From NCBI GenBank assembly GCA_038025085.1, contig CM076142.1, forward strand, positions 31,658,501-31,722,500: a DNA stretch of 64,000 nucleotides, given 5' to 3'. Source of the stretch: Tetragonia tetragonoides. Taxonomy: Eukaryota; Streptophyta; Magnoliopsida; Caryophyllales; Aizoaceae. The notes beneath the pieces are model-generated. The model was not told the DNA's origin, did not search any database, and was given only the letters and a program-made list of their open reading frames with translations. The number at the start of each line of letters is the position of its first letter. Position 1 is the first letter of the stretch. The position numbers and the translations under genes are program-made. Shown piece after piece: positions 1 through 64,000 of the stretch.

Positions 1-1646
1 CCTATGGGTCTCCCGTACGATATGGGGCGAAAATATTAACGTCGAAAACATTGCGTCCGGGGGCCCAAAACTCGTCCCCTATAGCATTCCCAGGGCCCGG
101 ATGCCGTTTTCGCCTGAATTTTTTTCGGGGGCTCTATTATGGCCGTAGGGGACCCCCGGTGCCCCGGGAGGGGCACCTTGAATCCCAATCTCAGATATCA
201 CCCATGTCGCCCGTTTTTGGGCCAAAACAATTGCATCGCGTAAAACCTCCCTTACAACCCTATCAGGGACCCAATAACCGACCCTAGGGGCCTCCCATGT
301 CCCATAGGGGTCTCCTGTACGATATGGGGCGAAAATATTAACGTCGAAAACATTGCGTCCGGGGGCCCAAAACACGTCCCCTAGAGCATTCCCGGGGCCC
401 AGTTGCCATTTTCGCCTGAAATTTTTTCGAGGGCTCTATCATAGCCCTAGGGGACCTCCGGTGCCCTGGGAGGGCACCTTGATTCCGGAACTCAGATATC
501 ACCCATGTCACTCGATTTTGGGCCAAAACATTGGTATCGCGTAAAACCTCCATTACAACCCTATCACGGACCAAATAACCGACCCTAGGGGTCTCCCATG
601 TCCCATAGGGGTCTCCTGTACGATATGGGGCGAAAATAATAACGTCGAAAACTTTGCGTCCGGGGGTCCAAAATACGTCCCCTAGAGCATTCCCGGGGCC
701 CGGTTGCCGTTTTCGCCCGAAATTTTTTCGTGGGCTCTATTATGCCCCTAGGGGACCCCCTGTGCCCCACGAGGGGCACCTTGATTCCCGAACTCAGATA
801 TCACCCATGTCGCCCGTTTTGGGCCAAAACATTGGCATCGCGTAAAACAACCCTTACAAGCCAATCAGGGACCCAATAACGAACCCTAGGGGCCTCCCAT
901 GTCCCATAGGGGTCTCCCGTACGATATGGGGCGAAAATATTAACGTCGAAAACTTTGCGTTAGGGGGCCCAAGACACGTCCCCTAGAGTATTCCCGGGGC
1001 CCGGTTGCCGTGTTCGCCCGAAATTTTTTCGGGGGCACGATTATGGCCCTAGGGGACCCCCGGTGTCCCAGGAACGTCATCTTGATTCCTAAACTCAGAT
1101 ATCACCCATGCTGTCCGTTTTCGGGCCATAACATTTGCATCGCGTAAAACCGCCCTTACAAGCCTATCAGGGACCCAAAAACCGACCCTAGGGGCCTCCA
1201 ATGTCCCATAGGGGTCTCCTGTACGTTATGGGGCGAAAATATTTACATCGAAAACTTTGCGTCCGGGGGCTCTATTATTGCCCTAGGGGACCACTGGTGC
1301 CCCGGGAGGGTCACCTTGATTCCCGAACTCAGATATCACCCATGTCGCCCGTTTTTGGGCCAAAACATTGGCATTGCGTAAAACCACCCTTACAACCCTA
1401 TCAGGGACCCAAAAACCGACCCTAGGGGCCTCCAATGTCCCATAGGGGTCTCCTGTACGTTATGGGGCGAAAATATTTACATCGAAAACTTTGCGTCCGG
1501 GGGCCCAAAACACGTCCCCTAGAGCATTCTCGGGGCACGATTATGGCCCTAGGGGACCCCCGGTGTCCCTGGAACGTCAGCTTGATTCCTAAACTCAGAT
1601 ATCACCCATGTCGCCCGTTTTCGGGCCATAACATTTGCATCGCGTG
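1..1646 (+). repeat. 301-bp satellite array, block 1
   Basis: Head-to-tail monomers: the landmark GCGTCCGGGGG recurs at about 53, 355, 656 and 957, giving a period near 301 bp. Each monomer runs through GTAAAACCGCCCTTAC, CCCTAGGGG, GGCGAAAATATTAACG, the landmark, a near-perfect palindrome (158-177 in the first monomer) and CAGATATCACCCATGTCGCC, then ends in the hairpin GCCCGTTTTCGGGC beside ACATTGGCATCG, the site where the LINEs insert. Two shortened monomers lie at the right end (about 1259-1640). Open frames on both strands are by-products of few stops in GC-rich DNA. 301 is not a multiple of three, so no frame continues across monomers. Confidence 0.95.
1259..1560 (+). repeat. Two internally deleted satellite monomers
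   Basis: From 1259 the landmark GCGTCCGGGGG runs directly into CTCTATTATTGCCC, skipping about 67 bp that normally separate two GGGGG runs, so the monomer is about 234 bp. In the next one (1493 onward), GCATTCTCGGGGC joins CACGATTATGG, a similar loss between GGGG runs. Slippage or recombination between short G-runs is my inference. Confidence 0.75.
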
Positions 1647-1664
1647 ATTTTTTCTCTCTCTAAA

Positions 1665-1706
1665 ATGCTCTCTCCTCCTCCTCGACAGAGCTCGTTCAAC
1701 CATTAA
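1665..1706 (+). CDS. Upstream ORF in E1 leader (13 codons)
   Basis: ATG at 1665 in the context TAAAATGCTCTC, stop TAA at 1704-1706, 16 nt before the ORF1 ATG. The peptide is MLSPPPRQSSFNH. The same start context, length and terminal His-stop recur in E2, E5, E8 and E11, so it is probably a real leader feature that could modulate ORF1 translation. Translation is not demonstrated. Confidence 0.5.
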   Translation: MLSPPPRQSSFNH

Positions 1707-1721
1707 CATCTCTGAGTTCTA

Positions 1722-3101
1722 ATGGGGAAGAAAGACAAAGCTAAAAGAGGGAATGGGAATCAAGATGACGCTGCGGGAAAATCAGTAGCTCCACCATGTC
1801 CCACAAAAAATGTGACTCAAAGGCAACGAACCAGCAAAAACCAGGAAACCCTAGATCGAGTTATGCGTAATCTTACGGATGAACTGGAGGATTCAGAAGT
1901 TTTGACACCAGATGTACAAACAGAAACAATGCAGCAAATGGAATTAGCAAAGGAAAAAATCGATTCTTGGCTCGAGAAAATGAGGGAGACAGCAAAAAAT
2001 CAATTCTCGTCTGAGGAGGAGGATGAAGGGACAGAGCTGGCCAAACAGCAAGAAACTGCAAACATAGGTAACATCTCAGCTTGGGATAAATTTGACATAA
2101 CAAAACTGAAAAATTCTGGATTTAAACTGGATTTTATTGCACCTGCTATGCATGAGGGTAAACCGGTTGGGGACATTAACCTTTGTGACATTGAATCCGA
2201 AATCAATTACTGGAACCAAGCAATTGTTTGTTATGTAATGGGGTCTAGACCACCAATTACTGTATTTAGTGGATTTCTAAGAAGAATTTGGGCAAAAAGG
2301 GGGATGAACAAAATTGTTATGATGAAAAATGGTTTAGTTTTGGTTCGTTTTGACTCATTGGAGCAGAGGGATGCTGTAATTCAGGAAGGGGTATATCATT
2401 TTGACAACAAACCAATGATAGTTAGGCCATGGTCAGAAAATGTGGACTATGCTCATGAAGAACTGACCTCGGTTCCTATATGGGTTAAATTCCCTGGATT
2501 AAACTTGAAATATTGGAATGCTGTGGGTTTGAGCAAAATTGCAAGCCTTGTTGGAAGACCAATGATGGCAGATAAGAACACAGAACTCAAAGTAGGTATT
2601 CACTATGCCAGAGTGTTAATTGAAGTTGAAATTGGAGGGATATTCCCTGATAAGGTACACTTCAAGAATGAGAAGGGGAATATTGATGAGCAGGAGGTCG
2701 AATATGACTGGAAACCTATCATATGCAGTCACTGTAAACAGCATGGGCATGGTGAACCTGAATGCAGGAAAAAGATTGCTGCTGCAGCACCTGTGATTCA
2801 ACCAGTGCTTGTGCAGAATCAGCAAGCAAACCCTAGGACCCAACAATGGAAGATTGCAGGAAGAGGAAGAGGCAGAATGGGGAATGCAGGGAGAGGGATG
2901 AGAGCTGGAAGAGTGAACAACAGACAATGGCAGCAACAGGCCCAGACACAGAACTCTTTTGATTTACTGCAAAGTGAAGTAGTGCAGGAAGGGCAAAAGG
3001 CAAGAGAAGAAGTAGCAGAACCAGAAATACAGGAGGAATTGAAAATAGATGAGGTGCCACCACATGGAAAATCTCCTATCTTGACAAATAGTCATGGATA
3101 G
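1722..3101 (+). CDS. LINE ORF1 protein (RNA-binding, DUF4283 plus zinc knuckle), E1
   Basis: Complete 459-residue ORF1 beginning MGKKDKAKRG. The first ~115 residues are charged and probably disordered. A DUF4283-like core follows, with landmarks INYWNQAIVCYVMG, FSGFLRRIWAKRG, VYHFDNKPMIVRPW and VPIWVKFPGL. Next is a CX2CX4HX4C zinc knuckle (CSHCKQHGHGEPEC, at about 2732-2773), then an Arg/Gly-rich segment and a Gln/Glu-rich tail. In plant LINEs such proteins bind the element RNA and form the ribonucleoprotein. The start is chosen because all copies share ATGGGGAAGAAAG here. The stop TAG overlaps the ORF2 ATG (3094) by 8 nt. The frame is intact although this element's ORF2 is destroyed, which is unusual among the older copies. 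Whether it is expressed is unknown. Confidence 0.88.
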   Translation: MGKKDKAKRGNGNQDDAAGKSVAPPCPTKNVTQRQRTSKNQETLDRVMRNLTDELEDSEVLTPDVQTETMQQMELAKEKIDSWLEKMRETAKNQFSSEEEDEGTELAKQQETANIGNISAWDKFDITKLKNSGFKLDFIAPAMHEGKPVGDINLCDIESEINYWNQAIVCYVMGSRPPITVFSGFLRRIWAKRGMNKIVMMKNGLVLVRFDSLEQRDAVIQEGVYHFDNKPMIVRPWSENVDYAHEELTSVPIWVKFPGLNLKYWNAVGLSKIASLVGRPMMADKNTELKVGIHYARVLIEVEIGGIFPDKVHFKNEKGNIDEQEVEYDWKPIICSHCKQHGHGEPECRKKIAAAAPVIQPVLVQNQQANPRTQQWKIAGRGRGRMGNAGRGMRAGRVNNRQWQQQAQTQNSFDLLQSEVVQEGQKAREEVAEPEIQEELKIDEVPPHGKSPILTNSHG

Positions 3102-3510
3102 GATTATGTGGTATGAGAGAGGCCTAAATGGCCCTAATAAACAGAAAGACTTGAGTCTTTTCTGGAAAAAAAAAAAACAAAAACAATTGTGGCTTGGTAG
3201 CTCTTAGTAACTAAATAAGGCTAGGTATTGTGGAAAAATGCAAGGATTTTGTTTTCCTTAAAGATATTAATTTTGAAGAAATAGAAACTTGGGGTGAATC
3301 TGTGTATGGGCCACAGGAAATGGAGGAAAGGAAGAAACTAAGGAAGGAGCTCACAGGTTTTGCACTTTAAAATAGAGGTGCAAGGGCCTGCAGGGTTTTT
3401 GAGGGGGCAGATTGCCACTTATATCAACTGGCTATCAGGATCAGAACATAGTAGTGCAGTAGCAACAGGAAGATTACCCAGGAAGGACCAGAGATGGATA
3501 AGGAACCAGT
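3094..3510 (+). pseudogene. ORF2 remnant of E1 (endonuclease start fused to C-terminal tail)
   Basis: ATG at 3094 starts the usual ORF2 (compare RGLNGPNKQ) but is already frameshifted. An A-rich tract follows at about 3166-3180, then degenerate endonuclease sequence; GTGTATGGGCC near 3302 and GAGGAAAGGAAG near 3323 correspond to the VYGLNEKEERK region of intact copies. After about 3390 the sequence jumps to the extreme C-terminus (AGTAGCAACAGGAAG at about 3451, then AGATGGATAAGGAACC). About 3 kb, including the entire reverse transcriptase, is missing. It cannot support retrotransposition. Confidence 0.8.
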
Positions 3511-3983
3511 ATAATTCAACTAAATGTGACCTGCAGGTGATGAAAATCATGCAGGAAGTCCAGAAGGAAAAACAAGAATCAATGGTCAACTGCTCAGCAA
3601 AGAACCCAGGCTCAGCACAGCTCGAGAATCTAGCCAGCAGACAGTATCAGGAGCAGTCTTCAGAAGACCTCAGCAGAAGGAAGCAGAGTAATAGCAAGGA
3701 TGGGATTAAATTAGGAATCTGTAGCAGATTATTTCACTGTATTTTGTATTAGATGTATTTATGTTTTTGCTGTAAGTCAGGTTGTTTTTGTTTATGTTGT
3801 CTCAGAAAGGAGGAGCCACTGGATGTAATGTGGATACTCTAGTACTGCATTAGGGTTGTTTGGTTGTACAGGGATGTAGAAAAAACGAACCCCTACCTAG
3901 TAGGTGGCCTTGGATTTACATTGCCTAGGGACTGTAATCGTGTTACATTACAGTTAGTAATAATACATTTTCTGACTTGCACC
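3511..3983 (+). other. 3' UTR of E1
   Basis: CAG-rich sequence typical of this family (TCAGCAGAAGG-type phrases), then TTTGCTGTAAGTCAG, the conserved block GTAGGTGGCCTTGG, the terminal hairpin at 3931-3954 and CTGACTTGCACC before the A-run. An open frame at 3360-3752 lies across the ORF2 remnant and this UTR and is not considered a gene. Confidence 0.8.
3931..3954 (+). promoter_or_regulatory. 3' terminal stem-loop, E1
   Basis: ACTGTAAT, loop CGTGTTAC, ATTACAGT: 8 Watson-Crick pairs closed by A-U. Confidence 0.6.
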
Positions 3984-3998
3984 AAAAAAAAAAAAAAA

Positions 3999-6900
3999 CA
4001 TTTGCATCGCCTAAAACCGCCCTTACAAGCCTATCAGGGACCCAGTAACCGACACTAGGGGCCTCCCATGTCCCATAGGGGTCTCATGTACGATATGTGG
4101 CGAAAATATTTTTGTCGAAAACTTTGCGTCCGGTGGCCCAAAACACTTCCCCTAGAGCATTCCAGTGGCCCAGTTGCCGTTTTCGCCCGCAATTTTTTCG
4201 GGGGCTCTATTTTGCCCTAGGGGACCACTGGTGCCCCGGGAGGGTAACCTTGATACCCGAACACAGATATCACCCATGTCGCCCGTTTTTGGGCCAAAAC
4301 ATTGGCATTGCATAAAACCGTCCTTACAACCTATCAGGGACCCAATAACCGACCCTAGGCGCCTCCCTTGTCCCAAAGGGGTCTCCTTTACGATATGGGG
4401 CGAAAATATTAGCATCGAAAACTTTGCGTCCGGGGGCCCAAAACACGTCCCCTAGAGCATTCTCGGGGCCAGGTTGCCGTTTTCGCCCGAAATTTTTTCG
4501 AGGGCTCTATTATGGCCCGAGGGGACCCCCGGTGCCCCGGGAGGGCACCTTGATTCCCGAACTCAAATATCACCCATGTCACTCGTTTTTGGGCCAAAAC
4601 ATTGGCATCGCGTAAAACCGCCCTTACAAGCCCATTAGGGACCCAACAATCGACCCTAGGGGCCTCCCATGTCCCATAGGGGTCTCCTGTACGATATGGC
4701 GCGAAAATAATAACGTCGAAAACTTTGCGTCCGGGGGCCCAAAGCACGTCCCCTAGAGCATTCCCGGGGCCCGGTTGCCGTTTTGGCATGAAATTTTTGC
4801 GAGGCTCTATTATGGCCCTGGGGGACCCCCGGTGCCCCGAAAGGGCACCTTGATTCCCGAACTCAGATATCACCCATGTCACCCATTTTTTGGCCAAAGC
4901 ATTGGCGTCGCGTAAAACCGCCCTTTCAACCCTATCAGGGACCCAATAACCGACCCTAGGGGGCTCCCATGTCCCATAGGGGCCTCCCGTACGATATGGG
5001 GCGAAAATATTAACTTCGAAAACTTTGCGTTAGAGGGCCCAAAACACATCCCCTAGAGCATTCCCGGGGCCCAGTTGCCGTTTTCGCACGAAATTTTTTC
5101 GGGGGCTCTATTAAGGCCTTAGGGAACCCCTGGTGCCCCGTGAAGGTCACCTTGATTCCTGAACTCAGATATCAACAATGTCCCCCGTTTTCGGGCCATA
5201 ACATTTGCATCGCATAAAACCGCCCTTACAAGCCTATCAGGGACCCAACAATCGACCCTAGGGGCCTCCCATGTCCCATAGGGGTCTCCAGTACGATATG
5301 GGGCAAAAATATTAACGTCAAAAACTTTGCGTCCGGGGGCCCAAAACACGTCCCCCAGAGCATTCCCGGGGCCCAGTTGCCGTTTTCGCCATAAATTTTT
5401 TCGAGGGCTCTATTATGGCCCTAGGGGACCCCCGGTGCCCCGGGAGGGTCACCTTGATTCTTGATCTCAGATATCACCCATGTCGCCCGTTATTGGGCCA
5501 AAACATTGGCATCGCCTAAAACCTCCCTTACAAGCCTATCACGGACCCAATAACCGACCCTAGGGGCCTCCCATGTCCCATAGGGGTGTCCTGTACGATA
5601 TGGGGCGAAAATATTAACGTCGAAAACTTTGTGTCCAAGGGCCCAAAACACGTCCCCTAGAGCATTCCCAGGGCCAAGTTTGCCGTTTTCGCCCGAAATT
5701 TTTTCGGGGGTCTATTAAGGCCCTAGGAGACCCCCGGTGCCCCGGGAGGGTCAGCTTGATTCCCGAACTCAGATATCACCCATGTCGCCCGTTTTTCGGC
5801 CAAAACATTGACAACGCGTAAAACCGCCCATACAGGACTATCAGGGACCCAATAACCGACCCTAGGGGCCTCCCATGGCCCATAGGGGTCTCCTGTACGA
5901 TATGGGGCGAAAATATTAACGTCGAAAAGTTTGCGTCCGGGGGCCCAAAACACGTCCCCTGGAGCATTCCCAGGGCCCGGATGCCGTTTTCGCCTGAAAT
6001 TTTTTCGGGAGTCTATTACGACCCTACGGGACCCCCACTGCCCAAGGAGGGGCACCTTGACTCCCGAACTCAGATGTCACCCATGTCGCCCGTTTTTGGG
6101 CAAAAACATTGGCATCGCGTAAAACCGCCCTTACATCCCTATCAGGGACCCAATAACTGACCCTAGGGGCCTCCCATGTCCCATAGGGGTCTCCTGTACG
6201 ATATGGGGCGAAAATATTAACTTCGAAACCTGTGCGTCCGAGGGCCCAAATCACGTCCCCTAGAGCATTCCTGGGGCCCGGTTGTCCGTTTTCGCCCGAA
6301 ATTTTTTCGAGGGCTCTATTATGGCCCTAGGGGACCCCCTGTGCCCCGGGAGCGCACCTTGATTCCCGAACTCAGATATCACCCATGTCACCCGTTTTTG
6401 GGCCAAAACATTGGCATCGCGTAAAACCGCCCTTACAACCCTATCAGGGACCCAATAACCGACCCTAGGGGCCTCCCATGTCCCATAGGGGTCTCCCGTA
6501 CGATATGGAGCAAAAATATTAACGTCAAAAACTTTGGGTCAGAGGGCCCCAAACACGTCCCCTAGAACATTCCCGGGGCCCGATTGCTGTTTTCGCAAGA
6601 AATTTTTTTCAGGGGCGCTATTATGGCCCTAGGGGACCCCCGGTGTTCCAGGAAGGTCACCTTGATTCGTGAACTCAAATATCACCCATGTCGCCCGTTT
6701 TCGGGCCATAACATTTGCATCGCGTAAAACCGCCCTTACAAGCCTATCAGGGACCCAATAACCGACCCTAGGGGCCTCCCTTGTCCCATAGGGGTCTCCT
6801 GTACGATATGGGGCGAAAATATTAATGTCGAAATATTGCGTCTGGGGGCCCAAAACACATCCCCTAGAGCATTCCTGGGCCCCGATTGCCGTTTTCGCCG

Positions 6901-7963
6901 GAAATTTTTTCGGAGGTTCTATTATGCCCCAGGGGACCCCCGCTGCACCGGGAGGGTCACCTTGATTCGCGAACTTAGATATCACCCATGTGCCCGGTTT
7001 TGGGCCAAAACATTGGCATCGCGTAAAACCACCCTTACAAGCCTATCAAGGACCCAGTAACCGATCCTGTGGGCCTCCCACGTCCCTTATGGATCTCCCG
7101 TACGATATGGGGCGAAAATATTTACGTTGAAAAGTTTGCGTCCGGGGCCCCAAAACTCGTCCCCTATAGCATTCCTAGGGCCCGGATCCCGTTTTCGCCT
7201 GAATTTTTTTCGGGGGCTCCATTATGGCCCTAGGGGACCCCCGGTACCCCGGGAGGGGCACCTTGATTCCCAATCTCAGATATCACCCATGTCGCCCATT
7301 TTTGGGCCAAAACATTGCATCGCGTAAAACCGCCCTTACAACCCAATCAGGGACCCAATAACCGACCATAGGGGCCTCTCAGGTCCCATAGGGGTCTCCT
7401 GTACGATATGGGGCAAAAATATTAACGTCGAAAACTTTGCGTCCGGGGGCCCAAAACACGTCCCCTAGAGCATTCGTAGGGTCCGGTTGCCGTTTTCGTC
7501 CGAAAATTTTTCGTGGGCTCTATTATGCCCCTAGGGGACCCTCGGTGCCCCGCGAGGGGCACCTTGATTCCCGTTCACAGATATCACCCATGTCGCCTGT
7601 TTTCGGGCCATAACATTTGCATCGCGTAAAACCACCCTTACAAGCCTACCAGGGACCCAATAACCGACCCTATGGGCCTCCCATGTCCAATAGGGGTCTC
7701 CTGTACGATATGGGGCGAAAATATTAACATCGAAAACTTTGCGTCCCGGGGCCCAAAACACGTCCCCTAGAGCATTCCCGGGGCCAAGGATGCCGTTTTC
7801 GCCCGAAAATTTTTTCGGGGGCTCTATTATGGCCCTAGGGGACCCCCGGTGCCCTGGGAGGGGCACCTTGATTCCTAAACTCAGATATCACCCATGTCGC
7901 CCGTTTTCGGGCCATAACATTTGCATCGCAACATTGGCATCGCAACTTTGGCATCGCATAGCG
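3999..7963 (+). repeat. 301-bp satellite array, block 2 (about 13 monomers)
   Basis: The longest uninterrupted satellite block. The target of E1 (about 3999) and the target of E2 (about 7918) are 3,919 bp apart, close to 13 monomers. Monomers vary by a few percent and by small indels. Both target versions occur, CCAAAACATTGGCATCG and CCATAACATTTGCATCG. Bases 7930-7963 are target-like fragments that belong to the 5' end of E2. No gene, tRNA or other mobile element was seen. Confidence 0.93.
7930..7963 (+). repeat. Target-like fragments at the 5' end of E2
   Basis: After the target duplication AACATTTGCATCGC (7916-7929) come AACATTGGCATCGC and AACTTTGGCATCGC, then ATAGCG, before the element start TTTTCTCTCTC at 7964. 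The fragments differ from the flanking duplication (TTTGCAT), so they probably arrived with the element and were not copied from this monomer. Confidence 0.75.
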
Positions 7964-7978
7964 TTTTCTCTCTCTAAA

Positions 7979-8020
7979 ATGCTCCGACCTCTCTCCTCTA
8001 CACCGTCCGTCAGCCATTGA
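7979..8020 (+). CDS. Upstream ORF in E2 leader (13 codons)
   Basis: ATG in AAAATGCTCC, stop TGA at 8018-8020. The peptide is MLRPLSSTPSVSH. It ends 16 nt before the ORF1 ATG, like its counterparts. Confidence 0.5.
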   Translation: MLRPLSSTPSVSH

Positions 8021-8036
8021 CGCACTGTGAGTACCT

Positions 8037-9401
8037 ATGGGGAAGAAAGAGAAGGCAAAGCGAGGGGGAGACAAGCAAGATGACAATGGAGGAAATTCAG
8101 CACCACCAGGTCCGACGAAAACAGCGATTCAGAGACAAAGTCCAAGCATGACCCGAGATAACCTAGATCGGGTTGTGCGTAACCTAACTGACGAATTGGA
8201 GGCACCGGAGGTCATGACACCTGAAACTGTTCAACAGATGGAAATTGCGAGAGAAAAGATCAATTCGTGGTTCTCAAAAATGAAGGAAAAGGCACGAACA
8301 CTCTCTTCGTCTGAGGATGAAGATGACGGCCCAGAACTGACCAAACAGCAAGAGACAGCTACTACAAGTAATATCTCAGCCTGGGATAAATTTGATATAT
8401 CCAAATTATAGAATTCTGGATTTAAATTGGATTTTGTTGAGCCAACTATGCATGAAGGGAAACCTGTAGGGGAAATTAACTACATGGATATAGAATCTGA
8501 AATCAATTACTGGAACAAAGCTGTTGTTTGCTATATTATGGGATCAAAACCACCAATTAATGTGTTAAGTGGGTACTTAAGAAGAATCTAGGCAAATCGT
8601 GGGATGAACAAAATAGCCATGATGAAGAATGGCCTGGTGTTGGTCAGATTTGACTCCATTGAGCAAAGAGATGCTGTAATTCAAGAGGGAGTATACCATT
8701 TTGATAACAAACCTATGATAGTGAGGCAGTGGTCTGAAAATGTGGATTATGCACAGGAAGAATTGAGCTCAGTGCCTATTTGGGTCAAATTTCCTGGTCT
8801 TAATGTGAAATATTGGAATGCTAAGGGGCTGAGCAAGATTGCGAGCCTTGTAGGAAGGCCAATGATGGCAGACAAAAACACAGAGCTCAAAGTAGGGATC
8901 CAGTTTGCTAGAGTTTTGATTGAGGTGGCAGTGGGATCTGAATACCCTAGCAAGGTGCATTACAAGAATGAAAAAGGCAATATTGTGGAACAGGAAGTGG
9001 AATATGACTGGAAGCCTATTCTTTGCAAACACTGCAAGAAATATGGACATACTGAGGAAGAATGCAGAAAGAAAGCAACTGCAGCCCCTGTGCCACAAAC
9101 ATTGCCTGCACAGAAGCCACAAACCTTGCCTCCTAGGTCTCAACACTGGCAGATTGCAAGAAGAGGGAGAGGAAGAGCCTAGAATGCAGGGAGAGGAACA
9201 AGAGCAGGTAGAGGCCAGTATAGGAAAAAACAGCCTACAACTGGCTCTCAGACGCAGAACAGTTTTGAAATCCTGCAAAATGAAGAAGAAGCACATGAGG
9301 CACAGACAGATACACTGGAGCCAGAACAACAGAAAGTTCAGAATGCAGTTGAGGTGCCATTACATGGTAAGTCTCCTACCTTGACTGTTGGTCATGGATA
9401 G
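8037..9401 (+). pseudogene. LINE ORF1, E2 (three in-frame stops)
   Basis: It starts MGKKEKAKRG and would be about 454 residues. In-frame stops are TAG 8409-8411 (AAG in E11), TAG 8589-8591 (TGG elsewhere, in RRIW) and TAG 9180-9182 (TGG in E11). Otherwise the frame is continuous, with the DUF4283-like core and the zinc knuckle CKHCKKYGHTEEEC around 9026-9067. The natural TAG at 9399-9401 overlaps the ORF2 ATG at 9394. It is closely related to ORF1 of E11 (both have DDNGGNSAPPGPTKT). It is dead as a single protein. Confidence 0.9.
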
Positions 9402-12400
9402 GATACTAGTATGGAATGTTAGAGGCCTAAATGGCCCAAATAAACAAAGGGATGTTGCCCTTTTTTGTAAAGAAAATAAATGTGGAATGGTGGCTTTTTT
9501 AGAAACTAAAATCAGATTAGCTAACCTTGGAAAATACAAAAATAGCTTCATGCCAGGCTGGGAATCTTATAGCAATCACAATGAGCACAGTTTAGGTAGA
9601 ATCTGGTTAAGATGGATACCAAATTATTTTCATGTGGATATTTTATTCTCTTCTGTGCAAATGGTTATATGCAAAGTGGTAAATATTGTGGAAAAAAAAG
9701 AATTTGTGGCTAGTTTTGTCTATGGCCTAAATGAAAAAGAAGAAAGGAAAATCCTATGGAAACACCTGTCAGATTTTGCTAGCAATTGTAATAAACCATA
9801 GTTTGTTGGAGGAGACTTCAATAATGTAATGCTAGCTGAAAATAGGGAAGGAGGAAATCCAGTTACATTCTCTGAAACCCAGGAGTTTAAAGAGTGTATT
9901 GAGCAGAGCTTCCTCACTGAACTGAGATGGTCAGGGTGCAAGTTTACATGGAATAATAGGCATGAAAGAGGGGGGAGAGTATACTCTAAAATTGATTGGG
10001 CCTTTGCAAACAGCCTTTGGTTCCAGGAATTTGATCAATTTGATCTTAAATTCCACCCAGAGGGAGTTTCAGACCATTCCCCAATCTGTTTGGCCCTTCA
10101 GACAGAACCTGAGAAAACAAAGACACCCTTCAAATACTTCAACATGTGGAGCCTCCACTCTGAATTCCATGCTATGGTGCAGCAAGCATGGAACTTCAGA
10201 ACACAAGGCACAAAAATGTTCAGAGTTTACAGGAAACTGAAAAAGGTGAGACAAGTGCTGAAGAGATTAAACAGAAATGAATTTAGGGACATTCTAGCAC
10301 AAGCAGACTTAGCAAGAGCAACCATGACTCAAGCCCAGATTGCTGCTAATAATGAGCCCTTAAATGAGGAAACACAGCACAAGGAACTACAGGCTAGGAA
10401 AAAATACAATGAGCTGAACATGGCTGCAGAAAAGTTCTTACAGCAGAAAAGTAAGGCAAAGTGGGTGCAGCTGGGGGATGGAAACACACAGTTCTTCCAT
10501 GCAGTTATGAAGCAAAGAAGACACAAGAACAGAGTGCACTCAATCAGAACACAGCAGGGGACTCTACTGGAAGATAAACAGATGGTTATGGAGGAATTTG
10601 TGAAATTTTACAAAGAAATGTTGGGAGTCTCAGGGGATAGAGCAACTACAGCAGAAGCCAGTTTCTTCTCAGCAGGACACAAACTGGATATACATCAACA
10701 AATGGACCTCATTGCTCCAGTCAGTGCCACTGAGGTGAAAACAGCAATGTTTGAGATAGACAGCAACAAAAGCCCGGGCCCAGATGGATTTGGTTCAGGC
10801 TTCTTCAAGGCAGCATGGCATATTGTAGGGCATGAAGTGACTGAAGCTATCATTGACTTCTTTGAGTCATCTAGAATGCTTAAAGAAGTGAATGCTACAA
10901 ACCTATGCCTTGTGCAGAAGATACAAAACCCAGAGAAGGCATCTGATTTCAGACCCATAGCATGCTGCAACACAATCTACAAGTGCATATCCAAGATCAT
11001 GTGTGGTAGACTGGCAAAAGTTCTCCCAATGCTTGTTTCAGAGAACCAGGGAGCCTTTGTGGCTCAGAGATCAATTGTGAACAACATCATGATATGTCAG
11101 GACCTTATTAAGCACTACAACAGGAAACAGTCCTCTCCTAGATGCTTGATGAAGATAGACCTGAGGAAAGCATATGACACAATACATTGGGGATTTGTGA
11201 AGGAAATGCTACAAGGGTATGGGTTTCCTGCAAAATTCAGTGGATGGCTAATTGAATGCATCCAAACTGCAAGATTCAGCATCAATCTGAATGGGGAAAC
11301 ACATGGATACTTTACTGCAAAACGTGGCATTAGACAGGGTGATCCAATCTCTGCACTAATTTTTGTATTAGTTATGGAATACTTGTCTAGAACACTGAAA
11401 TTAGCCTGTATGGATAGAAGCTTCAGCTGGCACCCCATGTGCAAAGACCTTGGCCTGAGTCATCTATGTTTTGCTGATGACCTAATGTGCTTCTGCAAAG
11501 CTTCCCCAGAACCTGTGAGCATCATTATGAACAGCATAAACCACTTCTCACAAGCCACTGGCCAATTTGCAAACAAGGAAAAATCAAACATTTATGTTGC
11601 AGGGGTTAATGAACAAATGAATAATGAATTGCTGCATATCTCAGGATTTAGAGAGGGTACCCTACCCATGAAATATCTGGGTGTCCCTCTATCCCCCTCA
11701 AAATGGAGCAAAATTGATTGTGAGTGCTTGGTGGACAAAATGACTAGGAAACTGCAGATTTGGGCCTCCAGGAACCTCTCTTATGCAGGAAGAGTAAAAC
11801 TAATTAATTCTGTATTATTTTCCATACATGTATACTGGTCTAGCATATTCATTATGCCTACTGGAGTACTGAAACAGGTGGAGCAAAAATGCAGATTTTT
11901 CTTATTGGGGACAACTGAACAGGAACATAAGACAAGCTTGGTGGCATGGGACATGGTGTGCAGACCAAGGAAAAATGGTGGACTAAATGTGAAAAACTGC
12001 AAATGGTTCAACATAGCTCTAAATGGTAAGCATATCTGGGACCTGGCCACAAAGAAAGACACACTGTGGGTAAGATGGATCAATGGAGTGTACCTAAAAG
12101 GTGTAAACCTCTGGAACTATGCTCCAGTCTGGGGTTCTAGCTGGTACTGGAACAAGCTGAATAAGACCAAAAGCCACTTTCAGGCACAGTACACTACAAG
12201 GGGAGCATGGAAGCTTGAAACTGATGGCCTATATAATGCTGCAAGTGGATACAGAATGTTGCAAGGAAGTATGCCAAAATACAGACATGCAGATTTAATC
12301 TGGGGGAAATTATCCATGCCTAGGCAAAGTTTCTGCCTTTGGCTAGCCCAAAAGGGAAGACTGTTGACCAAAGATAGGCTGAAGAGAATGGGATTCTTGA

Positions 12401-12789
12401 ATGGTGATGAAATATGCTACATGTGCAAGCTGAAACCAGAAGACCACAACCATTTATTCTTTACATGCAAAGTATCAACAGAAGTCCTGGAACAGTTAAA
12501 GAATTGGCTGACAATTTCAGCAAAAGCAAAAACAATTCAGGGAATGCTCAATTGGATAAGTAGGCAAAAGTGCTCGAGAATCAGAAAGGGAGTGTATGCA
12601 TCTGGGCTAGCAGCAGCTGTGTATTGGGTTTGGAAATGCAGAAATACTCACTTTGCTGGGGAAGGCAACATTCCAGTATCACAAATCATGCAACAGATAC
12701 AGCAAATCGTCAGAATCAGATCCCAACACTGCAGCAACAGCAAAAGAAAGATATCCAGCAGGGATAAGAGATGGATAGATGAGATGTAG
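9394..12789 (+). pseudogene. LINE ORF2 (endonuclease, RT, zf-RVT), E2, one stop
   Basis: ATG at 9394 inside ATGGATAG, natural stop TAG at 12787-12789. A single TAG at 9799-9801 replaces Trp in NKPWFVGGDFN and cuts the endonuclease before its catalytic Asp/Asn. Downstream is one open frame of 986 residues with the remaining endonuclease (TWNNRHERGG, KIDWA, VSDHSPI), RT motifs A (KIDLRKAYD), B (RGIRQGDP) and C (FADD), and the zinc-binding motif CYMCKLKPEDHNHLFFTC. The RT catalytic residues are intact. A G-to-A change in TGG explains the stop. A downstream start could give an endonuclease-less RT, but there is no evidence of its use. Confidence 0.92.
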
Positions 12790-13460
12790 AGATCCCAGAA
12801 GCACTGTAAGAAGAGAGATAAGGTGCAAATTATTCAGCAAAAGGGCAGCACAGAAAGGTAAAAGCAGGACTCCTCAGGTCCACAGCAGAATAGCAAGAAT
12901 TCTGCAAGGCATCAGAATATGTGTAGGAACAAGGAAACAGATTTCAGTAGGGATAGGCAGTAAAAGATCTCATCAGGGTCTCAGCAGAGAATCAAGCAAT
13001 CATACAAGGCATCAGAACATGTGCAGGAAAGAGACAACAGATTCAGAAGGGAAGCAGATGCAGAAACTAAGATGTGAACCAGGCAGCAGGATCCAACAGA
13101 TAATCAGGACAGGCTGCTGGAGAAAAGCAGAGCAAGATATGAAACAGAAAAACAGAAGAATTGGAAACTAGAAGAAAATGAACCAGTAGATTACACAGGA
13201 AACCAGCAGGATGCTGATGCAGGAAAGAAGGTGGAATGAATCAGCTCTGGAAGACTGCACCAGCAGAGGATTCAGAGTAGAGGGCAGAAGCAGGAAGAAG
13301 CAGATTCAGTGGAAACAAGGAAATTCTGTAATCAGCAGCTGGTTGATGTAGCAAGGCAGAATGAGGAATGTAACAGCTCCAAACAGAGTCGAAAAGCTAG
13401 AAGAAGTTGTAACATTTTTAGCTATTTATGTTTTTGTATTTTGTTGTAAGTCAGAAATAA

Positions 13461-13542
13461 TTTTTGCAAATTGTAATGTTTACAGAGATGGTGAGGATTA
13501 ATTTTTGTAAATTGTAATGTGTACAGAGATGGTGAACCACTG
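13461..13542 (+). repeat. 41-bp tandem duplication in E2 3' UTR
   Basis: TTTTTGCAAATTGTAATG at 13461 recurs as TTTTTGTAAATTGTAATG at 13502, each followed by TACAGAGATGGTG. The same 41-bp period occurs in E6 (32486/32527) and E8 (43471/43512). Confidence 0.8.
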
Positions 13543-13645
13543 CCTGTAGTGAGGAGCACCAGATTGAAGGGTTGTAAGGTAGTAGAGGGATGTAGCAAAA
13601 AGGAACCCTACCTAGTAGGTGGCCTTCGATCTCCATTGCTTAAGG

Positions 13646-13669
13646 ACTGTAATCTTGTTACATTACAGT
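13646..13669 (+). promoter_or_regulatory. 3' terminal stem-loop, E2
   Basis: ACTGTAAT, loop CTTGTTAC, ATTACAGT: 8 Watson-Crick pairs, A-U closing. Confidence 0.6.
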
Positions 13670-13708
13670 GAGCAATAATACAATTTCTGACTTGCACCAA
13701 AAAAAAAA

Positions 13709-15578
13709 CATTTGCATCGCCTAAAACCGCCCTTACAAGCCTATCAGGGACCCAATAACCGACACTAGGGGCCTCCCATGTCCCATAGGGGTCTCCTGTA
13801 CGATATGGGGTGAAAATATTAGCGTCGAAAACTTTGCGTCCGGGGGCCGAAAACACGTCCGTTAGAGCATTCTAGGGGCCCGGTTGCCGTTTTCGCCCGC
13901 AATTTTTTCAGGGGCTCTATTATCGCCCTAGGGGACCACCGGTGCCCTGGGAGGGGCACCTTGATTCCCGAACACAGATATCACCCGTGTCGCCCTTTTT
14001 TGGGCCAAAACATTGGCATCGCGTAAAACCGCCCTTACAACCCTATCAGGGACCCAATGACCGACCCTAGGGGCCTCCCATGTCCCATAGGGGTCTCCTA
14101 TACGATATGGGGCGAAAATATTAACATCGAAAACTGTGCGTCCGGGGGCCCAAATCACGTCCCCTATAGCATTCCCAGGGCCCAGATGCCGTTTTCGCCT
14201 GAATTTTATTCGGGGGCTCCATTATGGCCATAGGGGACCCCTGGTGCCCCAGGAGGGGCACCTTGATTCCCAATCTCAGATATCACTCATGTCGCCCGTT
14301 TTTGGGCCAAAACAATTGCATCGCGTAAAATCGCCCTTACAACCCAATCAGGGACCCAATAACCGACCCTAGGGGCCTCCGATGTCCCATAGGGGTCTCC
14401 TGTACGATATGGGGCAAAAATATTAACGTCGAAAACATTGCGTCCGGGGGCCCAAAACACGTCCCCTAGAGCATTCCCGGGGCCCGGTTGCTTTTTTCGC
14501 CCGAAATTTTTTCGAGGGCTCTATTATGGCCCTAGGGGACCCCCGGTGCCCCGGGAGGGCACCTTGATTCCCGAACTTAGATATCACCCATGTCACCCGT
14601 TTTTGCGCCAAAACATTGGCATCGCGTAAAACCGCCCTTACAACCCTATCAGGGACCCAATGACCGACCCTACGGGCCTCCCATGTCCCATAGGGGTCTC
14701 CTGTACGATATGGGGCGAAAATATTAACATCGAAAACTGTGCGTCCGGGGGCCCAAATCACGTCCCCCATAGCATTCCCGGGGCCAATTGCTGTTTTCGC
14801 CCGAAATTTTTTCGAGGATTCTATTATGGCCCTAGGGGACCCCCGGTGCCCCGGGAGGGCACCTTGATTCCCGAACTCAGATATCACCCATGTCACCCGT
14901 TTTTGGGCCAAAACATTGGCGTCGCGTAAAACCGCCCTTACAAGCCTATCAGGGACCCAATAACCGACCCTAGGGGCCTCCCATTTCCCATAGGGGTTTC
15001 CTGTACGATATAGGGCGAAAATGTTAACATCGAAAACTTTGCGTCCGGGGGCCCAAAACACGTCCCCTAGAGCATTCCCAGAGCCCGGATGCCGTTCTCG
15101 CCTGAAATTTTTTCAGTTGTCTATTACGGCCCTAAGGGACCCCGATGCCCCGGGAGGGGCACCTTGATTCCCGAACTCAGATATCAACCATGTCGCCCAT
15201 TTTTGGGCCAAAACATTGGCATCGCGTAAAACCGCCCTTACAACCCTATCAAGGACCCAATAACCGACCCTAGGGGCCTCCCATGTCCCATAGGGGTCTC
15301 CTGTACGATACGGGGCGAAAATATTAACGTCGAAAACATTGCGTCAGGGGGCCCAAAACACATCCCCTAGAGAATTCCCAGGGCCCAGTTGCCGTTTCCG
15401 CACGAAATTTTTTCGGGGGCTCTATTAAGGCCCTAGGGGACCCCCGGTGCCCCATGAAGGTCACCTTGATTCCTGAACTCAGATATCACCCATGTTCCCC
15501 ATTTTCGGACCATAACATTTGCATCGCATAAAACCGCCCTTACAAGCCTATCAGGGACCCTACAATCGACCCTAGGGG
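13709..15578 (+). repeat. 301-bp satellite array, block 3 (about 6 monomers)
   Basis: Regular monomers with both target variants. The block stops abruptly at GACCCTAGGGG (15568-15578), about 60 bp beyond an unoccupied target in the last monomer, where it joins the interior of E3. That junction is therefore out of phase with the normal insertion site. Confidence 0.92.
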
Positions 15579-15579
15579 A

Positions 15580-16338
15580 AGGGATGCTGTGCTAGAGGAA
15601 GGGGTTTATCATTTTGATAATAAACCCATGATAGTCAGACCATGGTCTGAAAATGTAGACTATGCTCATGAGGAGCTCACTTCTGTTCCTATATGGGTCA
15701 AATTTCCTGGATTAAATGTCAAATACTGGAATGCAATGGGTTTGAGCAAAATTGCAAGCCTAGTAGGTAGGCCAATGATGGCAGACAGAAATACAGAGCT
15801 CAAGGTGGGGATTCACTATGCTAGAGTGCTGGTTGAAGTGGAAATAGGGGGTGAGTATCCTGACAAGGTCCATTTCAAGAATGAGAGGGGGAATATAGTT
15901 GAGCAAGAGGTGGAGTATGACTGGAAACCTGTATTGTGCAGCCACTGCAAACAACATGGGCATAGTGAGCCTGAATGCAGAAAGAAGAAATCCATACCTG
16001 GGCCTGTGAACCAAGTAGTGCCTGTGCAGAACCAACCTGTGCAGCAAGCAAACCCTAGGAACCAACAATGGCAGAATGCAGGGAGAGGTAGAGGTAGAAT
16101 GGGAAATGCAGGGAGAGGTTTGAGAGCAGGAAGAGGCTATTACAAACAAATTCAACAGCCTAAAACTGCAAACACACAGCTACAAAACCCTTTTGATATA
16201 CTGCAAAGTGTAGATGGGGAGCAGGAGGTGCTGCAGGCACAAGGACAATCAACAGTGCCAGGAACACAGGAGGATCAGAACACAGGTGTAGTGCCATCAC
16301 ATGGTAAGTCTCCTATCTTGACTGGTAGTCATGGATAG
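15580..16338 (+). pseudogene. LINE ORF1 C-terminal part, E3
   Basis: Open from 15580 (R-D-A-V-L-E-E-G) to TAG 16336-16338, about 250 residues. It keeps the second half of the DUF4283-like core (VPIWVKFPGLNVKYWNAMG), the zinc knuckle CSHCKQHGHSEPEC (about 15940-15981), the Arg/Gly-rich segment and the tail. The start codon and the first ~220 residues are absent. It is fused to satellite and has no plausible start of its own. Confidence 0.85.
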
Positions 16339-19300
16339 CATCCTCATATGGAATGTTAGAGGCCTTAATGGCCCAAATAAGCAGAGGGATGTTGCCCTTT
16401 TCTGCAAAAAAAAAAAACTGTGGTTTGGTGGCTTTTCTGGAAACTAAAATTAGATTAGTTAATCTGGAAAAATGCAAAAATAGGTTCATGCCAGGGTGGG
16501 AATCCTATAGTAACCATAATGATCATAGGTTGGGAAGAATTTGGATTAGATGGCTACCAGATTATTTTGATGTTGATGTGATTTTTTCCTCTGTGCAAAT
16601 GATTATCTGTATGGTGATAAATATAGTGAGGAAAAAGGAATTTTTTGTGAGTTTTGTATATGGGCTAAATGAAAAAGAAGACAGGAAACAATTATGGAAG
16701 GATATTAGTGATTTTGCAATTAATTGCAACAAACCTTGGATTGTTGGTGGGGATTTCAACAATGTGCTGCTACCTGGAAATAGACAAGGAGGCCTTCCAG
16801 TTACTCTTGCTGAAATTCAAGATTTTAAAACCTGCATTGAAGGTTGTTTCCTCACTGAAATGAGTTGGTCTGGGTGTCAATACACCTGGAATAATAGGCA
16901 TGGGGGGGGGGGAGAGTATACTCTAAAATAGACTGGGCTTTTGCAAACAGTCTCTGGTTGCAGGAGTTTGATCAATGCATTCTACAGTTTTTTCCAGAGG
17001 ATGTATCTGACCACTCTCCTATTTGCTGAACTCTCCACAAAGATTTCATAAAAAAAAATATCCCCTTTAAATTCTTTAACATGTGGAGCCTCCACTCTGA
17101 ATTCCAAGCATTGGTGCAGCAAGTCTGGAATTGCAGAACACAAGGCACAAAAATGATCAGAGTCTATCAAAAACTGAAAAGAGTGAAATCTGTCCTGAAA
17201 AAGCTAAATAGAGATGAATTTAGTGATATATTAGCTCAGGCTGATATTGCTAGAACTGTAATGACTCAAGCTCAGACTGAAGCAAACAAGGAGCCTCTCA
17301 CTGAGGCACTGCAGCAGAAAGAAATACAGGCCAGAATGAGGTTTAATGGGGTGAACATGGCAGCTGAGAACTTCTTAAAACAAAAGAGCAAGGCTAAGTG
17401 GGTACAGTTGGGAGATGGGAACAATCAGTTTTTTCATGCAGTTATGAAACAGAGAAGACAAAAGAACAGACTGCATTCCATCAAGACGCAGGAGGGTATC
17501 TTATTAGAAGACCAGGACTTGATTATTGAGGAATTTGTGGGGTTTTACAGGAAAATGCTGGGGGTTTCAGGTGTCAGGGACACCACAGCAGAAGACAGTT
17601 TCTTTTCAGCAGGGCACAGGCTAGACTTACAGCAACAGATGATCATTAGTGTACCAGTGACTGTTGATGAAGTGAAGAAAGCCATGTTTGATATTGACTG
17701 CAATAAAAGTCCAGGCCCTGATGGCTTTGGCTCAGGGTTTTTCAAAGAAGTGTGGCATATTGTGGGGGAAGAAGTGTCTAATGCTATTATTGATTTTTTT
17801 GATTCCTCTAAAATGCTTAAAGAGGTGAATGCCACAAATTTGTGTCTTGTGCAGAAGATAGCAAATCCTGAGAAGGCATCTGATTTCAGGCCTATTGCTT
17901 GCTGCAACACCATCTACAAATGCATATCCAAGATTTTGTGTGGGAGATTGGCAAGAGTGCTTCCTGACCTTGTCTCTGTGAACCAGGGAGCTTTTGTGGC
18001 TCAGAGATCAATAGTACACAACATAATGATTTTTCAGGATCTTATCAAGCATTACAATAGGAAATAATCCTCTCCAAGATGCTTGATGAAGATAGATCTA
18101 TGGAAAGCCTATGACACAATTCACTGGAGTTTTGTCAAGGACATGCTGCAAGGGTATGGTTTCCCATTAAAGTTCATTGGCTGGGTACTTAAGTGTATCC
18201 AAACTGCCAGTTTCAGCATCAACATGAATGGAGAGGTTCATGGATTTTTTCCTGCTAAACGTGGCATTAGGCAGGGTGATCCAATATCTCCACTAATCTT
18301 TGTATTGGTAATGGAATATTTATCAAGAATCCTGAAATTAGCCTGTATGGACAAGAGCTTCAGCTGGCATCCAATGTGCAAAGAACTTGCACTGAGCCAC
18401 CTCTGCTTCGCTGATGACTTGATGTGCTTTTGCAAAGCTGCCCCTGAATCTGTGAGTATCATGATGAACAACATTAATTACTTTTCACAAGCTACTGGTA
18501 TGTTTGCTAATAAGGAGAAATCTAACATGTACATAGCTGGTGTAAGTGAACAAATTAAGAGAGAGCTGTTAGTTTTATCAGGGTTCAGGGAGGGTACACT
18601 ACCTATGAAGTATTTGGGAGTTCCACTGTCTCCATCTAAATGGAACAAAATAGATTGTGAATGCTTGGTGGATAAAATGACAAAAAAGCTGCAAATCTGG
18701 GCTCAACTAATTAATTCTGTATTATTCTCTATACATGTATACTGGTCAAGCATCTTTATAATGCCTGCAGGGGTACTTAAAAGTGTAGAGCAAAAGTGCA
18801 GATTATTTTTGTGGGGTTCCACTGATCAGAAGCATAAGACAAGCTTGGTGGCATGGGATATGGTATGCAGACCTAGGAAAAATGGTGGCATAAACATTAA
18901 GAACTCCAAATGGTTTAATATAGCTTTAAATGGGAAGCATATTTGGGACACAGCCACAAAAAAAAAATACACATTGTGGGTAAAATGGATAAATGGGGTT
19001 TATTTGAAGGTAGTCAATTTCTGGAATTATGCTCCTGTGTGGGGAGCCAGTTGGTACTGGAAAAAGCTTAATAAAATCAAGAGCTATTTCCAGGATCAAT
19101 ATTCAGTGAGAGGAGTGTGGAAGGGAGATCCTGATGGGTTCTATTCTGCTGCAAGAGGATACAGAGTACTGACAGGGGTCATGCCAAAATACAGACATGC
19201 TAATCTGATTTGGGGGAAGATAACCATGCCTAGACAAAGCTTTTGCCTATGGCTAGCTCATCTGGGGAGACTGCTAACAAAGGACAGGATGCAGAAAATG

Positions 19301-19696
19301 GGGTTCCTGAATGGAGATGCTTTGTGCAACCTGTGCAAAGTGAAGCCAGAAGATCATAACCACCTGTTTTTCAGCAGTAGTGTGTCAACAGGGATTCTGG
19401 ATCAACTAAGAGGATGGTTACAGATGTCAGCAAAAGCAAACACAATCCAGGGCATGCTTAACTGGATAAGCAGGCAGAAGAGCTCAAGATTCAGAAGGGA
19501 AGTGTATGCAGCAGGACTTGCAGCAACAGTGTACTGGATATGGAGAAGCAGGAACATCCAATATTTTGAGGGGAGCAGATTGTCTATGATGCTGATCATG
19601 CAGCAGATTCAGCAGATAGTCAGAATCAGAATACAGGAATGCAGTAGTAAGAGGAAGATCAACAGCAAGGATAAAAGATGGATAGGAAGTGTGTAA
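16331..19696 (+). pseudogene. LINE ORF2, E3 (frameshifts, two stops, small deletion)
   Basis: ATG at 16331 overlaps the ORF1 stop by 8 nt. Lesions: a 12-A run at 16406-16417 that shifts frame near LFCK; an 11-G run at 16902-16912 in the RHERGGRV region that shifts frame again; TGA 17027-17029 where E5 has TTA; TAA 18065-18067 replacing CAA in YNRKQSS; and an in-frame loss of about 30 bp near 18712 (the SRNLSYAGR segment is missing). RT motifs B (RGIRQGDP) and C (FADD) and the zinc motif CNLCKVKPEDHNHLFF remain. Motif A reads KIDLWKAYD. Natural stop TAA at 19694-19696. Confidence 0.9.
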
Positions 19697-20000
19697 TTGT
19701 TCTCTGTACTAAGTCTTTGTAGTTTGGTGTATGTGGAAATATTTTATGTTTTCTGTAGAATTTGTAACAGCTCAAGTGTTTTGTATTTGCTGTAAGTCAA
19801 GAATGTTTGTTTTAGTTGTATTAGCTAAGGTGAGCCACTGGATGCAGTGTGTTGCTCCAGTACTGTTTTAGGGTTGTGTGGTTGTAAAGGGATGTAGATA
19901 AAAGGAACCCTGCCTAGTAGGTGGCCTTGGATTTGCATTGCCTGCGGGCTGTAATCTTGTTACATTGCAGCTAGTAATAATACAATTTCTGACTTGCACC
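19697..20000 (+). other. 3' UTR of E3
   Basis: Shorter than in the other copies, lacking most of the CAG-rich part. It retains TTTGCTGTAAGTCAAG, GTAGGTGGCCTTGG, the hairpin at 19948-19971 and CTGACTTGCACC. Confidence 0.75.
19948..19971 (+). promoter_or_regulatory. 3' terminal stem-loop, E3
   Basis: GCTGTAAT, loop CTTGTTAC, ATTGCAGC. The closing pair is G-C where E1 and E2 have A-U, and an internal A-to-G change gives a G-U wobble, so pairing is kept. Confidence 0.6.
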
Positions 20001-20011
20001 AAAAAGAAAAA

Positions 20012-20291
20012 TCATTTGCATTGCGTTAAACCGCCCTTACAACCCTACCAGGGACCCAATAACCGACCCTAGGGGCGTCCCATGTCCCATAGGGGTCTCC
20101 TGTACGATATGGGGCGAAAATATTAACGTGGAAAAATTTGCGTCAGGGGGCCCCTAAACACGTCCCCTAGAGCATTCCCGGGGCCCGGTTGCCGTATTCG
20201 CCCGAAATTTTTTCGGGGGCTCGATTATGGCCCTAGGGGACCCCCGGTGCCCCGGGAAGGTCACCTTGATTCCTGAACTCAGATATCACCC
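20012..20291 (+). repeat. Single satellite monomer between E3 and E4
   Basis: About one monomer. It ends at GATATCACCC, about 35 bp short of the usual target, where it joins E4 at ATGGACTGC. Confidence 0.9.
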
Positions 20292-21551
20292 ATGGACTGC
20301 ATGAATTACTTTTCACAAGCTACAGGACTATTTGCAAACCAGGAAAAATCAAACATGTATGTGGCAGGTGTTAGTGAACAAGAGAAAAATGAGCTGCTGT
20401 GTCTCTCAGGGTTTCAGGAGGGTGCACTGCCAATGAAATACCTAGGTGTCCCACTATCCCCATCAAAATGGAGTAAAATCGACTGTGAGTGCTTGGTGGA
20501 TAAAATGACAAAAAAACTACATATTTGGGCTTCCAAAAACCTCTCATATGCAGGAAGGGCACAATTAATAAATTCTGTATTATTATCTATACATGTATAC
20601 TGGTCAAGCATTTTTATCATGCCTGCTGGGGTACTGAAAAGTATAGAGCAAAAATGCAGATTCTTTTTATGGGGAACTACTGACCAAAAGCACAAAACAA
20701 GCCTGGTTGCTTGGGATGTAGTCTGCAGACCAAGAAGAAATGGGGGTATAAATATTAAACATTGCAAATGGTTTAATATAGCCCTACATGGGAAGCACAT
20801 ATGGGATTTAGCCACAAAAAAAGACACATTGTGGGTGAAGTGGATTAATGGAGTGTATTTGAAAGGAAGCAATTTTTGGAACTATGCTCCTGTGTGGGGA
20901 GCTAGTTGGTACTGGACAAAGCTCAACAAGATCAAAAGCCACTTCCAGGGCCATTATACAAGCAGAGGAGTGTGGAGGGAAACCCAAAATGGAATATACT
21001 CTGCTGCTAGTGGATACAGGGTATTGCTAGGGGATTTGCCAAAATCCAGACATTCTGACCTGATATGGGGAAAGATAACTGTACCTAGGCATAGCTTCTG
21101 TTTATGGTTGGCCCAAATGGGAAGACTACTGACCAAGGATAGGCTGCAGAAAATGGGGTTCCTTAATGGAGACACCATCTACTACCTGTGCAAAATGGAG
21201 ACAGAGAATCATAGCCATCTGTTTTTCAGCTGCAATGTTTCAACAGAGGCACTGAACCAGGTAAAGACATGGCTACAAATATCCGCAAGAGCAAACACAA
21301 CCCAGGGAATGCTCAACTGGGTTAGTAGACAGAAATGCTCGAGATTCAGGAAAGAAGTGTATGCAGCAGGAATTGCAGCAGCTGTGTACTGGGTTTGGAG
21401 AATCAGGAACCTGATGTGCTTTGAGAGGAGCAGAATGCCAATGTCACAGGTTATTCAGCAGATGCAGCTAACAATCAGAGTCAGAATTCAACAATGCAGT
21501 AGCAACAGGAAGCTAAACAACAAGGATAAAAGATGGATAAGAAATCTGTGA
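20292..21551 (+). pseudogene. LINE ORF2 C-terminal third, E4
   Basis: Open for 419 residues from DCMNYFSQATGLFANQEKS to the natural TGA at 21549-21551. It holds the RT thumb region (MKYLGVPLSPSKW), the connecting segment and the zf-RVT motif CKMETENHSHLFFSC around 21187-21231. The endonuclease and all RT catalytic motifs are absent. No stops have accumulated. The ATG at 20292 lies in the fusion and is probably coincidental. Confidence 0.88.
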
Positions 21552-22164
21552 AATCCAATTGATTTTGTAGGTGCAGAAATTCACACAGCAAATGTTGCAG
21601 AAGATAATCCAAAATCAATTGGCAGAAGCAAAACAGAAAGAGAAAGTGGCAGAATCAAGTAGATCAGAAAGGCTAGAGAATCAGTGCAGAATATGAATCA
21701 AATGTCAACAGCGAGGTAGTAAATGGAAGAAGCACAGAAGATCAGCAATGATGCAGTACAGCAGCTTCAACAGAAAGTCAGAACCAGAACACATCAGGTT
21801 TTCAGCAGAGAATCTAGCAGTCCTGCAAGGCATGAGCACCTGTGCAGGAATTCAGGCAGCAGGGTTCAGCAGGGAATCAATAGCAGTTTGCTGAAGCTAG
21901 GCAGAGTGAGGAATGAAACAGAATGTAGCAGATTTGAAAGGCTAGAAGAAGTTGAAATGTTTTAGCTTATTATGTTTTTGTATTTTGCTGTAAGTCAGAA
22001 ATGATTTTTGTATTTTGTATGTGTTTACAGAGATGGTTTGTAAGGTAGTAAAGGGATGTAGAAAAAAGGGACCCTACCTAGTAGGTGGCCTTGGTTCTGT
22101 ATTGCCTATGGGCTGTAATCTTGTTACATTACAGTGAGCAATAATACAATTTCTGACTTGCACC
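21552..22164 (+). other. 3' UTR of E4
   Basis: CAG-rich noncoding stretch (for example TTCAGCAGAGAATC near 21801 and TTCAGCAGGGAATC near 21865), then TTTGCTGTAAGTCAG, a single copy of the ATTTTTGTA...TTTACAGAGATGG unit, the CCTACCTAGTAGG block and the hairpin. A small open frame at 21723-21965 is not considered a gene. Confidence 0.75.
22112..22135 (+). promoter_or_regulatory. 3' terminal stem-loop, E4
   Basis: GCTGTAAT, loop CTTGTTAC, ATTACAGT: seven Watson-Crick pairs plus a closing G-U. Confidence 0.55.
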
Positions 22165-22181
22165 AAAAAAAAAAAAAAAAA

Positions 22182-23101
22182 CATTTGCATCGCGTAAAAC
22201 GGCCCTTACAAGCCTACCAAGTACCCAATAACCGACCCCAGGGGCGTCCCCTGTCCCATAGGGGTCTCCTGTATGATATGGGGCGAAAATATTAGCATCG
22301 AAAACTTTGCGTCCGGGGGCCCAAAATACGTCCCCTAGATCATTCCTGGGGCCCGGTTGCCGTTTTCGCAGGAAATTTTTTCGGAGGCTCTATTATGGCC
22401 CTAGGGGGCCCCCGGTTCACCGGGAGGGTCACCTTGATTCGCGAACTCAAATATCACCCATGTGCCCGTTTTTGGGCCAAAACATTGGCATCTCATAAAG
22501 CCGCCCTTACAAGCTTATCAAGGACCCAGTAACCGATCCTAGGGGCCTCCCACGTCCCCTATGGGTCTCCCGTACGATATGGGGCGAAAATCATAACGTC
22601 GAAAAGTTTGCCTCCAGGGGCCCAAAACACGTCCCCTAGAGCATTCCCAGGGCCCGATTGCCGTTTTCGCCCGAAATTTTTTCGGGGGTTCTATTATGGC
22701 CCTAGGGTACCCCCGGTGCCCCGGGATGGGCATCTTGATTCCCGAACTCAGATATCACCCATGTCACCCGTTTTTGGGCCAAAACATTGGGATCATGTAA
22801 AACCGCCATGACAAGCCTATCAGGGACCCAATAACCGACCCTAGGGGCCTCCCATGTCCCATAGGGGTCTCTTCTACGATATAGGGCGAAAATATTAACG
22901 TCAAAAACATTGCATCCGGGGGCCCAAAACACGTCCCCTAGAGCATTCCCGGGGCCCAGTTGCCGTTTTCGCCCGAAATGTTTTCGAGGGCTCTATTATG
23001 GCCCTAGGGGACCCCCGGCGCGCCGGGAGGGTCACCTTGATTTTCGAACTCAGATATCACCCATGTCGCCCGTTTTTGGGCCAAAACATTGGCATCGCGT
23101 A
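22182..23101 (+). repeat. 301-bp satellite array, block 5 (3 monomers)
   Basis: The target of E4 (about 22182) and the target of E5 (about 23087) are 905 bp apart, almost exactly three monomers. Confidence 0.93.
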
Positions 23102-23118
23102 TTGGCATCGGACGCCCG
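23102..23118 (+). repeat. Target-like fragment at the 5' end of E5
   Basis: After the target duplication AAAACATTGGCATCGCGTA (23083-23101) comes TTGGCATCGGACGCCCG, a second partial target, before TTTTCTCTCTC. Confidence 0.7.
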
Positions 23119-23136
23119 TTTTCTCTCTCTAAAAAA

Positions 23137-23178
23137 ATGCTCTCTTCTCTCTCCTCTACACCGCGCATCCACCATTGA
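23137..23178 (+). CDS. Upstream ORF in E5 leader (13 codons)
   Basis: ATG in AAAATGCTCTC, stop TGA at 23176-23178. The peptide is MLSSLSSTPRIHH. It ends 18 nt before the ORF1 ATG. Confidence 0.5.
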   Translation: MLSSLSSTPRIHH

Positions 23179-23196
23179 TGAAGCTGTGAGTTCTCA

Positions 23197-24583
23197 ATGG
23201 GGAAGAAAGAAAAGGCAAGAAGAGGGACAGAAAAGCAAGGCGATAGTCTGGAAATCTCAGCACCACCATGTCCTACCAAAACAGTGAATCAAAGACAATG
23301 CTCGAGCAAGAATCGCGAAAACCTAGATTGCGTTATACGCAATTTAAACGATGAATTGGAGGCACCTGAGGTGATGACACCTGAAATGCAAACTCAAACA
23401 GTGCAGCAAATGGAACTAGCTAGAGAGAAGATCAACAATTGGCTCTCGAAAATGAAGGAGAAGACAAGTGCTCAGCTCTCGTCCGAGGATGAAGAAGAAG
23501 AGGCAGAACAGACCATTCAGCAAGAAAAATGCAGACATTGGTAAGGCCTCTGCTTGGGATAAATTCGACATATCTAAGCTAAAAAATGCTGGTTTTAAGC
23601 TAGATTTTATTGCGCCTGTTATGCATGATGGGAAACCAGTAGGGGAAATTAACCTTAAAGACATTGAATCTGAAATAAACTATTGGAATAAAGCTGTAGT
23701 CTGCTATGTCATGGGATCTAGACCACCAATTACAGTATTTAGTGGATTCCTAAGACGAATTTGGGCAAAAAAAGGGATGAATAAAATTGCTATGATGAAA
23801 AATGGATTGGTGCTGGTTCGTTTTGATTCATTGGAGCAGAGAGATGCTGTAATACAGGAAGGAGTGTACCATTTTGACAACAAACCCATGATAGTTAGAG
23901 CTTGGTTTGAAAATGTGGATTATGCACAAGAGGAATTAACCTCGGTTCCTATATGGGTGAAATTCCCAGGATTAAATGTGAAGTATTGGAATGCTACAGG
24001 GTTAAGCAAAATTGCAAGCCTTGTTGGTAGACCTATGATGGCAGATAGGAACACTGAACTCAAGGTAGGAATTCACTATGTAAGGGTGCTAATTGAAGTG
24101 AAAATTGGTGATGTATACCCTGATAAAGTTAACTTCAAGAATGAAAAGGGGAATATTGTTGAGCAGGAGGTTGAATATGACTGGAAACCAATCATTTGCA
24201 CCCACTGTAAACAACATGGACATGGAGAAACTGATTGCAGGAAGAAGCTTGCTGCTGCACCTCCTGTGGTACAACCTGTGCCTGGGCAGAATAGGCCACC
24301 ACCACTAGCAAACCCTAGAAATCACCAATGGCAGAATGCAGGGAGAGGAAGAGGCAGAGCAGGGAATGCAGGGAGGGGGCTGAGAGCAGGGAGAGGGATT
24401 TACAGACAAATTCAACAACAGCCCCAGACACAGAACTCATTTGAAGTATTGCAAGAAAAAGAAGTGCAAGAAGGGCAGGAAAATCAAGGAGAAATAGTAG
24501 AACCAGCAACAATGGAGGATCTGATACTTGGTAAGGTGCCAGCACATGGTAAGTCTCCTATCTTGACTAATAGTCATGGATAG
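23197..24583 (+). pseudogene. LINE ORF1, E5 (one frameshift)
   Basis: Starts MGKKEKARRG. A one-base gain in an A-run at about 23522-23527 (CAAGAAAAATGCAG against CAAGAAACTGCAA in E1) shifts the frame. The rest is open in the next frame to TAG 24581-24583, with the complete DUF4283-like core (INYWNKAVVCYVMG, FSGFLRRIWAKKG, MIVRAWFENVDYA), the zinc knuckle CTHCKQHGHGETDC (about 24199-24240) and the Arg/Gly-rich tail. Only the disordered N-terminus is disconnected. The stop overlaps the ORF2 start by 8 nt. Confidence 0.9.
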
Positions 24584-27500
24584 GATCCTTATATGGAATG
24601 TGAGAGGCCTAAATGGCCCTAATAAACAGAAAGATGTTAGTCTTTTCTGTAGAAAGAATAACTGTGGTTTGGTGATTTTGTTAGAAACTAAAATAAGGTT
24701 AGTTAATTTGGAAAAATGTAAGGAAAATTTTATGCCAGGGTGGGAATCATATAGCAACCATAACAATCATAGATTGGGCAGAATCTGGATTAGATGGTTA
24801 CCAAATTATTTCCATGTTGTTGTGATATTTTCATCTGTGCAAATGGTGACTTGTAAAGTAATTAATATGATGAAAAAAAAGGAGTTTGTGATGAGCTTTG
24901 TGTATGGGCTGAATGAAAAGGAGGAAAGGAAGCAACTGTGGCAGGACCTTACTGCTTATTCACTGAACTGCAATGTACCCTGGATTGTTGGGGGGGACTT
25001 CAACAATGTGCTACTACCTGGTAACAGACAAGGAGGAGTCCCAGTCACATATGCTGAAATACAAGACTTCAAAGACTGTTTAGAGGAATGTAAACTTATA
25101 GAACTAAGCTGGTCTGGGTGTCAATTCACCTGGAACAACAGGCATGAGAGGGGAGGGAGAGTGTATTCTAAAATTGATTGGGTTTATGCCAATAGTCTCT
25201 GGATTCAGGAATTTGATCAGTGTGATCTAAAATTCCATCCAGAGGATGTGTCTGATCACTCTCCAATCTGTTTAATCCTGCACAAAGAACTCACAAAAAA
25301 TAGAAATACCCCCTTTAAATACTTCAACATGTGGAGCCTCCACTCTGAATTTCAAGCAATGGTGCAGCAAGCTTGGAATTTTAGAACACAAGGCACAAAA
25401 ATGTTTATAGTTTACCAGAAACTGAAAAAAGTGAGAGCAGTGCTGAAAAAGCTAAATAGAGAGGAATTCAGTGGGATCCTAACTCAAGCTGAGGTAGCAA
25501 GAACTACAATGAATCAAGCTCAGAAAGCAGCAAACCAGGACCCTCTAAATGAGACAATACAGCAGGGGGAAGTACAAGCCAGAAAGAGGTACAATGATCT
25601 GAATATGGCAGCTGAGAACTTCTTACAACAAAAGAGTAAGGCAAAATGGGTTCAGCTAGGGGATGGAAACACTCAATTTTTTCATGCAATTATGAAGCAG
25701 AGAAGACAGCAACACAGAGTTCATTCCATCAAGACACAGGAGGGAACCCTGCTGGAAGAACAGAACTTGATTGTGGAGGAATTTGTGGGGTTCTACAGAG
25801 AAATGTTAGGAGTATCAGGAACCAGAACCACTAATGCAGAAAATAGTTTCTTTTCAGCAGGTCACAGGTTAGACATACACCAACAAATGACCCTGAATGC
25901 CCCTGTGTCTGCTGAAGAAGTCAAGAGAGCAATGTTTGAAATTGACCGTAATAAAAGTCCAGGTCCAGATGGGTTTGGATCAGGTTTCTTTAAAGGAGCC
26001 TGGAATACTGTGGGACAGGAAGTGACTGAGGCTATTATCGATTTTTTTGAGTCATCCAAAATGCTTAAAGAAGTGAATGCAACTAACCTGTGTCTTGTGC
26101 AGAAAATACCAAGTCCTGAAAAGGCTTCTGATTACAGGCCCATAGCTTGCTGCAACACCATCTATAAGTGCATCTCCAAGATTCTTTGTGGGAGACTGGC
26201 AAGAGTGCTTCCTGAACTAATTTCAGTGAATCAGGGAGCTTTTGTGGCGCAGAGATCTATACTCCACAACATCATGATTTGTCAGGATCTAATCAAGCAC
26301 TATAATAGGAAACAATCCTCTCCTAGATGCCCGATGAAGATTGACCTCAGAAAAGCTTATGACACAGTCCACTGGGGTTTTATCAAGGAAATGTTGCAAG
26401 GGTTTGGCTTCCCACAGAAGTTTAGTGGCTAGATATTGGAGTGTATCCAAACAGCTAGCTTCAGCATCAACCTGAATGGGGAAGTCCATGGGTACTTTAC
26501 TGCAAAGCGTGGCATAAGACAGGGAGACCCAATCTCTCCATTAATCTTTGTCTTGGTTATGGAATACTTGTCAAGAATCTTAAAGATAGCTTGCATGGAC
26601 AATAGGTTCAACTGGCACCCTATGTGCAAAGAGCTTGCACTAAGTCACCTCTGCTTTGCTGATGACTTGATGTGCTTCTGCAAAGCTACACCTAGCTCTG
26701 TGAGTATCCTAATGGACTGCATGAATTACTTTTCACAAGCTACAGGACTATTTGCAAACCAAGAAAAATCCAACATGTATGTGGCAGGAGTTAGTGAACA
26801 AGAAAAAAGTGAGCTGCTGTGTATTTCAGGGTTTCAGGAGGGTGCATTGCCAATGAAATACCTAGGTGTCCCACTATCTCCATCAAAATGGAGTAAAATG
26901 GACTGTGAATGCTTGGTGGATAAAATGACCAAAAAATTACATATGTGGGCTTCCAGAAACCTTTCATATGCAGGAAGGGCACAACTAATAAATTCTGTAT
27001 TATTATCTATACATGTATACTGGTCAAGCATTTTTATTATGCCTGCTGGGGTACTGAAAAGTATAGAGCAAAAAGGCAGATTTTTTTTATGGGGGACTAC
27101 TGACCAAACGCACAAAACAAGCCTGGTTGCCTGGGATGTAGTCTGTAGACCAAGAAGGAAAGGGGGCATAAATATTAAACATTGCAAATGGTTTAATATA
27201 GCCCTAAATGGGAAGCACATATGGGATTTAGCCACGAAAAAAGACACATTGTGGGTTAAATGGATTAATGGAGTGTACTTGAAAGGCAACAATTTTTGGA
27301 ACTATGCTCCTGTGTGGGGAGCTAGTTGGTACTGGACAAAGCTCAACAAGATTAAAAGTCACTTCCAGGGCCATTATACAACTAGAGGAGTGTGGAAGGA
27401 AACTCAAGATGGAATATACTCTGCTGCTAGTGGATACAGGGTATTGATGGGGAATTTGCCAAAATCCAGACATGCTAACCTGATTTGGGGAAAGATTACT

Positions 27501-27959
27501 GTACCTAGACACAATTTCTGCTTATGGTAGGCCCAAATGGGAAGACTATTGACCAAGGATAGGATGCAGAAAATGGGATTCCTTAATGGAGACACCATCT
27601 GCTACCTGTGCAAAATGGAAACAGAAAATCATAGCCATCTGTTTTTTAGCTGTAATGTCTCAACAGAGGCACTGAACCAGCTAAAGACATGGCTGCAAAT
27701 CTCTGCAAGAGCAAACACAACCCAGGGAATGCTCAATTGGGTTAGTAGACAGAAATGCTTGAGATTCAGGAAAGAAGTGTATGCAGCAGCTTTGTACTGG
27801 GTCTTGAGAATCAGGAACATGATGTGCTTTGAGAGGAGCAGAATGCCAATGTCACAGGTTATTCAGCAGAGACAGCAGACAATCAGAATCAGAATTCATC
27901 AATGCAGTAGCAACAGGAAGCTAAACAACAGGGATAAAAGATAGATAAGGAATCTGTGA
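24576..27959 (+). pseudogene. LINE ORF2, E5 (three premature stops)
   Basis: ATG at 24576. The endonuclease (WNVRGLN, LETKIR, VYGLNEKEERK, VGGDFNNV, TWNNRHERGG, KIDWV, VSDHSPI) and RT motif A (KIDLRKAYD) are in the first 618 codons. TAG 26430-26432 then replaces Trp (SGW). Motifs B (RGIRQGDP) and C (FADD) follow in frame. TAG 27528-27530 replaces Leu in CLWLAQ, and TAG 27942-27944 replaces Trp five codons before the natural TGA at 27957-27959. A 12-bp in-frame loss near 27788 removes four residues of the AAGIAAAVYW segment. The catalytic residues are intact, so the damage is recent relative to E1. Confidence 0.92.
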
Positions 27960-28665
27960 AATCCAGTTGTATTTTGTAGCTGCAGAAATTAACATAGCAA
28001 AATGGTGCAGAAGGTAATCCAGTATCAATGGGCAGAAGCAAAAACAGACACTGAAAATGGCAGAATTAAGCAGATCAGCAAGCTTAGATAAACAGTGCAG
28101 AAATAAAATCAGATGTCAGCAGAGAAGCAGTAAAAGGAAGAAGCAGAATCCAGAAGCTCAGCAAGACTCCAGAAGCTCAGCAAGTACCAGCAGATAGTTT
28201 GCATTAGAATATGGTCTATGATACAGCACAGCGGCTTGATCAGGAAATCAGAACCAGAATACACACCAGGGGCTCAGCAGCAGTTTCTGCAAGACATGAG
28301 CGCATGTGCAGGAATTCAGGTAGCAGGTTCAGAAGTGAATCAGTAGCAGCTTGATGAAGCTAGGCAGAGTGAGGAATGAAAAAGAACTCAGCAGAATTGA
28401 AAGGCCAGAAGAAGTTGTAATATTTTGAGATTATTAGGTTTTTGTATTTTGTTGTAAGTCAAAAATGATTTTTGTAAATTGTTGTGTTTACAGAGAAGGT
28501 GTACCACTGTCTGTAGTGAGTTTCACTAGATTGAAGGTTTGTAAGGTAGTAAAGGGATGTAGAAAAAAGGAACCCTACCTAGTAGGTGGCCTTGGCTCTG
28601 CATTGCCTAAGGGTTATAATCTTGTTACATTACAGTGAGCAATAATACAATTTCTGACTTGCACC
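27960..28665 (+). other. 3' UTR of E5
   Basis: CAG-rich noncoding sequence with local duplication (CAGAAGCTCAGCAAG twice near 28152-28183), TTTGTTGTAAGTCAAA, a single TTTTTGTAAATTG...TTTACAGAG unit, the CCTACCTAGTAGG block and the terminal hairpin. Confidence 0.75.
28613..28636 (+). promoter_or_regulatory. 3' terminal stem-loop, E5 (weakened)
   Basis: GTTATAAT, loop CTTGTTAC, ATTACAGT. One pair is lost (A opposite C) and two are wobbles, compared with the other copies. Confidence 0.45.
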
Positions 28666-28671
28666 AAAAAA

Positions 28672-30167
28672 CATTGGCATCGCGTAAAACCACCCTTACA
28701 AGCCTATCAGGGACCCAATAACCGACCCTAGGGGCCTTCCATGTCCCTTAGGGGTCTCCTGTACGATATGGGGCGAAAATATTAACGTCGAAAACTTTGC
28801 GTCCGGGGGCCAAAACACGTTCCCTAGAGCATTCCCGGGGCCAAGGTTGCCGTTTTTGCCCGACATTTTTCCGGGGGCTCTATTATGACCCTAGGGGACC
28901 CCGGTGCCCCGGGAGGGTCACCTTGATTCCCAAACTCAAATATCACCCATGTCGCCCAGTTTTCGGGCCATAACATTTGCATCGCGTAAAACCTCCCTTT
29001 AAAGCCTATCAGGGACCCAATAATCGACCCTAGGGGCCTCCCATGTCCCATAGGGGTCTCCAGTACGATATGGGGCGAAAATATTAACGGCGTCCGAGGG
29101 CCCAAAACACGTCCCATAGAGCACTCCCGGGGCCCGGTTGCCGTTTTCGCCCGAAATTTTTTCGAGGGCTCTATTATGGCCCTAGGGGACCCCCGGTGCC
29201 CCGGGAGGGGCACCTTGATTCTCGAACTCAGATATCACCCATGTCGCCCAGTTTTGGGCCAAAACATTGACCTCGCGTAAAACCGCCCTTACAAGCCTAT
29301 CAGGCACCTTATAACCGACCCTAGGGGCCTCCCATGTCCCATAGGGGGCAAAAATATTAACGTCAAAAACATTGCGTCCGGGGGCCCAAACCACGTCCCC
29401 TAGAGCTTTCCCGGGGCCAAGGTTGCCGTTTTCGCCCGAAATTTTTACGGGGGCTCTATTATGGCCCTAGGGGACCCCTGGTGCCCCGCAAGGGGCACCA
29501 TGATTCCCGAACTCAGATATCACCCATGTCGCCCGTTTTTGGCCAAAAACATTGGCATCGCGTAAAACCGCCCTTACAAGCCCTATCAGGGACCAATTAA
29601 CCGACCCTAGGGGCCTCCCATGTCCTATAGAAGTCTCCCGTATGATATGGGGTGAAAATATTAACGTCGAAAACTTTGCGTCCGGGGGCCCAAAACAGGT
29701 CCCCTAGAGCTTTCCCGGGGCCCGGTTGCCGTTTTCGCCCGAAATGTTTTCGGGGTCTCTATTATGGCACTAGGGGACCGCCGGTGCCCCGGGAGGGGCA
29801 CCTTCATTCCCGAACTCAGATATCACGCATGTCGCCCGTTTTTGGGCCAAAACATTGGCATCGAGTAAAACCGCCTTTACAAGCCTATCAGAGACCCAAT
29901 AACCGACCCTAGGGGCCTCCGATTTCCCATAGGGGTCTCCCGTACGATATGGGGTTAAAATATTAACGTCGAAAACTTTGCTTCCGGTGGCCCAAAACAC
30001 GTCCCCTAGAGCATTCCCGGGGCCCAATTGCCGTTTTTGCCCGAAATTTTTTCGGAATCTCTATTATGGCCCTAGGGGACCCCCAGTGCACCGGGAGGGG
30101 CACCTTGATTCCCGAACTCAGATATCCCCCATGTCGCCCGTTTTTGGGCCAAAACATTGGCATCGCG
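28672..30167 (+). repeat. 301-bp satellite array, block 6 (about 5 monomers)
   Basis: The interval between the targets of E5 and E6 is 1,483 bp, five monomers less small deletions. One deletion is visible at 29089 (ATTAACGGCGTCCG skips CGAAAACTTTG) and another at 29345, where CATAGGGGGCAAAAATATT skips TCTCCTGTACGATAT. Confidence 0.92.
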
Positions 30168-30172
30168 CCAAA

Positions 30173-32088
30173 ATGCTAAAAGAAGTGAATGCAACTAACT
30201 TATGTCTTGTGCAGAAAATATCAAATCCTGAAAAGGCTTCTGATTACAGACCCATAGCCTGTTGCAACACCATCTACAAGTGCATCTCCAAGATCCTATG
30301 TGGAAGACTGGCAAGAGTACTACCAGAACTAATTTCTGTAAACCAGGGAGCTTTTGTGGCACAAAGATCCATAGTCCACAACATTATGATTTGTCAGGAT
30401 CTAATCAAGCACTATAACAGAAAACAATCCTCCCCAAGATGCCTGATGAAGATTGACCTCAGGAAAGCCTATGACACAGTACACTGGGGTTTTATCAAGG
30501 AAATGATGCAAGGATATGGATTCCCATTGAAATTTAGTGGGTGGATACTAGAATGTGTGCAAACAGCAAGCTTCAGCATCAACCTGAATGGGGAAGCCCA
30601 TGGATATTTCACTGCAAAGCGTGGCATTAGACAAGGAGACCCAATTTCTCCACTAATTTTTGTGCTAGTGATGGAATACCTGTCAAGAACCTTGAAGATA
30701 GCTTGCATGGACAACAGCTTCAACTGGCACCCCATGTGCAAAGAACTTGCACTAAGTCATCTATGCTTTGCAGATGACTTGATGTGTTTCTGCAAAGCTA
30801 CACCTGACTCTGTGAATATCCTAATGGAGTGCCTGAATTACTTCTCACAAGCCACTGGTTTATGTGCAAACCAGGAAAAGTCAAGCATTTATGTGGCAGG
30901 GATTAGTGAACAAGAGAAAAGGGTGCTGGTGAGCCTCTCAGGGTTTCAAGAGGGTACATTGCCAATGAAATACCTAGGTGTCCCTCTATCCCCATCAAAA
31001 TGGAGCAAAATGGATTGTGAATGCTTGATGGATAAAATGACAAAAAGACTTCACACATGGGCTTCCAGGAACCTCTCATATGCAGGAAGGGCACAACTAA
31101 TAAATTCTGTATTATTATCTATACATGTCTACTGGTCAAGCATATTTGTTATGCCTGCTGGAGTACTAAAAAGCATAGAGAAAAAATGCAGATTGTTTCT
31201 TTGGGGGGGGGGGGAACTGACCTCAAGCACAAAACTAGCCTGGTGGCTTGGGAAGTAGTATGCAGACCAAGGAGAAATGGGGGGATAAATATTAAACATT
31301 GCAAATGGTTTAATATAGCCCTAAATGGGAAGCACATTTGGGATATAGCCACAAAAAAGGACACATTGTGGGTGAAGTGGATTAATGGAGTATATTTGAA
31401 AGGAAGTAATTTCTGGAATTATGCTCCTGTATGGGGAGCCAGCTGGTATTGGACTAAGCTCAACAAGATCAAAAGTCACTTCCAGGAGCACTATTCAACA
31501 AGAGGAGTGTGGAGGGAAACTGAAAATGGAATGTACTCAGTTGCTAGTGGATACAGAATTTTGATGGGAAATATGCCAAAATACAGACATTATGTCCTGA
31601 TATGGGGAAGAGTTTCTGTACCTAGGCACAGCTTCTGTCTATGGTTGGCACAAATGGGGAGATTACTGACCAAAGACAGGCTACATAATATGGGCTTCCT
31701 TAATGGAGACACCATATGCTACCTGTGCAAAGAGGAGACAGAAAGTCACGGCCATCTGTTTTTTAGCTGCAGTATTTCAACAGAGATAATGAAACAGGTA
31801 CAGACATGGCTGCATATTTCTGCAAGAGGAAGCACAATTCAGGGGCTACTAAACTGGATGAGTAGACAGAAATGCTCGAGATTCAGAAAGGAAGTGTATG
31901 CAGCTGGAATAGCAGCCACTGCATACTGGATTTGGAGAGCCAGAAATCTGATATGCTTTGAAAAGAGCAGGCTACCAGCAACACAGATTATGCAACAGAT
32001 ACAGCAAGCAATCAGAGTCAGAATCCAACAGTGCAGCAGCAATAGGAAGCTAAAAAGCAAGGATAAAAGATGGATAAGGCAACTGTGA
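30173..32088 (+). pseudogene. LINE ORF2 C-terminal half, E6 (one frameshift)
   Basis: Carries RT motif A (KIDLRKAYD), B (RGIRQGDP), C (FADD), the thumb and zf-RVT (CYLCKEETESHGHLFFSC). A 12-G run at 31203-31214, where E4 has GGGG followed by AACTACTGAC, shifts the frame between LFLWG and TDLKHKTSLVAW. The endonuclease is missing by truncation. The upstream satellite happens to be open in the same frame (from 29978), giving a chimeric reading frame that should not be read as a gene. Natural stop TGA at 32086-32088. Confidence 0.9.
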
Positions 32089-32723
32089 GCCTGAACCAGG
32101 AAAATGGAAGAAATACAGAAGCACTGCACACAGGAGAGCAGCTTACAGCAGGCTGCAGCAGAGACTTCAGGAAGGAACCAGTAGCAGACTGCAGAAGATA
32201 GGCTGCAATCCAGGTAGAAGAATCCAGCAGGAAAAAAGGACAGCAGGCTCCAGGAAGGATACAGAAGCAGATTTATACAGAGAGAATCTGACGCAGAACA
32301 AATGCAAGGAATAGGCAGCAGTGCAGGAACTCAGGCAGCAGGTTTCAGCAGGTAATCAGCAACAGGTTGAAGAAGCAAGGCAGAATGAAAAAATATAACA
32401 GATCCAAGCAGAGTTGAAAAGCTAGAAGGAATTGTAATATCTTTAGCTATTTATGTTTTTGTATTTTGATGTAAGTCAGAAATAATTTTTGCAAATTGTA
32501 ATGTTTACAGAGATGGTGAGGAAGAATTTTTGCAAAGTGTAATGTTTACAGAGATGGTGAACCACTGCCTGTAGTGAGTTGCACCAGATTGAAGGGTTGT
32601 AAGGTATTAGAGGGATGCAGCAAAAAGGAACCCTACCTAGTAGGTGGCCTTGGATCTGCATTGCCTAAGGACTGTAATCTTGTTACATTACAGAGAGCAA
32701 TAATACAATTTCTGACTTGCACC
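32089..32723 (+). other. 3' UTR of E6
   Basis: CAG-rich noncoding sequence, then TTTGATGTAAGTCAG, a 41-bp tandem duplication (units starting 32486 and 32527), the CCTACCTAGTAGG block and the terminal hairpin. Confidence 0.75.
32672..32693 (+). promoter_or_regulatory. 3' terminal stem-loop, E6
   Basis: CTGTAAT, loop CTTGTTAC, ATTACAG: 7 pairs. The outer position is A opposite A, unpaired, as in E8-E10. Confidence 0.55.
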
Positions 32724-32733
32724 AAAAAAAAAA

Positions 32734-33046
32734 CATTGGCATCGCGTAAAACCGCCCTTACAAGCCTATCAGGGACCCAATAACTGACCCTAGGGGCCTA
32801 CCATGTCCCATAGGGGTCTCCTGTACGATATGGGGCGAAAATATTAACGTCGAAAATGTTGCGTCCTAGGGCCCAAAACACGGCACCTAGAGCACTCCCG
32901 GGGCCCGGATGCCGTTTTCGCCCGAAATTTTTTCGAGTTCTCTATTATGGCCCTAGGGGACCCCCGGTGCCCCGGGAGGGTCACCTTGATTCCCGAACTC
33001 AGATATCACCCATGTTGCCCATTTTTGGGCCAAAACATTGACATCG
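32734..33046 (+). repeat. Single satellite monomer between E6 and E7
   Basis: Target to target is 302 bp, so two neighbouring monomers each received an insertion at the same position. Confidence 0.93.
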
Positions 33047-33047
33047 A

Positions 33048-36000
33048 ATATGGAATGTTAGAGGCCTAATTGGCCCAAATAAGCAGAGGGATGTTGCCCT
33101 TTTTTGTAAAGAAAATAAATGTGGGATGGTGGCTTTTCTAGAAACAAAAATCAGATTAGTTGACCTTGAAAAATACAAAAAAAGTTTCATGCAAGACTGG
33201 GAATCTTATAGTAATCACAATGAGCACAGTTTAGGTAGAATATGGTTAAGATGGATGCCAAATTGCTTTCATGTGGATGTATTATTCTCATTTGTGCAAA
33301 TGATCATTTGTAAAGTGGTTAATATTATGGAAAAAAAAAGGAATTTGTGGCTAGTTTTGTATATGGCCTAAATGAAAAAGAGGAAAGGAAAACATTTTGG
33401 AAAGACCTAACAGATTTTGCAAGTAATTGCAATAAACCATGGTTTATTGGGGGAGACTTCAATAATGTAATGCTACCTGAAAATAGAAAAGGAGGAATTC
33501 CAGTTGCATTTTCTGAAATTCAGGATTTTAAAGAGTGCATTGAACAATGTCTCCTCACTGAAATGGGTTGGTCAGGGTGCCAGTTTACATGGAATAATAG
33601 GCATGAAAGGGGTGGGAGAGTCTATTCTAAATTTGATTGGGCTTTTGCAAACAACCTCTGGTTCCAGGAATATGATCAATTTGATCTTAAATTCCACCTA
33701 GAGGGTGTTTATGATCACTCCCCAATTTGTCTAGCTCTTCAGAGAGAACCTGCAAAAACAAAGATCCCCTTTAAATACTTTAACATGTGGAGCCTCCACT
33801 CTGAATTCCATGCTATGGTTCAGCAGGCATGGAATTTCAGAACACAAGGCACAAAAATGTTCAGAGTGTACCAAAAACTGAAAAAAGTGAGAACAGTGCC
33901 GAAGATGCTAAACAGAAATGAATTTAGGGACATTTTAGCACAGGCAGACATTGCTATAGTTGCCATGACTCAAGCACAGATTGATGCTAACATGGAGCCC
34001 TTAAATGAGGAAGTACAACAGAAGGAAATACAGGCCAGGAGAAGATACAGTGAGGTGAATATGGCTGCAGAGAACTTTTTACAGCAGAAAAGCAAGGCAA
34101 ACTAGGTTCAGCTGGGGGATGGAAACACACAGTTCTTCCATGCAGTCATGAAGCAAAGAAGACACAAGAATAGAGTGCACTCAATCAGAACACAGCAGGG
34201 GATTCTACTGGATGATCAGCATATGGTTATGGAGGAATTTGTGAGATTCTACAAAAAAATGTTGGGAGTCTCAGGGGATAGGGTAACCACAGCAGAAGAC
34301 AGCTTCTTCTCAGCAGGTCACAAACTGGATATACATCAACAGATGAACCTTATTGCTCCAGTTAGTATTGAGGAGGTGAAAACAGCAATGTTTGAAATAG
34401 ATTGCAACAAAAGCCCGGGCCCTAATGGATTTGGATCAGGATTTTTCAAGGAAGCTTGGCATATTGTGGGGCAAGAAGTGACTGAAGCTATCATTGACTT
34501 CTTTGACTCATCTAGAATGCTCAAAGAAGTGAATGCTAGAAACTTATGCCTTGTGCAGATGATACAAAACCCAGAGAAGGCATCTGACTTCAGACACATA
34601 GCATGCTGTAATACAATATACAAGTGCATATCAAAGATCCTGTGTGGATGACTGGAAAAAGTACTCCCAGTGCTTGTTTCAGTGAACCAGGGAGCCTTTG
34701 TCGCTCAGAGATCAATTGTGAATAACATCATGATATGTCAGGACCTCATTAAGCACTACAATAGAAAACAGTCATCTCATAGATGCTTGATGAAGATAGA
34801 CCTAAGGAAAGCATATGACACAATACACTGGGGATTTGTGAAGGAAATGCTGCAAGGGTATGGGTTCCCTGTAAAATTCAATGGGTGGCTACTTGAATGC
34901 ATCCAAACAGCAAGTTTTAGCATCAATCTGAATGGGGAAGCACATGGTTACTTTATTGCAAAATGTGACATTAGACAGGGTGATCCAATCTCTCCACTAA
35001 TTTTTGTATTAGTCATGGAATATCTGTCAAGAATACTGAAAATAGCTTGTATGGATAAGAGCTTCAGCTGGCACCCCATGTGCAAGCTACTGGTCTGTAT
35101 GCACATATCAGGATTTAGAGAGGGAACATTGCCCAGGAAATACCTAGGTGTCCCATTGTCCCCTTAAAAATGGAGCAAAATAGATTGTGAATGCTTGGTG
35201 GATAAAATGACAAGGAAACTGCAGATTTGGGCCTCCAGGAACCTCTCTTATGCAGGAAGAGTTCAACTAATTAATTCTGTATTATTTTCCATACATGTAT
35301 ACTGGTCAAGCATTTTCATTATGCCTACTGGAGTACTGAAAAGTGTGGAGCAAAAATGCAGATTTTTCTTATGGGGGACAAATGAACAAAAGCACAAGAC
35401 AAGCTTGGTGGCATGGGACATTGTGTGCAGACCAAGGAAAAATGGTGGACTCAATGTAAAAAATTGCAAATGGTTCAACATAGCTCTAAATGGGAAGCAT
35501 ATCTGGGATCTAGCCACAAAGAAAGACACACTGTGGGTAAGATGGATCAATGGGGTATATCTGAAAGGTGAAAACTTCTGGAACTATGCTCCAGTCTGGG
35601 GTTCCAGCTGGTACTGGAATAAGCTGAACAAGATCAAAAGCTACTTTCAGGGGCAATACACTACAAGGGGAGCATGGAAGTTTGAAACTGATGGCTTTTA
35701 TTCTGCTGCAAGTGGCTACAGAATGTTGCAAGGAAATATGCCAAAATACAGACATGCAGATTTGATCTGGGGGACGCTATCCATGCCTAGACAAAGCTTC
35801 TGCCTATGGCTAGCCCAAATGGGAAGATTATTAACTAAAGATAGGTTGCAGAGAATGGGTTTCTTGAATGGAGATGAGATATGCTACCTGTGTAAGCTGA
35901 AACCAGAGGACCACAACCATCTGTTCTTCAACTGCAAAGAGTCAACAACAGTCCTGGATCAGCTAAGGGGTTGGCTGCAAATTTCAGCAAAAGCAAAAAC

Positions 36001-36256
36001 AATTCAGGGGAAGCTCAACTGGATAAGCAGGCAAAAATGCTCGAGACTCAGGAAGGAAGTATATGCATCAGGGCTAGCAGCAGCAGTTTATTGGGTCTGG
36101 AGATTCAGGAATAGTCATTTTGCTGGTGAAGGCAGTATACCAGTGTCACATATCATGCAACAGGTTCAGCAAGTTGTCAGAATCAGAATCCAACAATGCA
36201 GCAACAGCAAGAGGAAGATTTCCAGCAGGGAGAAGAGATGGATAGGGGAGATATAG
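33048..36256 (+). pseudogene. LINE ORF2, E7 (lacks start, stops, FADD deleted)
   Basis: Starts at I-W-N-V-R-G-L, so only the first codons are missing. Lesions: an extra A in the run at about 33331-33339 (frameshift before NLW); TAG 34103-34105 for Trp in AKWVQL; TGA 34649-34651 for Arg in CGRL; and two deletions around 35084-35104, where MCK is followed by LLVCMHISGF. Those remove the segment containing the motif C FADD, the catalytic Asp pair, and most of the next ~70 residues. TAA 35165-35167 replaces Ser in LSPSKW. The rest runs open to TAG 36254-36256 with zinc motif CYLCKLKPEDHNHLFFNC. It cannot make active RT. Confidence 0.92.
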
Positions 36257-36781
36257 TCAGAAAGGAACAGGACCAGGCCATGTAGCAGAGCCAGCAGACA
36301 GTCTGCATCAGAATGAAATTAAGGGGAGAAGACTGTCAATGATGCAGTACAGCAGCAGAATCAGAATTCAACAGGTTTTTAGCAGAGAATCCATCAGTTC
36401 TGCAAGGCATGAGGACCTGTGCAAAAAATCAGGCAGCAGGTTTCAGCAGGGGATCAGTAGCAGTTTGCTGAAGCTAGGCAGAGTGAGGACGAAACAGAAT
36501 GCAGCAGATCAGAAAGGCTAGAAGAAATTGTAATATTTTAGCTTATTATGTTTTTATATTTTGTTGTAAGTCAAAATTGATTTTGTATTTCGTGGTGTTT
36601 AAAGAGAGGGTGAGCCACAACTTGTAGTGAGTTGCTCCAGATTGACTCTAGGTTTTGTAAGGTAGTAAAGGGCTGTAGAAAAAAGGAACCCTACCTAGTA
36701 GGTGGCCTTGGATCTGCATTGCCTATGGGCTGTAATCTTGTTACATTACAGCTAGTAATAATACAATTCCTGACTTGCACC
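36257..36781 (+). other. 3' UTR of E7
   Basis: CAG-rich noncoding sequence (TTTCAGCAGGGGATCAG near 36440), TTTGTTGTAAGTCAAA, a single ATTTTGTATTTCG...TTTAAAGAG unit, the CCTACCTAGTAGG block and the terminal hairpin. It resembles E4 more than E2. Confidence 0.75.
36729..36752 (+). promoter_or_regulatory. 3' terminal stem-loop, E7
   Basis: GCTGTAAT, loop CTTGTTAC, ATTACAGC: 8 Watson-Crick pairs with a G-C closing pair in place of the A-U of E1 and E2, a compensatory difference. Confidence 0.62.
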
Positions 36782-36788
36782 AAAAAAA

Positions 36789-38295
36789 CATTGACATCGC
36801 GTAAAACCGCCCTTACAAGCCTATCAGGGACCCAATAACCGACCCTAGGGGCCTCCTGTACGATATGGGGCGAAAATATTAATGTCGAAAACATTGCGTC
36901 CCGTGGCCCAAAACACGTCCCCCAGAGCTTTCCTGGGGCCAAGGTTGTCGTTTTCGCCCGAAATTTTTACGGGGGCTCTATTATGGCCCTAGGGGACCCC
37001 CGGTGCCCCGGGAGGGGCACCTTGATTCCCGATCTCAGATATCACCCATCTCGCCCGTTTTTGGGCAAAAACATTGGCATCGCGTAAAACCGCCCTTACA
37101 AGCCCTATCAGGGACCCATTAACCGACCCTAGGGGCCTCCCATGTCCCATAGGCGTCTCCCATACGATATGGGGCGAAAATATTGACGTCGAAAACTTTG
37201 CGTCCGGGGGCCCAAAACACGTCCCCTGGAGCATTCCCGGGGCCTGGTTGCCGTTTTCGCCCGAAATTTTTTCGGGGGCTCTATTATGGTCCTAGGGGAC
37301 CCCCGGTGTCCAGGAGGGTCACCTTGCTTCCTGAACTTAGATATCACCCATGTCGCCCATTTTTGGGCCAAAACATTGACATCGCATAAAACCGCCCTTA
37401 CAAGCCTATCAGGCACCCTATAACCGACCCTAGGGGCCTCCCATGTCCCATAGGGGTCTCCTGTACGATATGGGGCGAAAATATTAACGTCGAAAACATT
37501 GCGTCCGGGGGCCCAAACCAAGTCCCCTAGAGCTTTCCCGGAGCCAAGGTTGCCGTTTTCGCCCGAAATTTTTACGGGGGCTCTATTATTGCCCTAGGGG
37601 ACCCCTGGTGCCCCGGGAGGGGCACCATGATTCCCGAACTCAGATATCACCCATGTCGCCCGTTGTTGGGCAAAAACATTGGTATCGGGTAAAACCGCCC
37701 TTACAAGCCCTATCAGGGACCCATTAACCGACCCTAGGGCCTCCCATGTCCCATCGGGGTCTCCTGTACCATATGGGGTGAAAATATTAACGTCGAAAAC
37801 ATTGCGTCCGGGGGCCCTAAACAAGTCCCCTAGAGCAGTCCCGGGGCCAAGGTTGCCGTTTTCGCCCGAAATTTTTCCTGGGGCTCTATTATAGCCCTAG
37901 GGGACCCCGGTGCCCTGGGAGGGTCACCTTGATTCCCGAACTCAGATATCACCCATGTCGCCCGTTTTTGGGACAAAACATTCGCATCGCGTAAAACCGC
38001 CATTACAAGCTTATTAGGGACCCAATAACCAAACCTAGGGGCCTCCCATGTCCCGTAGGGGTCTCCTGTACGATATGGGGCGAAAATATTAACGTCCAAA
38101 AATTGGCGTCCGGGGGCCCAAAACACGTCCCCTAGAGCTTTCCAGGGGCCAAAGTTGCCGTTTTCGCCCGAATTTTTTTTCAGGGGCTCTATTATGGCCC
38201 TAGGGGACCCCCGGTGCTCCGGGAGGGGCACCTTGATTCCCGAACTCAAATATCACCCATGTCGCCCGTTTTTAGGCCAAAACATTGGCATCGAG
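36789..38295 (+). repeat. 301-bp satellite array, block 8 (about 5 monomers)
   Basis: Targets of E7 and E8 are 1,494 bp apart, close to five monomers. The first monomer lacks about 20 bp (GGGGCCTCCTGTACG at 36848 skips CCATGTCCCATAGGGGT). Confidence 0.92.
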
Positions 38296-38327
38296 AACAT
38301 TGGCATCACAACATAATTGGCATCTCG
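38296..38327 (+). repeat. Target-like fragments at the 5' end of E8
   Basis: AACATTGGCATCAC and AACATAATTGGCATCTCG follow the target duplication AAAACATTGGCATCGAG (38279-38295). Both differ from it (no GAG), so they are probably inherited with the element. Confidence 0.75.
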
Positions 38328-38344
38328 TTTTTTCTCTCTCTAAA

Positions 38345-38383
38345 ATGCTCTCCCTTTTCTTCTCTACAGAGTTCGTCCATTAG
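38345..38383 (+). CDS. Upstream ORF in E8 leader (12 codons)
   Basis: ATG in TAAAATGCTCTC, stop TAG at 38381-38383. The peptide is MLSLFFSTEFVH. It ends 14 nt before the ORF1 ATG. The A of its ATG is lost in E9 and E10. Confidence 0.5.
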   Translation: MLSLFFSTEFVH

Positions 38384-38397
38384 CAACTCTGAGTTCG

Positions 38398-39801
38398 ATG
38401 GGGAAGAAAGAGAAATCAAAGCGAGGGATTGGAAACGATGATGAAAGTGCGGAGAAATCGACAGCTCCACCTGTTCCCACGAAGAATGTGACACAAAGAA
38501 AACGTTCGACCCAAACCCATGAAAACCTAGGTCGGGTTATGAGAAATTTAACGGATGAATTGGAGGACCCAGAAATTATGTCACCGGAAATGCACTCTGA
38601 AACTCTGCAGGAAATGGAATTAGCGCAAGAAAAAATTAATTCTTGGTTGTCGAAGATGAAGGAAAGGGCTAGAAATCAAGCCTCCGATGAAGAACAGGTC
38701 GAAACTGCGACACAAGAAAAACAGCAACAATTTGCAGAGTCAGGTAAAACATCTGCTTGGGAAAAATTCGACATTACAAAACTTAAAAATGCTGGATTTA
38801 AACTTGATTTTATAGCTCCTGTTATGCTTGATGGGAAACCAGTAGGTGAAATTAACCTCAAGGACATAGAATCTGAAATTAATTATTGGAATCAATCTGT
38901 TGTCTGCTATGTTATGGGGTCAAGACCACCTATCAGTGTGCTTAGTGGATTCCTTAGGAGAATTTGGTCGAAGAGGGGAATGAATAAAATAGCTATGATG
39001 AAAAATGGGCTAGTTATTGTTCGATTTGATTCAATGGAACAAAGAAATGCAGTGCTAGAGGAAGGGGTTTACCATTTTGACAATAAACCAATGATTGTTA
39101 GACCTTGGGCTGAAAATATAGACTATGCCCATGAGGAACTCACATCTGTTCCTATTTGGGTTAAATTCCCTGGTCTAAATGTCAAGTATTGGAATGTAGT
39201 AGGGCTGAGTAAAATGGCAAGTTTGGTAGGCAGACCAATGATGGCTGACAGAAACACTGAATTGAAAGTAGGGATTCAATATGCCAGAGTCTTGATTGAA
39301 GTGGAGATAGGGGGGAAATATCCTGATAAGGTACACTACAAGAATGAAAGAGGGAACATAGTGGAACAAGAAGTTGAGTATGACTGGAAACCTGTACTGT
39401 GCAACCACTGCAAACAACATGGACACAGTGAGACTGAATGCAGGAAAAAGAAAGCAACACAGCAGCCTATGACACAGACAATGCCTGTGCACCAAATACC
39501 TGCACAGCAAGCAAAGCCAAGAACACAGCAATGGCAGAATGCAGGGAGAGGTAGAGGCAGGATGGGCAATGCAGGGAGAGGGACAAGGGCTGGAAGAGGT
39601 TTCTACAGACAAATTCAACAGACTAACAATGCAGCAACCCAATCACAGAATCCATTTGACATACTCCAAGATGTAGATGGGGATCAGGAGGGAAGACAGG
39701 CACAAGGGCAAGTAACAGTGCCAGGAATGCAGGAAGAACAAGTATCAGAGGAAGTACCAGTACATGGTAAGACTCCTATCTTGACTGATAGTCATGGATA
39801 G
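38398..39801 (+). CDS. LINE ORF1 protein, E8
   Basis: 467 residues from MGKKEKSKRG. Residues 1 to ~115 are charged and low-complexity. SAWEKFDITKLKNAG leads into the DUF4283-like core (about 155-300; INYWNQSVVCYVMG from 161). The zinc knuckle CNHCKQHGHSETEC is at 335-348, followed by an Arg/Gly-rich segment (about 382-402) and a Gln-rich C-terminus. Its role in the family is RNA binding and RNP assembly in cis with ORF2. The start is the ATGGGGAAGAAAG shared by all copies. The stop TAG overlaps the ORF2 start by 8 nt, in a different frame. Against E9 and E10 it differs at two sites that I can see: Val for Ala (T at 39197) and Gln for Glu (C at 39463). Confidence 0.92.
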   Translation: MGKKEKSKRGIGNDDESAEKSTAPPVPTKNVTQRKRSTQTHENLGRVMRNLTDELEDPEIMSPEMHSETLQEMELAQEKINSWLSKMKERARNQASDEEQVETATQEKQQQFAESGKTSAWEKFDITKLKNAGFKLDFIAPVMLDGKPVGEINLKDIESEINYWNQSVVCYVMGSRPPISVLSGFLRRIWSKRGMNKIAMMKNGLVIVRFDSMEQRNAVLEEGVYHFDNKPMIVRPWAENIDYAHEELTSVPIWVKFPGLNVKYWNVVGLSKMASLVGRPMMADRNTELKVGIQYARVLIEVEIGGKYPDKVHYKNERGNIVEQEVEYDWKPVLCNHCKQHGHSETECRKKKATQQPMTQTMPVHQIPAQQAKPRTQQWQNAGRGRGRMGNAGRGTRAGRGFYRQIQQTNNAATQSQNPFDILQDVDGDQEGRQAQGQVTVPGMQEEQVSEEVPVHGKTPILTDSHG

Positions 39802-42800
39802 GATGCTTATTTGGAATGTTAGAGGCCTGAATGGCCCAAACAAGCAGAGGGATGTGGCCCTCTACTGTAAAAAAAATAAATGTGGATTGGTAGCTTTTCT
39901 TGAAACAAAAATTAGATTAGTTAACCTGGAAAAATGCAAAAATAGTTTCATGCCAGAGTGGGAATCATTTAGTAACCACAATGAACACAGACTTGGTAGA
40001 ATTTGGATTAGGTGGTTACCTAATTATTTTCATGTTGACATTATTTTTTCCTCTGTGCAAATGGTCATATGTAATGTGAGAAACAAGGAAGGGAAAAAAG
40101 ATTTTGTGGTGAGTTTTGTATATGGAATGAATGAGAAAGAAGATAGGAAGCAACTGTGGAGGGATATGAATGATTTTGCTACTACCTGCAACAAACCATG
40201 GATTGTTGGAGGGGATTTCAACAATGTTTTGCTTCATGAGAACAGACAAGGTGGCTTGCCAGTCACCTATGCTGAAATTCAGGATTTTAAATCCTGTATA
40301 GATAGTTGTTTCTTACATGAAATGAGTTGGTCTGGATGCCCTTATACCTGGAACAATAGGCATGAAGAGAGGGGAAGGGTATACTCTAAGATAGATTGGG
40401 TCTTTGTCAACAGTTTATGGATGCAGGAGTTTGACCAGTGCACCCTACAGTTCATGCCAGAGGATGTATCTGATCATACCCCTATCTACATAACCCTGCA
40501 CAAAAACCTGAATATTAATAAAACCCCCTTTAAATTCTTTAATATGTGGTGCCTTCACTCTGAATTCCTAGCCTTGGTGCAGCAAGCATGGAATTGTAGA
40601 ACACAAGGTACAAAAATGTTTAAGGTATACCAAAAACTGAAAAATGTGAAACATGCATTGAAAAAGCTCAACAGAGCTGAGTTTAGTGATATTTTAGCTC
40701 AGACTGAGATTGCTAGATCAGTAATGAATCAAGCACAAGAAGATGCAAACAAAGAGCCACTGAATGAATTACTGCAGAAGGGAGAAATTCAGGCTAGGAG
40801 AAGGTTCAACGACATAAACCTGGCAGCTGAGACATTCCTACAACAAAAGAGCAAGGCTAGGTGGGTGCAACTGGGAGATGGAAATAATCAGTTTTTCCAT
40901 GCAATTATGAAACAGAGAAGGCAACAAAACAGATTGCACTCCATACAGACACAAGAGGGCATCTTATTGGAGGAAAAAGACTTGATCATTGAAGAATTTG
41001 TGGGGTTTTACAGGAAGATGCTGGGGGTATCAGGAACCAGAGGCACTACAGCAGAGGAGAGCTTCTTTTCAGCAGGGAAAAAACTAAGTATGCAACAACA
41101 GATGAGCATCAGTGCACCAGTGACTGCTGAGGAAGTACAGAGAGCTATGTTTGACATTGATAGGAATAAAAGCCCAGGCCCTGATGGCTTTGGCTCAGGT
41201 TTCTTCAAGGAAGCATGGAGTATTGTTGGGGATGAAGTGACCAATGCAATTATAGATTTTTTTGAAGCCTCTAAAATGCTTAAAGAGGTGAATGCAACTA
41301 ACCTTTGTCTTGTGCAGAACATAGGGAACCCTGAAAAAGCCTCTGATTTCAGACCTATTGCATGCTGCAACACCATATACAAATGCATTTCAAAGATCCT
41401 ATGTGGAAGATTGGCAACAGTGCTACCTGACCTCATCTCTGTGAACCAGGGTGCCTTTGTGGCACAAAGGTCAATTGTGCACAACATCATGATATGTCAG
41501 GACCTAATCAAGCACTACAACAGGAAGCAATCCTCGCCTAGATGCTTGATGAAGATAGACCTGAGGAAAGCTTATGATACAATACACTGGAGCTTTATCA
41601 AGGAGATGCTGCAAGGGTATGGATTCCCAATTAAGTTTATTGGCTGGATACTGGAATGTATACAAACTGCAAGTTTCAGCATCAACATAAATGGTGGAGT
41701 ACATGGATTCTTTACTGCTCAACGTGGCATCAGGCAAGGAGATCCAGTGTCCCCATTGATATTTGTGCTGGTCATGGAGTATTTCTCAAGGATTCTGAAA
41801 ATTGCATGCATGGACAAAAGCTTCAATTGGCACCCCATGTGCAAGGAACTAGCTTTGAGCCACTTGTGTTTTGCTGATGATCTGATGTGTTTCTGCAAAG
41901 CTACCCCTGAATCTGTAAGTATAATGATGAATTGCATAAATTACTTTGCACAAGCTACTGGGCTGCATGCTAATAAGGAGAAATCTAACCTATACATAGC
42001 TGGTGTGGATGGGGAAACAAAAAGAGAATTGTTAGCATTATCTGGATTTAGGGAGGGTACATTACCTATGAAGTACTTGGGAGTCCCACTTTCTCCATCT
42101 AAATGGAGCAAAATTGACTGTGAGTGCTTGGTTGATAAAATGACCAAAAAATTGCAGATATGGGCTTCTAGGAACCTATCATATGCAGGAAGAACCCAAC
42201 TCATAAATTCTGTGCTTTTCTCTATACATGTGTACTGGTCTAGCATTTTCATAATGCCTGCAGGGGTACTTAAAAGTATAGAACAAAAATGCAGATATTT
42301 CTTATGGGGATCCACTGAGGAGAAGCACAAAACCAACCTGGTGGCATGGGATATAGTATGCATACCTAGGAAAAATGGGGGCATAAACATAAAAAATTGC
42401 AAATGGTTTAATGTGGCTCTGAATGGAAAACATATCTGGGATTTAGCCACAAAAAAGGATACTTTGTGGGTAAAATGGATAAATGGGATATATCTGAAAG
42501 GGACAAATCTCTGGGATTATGCACCAGTGTGGGGTGCCAGCTGGTACTGGACCAAACTCAACAAAATCAAGAGCTATTTCCAGGAGCATTACACAGTTAG
42601 AGGGGTCTGGAAAAGAGATGCAGATGGTTGCTATACAGCTGCAAGGGGATACAGCACTTTGGTGGGAGATATGCCTAAGCAGAGACATGCCAACCTGATT
42701 TGGGGAAGGGTAACAATGCCAAGACACAGCTTCTGCCTATGGTTGGCTCAGCAGGGAAGATTGTTAACTAAGGACAGAATGCAGAACATGGGCTTCCTGA

Positions 42801-43186
42801 ATGGGGATGATGTATGCAACCTGTGCAAGGCAAAACCAGAAGACCACAATCACCTTTTCTTCACATGTAACATGGCTGCAGATGTTTTACAACAAGTGAG
42901 AAGCTGGCTACAGATTACATCAAGAACAAACACAATTCAGAGCTTGCTGAACTGGATAAGTAGGCAGAAATGCTCAAATTTCAGGAAGGAAGTATATGCA
43001 GCTGGGCTAGCAGCAGCTGTATACTGGCTGTGGAGAAGCAGAAATATTAAACATTTTGTGGGAAACACTCTTTCTGTGATGCAGATCATGCAGCAGATTC
43101 AGCAACCAGTGAGGATCAGAATACAACAGTGCAGCAGACTGAGAAAAATCAACAGCAAAGACAAAAAATGGGTAGAGAGAATTTAA
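39794..43186 (+). CDS. LINE ORF2 polyprotein: endonuclease, reverse transcriptase, zf-RVT (E8)
   Basis: 1,130 residues, intact. The apurinic-type endonuclease is at ~1-230, with N8 (WNVRG), E37 (LETK), Y110 (VYG), D141 and N143 (GGDFN), D201 (KIDW) and D227-H228 (SDH). The reverse transcriptase is at about 490-760: SPGPDGFGSGFF, motif A with D589 (KIDLRKAYD), motif B RGIRQGDP at 644-651, motif C FADD with D695-D696, then MKYLGVPLSPSKW. The zinc-binding motif CNLCKAKPEDHNHLFFTC is at 1008-1025. I see no RNase H domain. The protein would nick the target, prime on the 3' end and copy the RNA. Start ATG at 39794 lies in ATGGATAG, probably reached by termination-reinitiation after ORF1. Against E9 it has Asn for Lys (C at 41320). 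Confidence 0.95.
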   Translation: MDRMLIWNVRGLNGPNKQRDVALYCKKNKCGLVAFLETKIRLVNLEKCKNSFMPEWESFSNHNEHRLGRIWIRWLPNYFHVDIIFSSVQMVICNVRNKEGKKDFVVSFVYGMNEKEDRKQLWRDMNDFATTCNKPWIVGGDFNNVLLHENRQGGLPVTYAEIQDFKSCIDSCFLHEMSWSGCPYTWNNRHEERGRVYSKIDWVFVNSLWMQEFDQCTLQFMPEDVSDHTPIYITLHKNLNINKTPFKFFNMWCLHSEFLALVQQAWNCRTQGTKMFKVYQKLKNVKHALKKLNRAEFSDILAQTEIARSVMNQAQEDANKEPLNELLQKGEIQARRRFNDINLAAETFLQQKSKARWVQLGDGNNQFFHAIMKQRRQQNRLHSIQTQEGILLEEKDLIIEEFVGFYRKMLGVSGTRGTTAEESFFSAGKKLSMQQQMSISAPVTAEEVQRAMFDIDRNKSPGPDGFGSGFFKEAWSIVGDEVTNAIIDFFEASKMLKEVNATNLCLVQNIGNPEKASDFRPIACCNTIYKCISKILCGRLATVLPDLISVNQGAFVAQRSIVHNIMICQDLIKHYNRKQSSPRCLMKIDLRKAYDTIHWSFIKEMLQGYGFPIKFIGWILECIQTASFSININGGVHGFFTAQRGIRQGDPVSPLIFVLVMEYFSRILKIACMDKSFNWHPMCKELALSHLCFADDLMCFCKATPESVSIMMNCINYFAQATGLHANKEKSNLYIAGVDGETKRELLALSGFREGTLPMKYLGVPLSPSKWSKIDCECLVDKMTKKLQIWASRNLSYAGRTQLINSVLFSIHVYWSSIFIMPAGVLKSIEQKCRYFLWGSTEEKHKTNLVAWDIVCIPRKNGGINIKNCKWFNVALNGKHIWDLATKKDTLWVKWINGIYLKGTNLWDYAPVWGASWYWTKLNKIKSYFQEHYTVRGVWKRDADGCYTAARGYSTLVGDMPKQRHANLIWGRVTMPRHSFCLWLAQQGRLLTKDRMQNMGFLNGDDVCNLCKAKPEDHNHLFFTCNMAADVLQQVRSWLQITSRTNTIQSLLNWISRQKCSNFRKEVYAAGLAAAVYWLWRSRNIKHFVGNTLSVMQIMQQIQQPVRIRIQQCSRLRKINSKDKKWVERI

Positions 43187-43470
43187 GTGCTCTTGTACCA
43201 CAGTAGACTCAGGCAAAAAGACAGGACTGCACCAGATGAGCAACCAGCAGAGGCAGCAGGTCATCAGTGCATGTGTTAGGCATCAAGTCAGCAAACAGCA
43301 GGAGGAAGACAGCAAGGTTATGCAGCAGGTTACAGCAGGGGAATCAAAACCAGTGGGCAGAAGCTAGACTCAACAGCATGTCAGAATCAGAATACATCAA
43401 CTCCTGGAAGTTTTGGTTGTAATATTTTTAGATATAAATGTTTTTGTATTTTGCTGTAAGTCAGAAATAA

Positions 43471-43552
43471 TTTTTGCAAATTGTAATGTTTACAGAGATG
43501 GTGGGAAACAATTTTTGCAAATTGTAATGTTTACAGAGAGGGTGAACCATTG
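43471..43552 (+). repeat. 41-bp tandem duplication in E8 3' UTR
   Basis: TTTTTGCAAATTGTAATG at 43471 and again at 43512, each followed by TTTACAGAGA/GGGTG. It is repeated in E9 (49794/49835) and E10 (56117/56158). Confidence 0.85.
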
Positions 43553-43656
43553 TCTGTAGTGAGTTGCACCAGATTGAAGGGATGTAAGGTAGTAGAGGGA
43601 TGTAGCAAAAAGGAACCCTACCTAGTAGGTGGCCTTGGATCTACATTGCCTAAGGA

Positions 43657-43678
43657 CTGTAATCTTGTTACATTACAG
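43657..43678 (+). promoter_or_regulatory. 3' terminal stem-loop, E8
   Basis: CTGTAAT, loop CTTGTTAC, ATTACAG: 7 pairs, about 30 nt before the A-tail. Position, loop and stem are kept in all eleven copies. In stringent-type LINEs the RT recognises such a 3' structure. That role here is inferred. Confidence 0.65.
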
Positions 43679-43718
43679 AGAGCAATAATACAATTTCTGA
43701 CTTGCACCAAAAAAAAAA

Positions 43719-44668
43719 CATTGGCATCGAGTAAACCCGCCTTTACAAGCCTAACAGGGACCCAATAACCAACCCTAAGGGCCTCCCATGTCACATAGGG
43801 GTCTCCTGTACGATATCGGGCGAAAATATTAACGTTGAAAACTTTGCGTCCGGTGGCCCAAAACACGTCCCCTAGAGCATTCCCGAGGCCCAGTTGCCGT
43901 TTCTGCCCGAAATTTTTTCGAAAGCTCTATTATGGCCCTAGGGGACCCCAGTGCACCGGGAGGGTCACCTTGATTCCCGAACTCAGATATCACCCATGTC
44001 GCCCGTTTTTGGGGCAAAACATTGGTATCGCGTAAAACCGCCCTTACAAGCCTATCTGGGTTCCAATAACCGACCCTAAGGGCCTCCCATGTCCCATAGG
44101 GGTCTCCTGTACGATATCGGGCGAAAATATTAACGTCGAAAGCTTTGCGTCCGGTGGCCCAAAACACGTCCCCTAGAGCATTCCCGGGGCCCAGTTGCCG
44201 TTTTCGCCCGAAATTTTTTCGGAAGCTCTATTATGGCCCTAGGGGACCCCAGTGCACCGGGAGGGTCACCTTGATTCCCGAACTCAGATATCACCCATGT
44301 GCTCGTTTTTGGGCCAAAACATTGACATCTCGTAAAACCGCCCTTACAAGCCTATCAAGGACCCAGTAACCGATCTTGGGGGCCTCCCACGTCCCCTATG
44401 GGTCTCCCGTAGGATATGGGGGTGAAAATATTAACTTCGAAAAGTTTGCGTCCGAGGGGCGAAAATATTAACATCGGAAACATTGCGTCCGGGGGCCCAA
44501 AACACGTGCCCTAGAGCATTACCGGGGCCCGGTTGCCGTTTTCGCACGAAATTTTTTCGTGGGCTCTATTATGGCCCTAGGGTACCCCCGATGCCCCGGG
44601 AGGGTCACCTTGATTCCCGGACTCAGATATCACCCATGTCGCCCGTTTTTGGGCCAAAACATTGGCAT
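43719..44668 (+). repeat. Satellite spacer between E8 and E9
   Basis: About three monomers with the variant landmark GCGTCCGGTGGCCC and CGATATCGGGCG. It includes a 37-bp local duplication (GAAAATATTAAC at 44424 and 44461). The block ends at the target-type AAAACATTGGCAT (44656-44668). Confidence 0.93.
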
Positions 44669-44720
44669 TGCTCTCCCTTTTCTTCTCTACAGAGTTCGTC
44701 CATTAGCAACTCTGAGTTCG

Positions 44721-46124
44721 ATGGGGAAGAAAGAGAAATCAAAGCGAGGGATTGGAAACGATGATGAAAGTGCGGAGAAATCGACAGCTCCACCTGTTCC
44801 CACGAAGAATGTGACACAAAGAAAACGTTCGACCCAAACCCATGAAAACCTAGGTCGGGTTATGAGAAATTTAACGGATGAATTGGAGGACCCAGAAATT
44901 ATGTCACCGGAAATGCACTCTGAAACTCTGCAGGAAATGGAATTAGCGCAAGAAAAAATTAATTCTTGGTTGTCGAAGATGAAGGAAAGGGCTAGAAATC
45001 AAGCCTCCGATGAAGAACAGGTCGAAACTGCGACACAAGAAAAACAGCAACAATTTGCAGAGTCAGGTAAAACATCTGCTTGGGAAAAATTCGACATTAC
45101 AAAACTTAAAAATGCTGGATTTAAACTTGATTTTATAGCTCCTGTTATGCTTGATGGGAAACCAGTAGGTGAAATTAACCTCAAGGACATAGAATCTGAA
45201 ATTAATTATTGGAATCAATCTGTTGTCTGCTATGTTATGGGGTCAAGACCACCTATCAGTGTGCTTAGTGGATTCCTTAGGAGAATTTGGTCGAAGAGGG
45301 GAATGAATAAAATAGCTATGATGAAAAATGGGCTAGTTATTGTTCGATTTGATTCAATGGAACAAAGAAATGCAGTGCTAGAGGAAGGGGTTTACCATTT
45401 TGACAATAAACCAATGATTGTTAGACCTTGGGCTGAAAATATAGACTATGCCCATGAGGAACTCACATCTGTTCCTATTTGGGTTAAATTCCCTGGTCTA
45501 AATGTCAAGTATTGGAATGCAGTAGGGCTGAGTAAAATGGCAAGTTTGGTAGGCAGACCAATGATGGCTGACAGAAACACTGAATTGAAAGTAGGGATTC
45601 AATATGCCAGAGTCTTGATTGAAGTGGAGATAGGGGGGAAATATCCTGATAAGGTACACTACAAGAATGAAAGAGGGAACATAGTGGAACAAGAAGTTGA
45701 GTATGACTGGAAACCTGTACTGTGCAACCACTGCAAACAACATGGACACAGTGAGACTGAATGCAGGAAAAAGAAAGCAACACAGGAGCCTATGACACAG
45801 ACAATGCCTGTGCACCAAATACCTGCACAGCAAGCAAAGCCAAGAACACAGCAATGGCAGAATGCAGGGAGAGGTAGAGGCAGGATGGGCAATGCAGGGA
45901 GAGGGACAAGGGCTGGAAGAGGTTTCTACAGACAAATTCAACAGACTAACAATGCAGCAACCCAATCACAGAATCCATTTGACATACTCCAAGATGTAGA
46001 TGGGGATCAGGAGGGAAGACAGGCACAAGGGCAAGTAACAGTGCCAGGAATGCAGGAAGAACAAGTATCAGAGGAAGTACCAGTACATGGTAAGACTCCT
46101 ATCTTGACTGATAGTCATGGATAG
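44721..46124 (+). CDS. LINE ORF1 protein, E9
   Basis: 467 residues, same architecture as E8 ORF1, and identical to E10 in the translation. The frame is open upstream through the leader into the satellite (ATG at 44559), which would add 54 residues of satellite-derived sequence. I keep the conserved MGKKEKSKRG start because all eight copies that retain ORF1's beginning or leader support it. The leader here has no upstream ORF because the insertion breakpoint removed its A. Confidence 0.9.
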   Translation: MGKKEKSKRGIGNDDESAEKSTAPPVPTKNVTQRKRSTQTHENLGRVMRNLTDELEDPEIMSPEMHSETLQEMELAQEKINSWLSKMKERARNQASDEEQVETATQEKQQQFAESGKTSAWEKFDITKLKNAGFKLDFIAPVMLDGKPVGEINLKDIESEINYWNQSVVCYVMGSRPPISVLSGFLRRIWSKRGMNKIAMMKNGLVIVRFDSMEQRNAVLEEGVYHFDNKPMIVRPWAENIDYAHEELTSVPIWVKFPGLNVKYWNAVGLSKMASLVGRPMMADRNTELKVGIQYARVLIEVEIGGKYPDKVHYKNERGNIVEQEVEYDWKPVLCNHCKQHGHSETECRKKKATQEPMTQTMPVHQIPAQQAKPRTQQWQNAGRGRGRMGNAGRGTRAGRGFYRQIQQTNNAATQSQNPFDILQDVDGDQEGRQAQGQVTVPGMQEEQVSEEVPVHGKTPILTDSHG

Positions 46125-49100
46125 GATGCTTATTTGGAATGTTAGAGGCCTGAATGGCCCAAACAAGCAGAGGGATGTGGCCCTCTACTGTAAAAAAAAT
46201 AAATGTGGATTGGTAGCTTTTCTTGAAACAAAAATTAGATTAGTTAACCTGGAAAAATGCAAAAATAGTTTCATGCCAGAGTGGGAATCATTTAGTAACC
46301 ACAATGAACACAGACTTGGTAGAATTTGGATTAGGTGGTTACCTAATTATTTTCATGTTGACATTATTTTTTCCTCTGTGCAAATGGTCATATGTAATGT
46401 GAGAAACAAGGAAGGGAAAAAAGATTTTGTGGTGAGTTTTGTATATGGAATGAATGAGAAAGAAGATAGGAAGCAACTGTGGAGGGATATGAATGATTTT
46501 GCTACTACCTGCAACAAACCATGGATTGTTGGAGGGGATTTCAACAATGTTTTGCTTCATGAGAACAGACAAGGTGGCTTGCCAGTCACCTATGCTGAAA
46601 TTCAGGATTTTAAATCCTGTATAGATAGTTGTTTCTTACATGAAATGAGTTGGTCTGGATGCCCTTATACCTGGAACAATAGGCATGAAGAGAGGGGAAG
46701 GGTATACTCTAAGATAGATTGGGTCTTTGTCAACAGTTTATGGATGCAGGAGTTTGACCAGTGCACCCTACAGTTCATGCCAGAGGATGTATCTGATCAT
46801 ACCCCTATCTACATAACCCTGCACAAAAACCTGAATATTAATAAAACCCCCTTTAAATTCTTTAATATGTGGTGCCTTCACTCTGAATTCCTAGCCTTGG
46901 TGCAGCAAGCATGGAATTGTAGAACACAAGGTACAAAAATGTTTAAGGTATACCAAAAACTGAAAAATGTGAAACATGCATTGAAAAAGCTCAACAGAGC
47001 TGAGTTTAGTGATATTTTAGCTCAGACTGAGATTGCTAGATCAGTAATGAATCAAGCACAAGAAGATGCAAACAAAGAGCCACTGAATGAATTACTGCAG
47101 AAGGGAGAAATTCAGGCTAGGAGAAGGTTCAACGACATAAACCTGGCAGCTGAGACATTCCTACAACAAAAGAGCAAGGCTAGGTGGGTGCAACTGGGAG
47201 ATGGAAATAATCAGTTTTTCCATGCAATTATGAAACAGAGAAGGCAACAAAACAGATTGCACTCCATACAGACACAAGAGGGCATCTTATTGGAGGAAAA
47301 AGACTTGATCATTGAAGAATTTGTGGGGTTTTACAGGAAGATGCTGGGGGTATCAGGAACCAGAGGCACTACAGCAGAGGAGAGCTTCTTTTCAGCAGGG
47401 AAAAAACTAAGTATGCAACAACAGATGAGCATCAGTGCACCAGTGACTGCTGAGGAAGTACAGAGAGCTATGTTTGACATTGATAGGAATAAAAGCCCAG
47501 GCCCTGATGGCTTTGGCTCAGGTTTCTTCAAGGAAGCATGGAGTATTGTTGGGGATGAAGTGACCAATGCAATTATAGATTTTTTTGAAGCCTCTAAAAT
47601 GCTTAAAGAGGTGAATGCAACTAACCTTTGTCTTGTGCAGAAAATAGGGAACCCTGAAAAAGCCTCTGATTTCAGACCTATTGCATGCTGCAACACCATA
47701 TACAAATGCATTTCAAAGATCCTATGTGGAAGATTGGCAACAGTGCTACCTGACCTCATCTCTGTGAACCAGGGTGCCTTTGTGGCACAAAGGTCAATTG
47801 TGCACAACATCATGATATGTCAGGACCTAATCAAGCACTACAACAGGAAGCAATCCTCGCCTAGATGCTTGATGAAGATAGACCTGAGGAAAGCTTATGA
47901 TACAATACACTGGAGCTTTATCAAGGAGATGCTGCAAGGGTATGGATTCCCAATTAAGTTTATTGGCTGGATACTGGAATGTATACAAACTGCAAGTTTC
48001 AGCATCAACATAAATGGTGGAGTACATGGATTCTTTACTGCTCAACGTGGCATCAGGCAAGGAGATCCAGTGTCCCCATTGATATTTGTGCTGGTCATGG
48101 AGTATTTCTCAAGGATTCTGAAAATTGCATGCATGGACAAAAGCTTCAATTGGCACCCCATGTGCAAGGAACTAGCTTTGAGCCACTTGTGTTTTGCTGA
48201 TGATCTGATGTGTTTCTGCAAAGCTACCCCTGAATCTGTAAGTATAATGATGAATTGCATAAATTACTTTGCACAAGCTACTGGGCTGCATGCTAATAAG
48301 GAGAAATCTAACCTATACATAGCTGGTGTGGATGGGGAAACAAAAAGAGAATTGTTAGCATTATCTGGATTTAGGGAGGGTACATTACCTATGAAGTACT
48401 TGGGAGTCCCACTTTCTCCATCTAAATGGAGCAAAATTGACTGTGAGTGCTTGGTTGATAAAATGACCAAAAAATTGCAGATATGGGCTTCTAGGAACCT
48501 ATCATATGCAGGAAGAACCCAACTCATAAATTCTGTGCTTTTCTCTATACATGTGTACTGGTCTAGCATTTTCATAATGCCTGCAGGGGTACTTAAAAGT
48601 ATAGAACAAAAATGCAGATATTTCTTATGGGGATCCACTGAGGAGAAGCACAAAACCAACCTGGTGGCATGGGATATAGTATGCATACCTAGGAAAAATG
48701 GGGGCATAAACATAAAAAATTGCAAATGGTTTAATGTGGCTCTGAATGGAAAACATATCTGGGATTTAGCCACAAAAAAGGATACTTTGTGGGTAAAATG
48801 GATAAATGGGATATATCTGAAAGGGACAAATCTCTGGGATTATGCACCAGTGTGGGGTGCCAGCTGGTACTGGACCAAACTCAACAAAATCAAGAGCTAT
48901 TTCCAGGAGCATTACACAGTTAGAGGGGTCTGGAAAAGAGATGCAGATGGTTGCTATACAGCTGCAAGGGGATACAGCACTTTGGTGGGAGATATGCCTA
49001 AGCAGAGACATGCCAACCTGATTTGGGGAAGGGTAACAATGCCAAGACACAGCTTCTGCCTATGGTTGGCTCAGCAGGGAAGATTGTTAACTAAGGACAG

Positions 49101-49509
49101 AATGCAGAACATGGGCTTCCTGAATGGGGATGATGTATGCAACCTGTGCAAGGCAAAACCAGAAGACCACAATCACCTTTTCTTCACATGTAACATGGCT
49201 GCAGATGTTTTACAACAAGTGAGAAGCTGGCTACAGATTACATCAAGAACAAACACAATTCAGAGCTTGCTGAACTGGATAAGTAGGCAGAAATGCTCAA
49301 ATTTCAGGAAGGAAGTATATGCAGCTGGGCTAGCAGCAGCTGTATACTGGCTGTGGAGAAGCAGAAATATTAAACATTTTGTGGGAAACACTCTTTCTGT
49401 GATGCAGATCATGCAGCAGATTCAGCAACCAGTGAGGATCAGAATACAACAGTGCAGCAGACTGAGAAAAATCAACAGCAAAGACAAAAAATGGGTAGAG
49501 AGAATTTAA
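46117..49509 (+). CDS. LINE ORF2 polyprotein, E9
   Basis: 1,130 residues, intact, with every endonuclease, RT and zinc-binding residue of E8. It differs from E8 by Lys for Asn (A at 47643, in LVQKIGNP; Lys is the state in most other copies). It differs from E10 at five sites: Leu/Met (47734), Val/Leu (48070), Pro/Ser (48229), Gly/Glu (in GVDGETKRE) and Ile/Arg (in VCIPRKNGG). The Ile and Gly states look derived and are shared only with E8. Confidence 0.94.
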   Translation: MDRMLIWNVRGLNGPNKQRDVALYCKKNKCGLVAFLETKIRLVNLEKCKNSFMPEWESFSNHNEHRLGRIWIRWLPNYFHVDIIFSSVQMVICNVRNKEGKKDFVVSFVYGMNEKEDRKQLWRDMNDFATTCNKPWIVGGDFNNVLLHENRQGGLPVTYAEIQDFKSCIDSCFLHEMSWSGCPYTWNNRHEERGRVYSKIDWVFVNSLWMQEFDQCTLQFMPEDVSDHTPIYITLHKNLNINKTPFKFFNMWCLHSEFLALVQQAWNCRTQGTKMFKVYQKLKNVKHALKKLNRAEFSDILAQTEIARSVMNQAQEDANKEPLNELLQKGEIQARRRFNDINLAAETFLQQKSKARWVQLGDGNNQFFHAIMKQRRQQNRLHSIQTQEGILLEEKDLIIEEFVGFYRKMLGVSGTRGTTAEESFFSAGKKLSMQQQMSISAPVTAEEVQRAMFDIDRNKSPGPDGFGSGFFKEAWSIVGDEVTNAIIDFFEASKMLKEVNATNLCLVQKIGNPEKASDFRPIACCNTIYKCISKILCGRLATVLPDLISVNQGAFVAQRSIVHNIMICQDLIKHYNRKQSSPRCLMKIDLRKAYDTIHWSFIKEMLQGYGFPIKFIGWILECIQTASFSININGGVHGFFTAQRGIRQGDPVSPLIFVLVMEYFSRILKIACMDKSFNWHPMCKELALSHLCFADDLMCFCKATPESVSIMMNCINYFAQATGLHANKEKSNLYIAGVDGETKRELLALSGFREGTLPMKYLGVPLSPSKWSKIDCECLVDKMTKKLQIWASRNLSYAGRTQLINSVLFSIHVYWSSIFIMPAGVLKSIEQKCRYFLWGSTEEKHKTNLVAWDIVCIPRKNGGINIKNCKWFNVALNGKHIWDLATKKDTLWVKWINGIYLKGTNLWDYAPVWGASWYWTKLNKIKSYFQEHYTVRGVWKRDADGCYTAARGYSTLVGDMPKQRHANLIWGRVTMPRHSFCLWLAQQGRLLTKDRMQNMGFLNGDDVCNLCKAKPEDHNHLFFTCNMAADVLQQVRSWLQITSRTNTIQSLLNWISRQKCSNFRKEVYAAGLAAAVYWLWRSRNIKHFVGNTLSVMQIMQQIQQPVRIRIQQCSRLRKINSKDKKWVERI

Positions 49510-50031
49510 GTGCTCTTGTACCACAGTAGACTCAGGCAAAAAGACAGGACTGCACCAGATGAGCAACCAGCAGAGGCAGCAGGTCATCAGTGCATGTGTT
49601 AGGCATCAAGTCAGCAAATAGCAGGAGGAAGACAGCAAGGTTATGCAGCAGGTTACAGCAGGGGAATCAAAACCAGTGGGCAGAAGCTAGACTCAACAGC
49701 ATGTCAGAATCAGAATACATCAACTCCTGGAAGTTTTGGTTGTAATATTTTTAGATATAAATGTTTTTGTATTTTGCTGTAAGTCAGAAATAATTTTTGC
49801 AAATTGTAATGTTTACAGAGATGGTGGGAAACAATTTTTGCAAATTGTAATGTTTACAGAGAGGGTGAACCATTGTCTGTAGTGAGTTGCACCAGATTGA
49901 AGGGATGTAAGGTAGTAGAGGGATGTAGCAAAAAGGAACCCTACCTAGTAGGTGGCCTTGGATCTACATTGCCTAAGGACTGTAATCTTGTTACATTACA
50001 GAGAGCAATAATACAATTTCTGACTTGCACC
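49510..50031 (+). other. 3' UTR of E9
   Basis: As in E8, with one private change seen (CAGCAAATAGCAGG near 49612, C in E8 and E10). It includes the 41-bp duplication at 49794/49835. Confidence 0.8.
49980..50001 (+). promoter_or_regulatory. 3' terminal stem-loop, E9
   Basis: CTGTAAT, loop CTTGTTAC, ATTACAG, same as E8. Confidence 0.6.
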
Positions 50032-50041
50032 AAAAAAAAAA

Positions 50042-50991
50042 CATTGGCATCGAGTAAACCCGCCTTTACAAGCCTAACAGGGACCCAATAACCAACCCTA
50101 AGGGCCTCCCATGTCACATAGGGGTCTCCTGTACGATATCGGGCGAAAATATTAACGTTGAAAACTTTGCGTCCGGTGGCCCAAAACACGTCCCCTAGAG
50201 CATTCCCGAGGCCCAGTTGCCGTTTCTGCCCGAAATTTTTTCGAAAGCTCTATTATGGCCCTAGGGGACCCCAGTGCACCGGGAGGGTCACCTTGATTCC
50301 CGAACTCAGATATCACCCATGTCGCCCGTTTTTGGGGCAAAACATTGGTATCGCGTAAAACCGCCCTTACAAGCCTATCTGGGTTCCAATAACCGACCCT
50401 AAGGGCCTCCCATGTCCCATAGGGGTCTCCTGTACGATATCGGGCGAAAATATTAACGTCGAAAGCTTTGCGTCCGGTGGCCCAAAACACGTCCCCTAGA
50501 GCATTCCCGGGGCCCAGTTGCCGTTTTCGCCCGAAATTTTTTCGGAAGCTCTATTATGGCCCTAGGGGACCCCAGTGCACCGGGAGGGTCACCTTGATTC
50601 CCGAACTCAGATATCACCCATGTGCTCGTTTTTGGGCCAAAACATTGACATCTCGTAAAACCGCCCTTACAAGCCTATCAAGGACCCAGTAGCCGATCTT
50701 GGGGGCCTCCCACGTCCCCTATGGGTCTCCCGTAGGATATGGGGGTGAAAATATTAACTTCGAAAAGTTTGCGTCCGAGGGGCGAAAATATTAACATCGG
50801 AAACATTGCGTCCGGGGGCCCAAAACACGTGCCCTAGAGCATTACCGGGGCCCGGTTGCCGTTTTCGCACGAAATTTTTTCGTGGGCTCTATTATGGCCC
50901 TAGGGTACCCCCGATGCCCCGGGAGGGTCACCTTGATTCCCGGACTCAGATATCACCCATGTCGCCCGTTTTTGGGCCAAAACATTGGCAT
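50042..50991 (+). repeat. Satellite spacer between E9 and E10
   Basis: Second copy of the 950-bp spacer, with the same 37-bp duplication (50747/50784). It ends AAAACATTGGCAT (50979-50991), the 5' target copy of E10. Confidence 0.93.
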
Positions 50992-51043
50992 TGCTCTCCC
51001 TTTTCTTCTCTACAGAGTTCGTCCATTAGCAACTCTGAGTTCG

Positions 51044-52447
51044 ATGGGGAAGAAAGAGAAATCAAAGCGAGGGATTGGAAACGATGATGAAAGTGCGGAG
51101 AAATCGACAGCTCCACCTGTTCCCACGAAGAATGTGACACAAAGAAAACGTTCGACCCAAACCCATGAAAACCTAGGTCGGGTTATGAGAAATTTAACGG
51201 ATGAATTGGAGGACCCAGAAATTATGTCACCGGAAATGCACTCTGAAACTCTGCAGGAAATGGAATTAGCGCAAGAAAAAATTAATTCTTGGTTGTCGAA
51301 GATGAAGGAAAGGGCTAGAAATCAAGCCTCCGATGAAGAACAGGTCGAAACTGCGACACAAGAAAAACAGCAACAATTTGCAGAGTCAGGTAAAACATCT
51401 GCTTGGGAAAAATTCGACATTACAAAACTTAAAAATGCTGGATTTAAACTTGATTTTATAGCTCCTGTTATGCTTGATGGGAAACCAGTAGGTGAAATTA
51501 ACCTCAAGGACATAGAATCTGAAATTAATTATTGGAATCAATCTGTTGTCTGCTATGTTATGGGGTCAAGACCACCTATCAGTGTGCTTAGTGGATTCCT
51601 TAGGAGAATTTGGTCGAAGAGGGGAATGAATAAAATAGCTATGATGAAAAATGGGCTAGTTATTGTTCGATTTGATTCAATGGAACAAAGAAATGCAGTG
51701 CTAGAGGAAGGGGTTTACCATTTTGACAATAAACCAATGATTGTTAGACCTTGGGCTGAAAATATAGACTATGCCCATGAGGAACTCACATCTGTTCCTA
51801 TTTGGGTTAAATTCCCTGGTCTAAATGTCAAGTATTGGAATGCAGTAGGGCTGAGTAAAATGGCAAGTTTGGTAGGCAGACCAATGATGGCTGACAGAAA
51901 CACTGAATTGAAAGTAGGGATTCAATATGCCAGAGTCTTGATTGAAGTGGAGATAGGGGGGAAATATCCTGATAAGGTACACTACAAGAATGAAAGAGGG
52001 AACATAGTGGAACAAGAAGTTGAGTATGACTGGAAACCTGTACTGTGCAACCACTGCAAACAACATGGACACAGTGAGACTGAATGCAGGAAAAAGAAAG
52101 CAACACAGGAGCCTATGACACAGACAATGCCTGTGCACCAAATACCTGCACAGCAAGCAAAGCCAAGAACACAGCAATGGCAGAATGCAGGGAGAGGTAG
52201 AGGCAGGATGGGCAATGCAGGGAGAGGGACAAGGGCTGGAAGAGGTTTCTACAGACAAATTCAACAGACTAACAATGCAGCAACCCAATCACAGAATCCA
52301 TTTGACATACTCCAAGATGTAGATGGGGATCAGGAGGGAAGACAGGCACAAGGGCAAGTAACAGTGCCAGGAATGCAGGAAGAACAAGTATCAGAGGAAG
52401 TACCAGTACATGGTAAGACTCCTATCTTGACTGATAGTCATGGATAG
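51044..52447 (+). CDS. LINE ORF1 protein, E10
   Basis: 467 residues, same protein as E9 ORF1: DUF4283-like core, zinc knuckle CNHCKQHGHSETEC, Arg/Gly-rich segment, Gln-rich tail. It is also open upstream into satellite from 50882, giving a possible 54-residue extension that I do not accept without transcript evidence. Confidence 0.9.
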   Translation: MGKKEKSKRGIGNDDESAEKSTAPPVPTKNVTQRKRSTQTHENLGRVMRNLTDELEDPEIMSPEMHSETLQEMELAQEKINSWLSKMKERARNQASDEEQVETATQEKQQQFAESGKTSAWEKFDITKLKNAGFKLDFIAPVMLDGKPVGEINLKDIESEINYWNQSVVCYVMGSRPPISVLSGFLRRIWSKRGMNKIAMMKNGLVIVRFDSMEQRNAVLEEGVYHFDNKPMIVRPWAENIDYAHEELTSVPIWVKFPGLNVKYWNAVGLSKMASLVGRPMMADRNTELKVGIQYARVLIEVEIGGKYPDKVHYKNERGNIVEQEVEYDWKPVLCNHCKQHGHSETECRKKKATQEPMTQTMPVHQIPAQQAKPRTQQWQNAGRGRGRMGNAGRGTRAGRGFYRQIQQTNNAATQSQNPFDILQDVDGDQEGRQAQGQVTVPGMQEEQVSEEVPVHGKTPILTDSHG

Positions 52448-55400
52448 GATGCTTATTTGGAATGTTAGAGGCCTGAATGGCCCAAACAAGCAGAGGGATG
52501 TGGCCCTCTACTGTAAAAAAAATAAATGTGGATTGGTAGCTTTTCTTGAAACAAAAATTAGATTAGTTAACCTGGAAAAATGCAAAAATAGTTTCATGCC
52601 AGAGTGGGAATCATTTAGTAACCACAATGAACACAGACTTGGTAGAATTTGGATTAGGTGGTTACCTAATTATTTTCATGTTGACATTATTTTTTCCTCT
52701 GTGCAAATGGTCATATGTAATGTGAGAAACAAGGAAGGGAAAAAAGATTTTGTGGTGAGTTTTGTATATGGAATGAATGAGAAAGAAGATAGGAAGCAAC
52801 TGTGGAGGGATATGAATGATTTTGCTACTACCTGCAACAAACCATGGATTGTTGGAGGGGATTTCAACAATGTTTTGCTTCATGAGAACAGACAAGGTGG
52901 CTTGCCAGTCACCTATGCTGAAATTCAGGATTTTAAATCCTGTATAGATAGTTGTTTCTTACATGAAATGAGTTGGTCTGGATGCCCTTATACCTGGAAC
53001 AATAGGCATGAAGAGAGGGGAAGGGTATACTCTAAGATAGATTGGGTCTTTGTCAACAGTTTATGGATGCAGGAGTTTGACCAGTGCACCCTACAGTTCA
53101 TGCCAGAGGATGTATCTGATCATACCCCTATCTACATAACCCTGCACAAAAACCTGAATATTAATAAAACCCCCTTTAAATTCTTTAATATGTGGTGCCT
53201 TCACTCTGAATTCCTAGCCTTGGTGCAGCAAGCATGGAATTGTAGAACACAAGGTACAAAAATGTTTAAGGTATACCAAAAACTGAAAAATGTGAAACAT
53301 GCATTGAAAAAGCTCAACAGAGCTGAGTTTAGTGATATTTTAGCTCAGACTGAGATTGCTAGATCAGTAATGAATCAAGCACAAGAAGATGCAAACAAAG
53401 AGCCACTGAATGAATTACTGCAGAAGGGAGAAATTCAGGCTAGGAGAAGGTTCAACGACATAAACCTGGCAGCTGAGACATTCCTACAACAAAAGAGCAA
53501 GGCTAGGTGGGTGCAACTGGGAGATGGAAATAATCAGTTTTTCCATGCAATTATGAAACAGAGAAGGCAACAAAACAGATTGCACTCCATACAGACACAA
53601 GAGGGCATCTTATTGGAGGAAAAAGACTTGATCATTGAAGAATTTGTGGGGTTTTACAGGAAGATGCTGGGGGTATCAGGAACCAGAGGCACTACAGCAG
53701 AGGAGAGCTTCTTTTCAGCAGGGAAAAAACTAAGTATGCAACAACAGATGAGCATCAGTGCACCAGTGACTGCTGAGGAAGTACAGAGAGCTATGTTTGA
53801 CATTGATAGGAATAAAAGCCCAGGCCCTGATGGCTTTGGCTCAGGTTTCTTCAAGGAAGCATGGAGTATTGTTGGGGATGAAGTGACCAATGCAATTATA
53901 GATTTTTTTGAAGCCTCTAAAATGCTTAAAGAGGTGAATGCAACTAACCTTTGTCTTGTGCAGAAAATAGGGAACCCTGAAAAAGCCTCTGATTTCAGAC
54001 CTATTGCATGCTGCAACACCATATACAAATGCATTTCAAAGATCCTATGTGGAAGAATGGCAACAGTGCTACCTGACCTCATCTCTGTGAACCAGGGTGC
54101 CTTTGTGGCACAAAGGTCAATTGTGCACAACATCATGATATGTCAGGACCTAATCAAGCACTACAACAGGAAGCAATCCTCGCCTAGATGCTTGATGAAG
54201 ATAGACCTGAGGAAAGCTTATGATACAATACACTGGAGCTTTATCAAGGAGATGCTGCAAGGGTATGGATTCCCAATTAAGTTTATTGGCTGGATACTGG
54301 AATGTATACAAACTGCAAGTTTCAGCATCAACATAAATGGTGGAGTACATGGATTCTTTACTGCTCAACGTGGCATCAGGCAAGGAGATCCACTGTCCCC
54401 ATTGATATTTGTGCTGGTCATGGAGTATTTCTCAAGGATTCTGAAAATTGCATGCATGGACAAAAGCTTCAATTGGCACCCCATGTGCAAGGAACTAGCT
54501 TTGAGCCACTTGTGTTTTGCTGATGATCTGATGTGTTTCTGCAAAGCTACCTCTGAATCTGTAAGTATAATGATGAATTGCATAAATTACTTTGCACAAG
54601 CTACTGGGCTGCATGCTAATAAGGAGAAATCTAACCTATACATAGCTGGTGTGGATGAGGAAACAAAAAGAGAATTGTTAGCATTATCTGGATTTAGGGA
54701 GGGTACATTACCTATGAAGTACTTGGGAGTCCCACTTTCTCCATCTAAATGGAGCAAAATTGACTGTGAGTGCTTGGTTGATAAAATGACCAAAAAATTG
54801 CAGATATGGGCTTCTAGGAACCTATCATATGCAGGAAGAACCCAACTCATAAATTCTGTGCTTTTCTCTATACATGTGTACTGGTCTAGCATTTTCATAA
54901 TGCCTGCAGGGGTACTTAAAAGTATAGAACAAAAATGCAGATATTTCTTATGGGGATCCACTGAGGAGAAGCACAAAACCAACCTGGTGGCATGGGATAT
55001 AGTATGCAGACCTAGGAAAAATGGGGGCATAAACATAAAAAATTGCAAATGGTTTAATGTGGCTCTGAATGGAAAACATATCTGGGATTTAGCCACAAAA
55101 AAGGATACTTTGTGGGTAAAATGGATAAATGGGATATATCTGAAAGGGACAAATCTCTGGGATTATGCACCAGTGTGGGGTGCCAGCTGGTACTGGACCA
55201 AACTCAACAAAATCAAGAGCTATTTCCAGGAGCATTACACAGTTAGAGGGGTCTGGAAAAGAGATGCAGATGGTTGCTATACAGCTGCAAGGGGATACAG
55301 CACTTTGGTGGGAGATATGCCTAAGCAGAGACATGCCAACCTGATTTGGGGAAGGGTAACAATGCCAAGACACAGCTTCTGCCTATGGTTGGCTCAGCAG

Positions 55401-55832
55401 GGAAGATTGTTAACTAAGGACAGAATGCAGAACATGGGCTTCCTGAATGGGGATGATGTATGCAACCTGTGCAAGGCAAAACCAGAAGACCACAATCACC
55501 TTTTCTTCACATGTAACATGGCTGCAGATGTTTTACAACAAGTGAGAAGCTGGCTACAGATTACATCAAGAACAAACACAATTCAGAGCTTGCTGAACTG
55601 GATAAGTAGGCAGAAATGCTCAAATTTCAGGAAGGAAGTATATGCAGCTGGGCTAGCAGCAGCTGTATACTGGCTGTGGAGAAGCAGAAATATTAAACAT
55701 TTTGTGGGAAACACTCTTTCTGTGATGCAGATCATGCAGCAGATTCAGCAACCAGTGAGGATCAGAATACAACAGTGCAGCAGACTGAGAAAAATCAACA
55801 GCAAAGACAAAAAATGGGTAGAGAGAATTTAA
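52440..55832 (+). CDS. LINE ORF2 polyprotein, E10
   Basis: 1,130 residues, intact; the endonuclease, RT (motif A KIDLRKAYD, RGIRQGDP, FADD) and zf-RVT motifs are unchanged. Private or lineage-distinct residues relative to E8 and E9: Met in CGRMATVLP (A at 54057), Leu in GDPLSPL (C at 54393), Ser in CKATSESVS (T at 54552), Glu in GVDEETKRE, and Arg in VCRPRKNGG, which is the residue seen in the other lineages. None touches a catalytic residue. Confidence 0.94.
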   Translation: MDRMLIWNVRGLNGPNKQRDVALYCKKNKCGLVAFLETKIRLVNLEKCKNSFMPEWESFSNHNEHRLGRIWIRWLPNYFHVDIIFSSVQMVICNVRNKEGKKDFVVSFVYGMNEKEDRKQLWRDMNDFATTCNKPWIVGGDFNNVLLHENRQGGLPVTYAEIQDFKSCIDSCFLHEMSWSGCPYTWNNRHEERGRVYSKIDWVFVNSLWMQEFDQCTLQFMPEDVSDHTPIYITLHKNLNINKTPFKFFNMWCLHSEFLALVQQAWNCRTQGTKMFKVYQKLKNVKHALKKLNRAEFSDILAQTEIARSVMNQAQEDANKEPLNELLQKGEIQARRRFNDINLAAETFLQQKSKARWVQLGDGNNQFFHAIMKQRRQQNRLHSIQTQEGILLEEKDLIIEEFVGFYRKMLGVSGTRGTTAEESFFSAGKKLSMQQQMSISAPVTAEEVQRAMFDIDRNKSPGPDGFGSGFFKEAWSIVGDEVTNAIIDFFEASKMLKEVNATNLCLVQKIGNPEKASDFRPIACCNTIYKCISKILCGRMATVLPDLISVNQGAFVAQRSIVHNIMICQDLIKHYNRKQSSPRCLMKIDLRKAYDTIHWSFIKEMLQGYGFPIKFIGWILECIQTASFSININGGVHGFFTAQRGIRQGDPLSPLIFVLVMEYFSRILKIACMDKSFNWHPMCKELALSHLCFADDLMCFCKATSESVSIMMNCINYFAQATGLHANKEKSNLYIAGVDEETKRELLALSGFREGTLPMKYLGVPLSPSKWSKIDCECLVDKMTKKLQIWASRNLSYAGRTQLINSVLFSIHVYWSSIFIMPAGVLKSIEQKCRYFLWGSTEEKHKTNLVAWDIVCRPRKNGGINIKNCKWFNVALNGKHIWDLATKKDTLWVKWINGIYLKGTNLWDYAPVWGASWYWTKLNKIKSYFQEHYTVRGVWKRDADGCYTAARGYSTLVGDMPKQRHANLIWGRVTMPRHSFCLWLAQQGRLLTKDRMQNMGFLNGDDVCNLCKAKPEDHNHLFFTCNMAADVLQQVRSWLQITSRTNTIQSLLNWISRQKCSNFRKEVYAAGLAAAVYWLWRSRNIKHFVGNTLSVMQIMQQIQQPVRIRIQQCSRLRKINSKDKKWVERI

Positions 55833-56354
55833 GTGCTCTTGTACCACAGTAGACTCAGGCAAAAAGACAGGACTGCACCAGATGAGCAACCAGCAGAGGC
55901 AGCAGGTCATCAGTGCATGTGTTAGGCATCAAGTCAGCAAACAGCAGGAGGAAGACAGCAAGGTTATGCAGCAGGTTACAGCAGGGGAATCAAAACCAGT
56001 GGGCAGAAGCTAGACTCAACAGCATGTCAGAATCAGAATACATCAACTCCTGGAAGTTTTGGTTGTAATATTTTTAGATATAAATGTTTTTGTATTTTGC
56101 TGTAAGTCAGAAATAATTTTTGCAAATTGTAATGTTTACAGAGATGGTGGGAAACAATTTTTGCAAATTGTAATGTTTACAGAGAGGGTGAACCATTGTC
56201 TGTAGTGAGTTGCACCAGATTGAAGGGATGTAAGGTAGTAGAGGGATGTAGCAAAAAGGAACCCTACCTAGTAGGTGGCCTTGGATCTACATTGCCTAAG
56301 GACTGTAATCTTGTTACATTACAGAGAGCAATAATACAATTTCTGACTTGCACC
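55833..56354 (+). other. 3' UTR of E10
   Basis: As in E8, with the 41-bp duplication at 56117/56158. The A-run that follows is longer (16 against 10). Confidence 0.8.
56303..56324 (+). promoter_or_regulatory. 3' terminal stem-loop, E10
   Basis: CTGTAAT, loop CTTGTTAC, ATTACAG, same as E8. Confidence 0.6.
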
Positions 56355-56370
56355 AAAAAAAAAAAAAAAA

Positions 56371-57591
56371 CATTGGCATCGCGTAAAACCGCCCTTACAG
56401 GCCTATCAGGGACCCAATAACCGACCCTAGGGGCCTCCCATGTCCCATAAGGGTCTCATGTACGATATGGGGCGAAAATATTAACGTCAAAAACTTTGCG
56501 TCCGGGGGCACAAAACACGTCACCTAGAGCATTCCCCGGGCCCGGTTGCCGTTTTCGCCCGAAATTTTTTCGAGGGTTCTATTATGTCCCTAGTGGACCC
56601 CCGGTGCCGCGGGAGGGGCACCTTGATTCTCGAACTCAGATATCACCCATGTCGCCCTTTTTTGGGCCAAAACATTGGCATCGAGTAAAACCGCCCTTAC
56701 AAGCCTATCAGGGACCCAATAACCGACCCTAGGGGCCTCCCATGCCCATAAGGGTCTCATGTACGATATGGGGCGAAAATATTAACGTCAAAAACTTTGC
56801 GTCCGGGGGCCCAAAACACGTCCCCTAGAGCATTCCCCGGGCCCGGTTGCCGTTTTCGCCCGAAATTTTTTCGAGGGCTCTATTATGTCCCTAGGGGACC
56901 CCCGGTGCCCCGGGAGGGGCACCTTGATTCCCGAACTCAGATATCACCCATGTCGCCCGTTTTTGGGCCAAAACATTGGCATCGCGTAAAACCCCCCTTA
57001 CAAGCCTATCAAGGACCCAATAACCGACCCTAGGGGCCTTCCATGTCCTATAGGGGTCTCCCATACGATATGGAGCAAAAATATTAACGTCGAAAACATT
57101 CCGTCCGGGGGCCCAAAACACGTCCCCTACAGCTTTCCCGGGGCCAAGGTTGTCGTTTTCACCCGAAATTTTTTCGGGGGCTCTATTATGGCCCTAGGGG
57201 ACCCCCGTTGCCCTGGGAGGGTCACCTTGATTCCCGAACTCAAATATCACCCATGTCACCCGTTTTTGGGCCAAAACATTGGTATCGCGTAAAACCGCCT
57301 TTACAAGCCTATCAGGGACCCAATAACCAACCCTTGGGGCCTCCCATGTCCCATAGGGGTCTCCTGTACGATATGGGGCGAAAATATTAACGTCGAAAAC
57401 TTTGCGTCCGGTGGCCCAAAACACGTCCCCTAGAGCATTCCCAGGGCCCGGTTGCCGTTTTCGCCTGAAATTGTTTCGGGGGCTCTATTATGGCCCTAGG
57501 GGACGCCCGGTGCCCCGGGAGGGGCACCTTGATTCCCGAACTCAGATATCACCCATGTCGCCCGTTTTCGGGCCATAACATTTGCATCGCG
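56371..57591 (+). repeat. 301-bp satellite array, block 11 (4 monomers)
   Basis: Targets of E10 and E11 are 1,208 bp apart, four monomers. The first two monomers share rare changes (CCATAAGGGTCTCATG, ATTATGTCCCTAG) and look like a recent local duplication. Confidence 0.93.
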
Positions 57592-57624
57592 ATTGGCATC
57601 GCAACATTGGCATCGCGATTGGCA
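57592..57624 (+). repeat. Target-like fragments at the 5' end of E11
   Basis: ATTGGCATCGC, AACATTGGCATCGCG and ATTGGCA follow the target duplication AACATTTGCATCGCG (57577-57591). These fragments carry TTGGCAT while the local target carries TTTGCAT, so they were not copied from it. Confidence 0.75.
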
Positions 57625-57641
57625 TTTCTGTCTCTAAAAAA

Positions 57642-57683
57642 ATGCTCTCACCTCTCTCCTCTACACCGCCCGTCCGCCATTGA
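57642..57683 (+). CDS. Upstream ORF in E11 leader (13 codons)
   Basis: ATG in AAAATGCTCTC, stop TGA at 57681-57683. The peptide is MLSPLSSTPPVRH. It ends 17 nt before the ORF1 ATG. Confidence 0.5.
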   Translation: MLSPLSSTPPVRH

Positions 57684-57700
57684 CGCAACTGTGAGTTCTA

Positions 57701-59081
57701 ATGGGGAAGAAAGATAAGGCAAAACGAGGGGGAGAAAAGCAAGATGACAATGGAGGAAACTCAGCACCACCAGGTCCGACGAAAACTGTGAATCAGAGAC
57801 AAAGTACAAGCATGAACCGAGACAACCTACATCGGGTTGTGCGCAACCTTACTGATGAATTGGAGGCACCGGAGGTCATGACTCCTGAAGCACAAACAGA
57901 AATAGTCCAACAGATGGAAATTGCAAGAGAGAAGATCAATTCTTGGCTCTCAAAAATGAAGGAAAAGGCAAGAACACTCTCCTCGTCTGACGATGAAGAT
58001 GAAGGCCCAGAACAAATCAAACAGCAAGAGACAACAACTGCAGGTAATACCTCAGCTTGGGATAAATTTGACATATCCAAATTAAAGAATTCTGGATTTA
58101 AATTGGATTTTGTTGCGCCAACAATGCATGAAGGAAAACCTGTAGGGGAAATTAGCTACATGGACATAGAATCTGAAATCAATTACTGGAACAAAGCTGT
58201 TGTTTGCTATATTATGGGGTCAAAACCACCAATTAATGTGTTAAGTGGCTACTTAAGAACAATATGGGCAAAACGTGGGATGAACAAAATAGCCATGATG
58301 AAAAATGGATTGGTGTTGGTTAGGTTTGATTCCTTAGAGCAAAGGGATGCTGTAATTCAAGAGGGAGTCTACCATTTTGACAACAAACCCATGATAGTGA
58401 GGGCATGGTCTGAAAATGTGGATTATGCACAAGAAGAATTGACCTCGGTGCCTATTTGGGTCAAATTTCCTGGTCTTAATGTGAAATATTGGAATGCTAA
58501 GGGACTGAGCAAGATTGCCAGCTTAGTAGGAAGGCCAATGATGGCAGACAAAAACACAGAGCTCAAAGTAGGGATCCAATTTGCTAGAGTATTGATTGAG
58601 GTGGAAGTTGGAGCTGAATACCCCTAATAAGGTACAGTACAAGAATGAAAAAGGCAATATTGTGGAACAGGAAGTGGAATATGACTGGAAGCCTATTCTT
58701 TGCAACTACTGCAAGCATTATGGGCATAAGGAAGGTGAATGCAGAAAGAAAGTAACTGCAGCTCCTGTGCCACAAACACTACCTGCACAGCCACCAGCTA
58801 TGCCTCCTAGGGCTCAACACTGGCAGAATGCAGGAAGAGGGAGAGGAAGAGCTTGGAATGCAGGGAAAGGAAGGAGAGCAGGTAGAGGCCAGTATAGGCA
58901 AGTTCAACAGCCTAAAACTGGCACACAGATGCAAAACAGTTTTGAAATTCTGCAAAATGAAGAAGAAACACAGCAGGCACAGACAGAAGAAACACTGGAG
59001 CCAGAACCGCAAAAGAATCAGAATGCAGTTGAGGTGCCATTACATGGTAAGTCTCCTATCTTGACTGTTGGTCATGGATAG
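57701..59081 (+). pseudogene. LINE ORF1, E11 (one frameshift)
   Basis: Starts MGKKDKAKRG. It is open for 308 codons through the DUF4283-like core (INYWNKAVVCYIMG, MIVRAWSENVDYA). Then one extra C in CCCC at about 58621-58624 (E2 has CCC) shifts the frame. The remainder is open in the next frame with the zinc knuckle CNYCKHYGHKEGEC (about 58702-58743) and the Arg/Gly-rich tail. The TAG at 59079-59081 overlaps the ORF2 ATG at 59074. Confidence 0.9.
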
Positions 59082-62000
59082 GATACTAGTATGGAATGTT
59101 AGAGGCCTAAATGGCCCAAATAAACAAAGGAATGTAGCCCTTTTTTGTAAAGAAAATAAATGTGGAATGGTGGCTTTCCTAGAAACCAAAATCAGATTAG
59201 CTAACCTTGAAAAATACAAAAATAGATTCATACCAGGCTGGGAATCTTATAGCAATCACAATGAGCACAATTTAGGCAGAATCTGGTTAAGATGGATACC
59301 AAATTGTTTTCATGTGGATATTTTATTCTCTTCTGTGCAAATGATCATATGCAAAGTGGTTAATATTGTGGAAAAAAAGGAATTTGTGGCTAGCTTTGTT
59401 TATGGCCTAAATGAAAAAGAGGAAAGGAGAACATTTTGGAAAGACATGTCAGATTTTGCAAGCAATTGCAATAAACCATGGTTTGTTAGGGGAGACTTCA
59501 ATAATGTAATGCTAGCTGAAAATAGGATAGGAGGAATTCCAGTTACATTCTCTGAAATTCAGGATTTTAAAGAGTGTATTGAGCAATGTTTCCTCACTGA
59601 AATGGGTTGGTCAGGGTGCCAGTTTACAACGAATAATAGGCATGAAAGGGGTGGGAGAGTCTATTCTAAAATTGATTGGGCCTTTGCAAACAGCTTCTGG
59701 TTTCAGGAATTTGATCAATTTGATCTGAAATTCCACCCAGAGGGAGTTTCTGATCACTCCCCAATTTGCCTGGCTCTTCAGAGTGAACCTGCAAAAACAA
59801 AGATCCCCTTTAAATACTTCAACATGTGGAGCCTCCACTCTGATTTCCATGCTAAGGTTCAGCAAGCATGGAATTTCAAAACACAAGGCACAAAAATGTT
59901 CAGAGTGTACAGGAAACTGAAAAAGGTGAGAACAGTGCTGAAGATGTTAAACAGAAATGAATTTAGGGACATTTTAGCACAAGCAAACATTGCTAGAGCT
60001 ACCATGACTCAAGCTCAGATTGATGCTAACAAGGAGCCCTTAAATGAGGAAGCACAACATAAGGAATTACAGGCCAGGAAAAAATACAATGAGGTGAATA
60101 TGGCTGCAGAGAATTTCTTACAGCAGAAAAGTAAGGAAAATTGGGTTTAGCTGGGGGATGGAAACACACATTTCTTCCATACAGTCATGAAGCAAAGAAG
60201 ACACAAGAATAGAGTGCACTCAATCAGAACACAGTAGGGGACTCTACTGGATGATCAACAGATGGTTATGGAGGAATTTGTGAGATTCTACAAAGAAATG
60301 CTGGGAGTCTCAGGGGATAGAGCAACTACATCAGAAGACAGTTTCTTCTCAACAGGACACAAACTGAATATACATCAACAGATGAACCTCATTGCTCCAG
60401 TCAGTGCCATTGAGGTGAAAACAGCAATGTTTGAAATAGATTGCAACAAAAGCCCGGGCCCTGATGGATTTGGATCAGGGTTCTTCAAGGCAGCTTGGCA
60501 TATTGTAGGGCATGAAGTGACTGAAGCTATCATTGACTTCTTTGAGTCATCTAGAATGCTTAAAGAAGTGAATGCCACAAACCTATGTCTTGTGCAGAAG
60601 ATACAAAACCCAGAGAAGGCATCTGATTTCAGACCCATAGCATGCTGTAATACAATATACAAGTGCATATCCAAGATCATGTGTGGAAGACTGGCAAAAG
60701 TACTCCCAGTGCTTATTTCAGAGAACCAGGGAGCCTTTGTGGCTCAGAGATCAATTGTGAATAACATCATGATATGTCAGGACCTTATTAAGCACTACAA
60801 CAGGAAACAATCATCTCCTAGATGCTTGATGAAGATAGACCTGAGGAAAGCATATGACACAATACATTGGGGATTTGTGAAGGAAATGCTGCAAGGGTAT
60901 GGTTTCCCTGCAGAATTCAGTGGATGGCTAATTGGATGCATCCAAACTGCAAGCTTTAGCATCAATCTGAATGGGGAAACACATGGATACTTTACTGCAA
61001 AACGTGGCATTAGACAGGATGATCCAATCTTTCCACTAATTTTTGTATTAGTTATGGAATACCTGTCTAGAACACTGAAAATAGCCTGTATGGATAGAAG
61101 CTTCAGCTGGCACCCCATGTGCAAAGACCTTGGATTGAGTCATCTCTGCTTTGCTAATGACTTAATGTGTTTCTACAAAGCTACCCCTGAATCTGTGAGC
61201 ACTATGATGAACAGCATAAACCACTTCTCACAAGCCACTGGTCTGTATGCAAACAAGGAAAAATCAAATATTTATGTAGCAGGGGTAAATGAACAAGTGA
61301 AAAATGAACTGTTGCACATCTCAGGATTTAAAGAGGGAACCTTGCCCATGAAATACCTGGGTGTCCCACTGTCCCCTTCAAAATGGAGCAAAATAGATTG
61401 TGAGTGTTTGGTGGATAAAATGACTAGGAAATTGCAGATTTGGGCCTCCAGGAATCTCTCTTATGCAGGAAGGGTACAATTAATTAATTCTGTATTATTT
61501 TCCATACATGTATACTGGTCAAGCATCTTCATTATGCCTGCTAGGGTACTGAAAAGTGTGGAGCAAAAATGCAGATTTTTCTTATGGGGGACAACTGAAC
61601 AGAAACACAAGACAAGCTTGGTGGCATGGGACATGGTATGCAGACCAAGGAAAAATGGTGGACTAAATGTGAAAAATTGCAAATGGTTCAACATAGCTCT
61701 AAATGGTAAGCATATCTGGGATCTAGCCACAAAGAAAGACACACTGTGGGTAAAATGGATCAATGGAGTATATCTGAAAGGTGTAAACCTTTGGAACTAT
61801 GCTCCAGTCTGGGGTTCTAGCTGGTACTGGAACAAGCTGAACAAGATCAAAAGCTATTTTCAGGCACAATACACTACTTCGGGTGCATGGAAGCTTGAAA
61901 CTGATGGCTTATATTCTGCTGCAAGTGGCTACAGAATGTTGCAAGGAAATATGCCAAAATACAGACATGCAGATTTAATCTGGGGGAAGTTATCCATGCC

Positions 62001-62469
62001 TAGACAAAGCTTCTACCTCTGGCTAGCACAAAAGGGAAGATTATTAACTAAAGATAGGCTGCAGAGAATGGGCTTTTTGAATGGTGATGAGATATGCTAC
62101 ATGTGTAAGCTGAAACCAGAGGACCACAATCATCTGTTCTTTAACTGCAAAGTGTCAACAGCAGTCCTGGATCAGCTAAGGGATTGGCTGAAAATTTCAG
62201 CAAAAGCAAAAACAATTCAGGGGATGCTCAACTGGATAAGCAGGCAAAAGTGCTCGAGAATAAGGAAGGAAGTATTTGCATCAGGGCTAGCAGCAGCAGT
62301 TTATTGGGTCTGGAGATGCAGGAATACCCATTTTGCTGGTGAAGGCAGTATACCAGTATCACAGATCATGCAACAGATTCAGCAAGTTGTCAGAATCAGA
62401 ATCCAACACTCCAGCAACAACAGGAGGAAGATCTCCAGCAGGGATAAGAGATGGTTAGATGAGATATAG
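59074..62469 (+). pseudogene. LINE ORF2, E11 (two stops, FADD changed to FAND)
   Basis: ATG at 59074. TAG 60148-60150 and TAG 60235-60237 both replace CAG (Gln). Motif A is intact (KIDLRKAYD), but motif B reads RQDDP (Gly to Asp, GAT at 61018) and motif C reads FAND (AAT at 61156), losing the first catalytic Asp. In the endonuclease, GGDFN has become RGDFN and TWNN is TTNN. The zf-RVT motif CYMCKLKPEDHNHLFFNC is kept. Several changes are C:G to T:A. The element is catalytically dead. Natural stop TAG at 62467-62469. Confidence 0.92.
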
Positions 62470-63110
62470 GCAGAAGGGAGCTGGACCAGGTCATATAGCA
62501 GAGCAAACAGAAAGCCTGCATCAGAATGAAATTATCAGATTTCATCAGCTGGTCAGCAGAGATCCCAGAAGTGATGCAAGAAGTGAGATCATGTGCAGAA
62601 CTATCAGCAGAAGGCCAGTACAGAAAGGCAGAAGCAGAACTCATCAGGGTCTCAGCAGGGAATCAAGCAATTCTGCAAGGCATCAGAACATGTGCAGGAA
62701 AATAGGCAGGAGATTTCAGAAGGGAAGCAGAAGCAGATTGCAGAAACTAGGCTGTGAACAAGGCAGCAGGATCCAGCAGGTAACCAGTAGCAGGCTGCTG
62801 GAGAAAGACAGAGCAAGGAATGAAACAGAAATCAAAAGAATTGGAAAGCTAGAAGAAGTTATAATTTCTAGCTTATTATGGTTTTGTACTTTGCTGTAAG
62901 TCAGAAAAGATTTTGTGTAATTTGTCATGTTTACAGAGATGGTGAACCACTGTCTGTAGTGAGTTGCACCAGATTGAAGGTTTGTAAGGTAGTAAAGGGA
63001 TGCAGAAAAAAGGAACCCTACCTAGTAGGTGGCCTTGGATTTGCATTGCCTTAGGGCTGTAATCTTGTTACATTACAGTGAGCAATAATAATAATTTCTG
63101 AATTGCACCC
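62470..63110 (+). other. 3' UTR of E11
   Basis: CAG-rich noncoding sequence (TCTCAGCAGGGAATCAAG near 62650), TTTGCTGTAAGTCAG, a single TTTTGTGTAATTTG...TTTACAGAGATGG unit, the CCTACCTAGTAGG block and the hairpin. The open frame 62459-62899 inside it is not considered a gene. Confidence 0.75.
63056..63079 (+). promoter_or_regulatory. 3' terminal stem-loop, E11
   Basis: GCTGTAAT, loop CTTGTTAC, ATTACAGT: seven Watson-Crick pairs plus closing G-U. Confidence 0.55.
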
Positions 63111-63122
63111 AAAAAAAAAAAA

Positions 63123-63292
63123 CATTTGCATCGCGTAAAACCGCCCTTTCAAGCCTATCAGGGACCTAATAACCGACCCTATGGACCTCCCATGTCCCCT
63201 AGGGGTCTCCCGTGCGATATGGGGCGATAATATTAACTTCAAAAAGTTTGCGTCCAGAGACCCAAAACACGTCCCTTAGAGCATTCCCGGGG
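63123..63292 (+). repeat. Last 301-bp satellite remnant
   Basis: A partial monomer running from the E11 target through GCGTCCAGAGACCC to GCATTCCCGGGGC. It breaks inside the monomer: a short stretch and CCCGGT (about 63308-63313) follow before the next repeat takes over. Confidence 0.9.
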
Positions 63293-64000
63293 CATGGGTG
63301 CTCACTGGGCCCGGTCATGGTGTTGCGTCGTTGGGTCATGGTGCTGCAATGCATTGGTCATGGTGCTGCATCGTGTTGCATCGCATGGGTCATGGTGCTG
63401 CATCGTGTTGCATCGCATGGGTCATGGTGCTGCATCGTGTTGCAACGCATGGGTCATGGTGGTGCATCGTGTTGCATCGCATGGGTCATGGTGCTGCATC
63501 GTATTGCATCGCATGGGTCATGGTGCTCATCGTGTTGCATCGCATGGGTCATGGTGCTGCATCGTGCTACATCGTGTTGCATCGAATGGGTCATGGTGCT
63601 GCATCGTGTTGCATCGCATGGGTCATGGTGCTGCATCGTGTTGCATCGCATGGGTCATGGTGCTGCCTTGTGCTGTATCGTGTTGCATCTCATGGGTCAT
63701 GGGGGTGCATCGTGCTGCATCGTGTTGCATCGCATGGGTCAAGGTGCTGCATCGTGTTGCATCGCATGCGTCACGGTAGTGCATCGTGTTGTATCGCATG
63801 GGTCATGGTGCTGCATCGTGTTGCATCGTGTTGCAACCCATGGGGCAAGGTGCTGCAACGCATGGGTCATGGTGCTGCATCGTGTTGCATCGTGCTCCAA
63901 CGCATGGGACAAGGTGCTGCAACGCATGGGACAAGGTGTTGCAACGCATGGGACAAGGGTGCTGCAACGCATGGGTCATGGTGCTGCAATGCCATGGGAC
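63293..64000 (+). repeat. 32-bp modular minisatellite (CATGGGTCATGGTGCTGCATCGTG type)
   Basis: Tandem units of 32 bp (for example CATGGG at 63384 and 63416). A unit consists of GGGTCATGGTGCTGCATCGCAT (22 bp) plus an inserted 10-bp module GCATCGTGTT. Units with two 10-bp modules (about 63550-63590) and with none (22 bp, CAACGCATGGGACAAGGTGCTG, about 63898-63960) also occur. The array continues past the window edge. Open frames on both strands are by-products of the repeat. Confidence 0.93.

Follow-up and report, generated by a model that had tools for sequence, protein, structure and literature searches.

Strict site-specific LINEs have been studied mainly in animals, and satellites are usually thought to be fast in turnover. 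TRAS1 and SART1, two insect LINEs of the R1 clade, have the telomeric repeat as their target. In plants, L1-CS of Cuscuta europaea has been described as an L1 LINE that prefers two neighbouring sites of CUS-TR24, a 389-bp satellite regarded by its authors as recently amplified, with 91% of the elements lying within 10 kb of that satellite (Vondrak et al. 2021, PMC8091179). With L1-CS published, plant L1 LINEs that target a satellite are a kind already known; the initial annotation of the locus presented here had called such an element unusual and had left its description elsewhere in doubt, a doubt that the 2021 report removes. Among the open-licence PMC papers listed by our literature search, no further plant LINE was seen to insert at one exact position of a satellite.

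Among other plant LINEs, Celine of poplar, which has a DUF4283 ORF1, is reported to have a weakly defined site motif, with target duplications unique to each insertion, and 52 of the 58 full-length copies are nested within other transposable elements (PMC11288735). The Tx1 clade, vertebrate relatives of L1, is described as inserting target-specifically (PMC3747384, PMC4640811). R1, which resides in arthropod 28S rDNA, is reported with a 14-bp duplication in most elements and, in some, with a 5' end that includes target sequence from upstream; tandem R1 copies one target duplication apart occur in several Drosophila species; for both R1 and R2, bottom-strand cleavage is given as rigid and top-strand cleavage as flexible (Stage and Eickbush 2009, PMC2718515).

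Array organization and LINE copies

The 64-kb stretch of DNA analyzed here (the window) is a single satellite array with a consensus monomer of 302 bp, in which every monomer has the same orientation and which is interrupted by 11 LINE copies, E1 to E11, of 1.9 to 5.8 kb. All BLAST pieces of the satellite (66/66) fall on the + strand, in 12 blocks with the 11 LINEs lying between them, and the LINEs also share one orientation (+, 11/11). The left block of the 301/302-bp array occupies 1-1645 (+). On the right, the satellite breaks off in mid-monomer at about 63,300, and a different, diverged minisatellite fills 63301-64000 with units of about 32 bp (GGTCATGGTGCTGCATCG...), whose GCATCG motifs are superficially similar to the target box of the LINEs. 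A 37-bp tandem repeat is present at 44418-44496 and at 50741-50819, within the satellite blocks between E8 and E9 and between E9 and E10, respectively.

The target box shows no sign of selection: by conservation, phase 9-19 comes 281st among 302 windows, and the box is no more conserved than the remaining monomer, in a test of 23 monomers (24 in the alignment) whose first 8 positions are fixed by the monomer selection. The exact box with its flanks gave 0 matches in viral and prokaryote collections and the satellite gave no match among plasmids, results that have little bearing on plants.

Concerning the individual copies, E2 (7930-13708), E5 (23102-28671), E8 (38294-43718) and E11 (57592-63122) are full-length and E10 (50995-56370) is nearly so. 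The reading frames are broken in E2, which is left with one ORF2 frame of 995 codons, in E5 and in E11, and they are intact in E8, in E10 and in E9 (44672-50041). E1 (1646-3998) has a near-complete 5' end and an intact ORF1 (1716-3101, stop to stop) with most of ORF2 missing; this may reflect a simple deletion or a derivative that kept ORF1 alone. E3 (15579-20011), E4 (20295-22181), E6 (30168-32733) and E7 (33047-36788) are 5'-truncated. All of these copies are on the + strand.

Insertion site and target duplications

Within the array, the 3' junction is invariant and the 5' junction is loose. Following the A-run, whose length varies from 5 to 17 across copies, the first base other than A lies at monomer phase 5 in 11/11 copies (with one unaligned base in E3), and the 5' junction falls at phase 15-19 in 9/11, the exceptions being E3 (phase 67) and E4 (phase 285). 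Target duplications, all at the same box, are present in eight copies, E1, E2, E5, E6, E7, E8, E10 and E11; the duplication is AACATTTGCATCGC in E1 and in E2, and both flanks carry CATTGACATCG in E7 and CATTGGCATCGAG in E8. Comparison of 11 non-A bases between the two ends of these copies, with E9 omitted together with E3 and E4, which have no ordinary duplication, yields 1 mismatch in total, and re-pairing 5' with 3' ends gives an equal or better result in 144 of 40,320 arrangements (p = 0.0036). The rejoined flanks of the eight copies are gap-free against the satellite within 60 bp of the join, and deletions are found beyond that distance in E1 (36 bp) and E7 (20 bp). Both exceptional copies have a canonical 3' junction. 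The flanks of E3 overlap by 63 bp and yet differ at several bases, so that the overlap is either a long duplication of some age or the trace of a rearrangement, and in E4 about 17-21 bp of target are deleted on the 5' side.

The monomer offers 8 T-rich, L1-like sites on both strands, five of which stand in the orientation taken by the LINEs, and a single one serves as target. For ten independent insertions (see below) the chance of falling at the same one of these 8 sites is p = 7e-9, and over 604 position/strand slots it is p = 9e-26. Two box types exist in the satellite, TTGGCAT and ATAACATTTGCAT. The TTTG type hosts 5/10 independent insertions, as judged by the 3' flank, versus 6/40 empty monomers (p = 0.03, post hoc; the 6/40 were counted by hand and 2 of the 40 monomers are duplicates in satellite block S2), and a preference for this box, chosen after data inspection, is only a hint.

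The central claim of the initial annotation, a plant L1-clade LINE at one position and in one orientation of a 301-bp satellite, is borne out by phase 5 in 11/11 copies, all on the + strand, with the consensus monomer at 302 bp. The eight duplications that it named were all seen, the single mismatch being in E10. The variants that it considered private to single copies are real, but they are not private, as TTTGCAT recurs in 6/40 empty monomers and GACATC and CGAG also occur elsewhere.

Independence of the insertions

Ten of the insertions are taken as independent because flanks of pairs without E9 are no more alike than ordinary monomers: their first flanking monomers are 83-92% (3') and 85-94% (5') identical, which is the ordinary-monomer range. 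The pair most alike in its 3' flank is E1 and E2 (92%, with 93% for the 5' flank), whose LINE 3' ends are just 85% identical, so that they are not copies from one insertion. E8 and E10, 99.85% identical to each other and with a longer A-run in E10, differ at 8/5373 aligned bases, indicating a recent insertion, and as they lie in different flanks (3' 89.0%, 5' 87.5% identical) they are separate insertions.

The case of E9 is different. Mutual identity among E8, E9 and E10 reaches 99.85-99.93% over their shared length; the 5' part of E9 has three SNPs in common with E10, after which E9 matches E8 at five SNPs, in the length of its A-run and in its 3' flank. The satellite blocks preceding E9 (S1, 43719-44671, +) and E10 (S2, 50042-50994) are 99.9% identical, this unit having been duplicated along with E9. 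By this sequence pattern, the mosaic of SNPs, A-run and flank together with the S1/S2 identity, E9 is an exchange product of E8 and E10. An assembler passing twice through the near-identical E8 and E10 would yield an identical pattern, but such a loop is less likely, since one private SNP in E9 and one base difference between S1 and S2 favour a real duplication. Over 38346-57112 a unit of 6323 bp is present three times in tandem, with the exchange product lying between the two LINEs from which it derives, and LINEs sharing one site may promote unequal crossing-over of the satellite. Of the eleven copies counted in the initial annotation, all 11 do lie at one phase, and E9, whose two flanks mismatch, is not independent, which leaves ten independent insertions.

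Coding capacity and classification

ORF1 (467 aa) and ORF2 (1130 aa) are intact in E8, E9 and E10. In E8, ORF1 (38398-39801, +) contains DUF4283 and, by eye, a CCHC motif, and it overlaps by 8 nt with ORF2 (39794-43186, +), which contains an AP-like endonuclease, a reverse transcriptase and zf-RVT; the domain calls were made on the near-identical E9 frames, and the tree row labelled E8 is likewise the E9 frame, the endonuclease piece of E9 being letter-identical to that of E8. Pfam profiles detect DUF4283 in ORF1 and the reverse transcriptase and zf-RVT in ORF2, with the endonuclease profile slightly below cut-off. Because the endonuclease piece alone has a weak sequence match in the PDB (E 0.39), a structure model was used, and the predicted structure has a clear AP-type fold, with the TRAS1 endonuclease among the fold matches. 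The best PDB sequence match of ORF2 is human LINE-1 ORF2.

Among the best 120 of 238 homologues all named species are flowering plants, the top match being 42% identical over 89%. Among the matches listed for ORF1 the closest are Solanaceae proteins, with up to 56% identity over part of the length, and Cuscuta proteins are 29-32% identical. A eudicot host is probable, perhaps one in the Solanales. For a reverse transcriptase tree, 7 pieces from the window were combined with 44 homologues out of the 120 listed; 47 rows were kept, as a length limit of 230 aa removed one homogue sequence and, from the window, E3, E5 and E7. The four remaining LINE rows of the window group as a separate clade (support 99/100), to which none of the named homologues in the tree is close. 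For the endonuclease, 29 of the 120 listed homologues were aligned with the window piece. The ORF1 and ORF2 domains, the closest proteins, the poly(A) tail and the target duplications characterize the family as a plant L1-clade LINE, judged from sequence and a modelled fold. Membership of the R1 clade was rejected, as ORF2 is nearest to LINE-1 among solved structures and there is no RNA-gene target; a target inside an RNA gene was also discarded, with no Rfam family at gathering score and no tRNA in the window.

Lineage divergence and possible exchange of 3' ends

Comparing ORF2 of E8 with that of E2, E3, E5, E6 or E11 gives dS values of 1.1-2.6 and dN/dS of 0.06-0.09, where dS are simple Nei-Gojobori estimates whose larger values are near saturation and whose clock may be sped up by LINE replication errors. 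Such low dN/dS shows that the lineages evolved as working elements which retained the same site; hence, with lineages distant at silent sites sharing one site, the site preference is old and was maintained by working elements. For pairs inside lineages dS is lower (0.22-0.61) and ORF2 dN/dS higher (0.13-0.24), as expected for a comparison of decayed copies.

The last 290 bp show 93-94% identity among E2, E6 and E8, against about 62-84% in 300-column windows of the coding parts, while E2 and E11 are 89% identical in their coding part (the LINE-body and 3'-end alignments omit E9, and the latter also omits E10). Within the 3' UTR, a duplicated 41-bp unit is shared by copies whose coding parts belong to different lineages, namely E2 (13458-13535), E6 (32479-32559), E8 (43464-43544), E9 (49787-49867) and E10 (56110-56190), and the unit is single in E4, E5, E7 and E11; scanning E1 and E3 gave no match, and a loose scan gave weak additional matches in E6 and E8-E10. 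Conserved 3' ends over divergent coding parts suggest an exchange of 3' ends between lineages, to which constraint on the 3' UTR may add. The conserved 3' end is predicted to form a hairpin, and 0/26 of its predicted pairs have a two-sided change, so the pairs examined show no supporting covariation.

Box ladders at the 5' ends

In E2, E5, E8 and E11 the space between the current duplication and the CTCTCT leader holds one to three additional boxes, complete or partial, which differ from the current target. In E2 the boxes span 7916-7957 (+), the current duplication at 7916-7929 being followed by two older boxes, AACATTGGCATCGC and AACTTTGGCATCGC. E5 has one partial older box, TTGGCATCG, at 23102-23110, E8 has two at about 38296-38326, and in E11 (57577-57627, +) the current duplication AACATTTGCATCGCG precedes three older TTGGCAT-type boxes, complete or partial. 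Tandem-repeat detection also gave repeats at 7916-7958 and 57,577-57,625. The word TTGGCATC has 7 occurrences in the first 60 bp of these four copies and 0 in 47,372 bp of LINE interior, where the shorter TTGGCAT occurs twice. Ladder pieces are confined to the box (about 9-17 bp), and among the 49 boxes scanned in the window a second box follows after only four, all at LINE 5' ends. Bare endonuclease scars in empty monomers were discarded as an origin of the ladder boxes, since none was found among these 49.

The current box is TTTGCAT in both E2 and E11, whereas TTGGCAT is the form found in their ladders, which means that the present target was not the source; these two sister copies carry different ladders. 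In E5 the ladder box is followed by CGCCCGTTTTC, which equals the satellite stretch directly upstream of the box, and therefore the E5 leader may contain other satellite sequence. The ladders have the appearance of duplications that earlier insertions left at this site and that were passed on to the present copies, and if they are inherited, they constitute direct evidence that the ancestors of E2, E5, E8 and E11 inserted in the same box.

Proposed insertion mechanism and alternatives

Independent insertions at one position and in one orientation, the mark of a site-specific LINE, are what this array contains. We consider it highly probable that this plant LINE family, of L1 type and with a poly(A) tail, inserts at one site of the 302-bp satellite, apparently via recognition by its AP-type endonuclease. 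The ORF2 endonuclease would nick the bottom strand at about 5'-(C/A)AATGTT/(T/A)TGGCC-3', the exact bond being hidden by the A-run. The freed 3' end, which ends in T, would pair with the LINE poly(A) and prime reverse transcription, producing the invariant 3' junction; the junction is observed and the chemistry is adopted from known LINEs. The top strand would then be cut about 11-19 bp downstream, leaving a box-sized duplication, in a looser step from which E3 and E4 are seen to depart. Full-length transcripts would start in or just upstream of their own 5' duplication, in such a way that old boxes accumulate at the 5' end, which is the simplest reading of the ladders. Finally, copies within one array would recombine, as in the sequence pattern of E9 and perhaps in the shared 3' UTRs. 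Against this explanation count E3 and E4 with their lack of a normal duplication, a box no better conserved than its surroundings, a hairpin with no two-sided covariation, the two TTGGCAT words in LINE interiors and the possible other satellite sequence in the E5 leader. The site-specificity claim has one 64-kb array as its scope, with box cleavage inferred from sequence, and many copies elsewhere in the genome, if present, would lower it from strict specificity to strong preference.

A shared phase could also record a single event, one insertion multiplied with the satellite by segmental duplication or unequal crossing-over, a prospect that the initial annotation had raised for all eleven copies. 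It holds for E9, with its E10-type SNPs on the 5' side and its E8-type SNPs, A-run and flank on the 3' side, and it is refuted for all others by flanking monomers as unlike as ordinary ones, by bodies that are about 69-76% identical in many LINE pairs, and by the A-run length, 5' end and target variant in which most copies differ; for the array as a whole it is extremely improbable. Somewhat less remote, though still quite improbable, is an L1 of the usual kind, loosely inclined to T-rich sites, to which the satellite offers one good site by chance. The bottom strand of the common box, TGTTTT/GG, is within the usual L1 style, and the Cuscuta L1-CS sites TTCTA and TTTCAA are likened to the L1 site in their description (PMC8091179), but one of 8 T-rich sites is used where five stand in the used orientation, and 5/10 independent insertions lie in the TTTG box, which reads TGTTAT/GG, with no T4 run, in E1, E2 and E11, the three whose upstream bases are visible. 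Targeting by chromatin, that is, centromeric or heterochromatic tethering independent of sequence, has a parallel in poplar Celine, which is reported to amass in centromeres with a weak motif, and in a centromeric sunflower LINE (PMC11288735, PMC4628103). Tethering accounts for the array, but not for one base and one strand in 11/11 copies, which makes it highly improbable as the sole cause; it may add to sequence recognition.

Regarding the ladders, the main alternative to inheritance is that the template was switched during insertion to DNA or RNA from elsewhere in the satellite, which we regard as rather unlikely. Extra target-derived or untemplated bases are described as frequent at R1 and R2 5' junctions (PMC2718515), the sisters E2 and E11 differ in their ladders, and 11 bases of the E5 leader equal box-adjacent satellite, all of which would fit switching; the box-limited pieces and the presence of second boxes at LINE 5' ends only, with none in empty monomers, argue against it. 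A further-reaching reading, to which we give slightly less than an even chance, is that the family is an obligate, single-nucleotide-specific satellite resident that kept its target through lineage splits near saturation at silent sites and whose inherited 5' ladder records earlier landing sites. If the ladders are inherited, full-length copies are a readable record of earlier insertions, from which transposition history could be reconstructed.

Comparison with known systems

The Tx1 clade is, as described, likewise L1-related and target-specific, in an animal lineage; this comparison is by description alone. Like Celine and the sunflower centromeric LINE (PMC11288735, PMC4628103), the present family is a plant LINE in a repeat-rich chromosomal niche, with one exact site in place of the weak motif of Celine. 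With TRAS1 and SART1 it shares an AP-type endonuclease, residence in a tandem repeat and a poly(A) tail, and it differs from them in being of L1 type with a satellite target, not of the R1 clade with a telomeric repeat. The reported features of R1 are similar in the rigid first-strand site, the flexible second strand and the occupancy of a tandem array, and some R1 elements carry upstream target sequence, hence providing a precedent for the ladder phenomenon. R1 belongs to another clade and has an rRNA-gene target, and no tandem LINE copies one target duplication apart, in the style of R1, occur within the window.

The resemblance to L1-CS, as far as its description goes (PMC8091179), covers the plant L1 type, the satellite target, later segmental duplications, ends offset by about 13-16 bp through duplication and heterogeneous copies with common target sites. 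Unlike L1-CS, for which TTCTA and TTTCAA lie next to each other as targets within a 389-bp satellite, the present family uses one site in a 302-bp satellite; its ORF1 is 29-32% identical to Cuscuta proteins among the matches listed, and it has a box ladder, which we did not find in the published description of L1-CS. As some copies have intact ORFs, endonuclease specificity is directly testable and can be compared across lineages. The exact site here is common to lineages far apart at silent sites, in contrast to the two preferred sites and young satellite described for L1-CS, and the system bears on the joint persistence of a satellite and its parasite.
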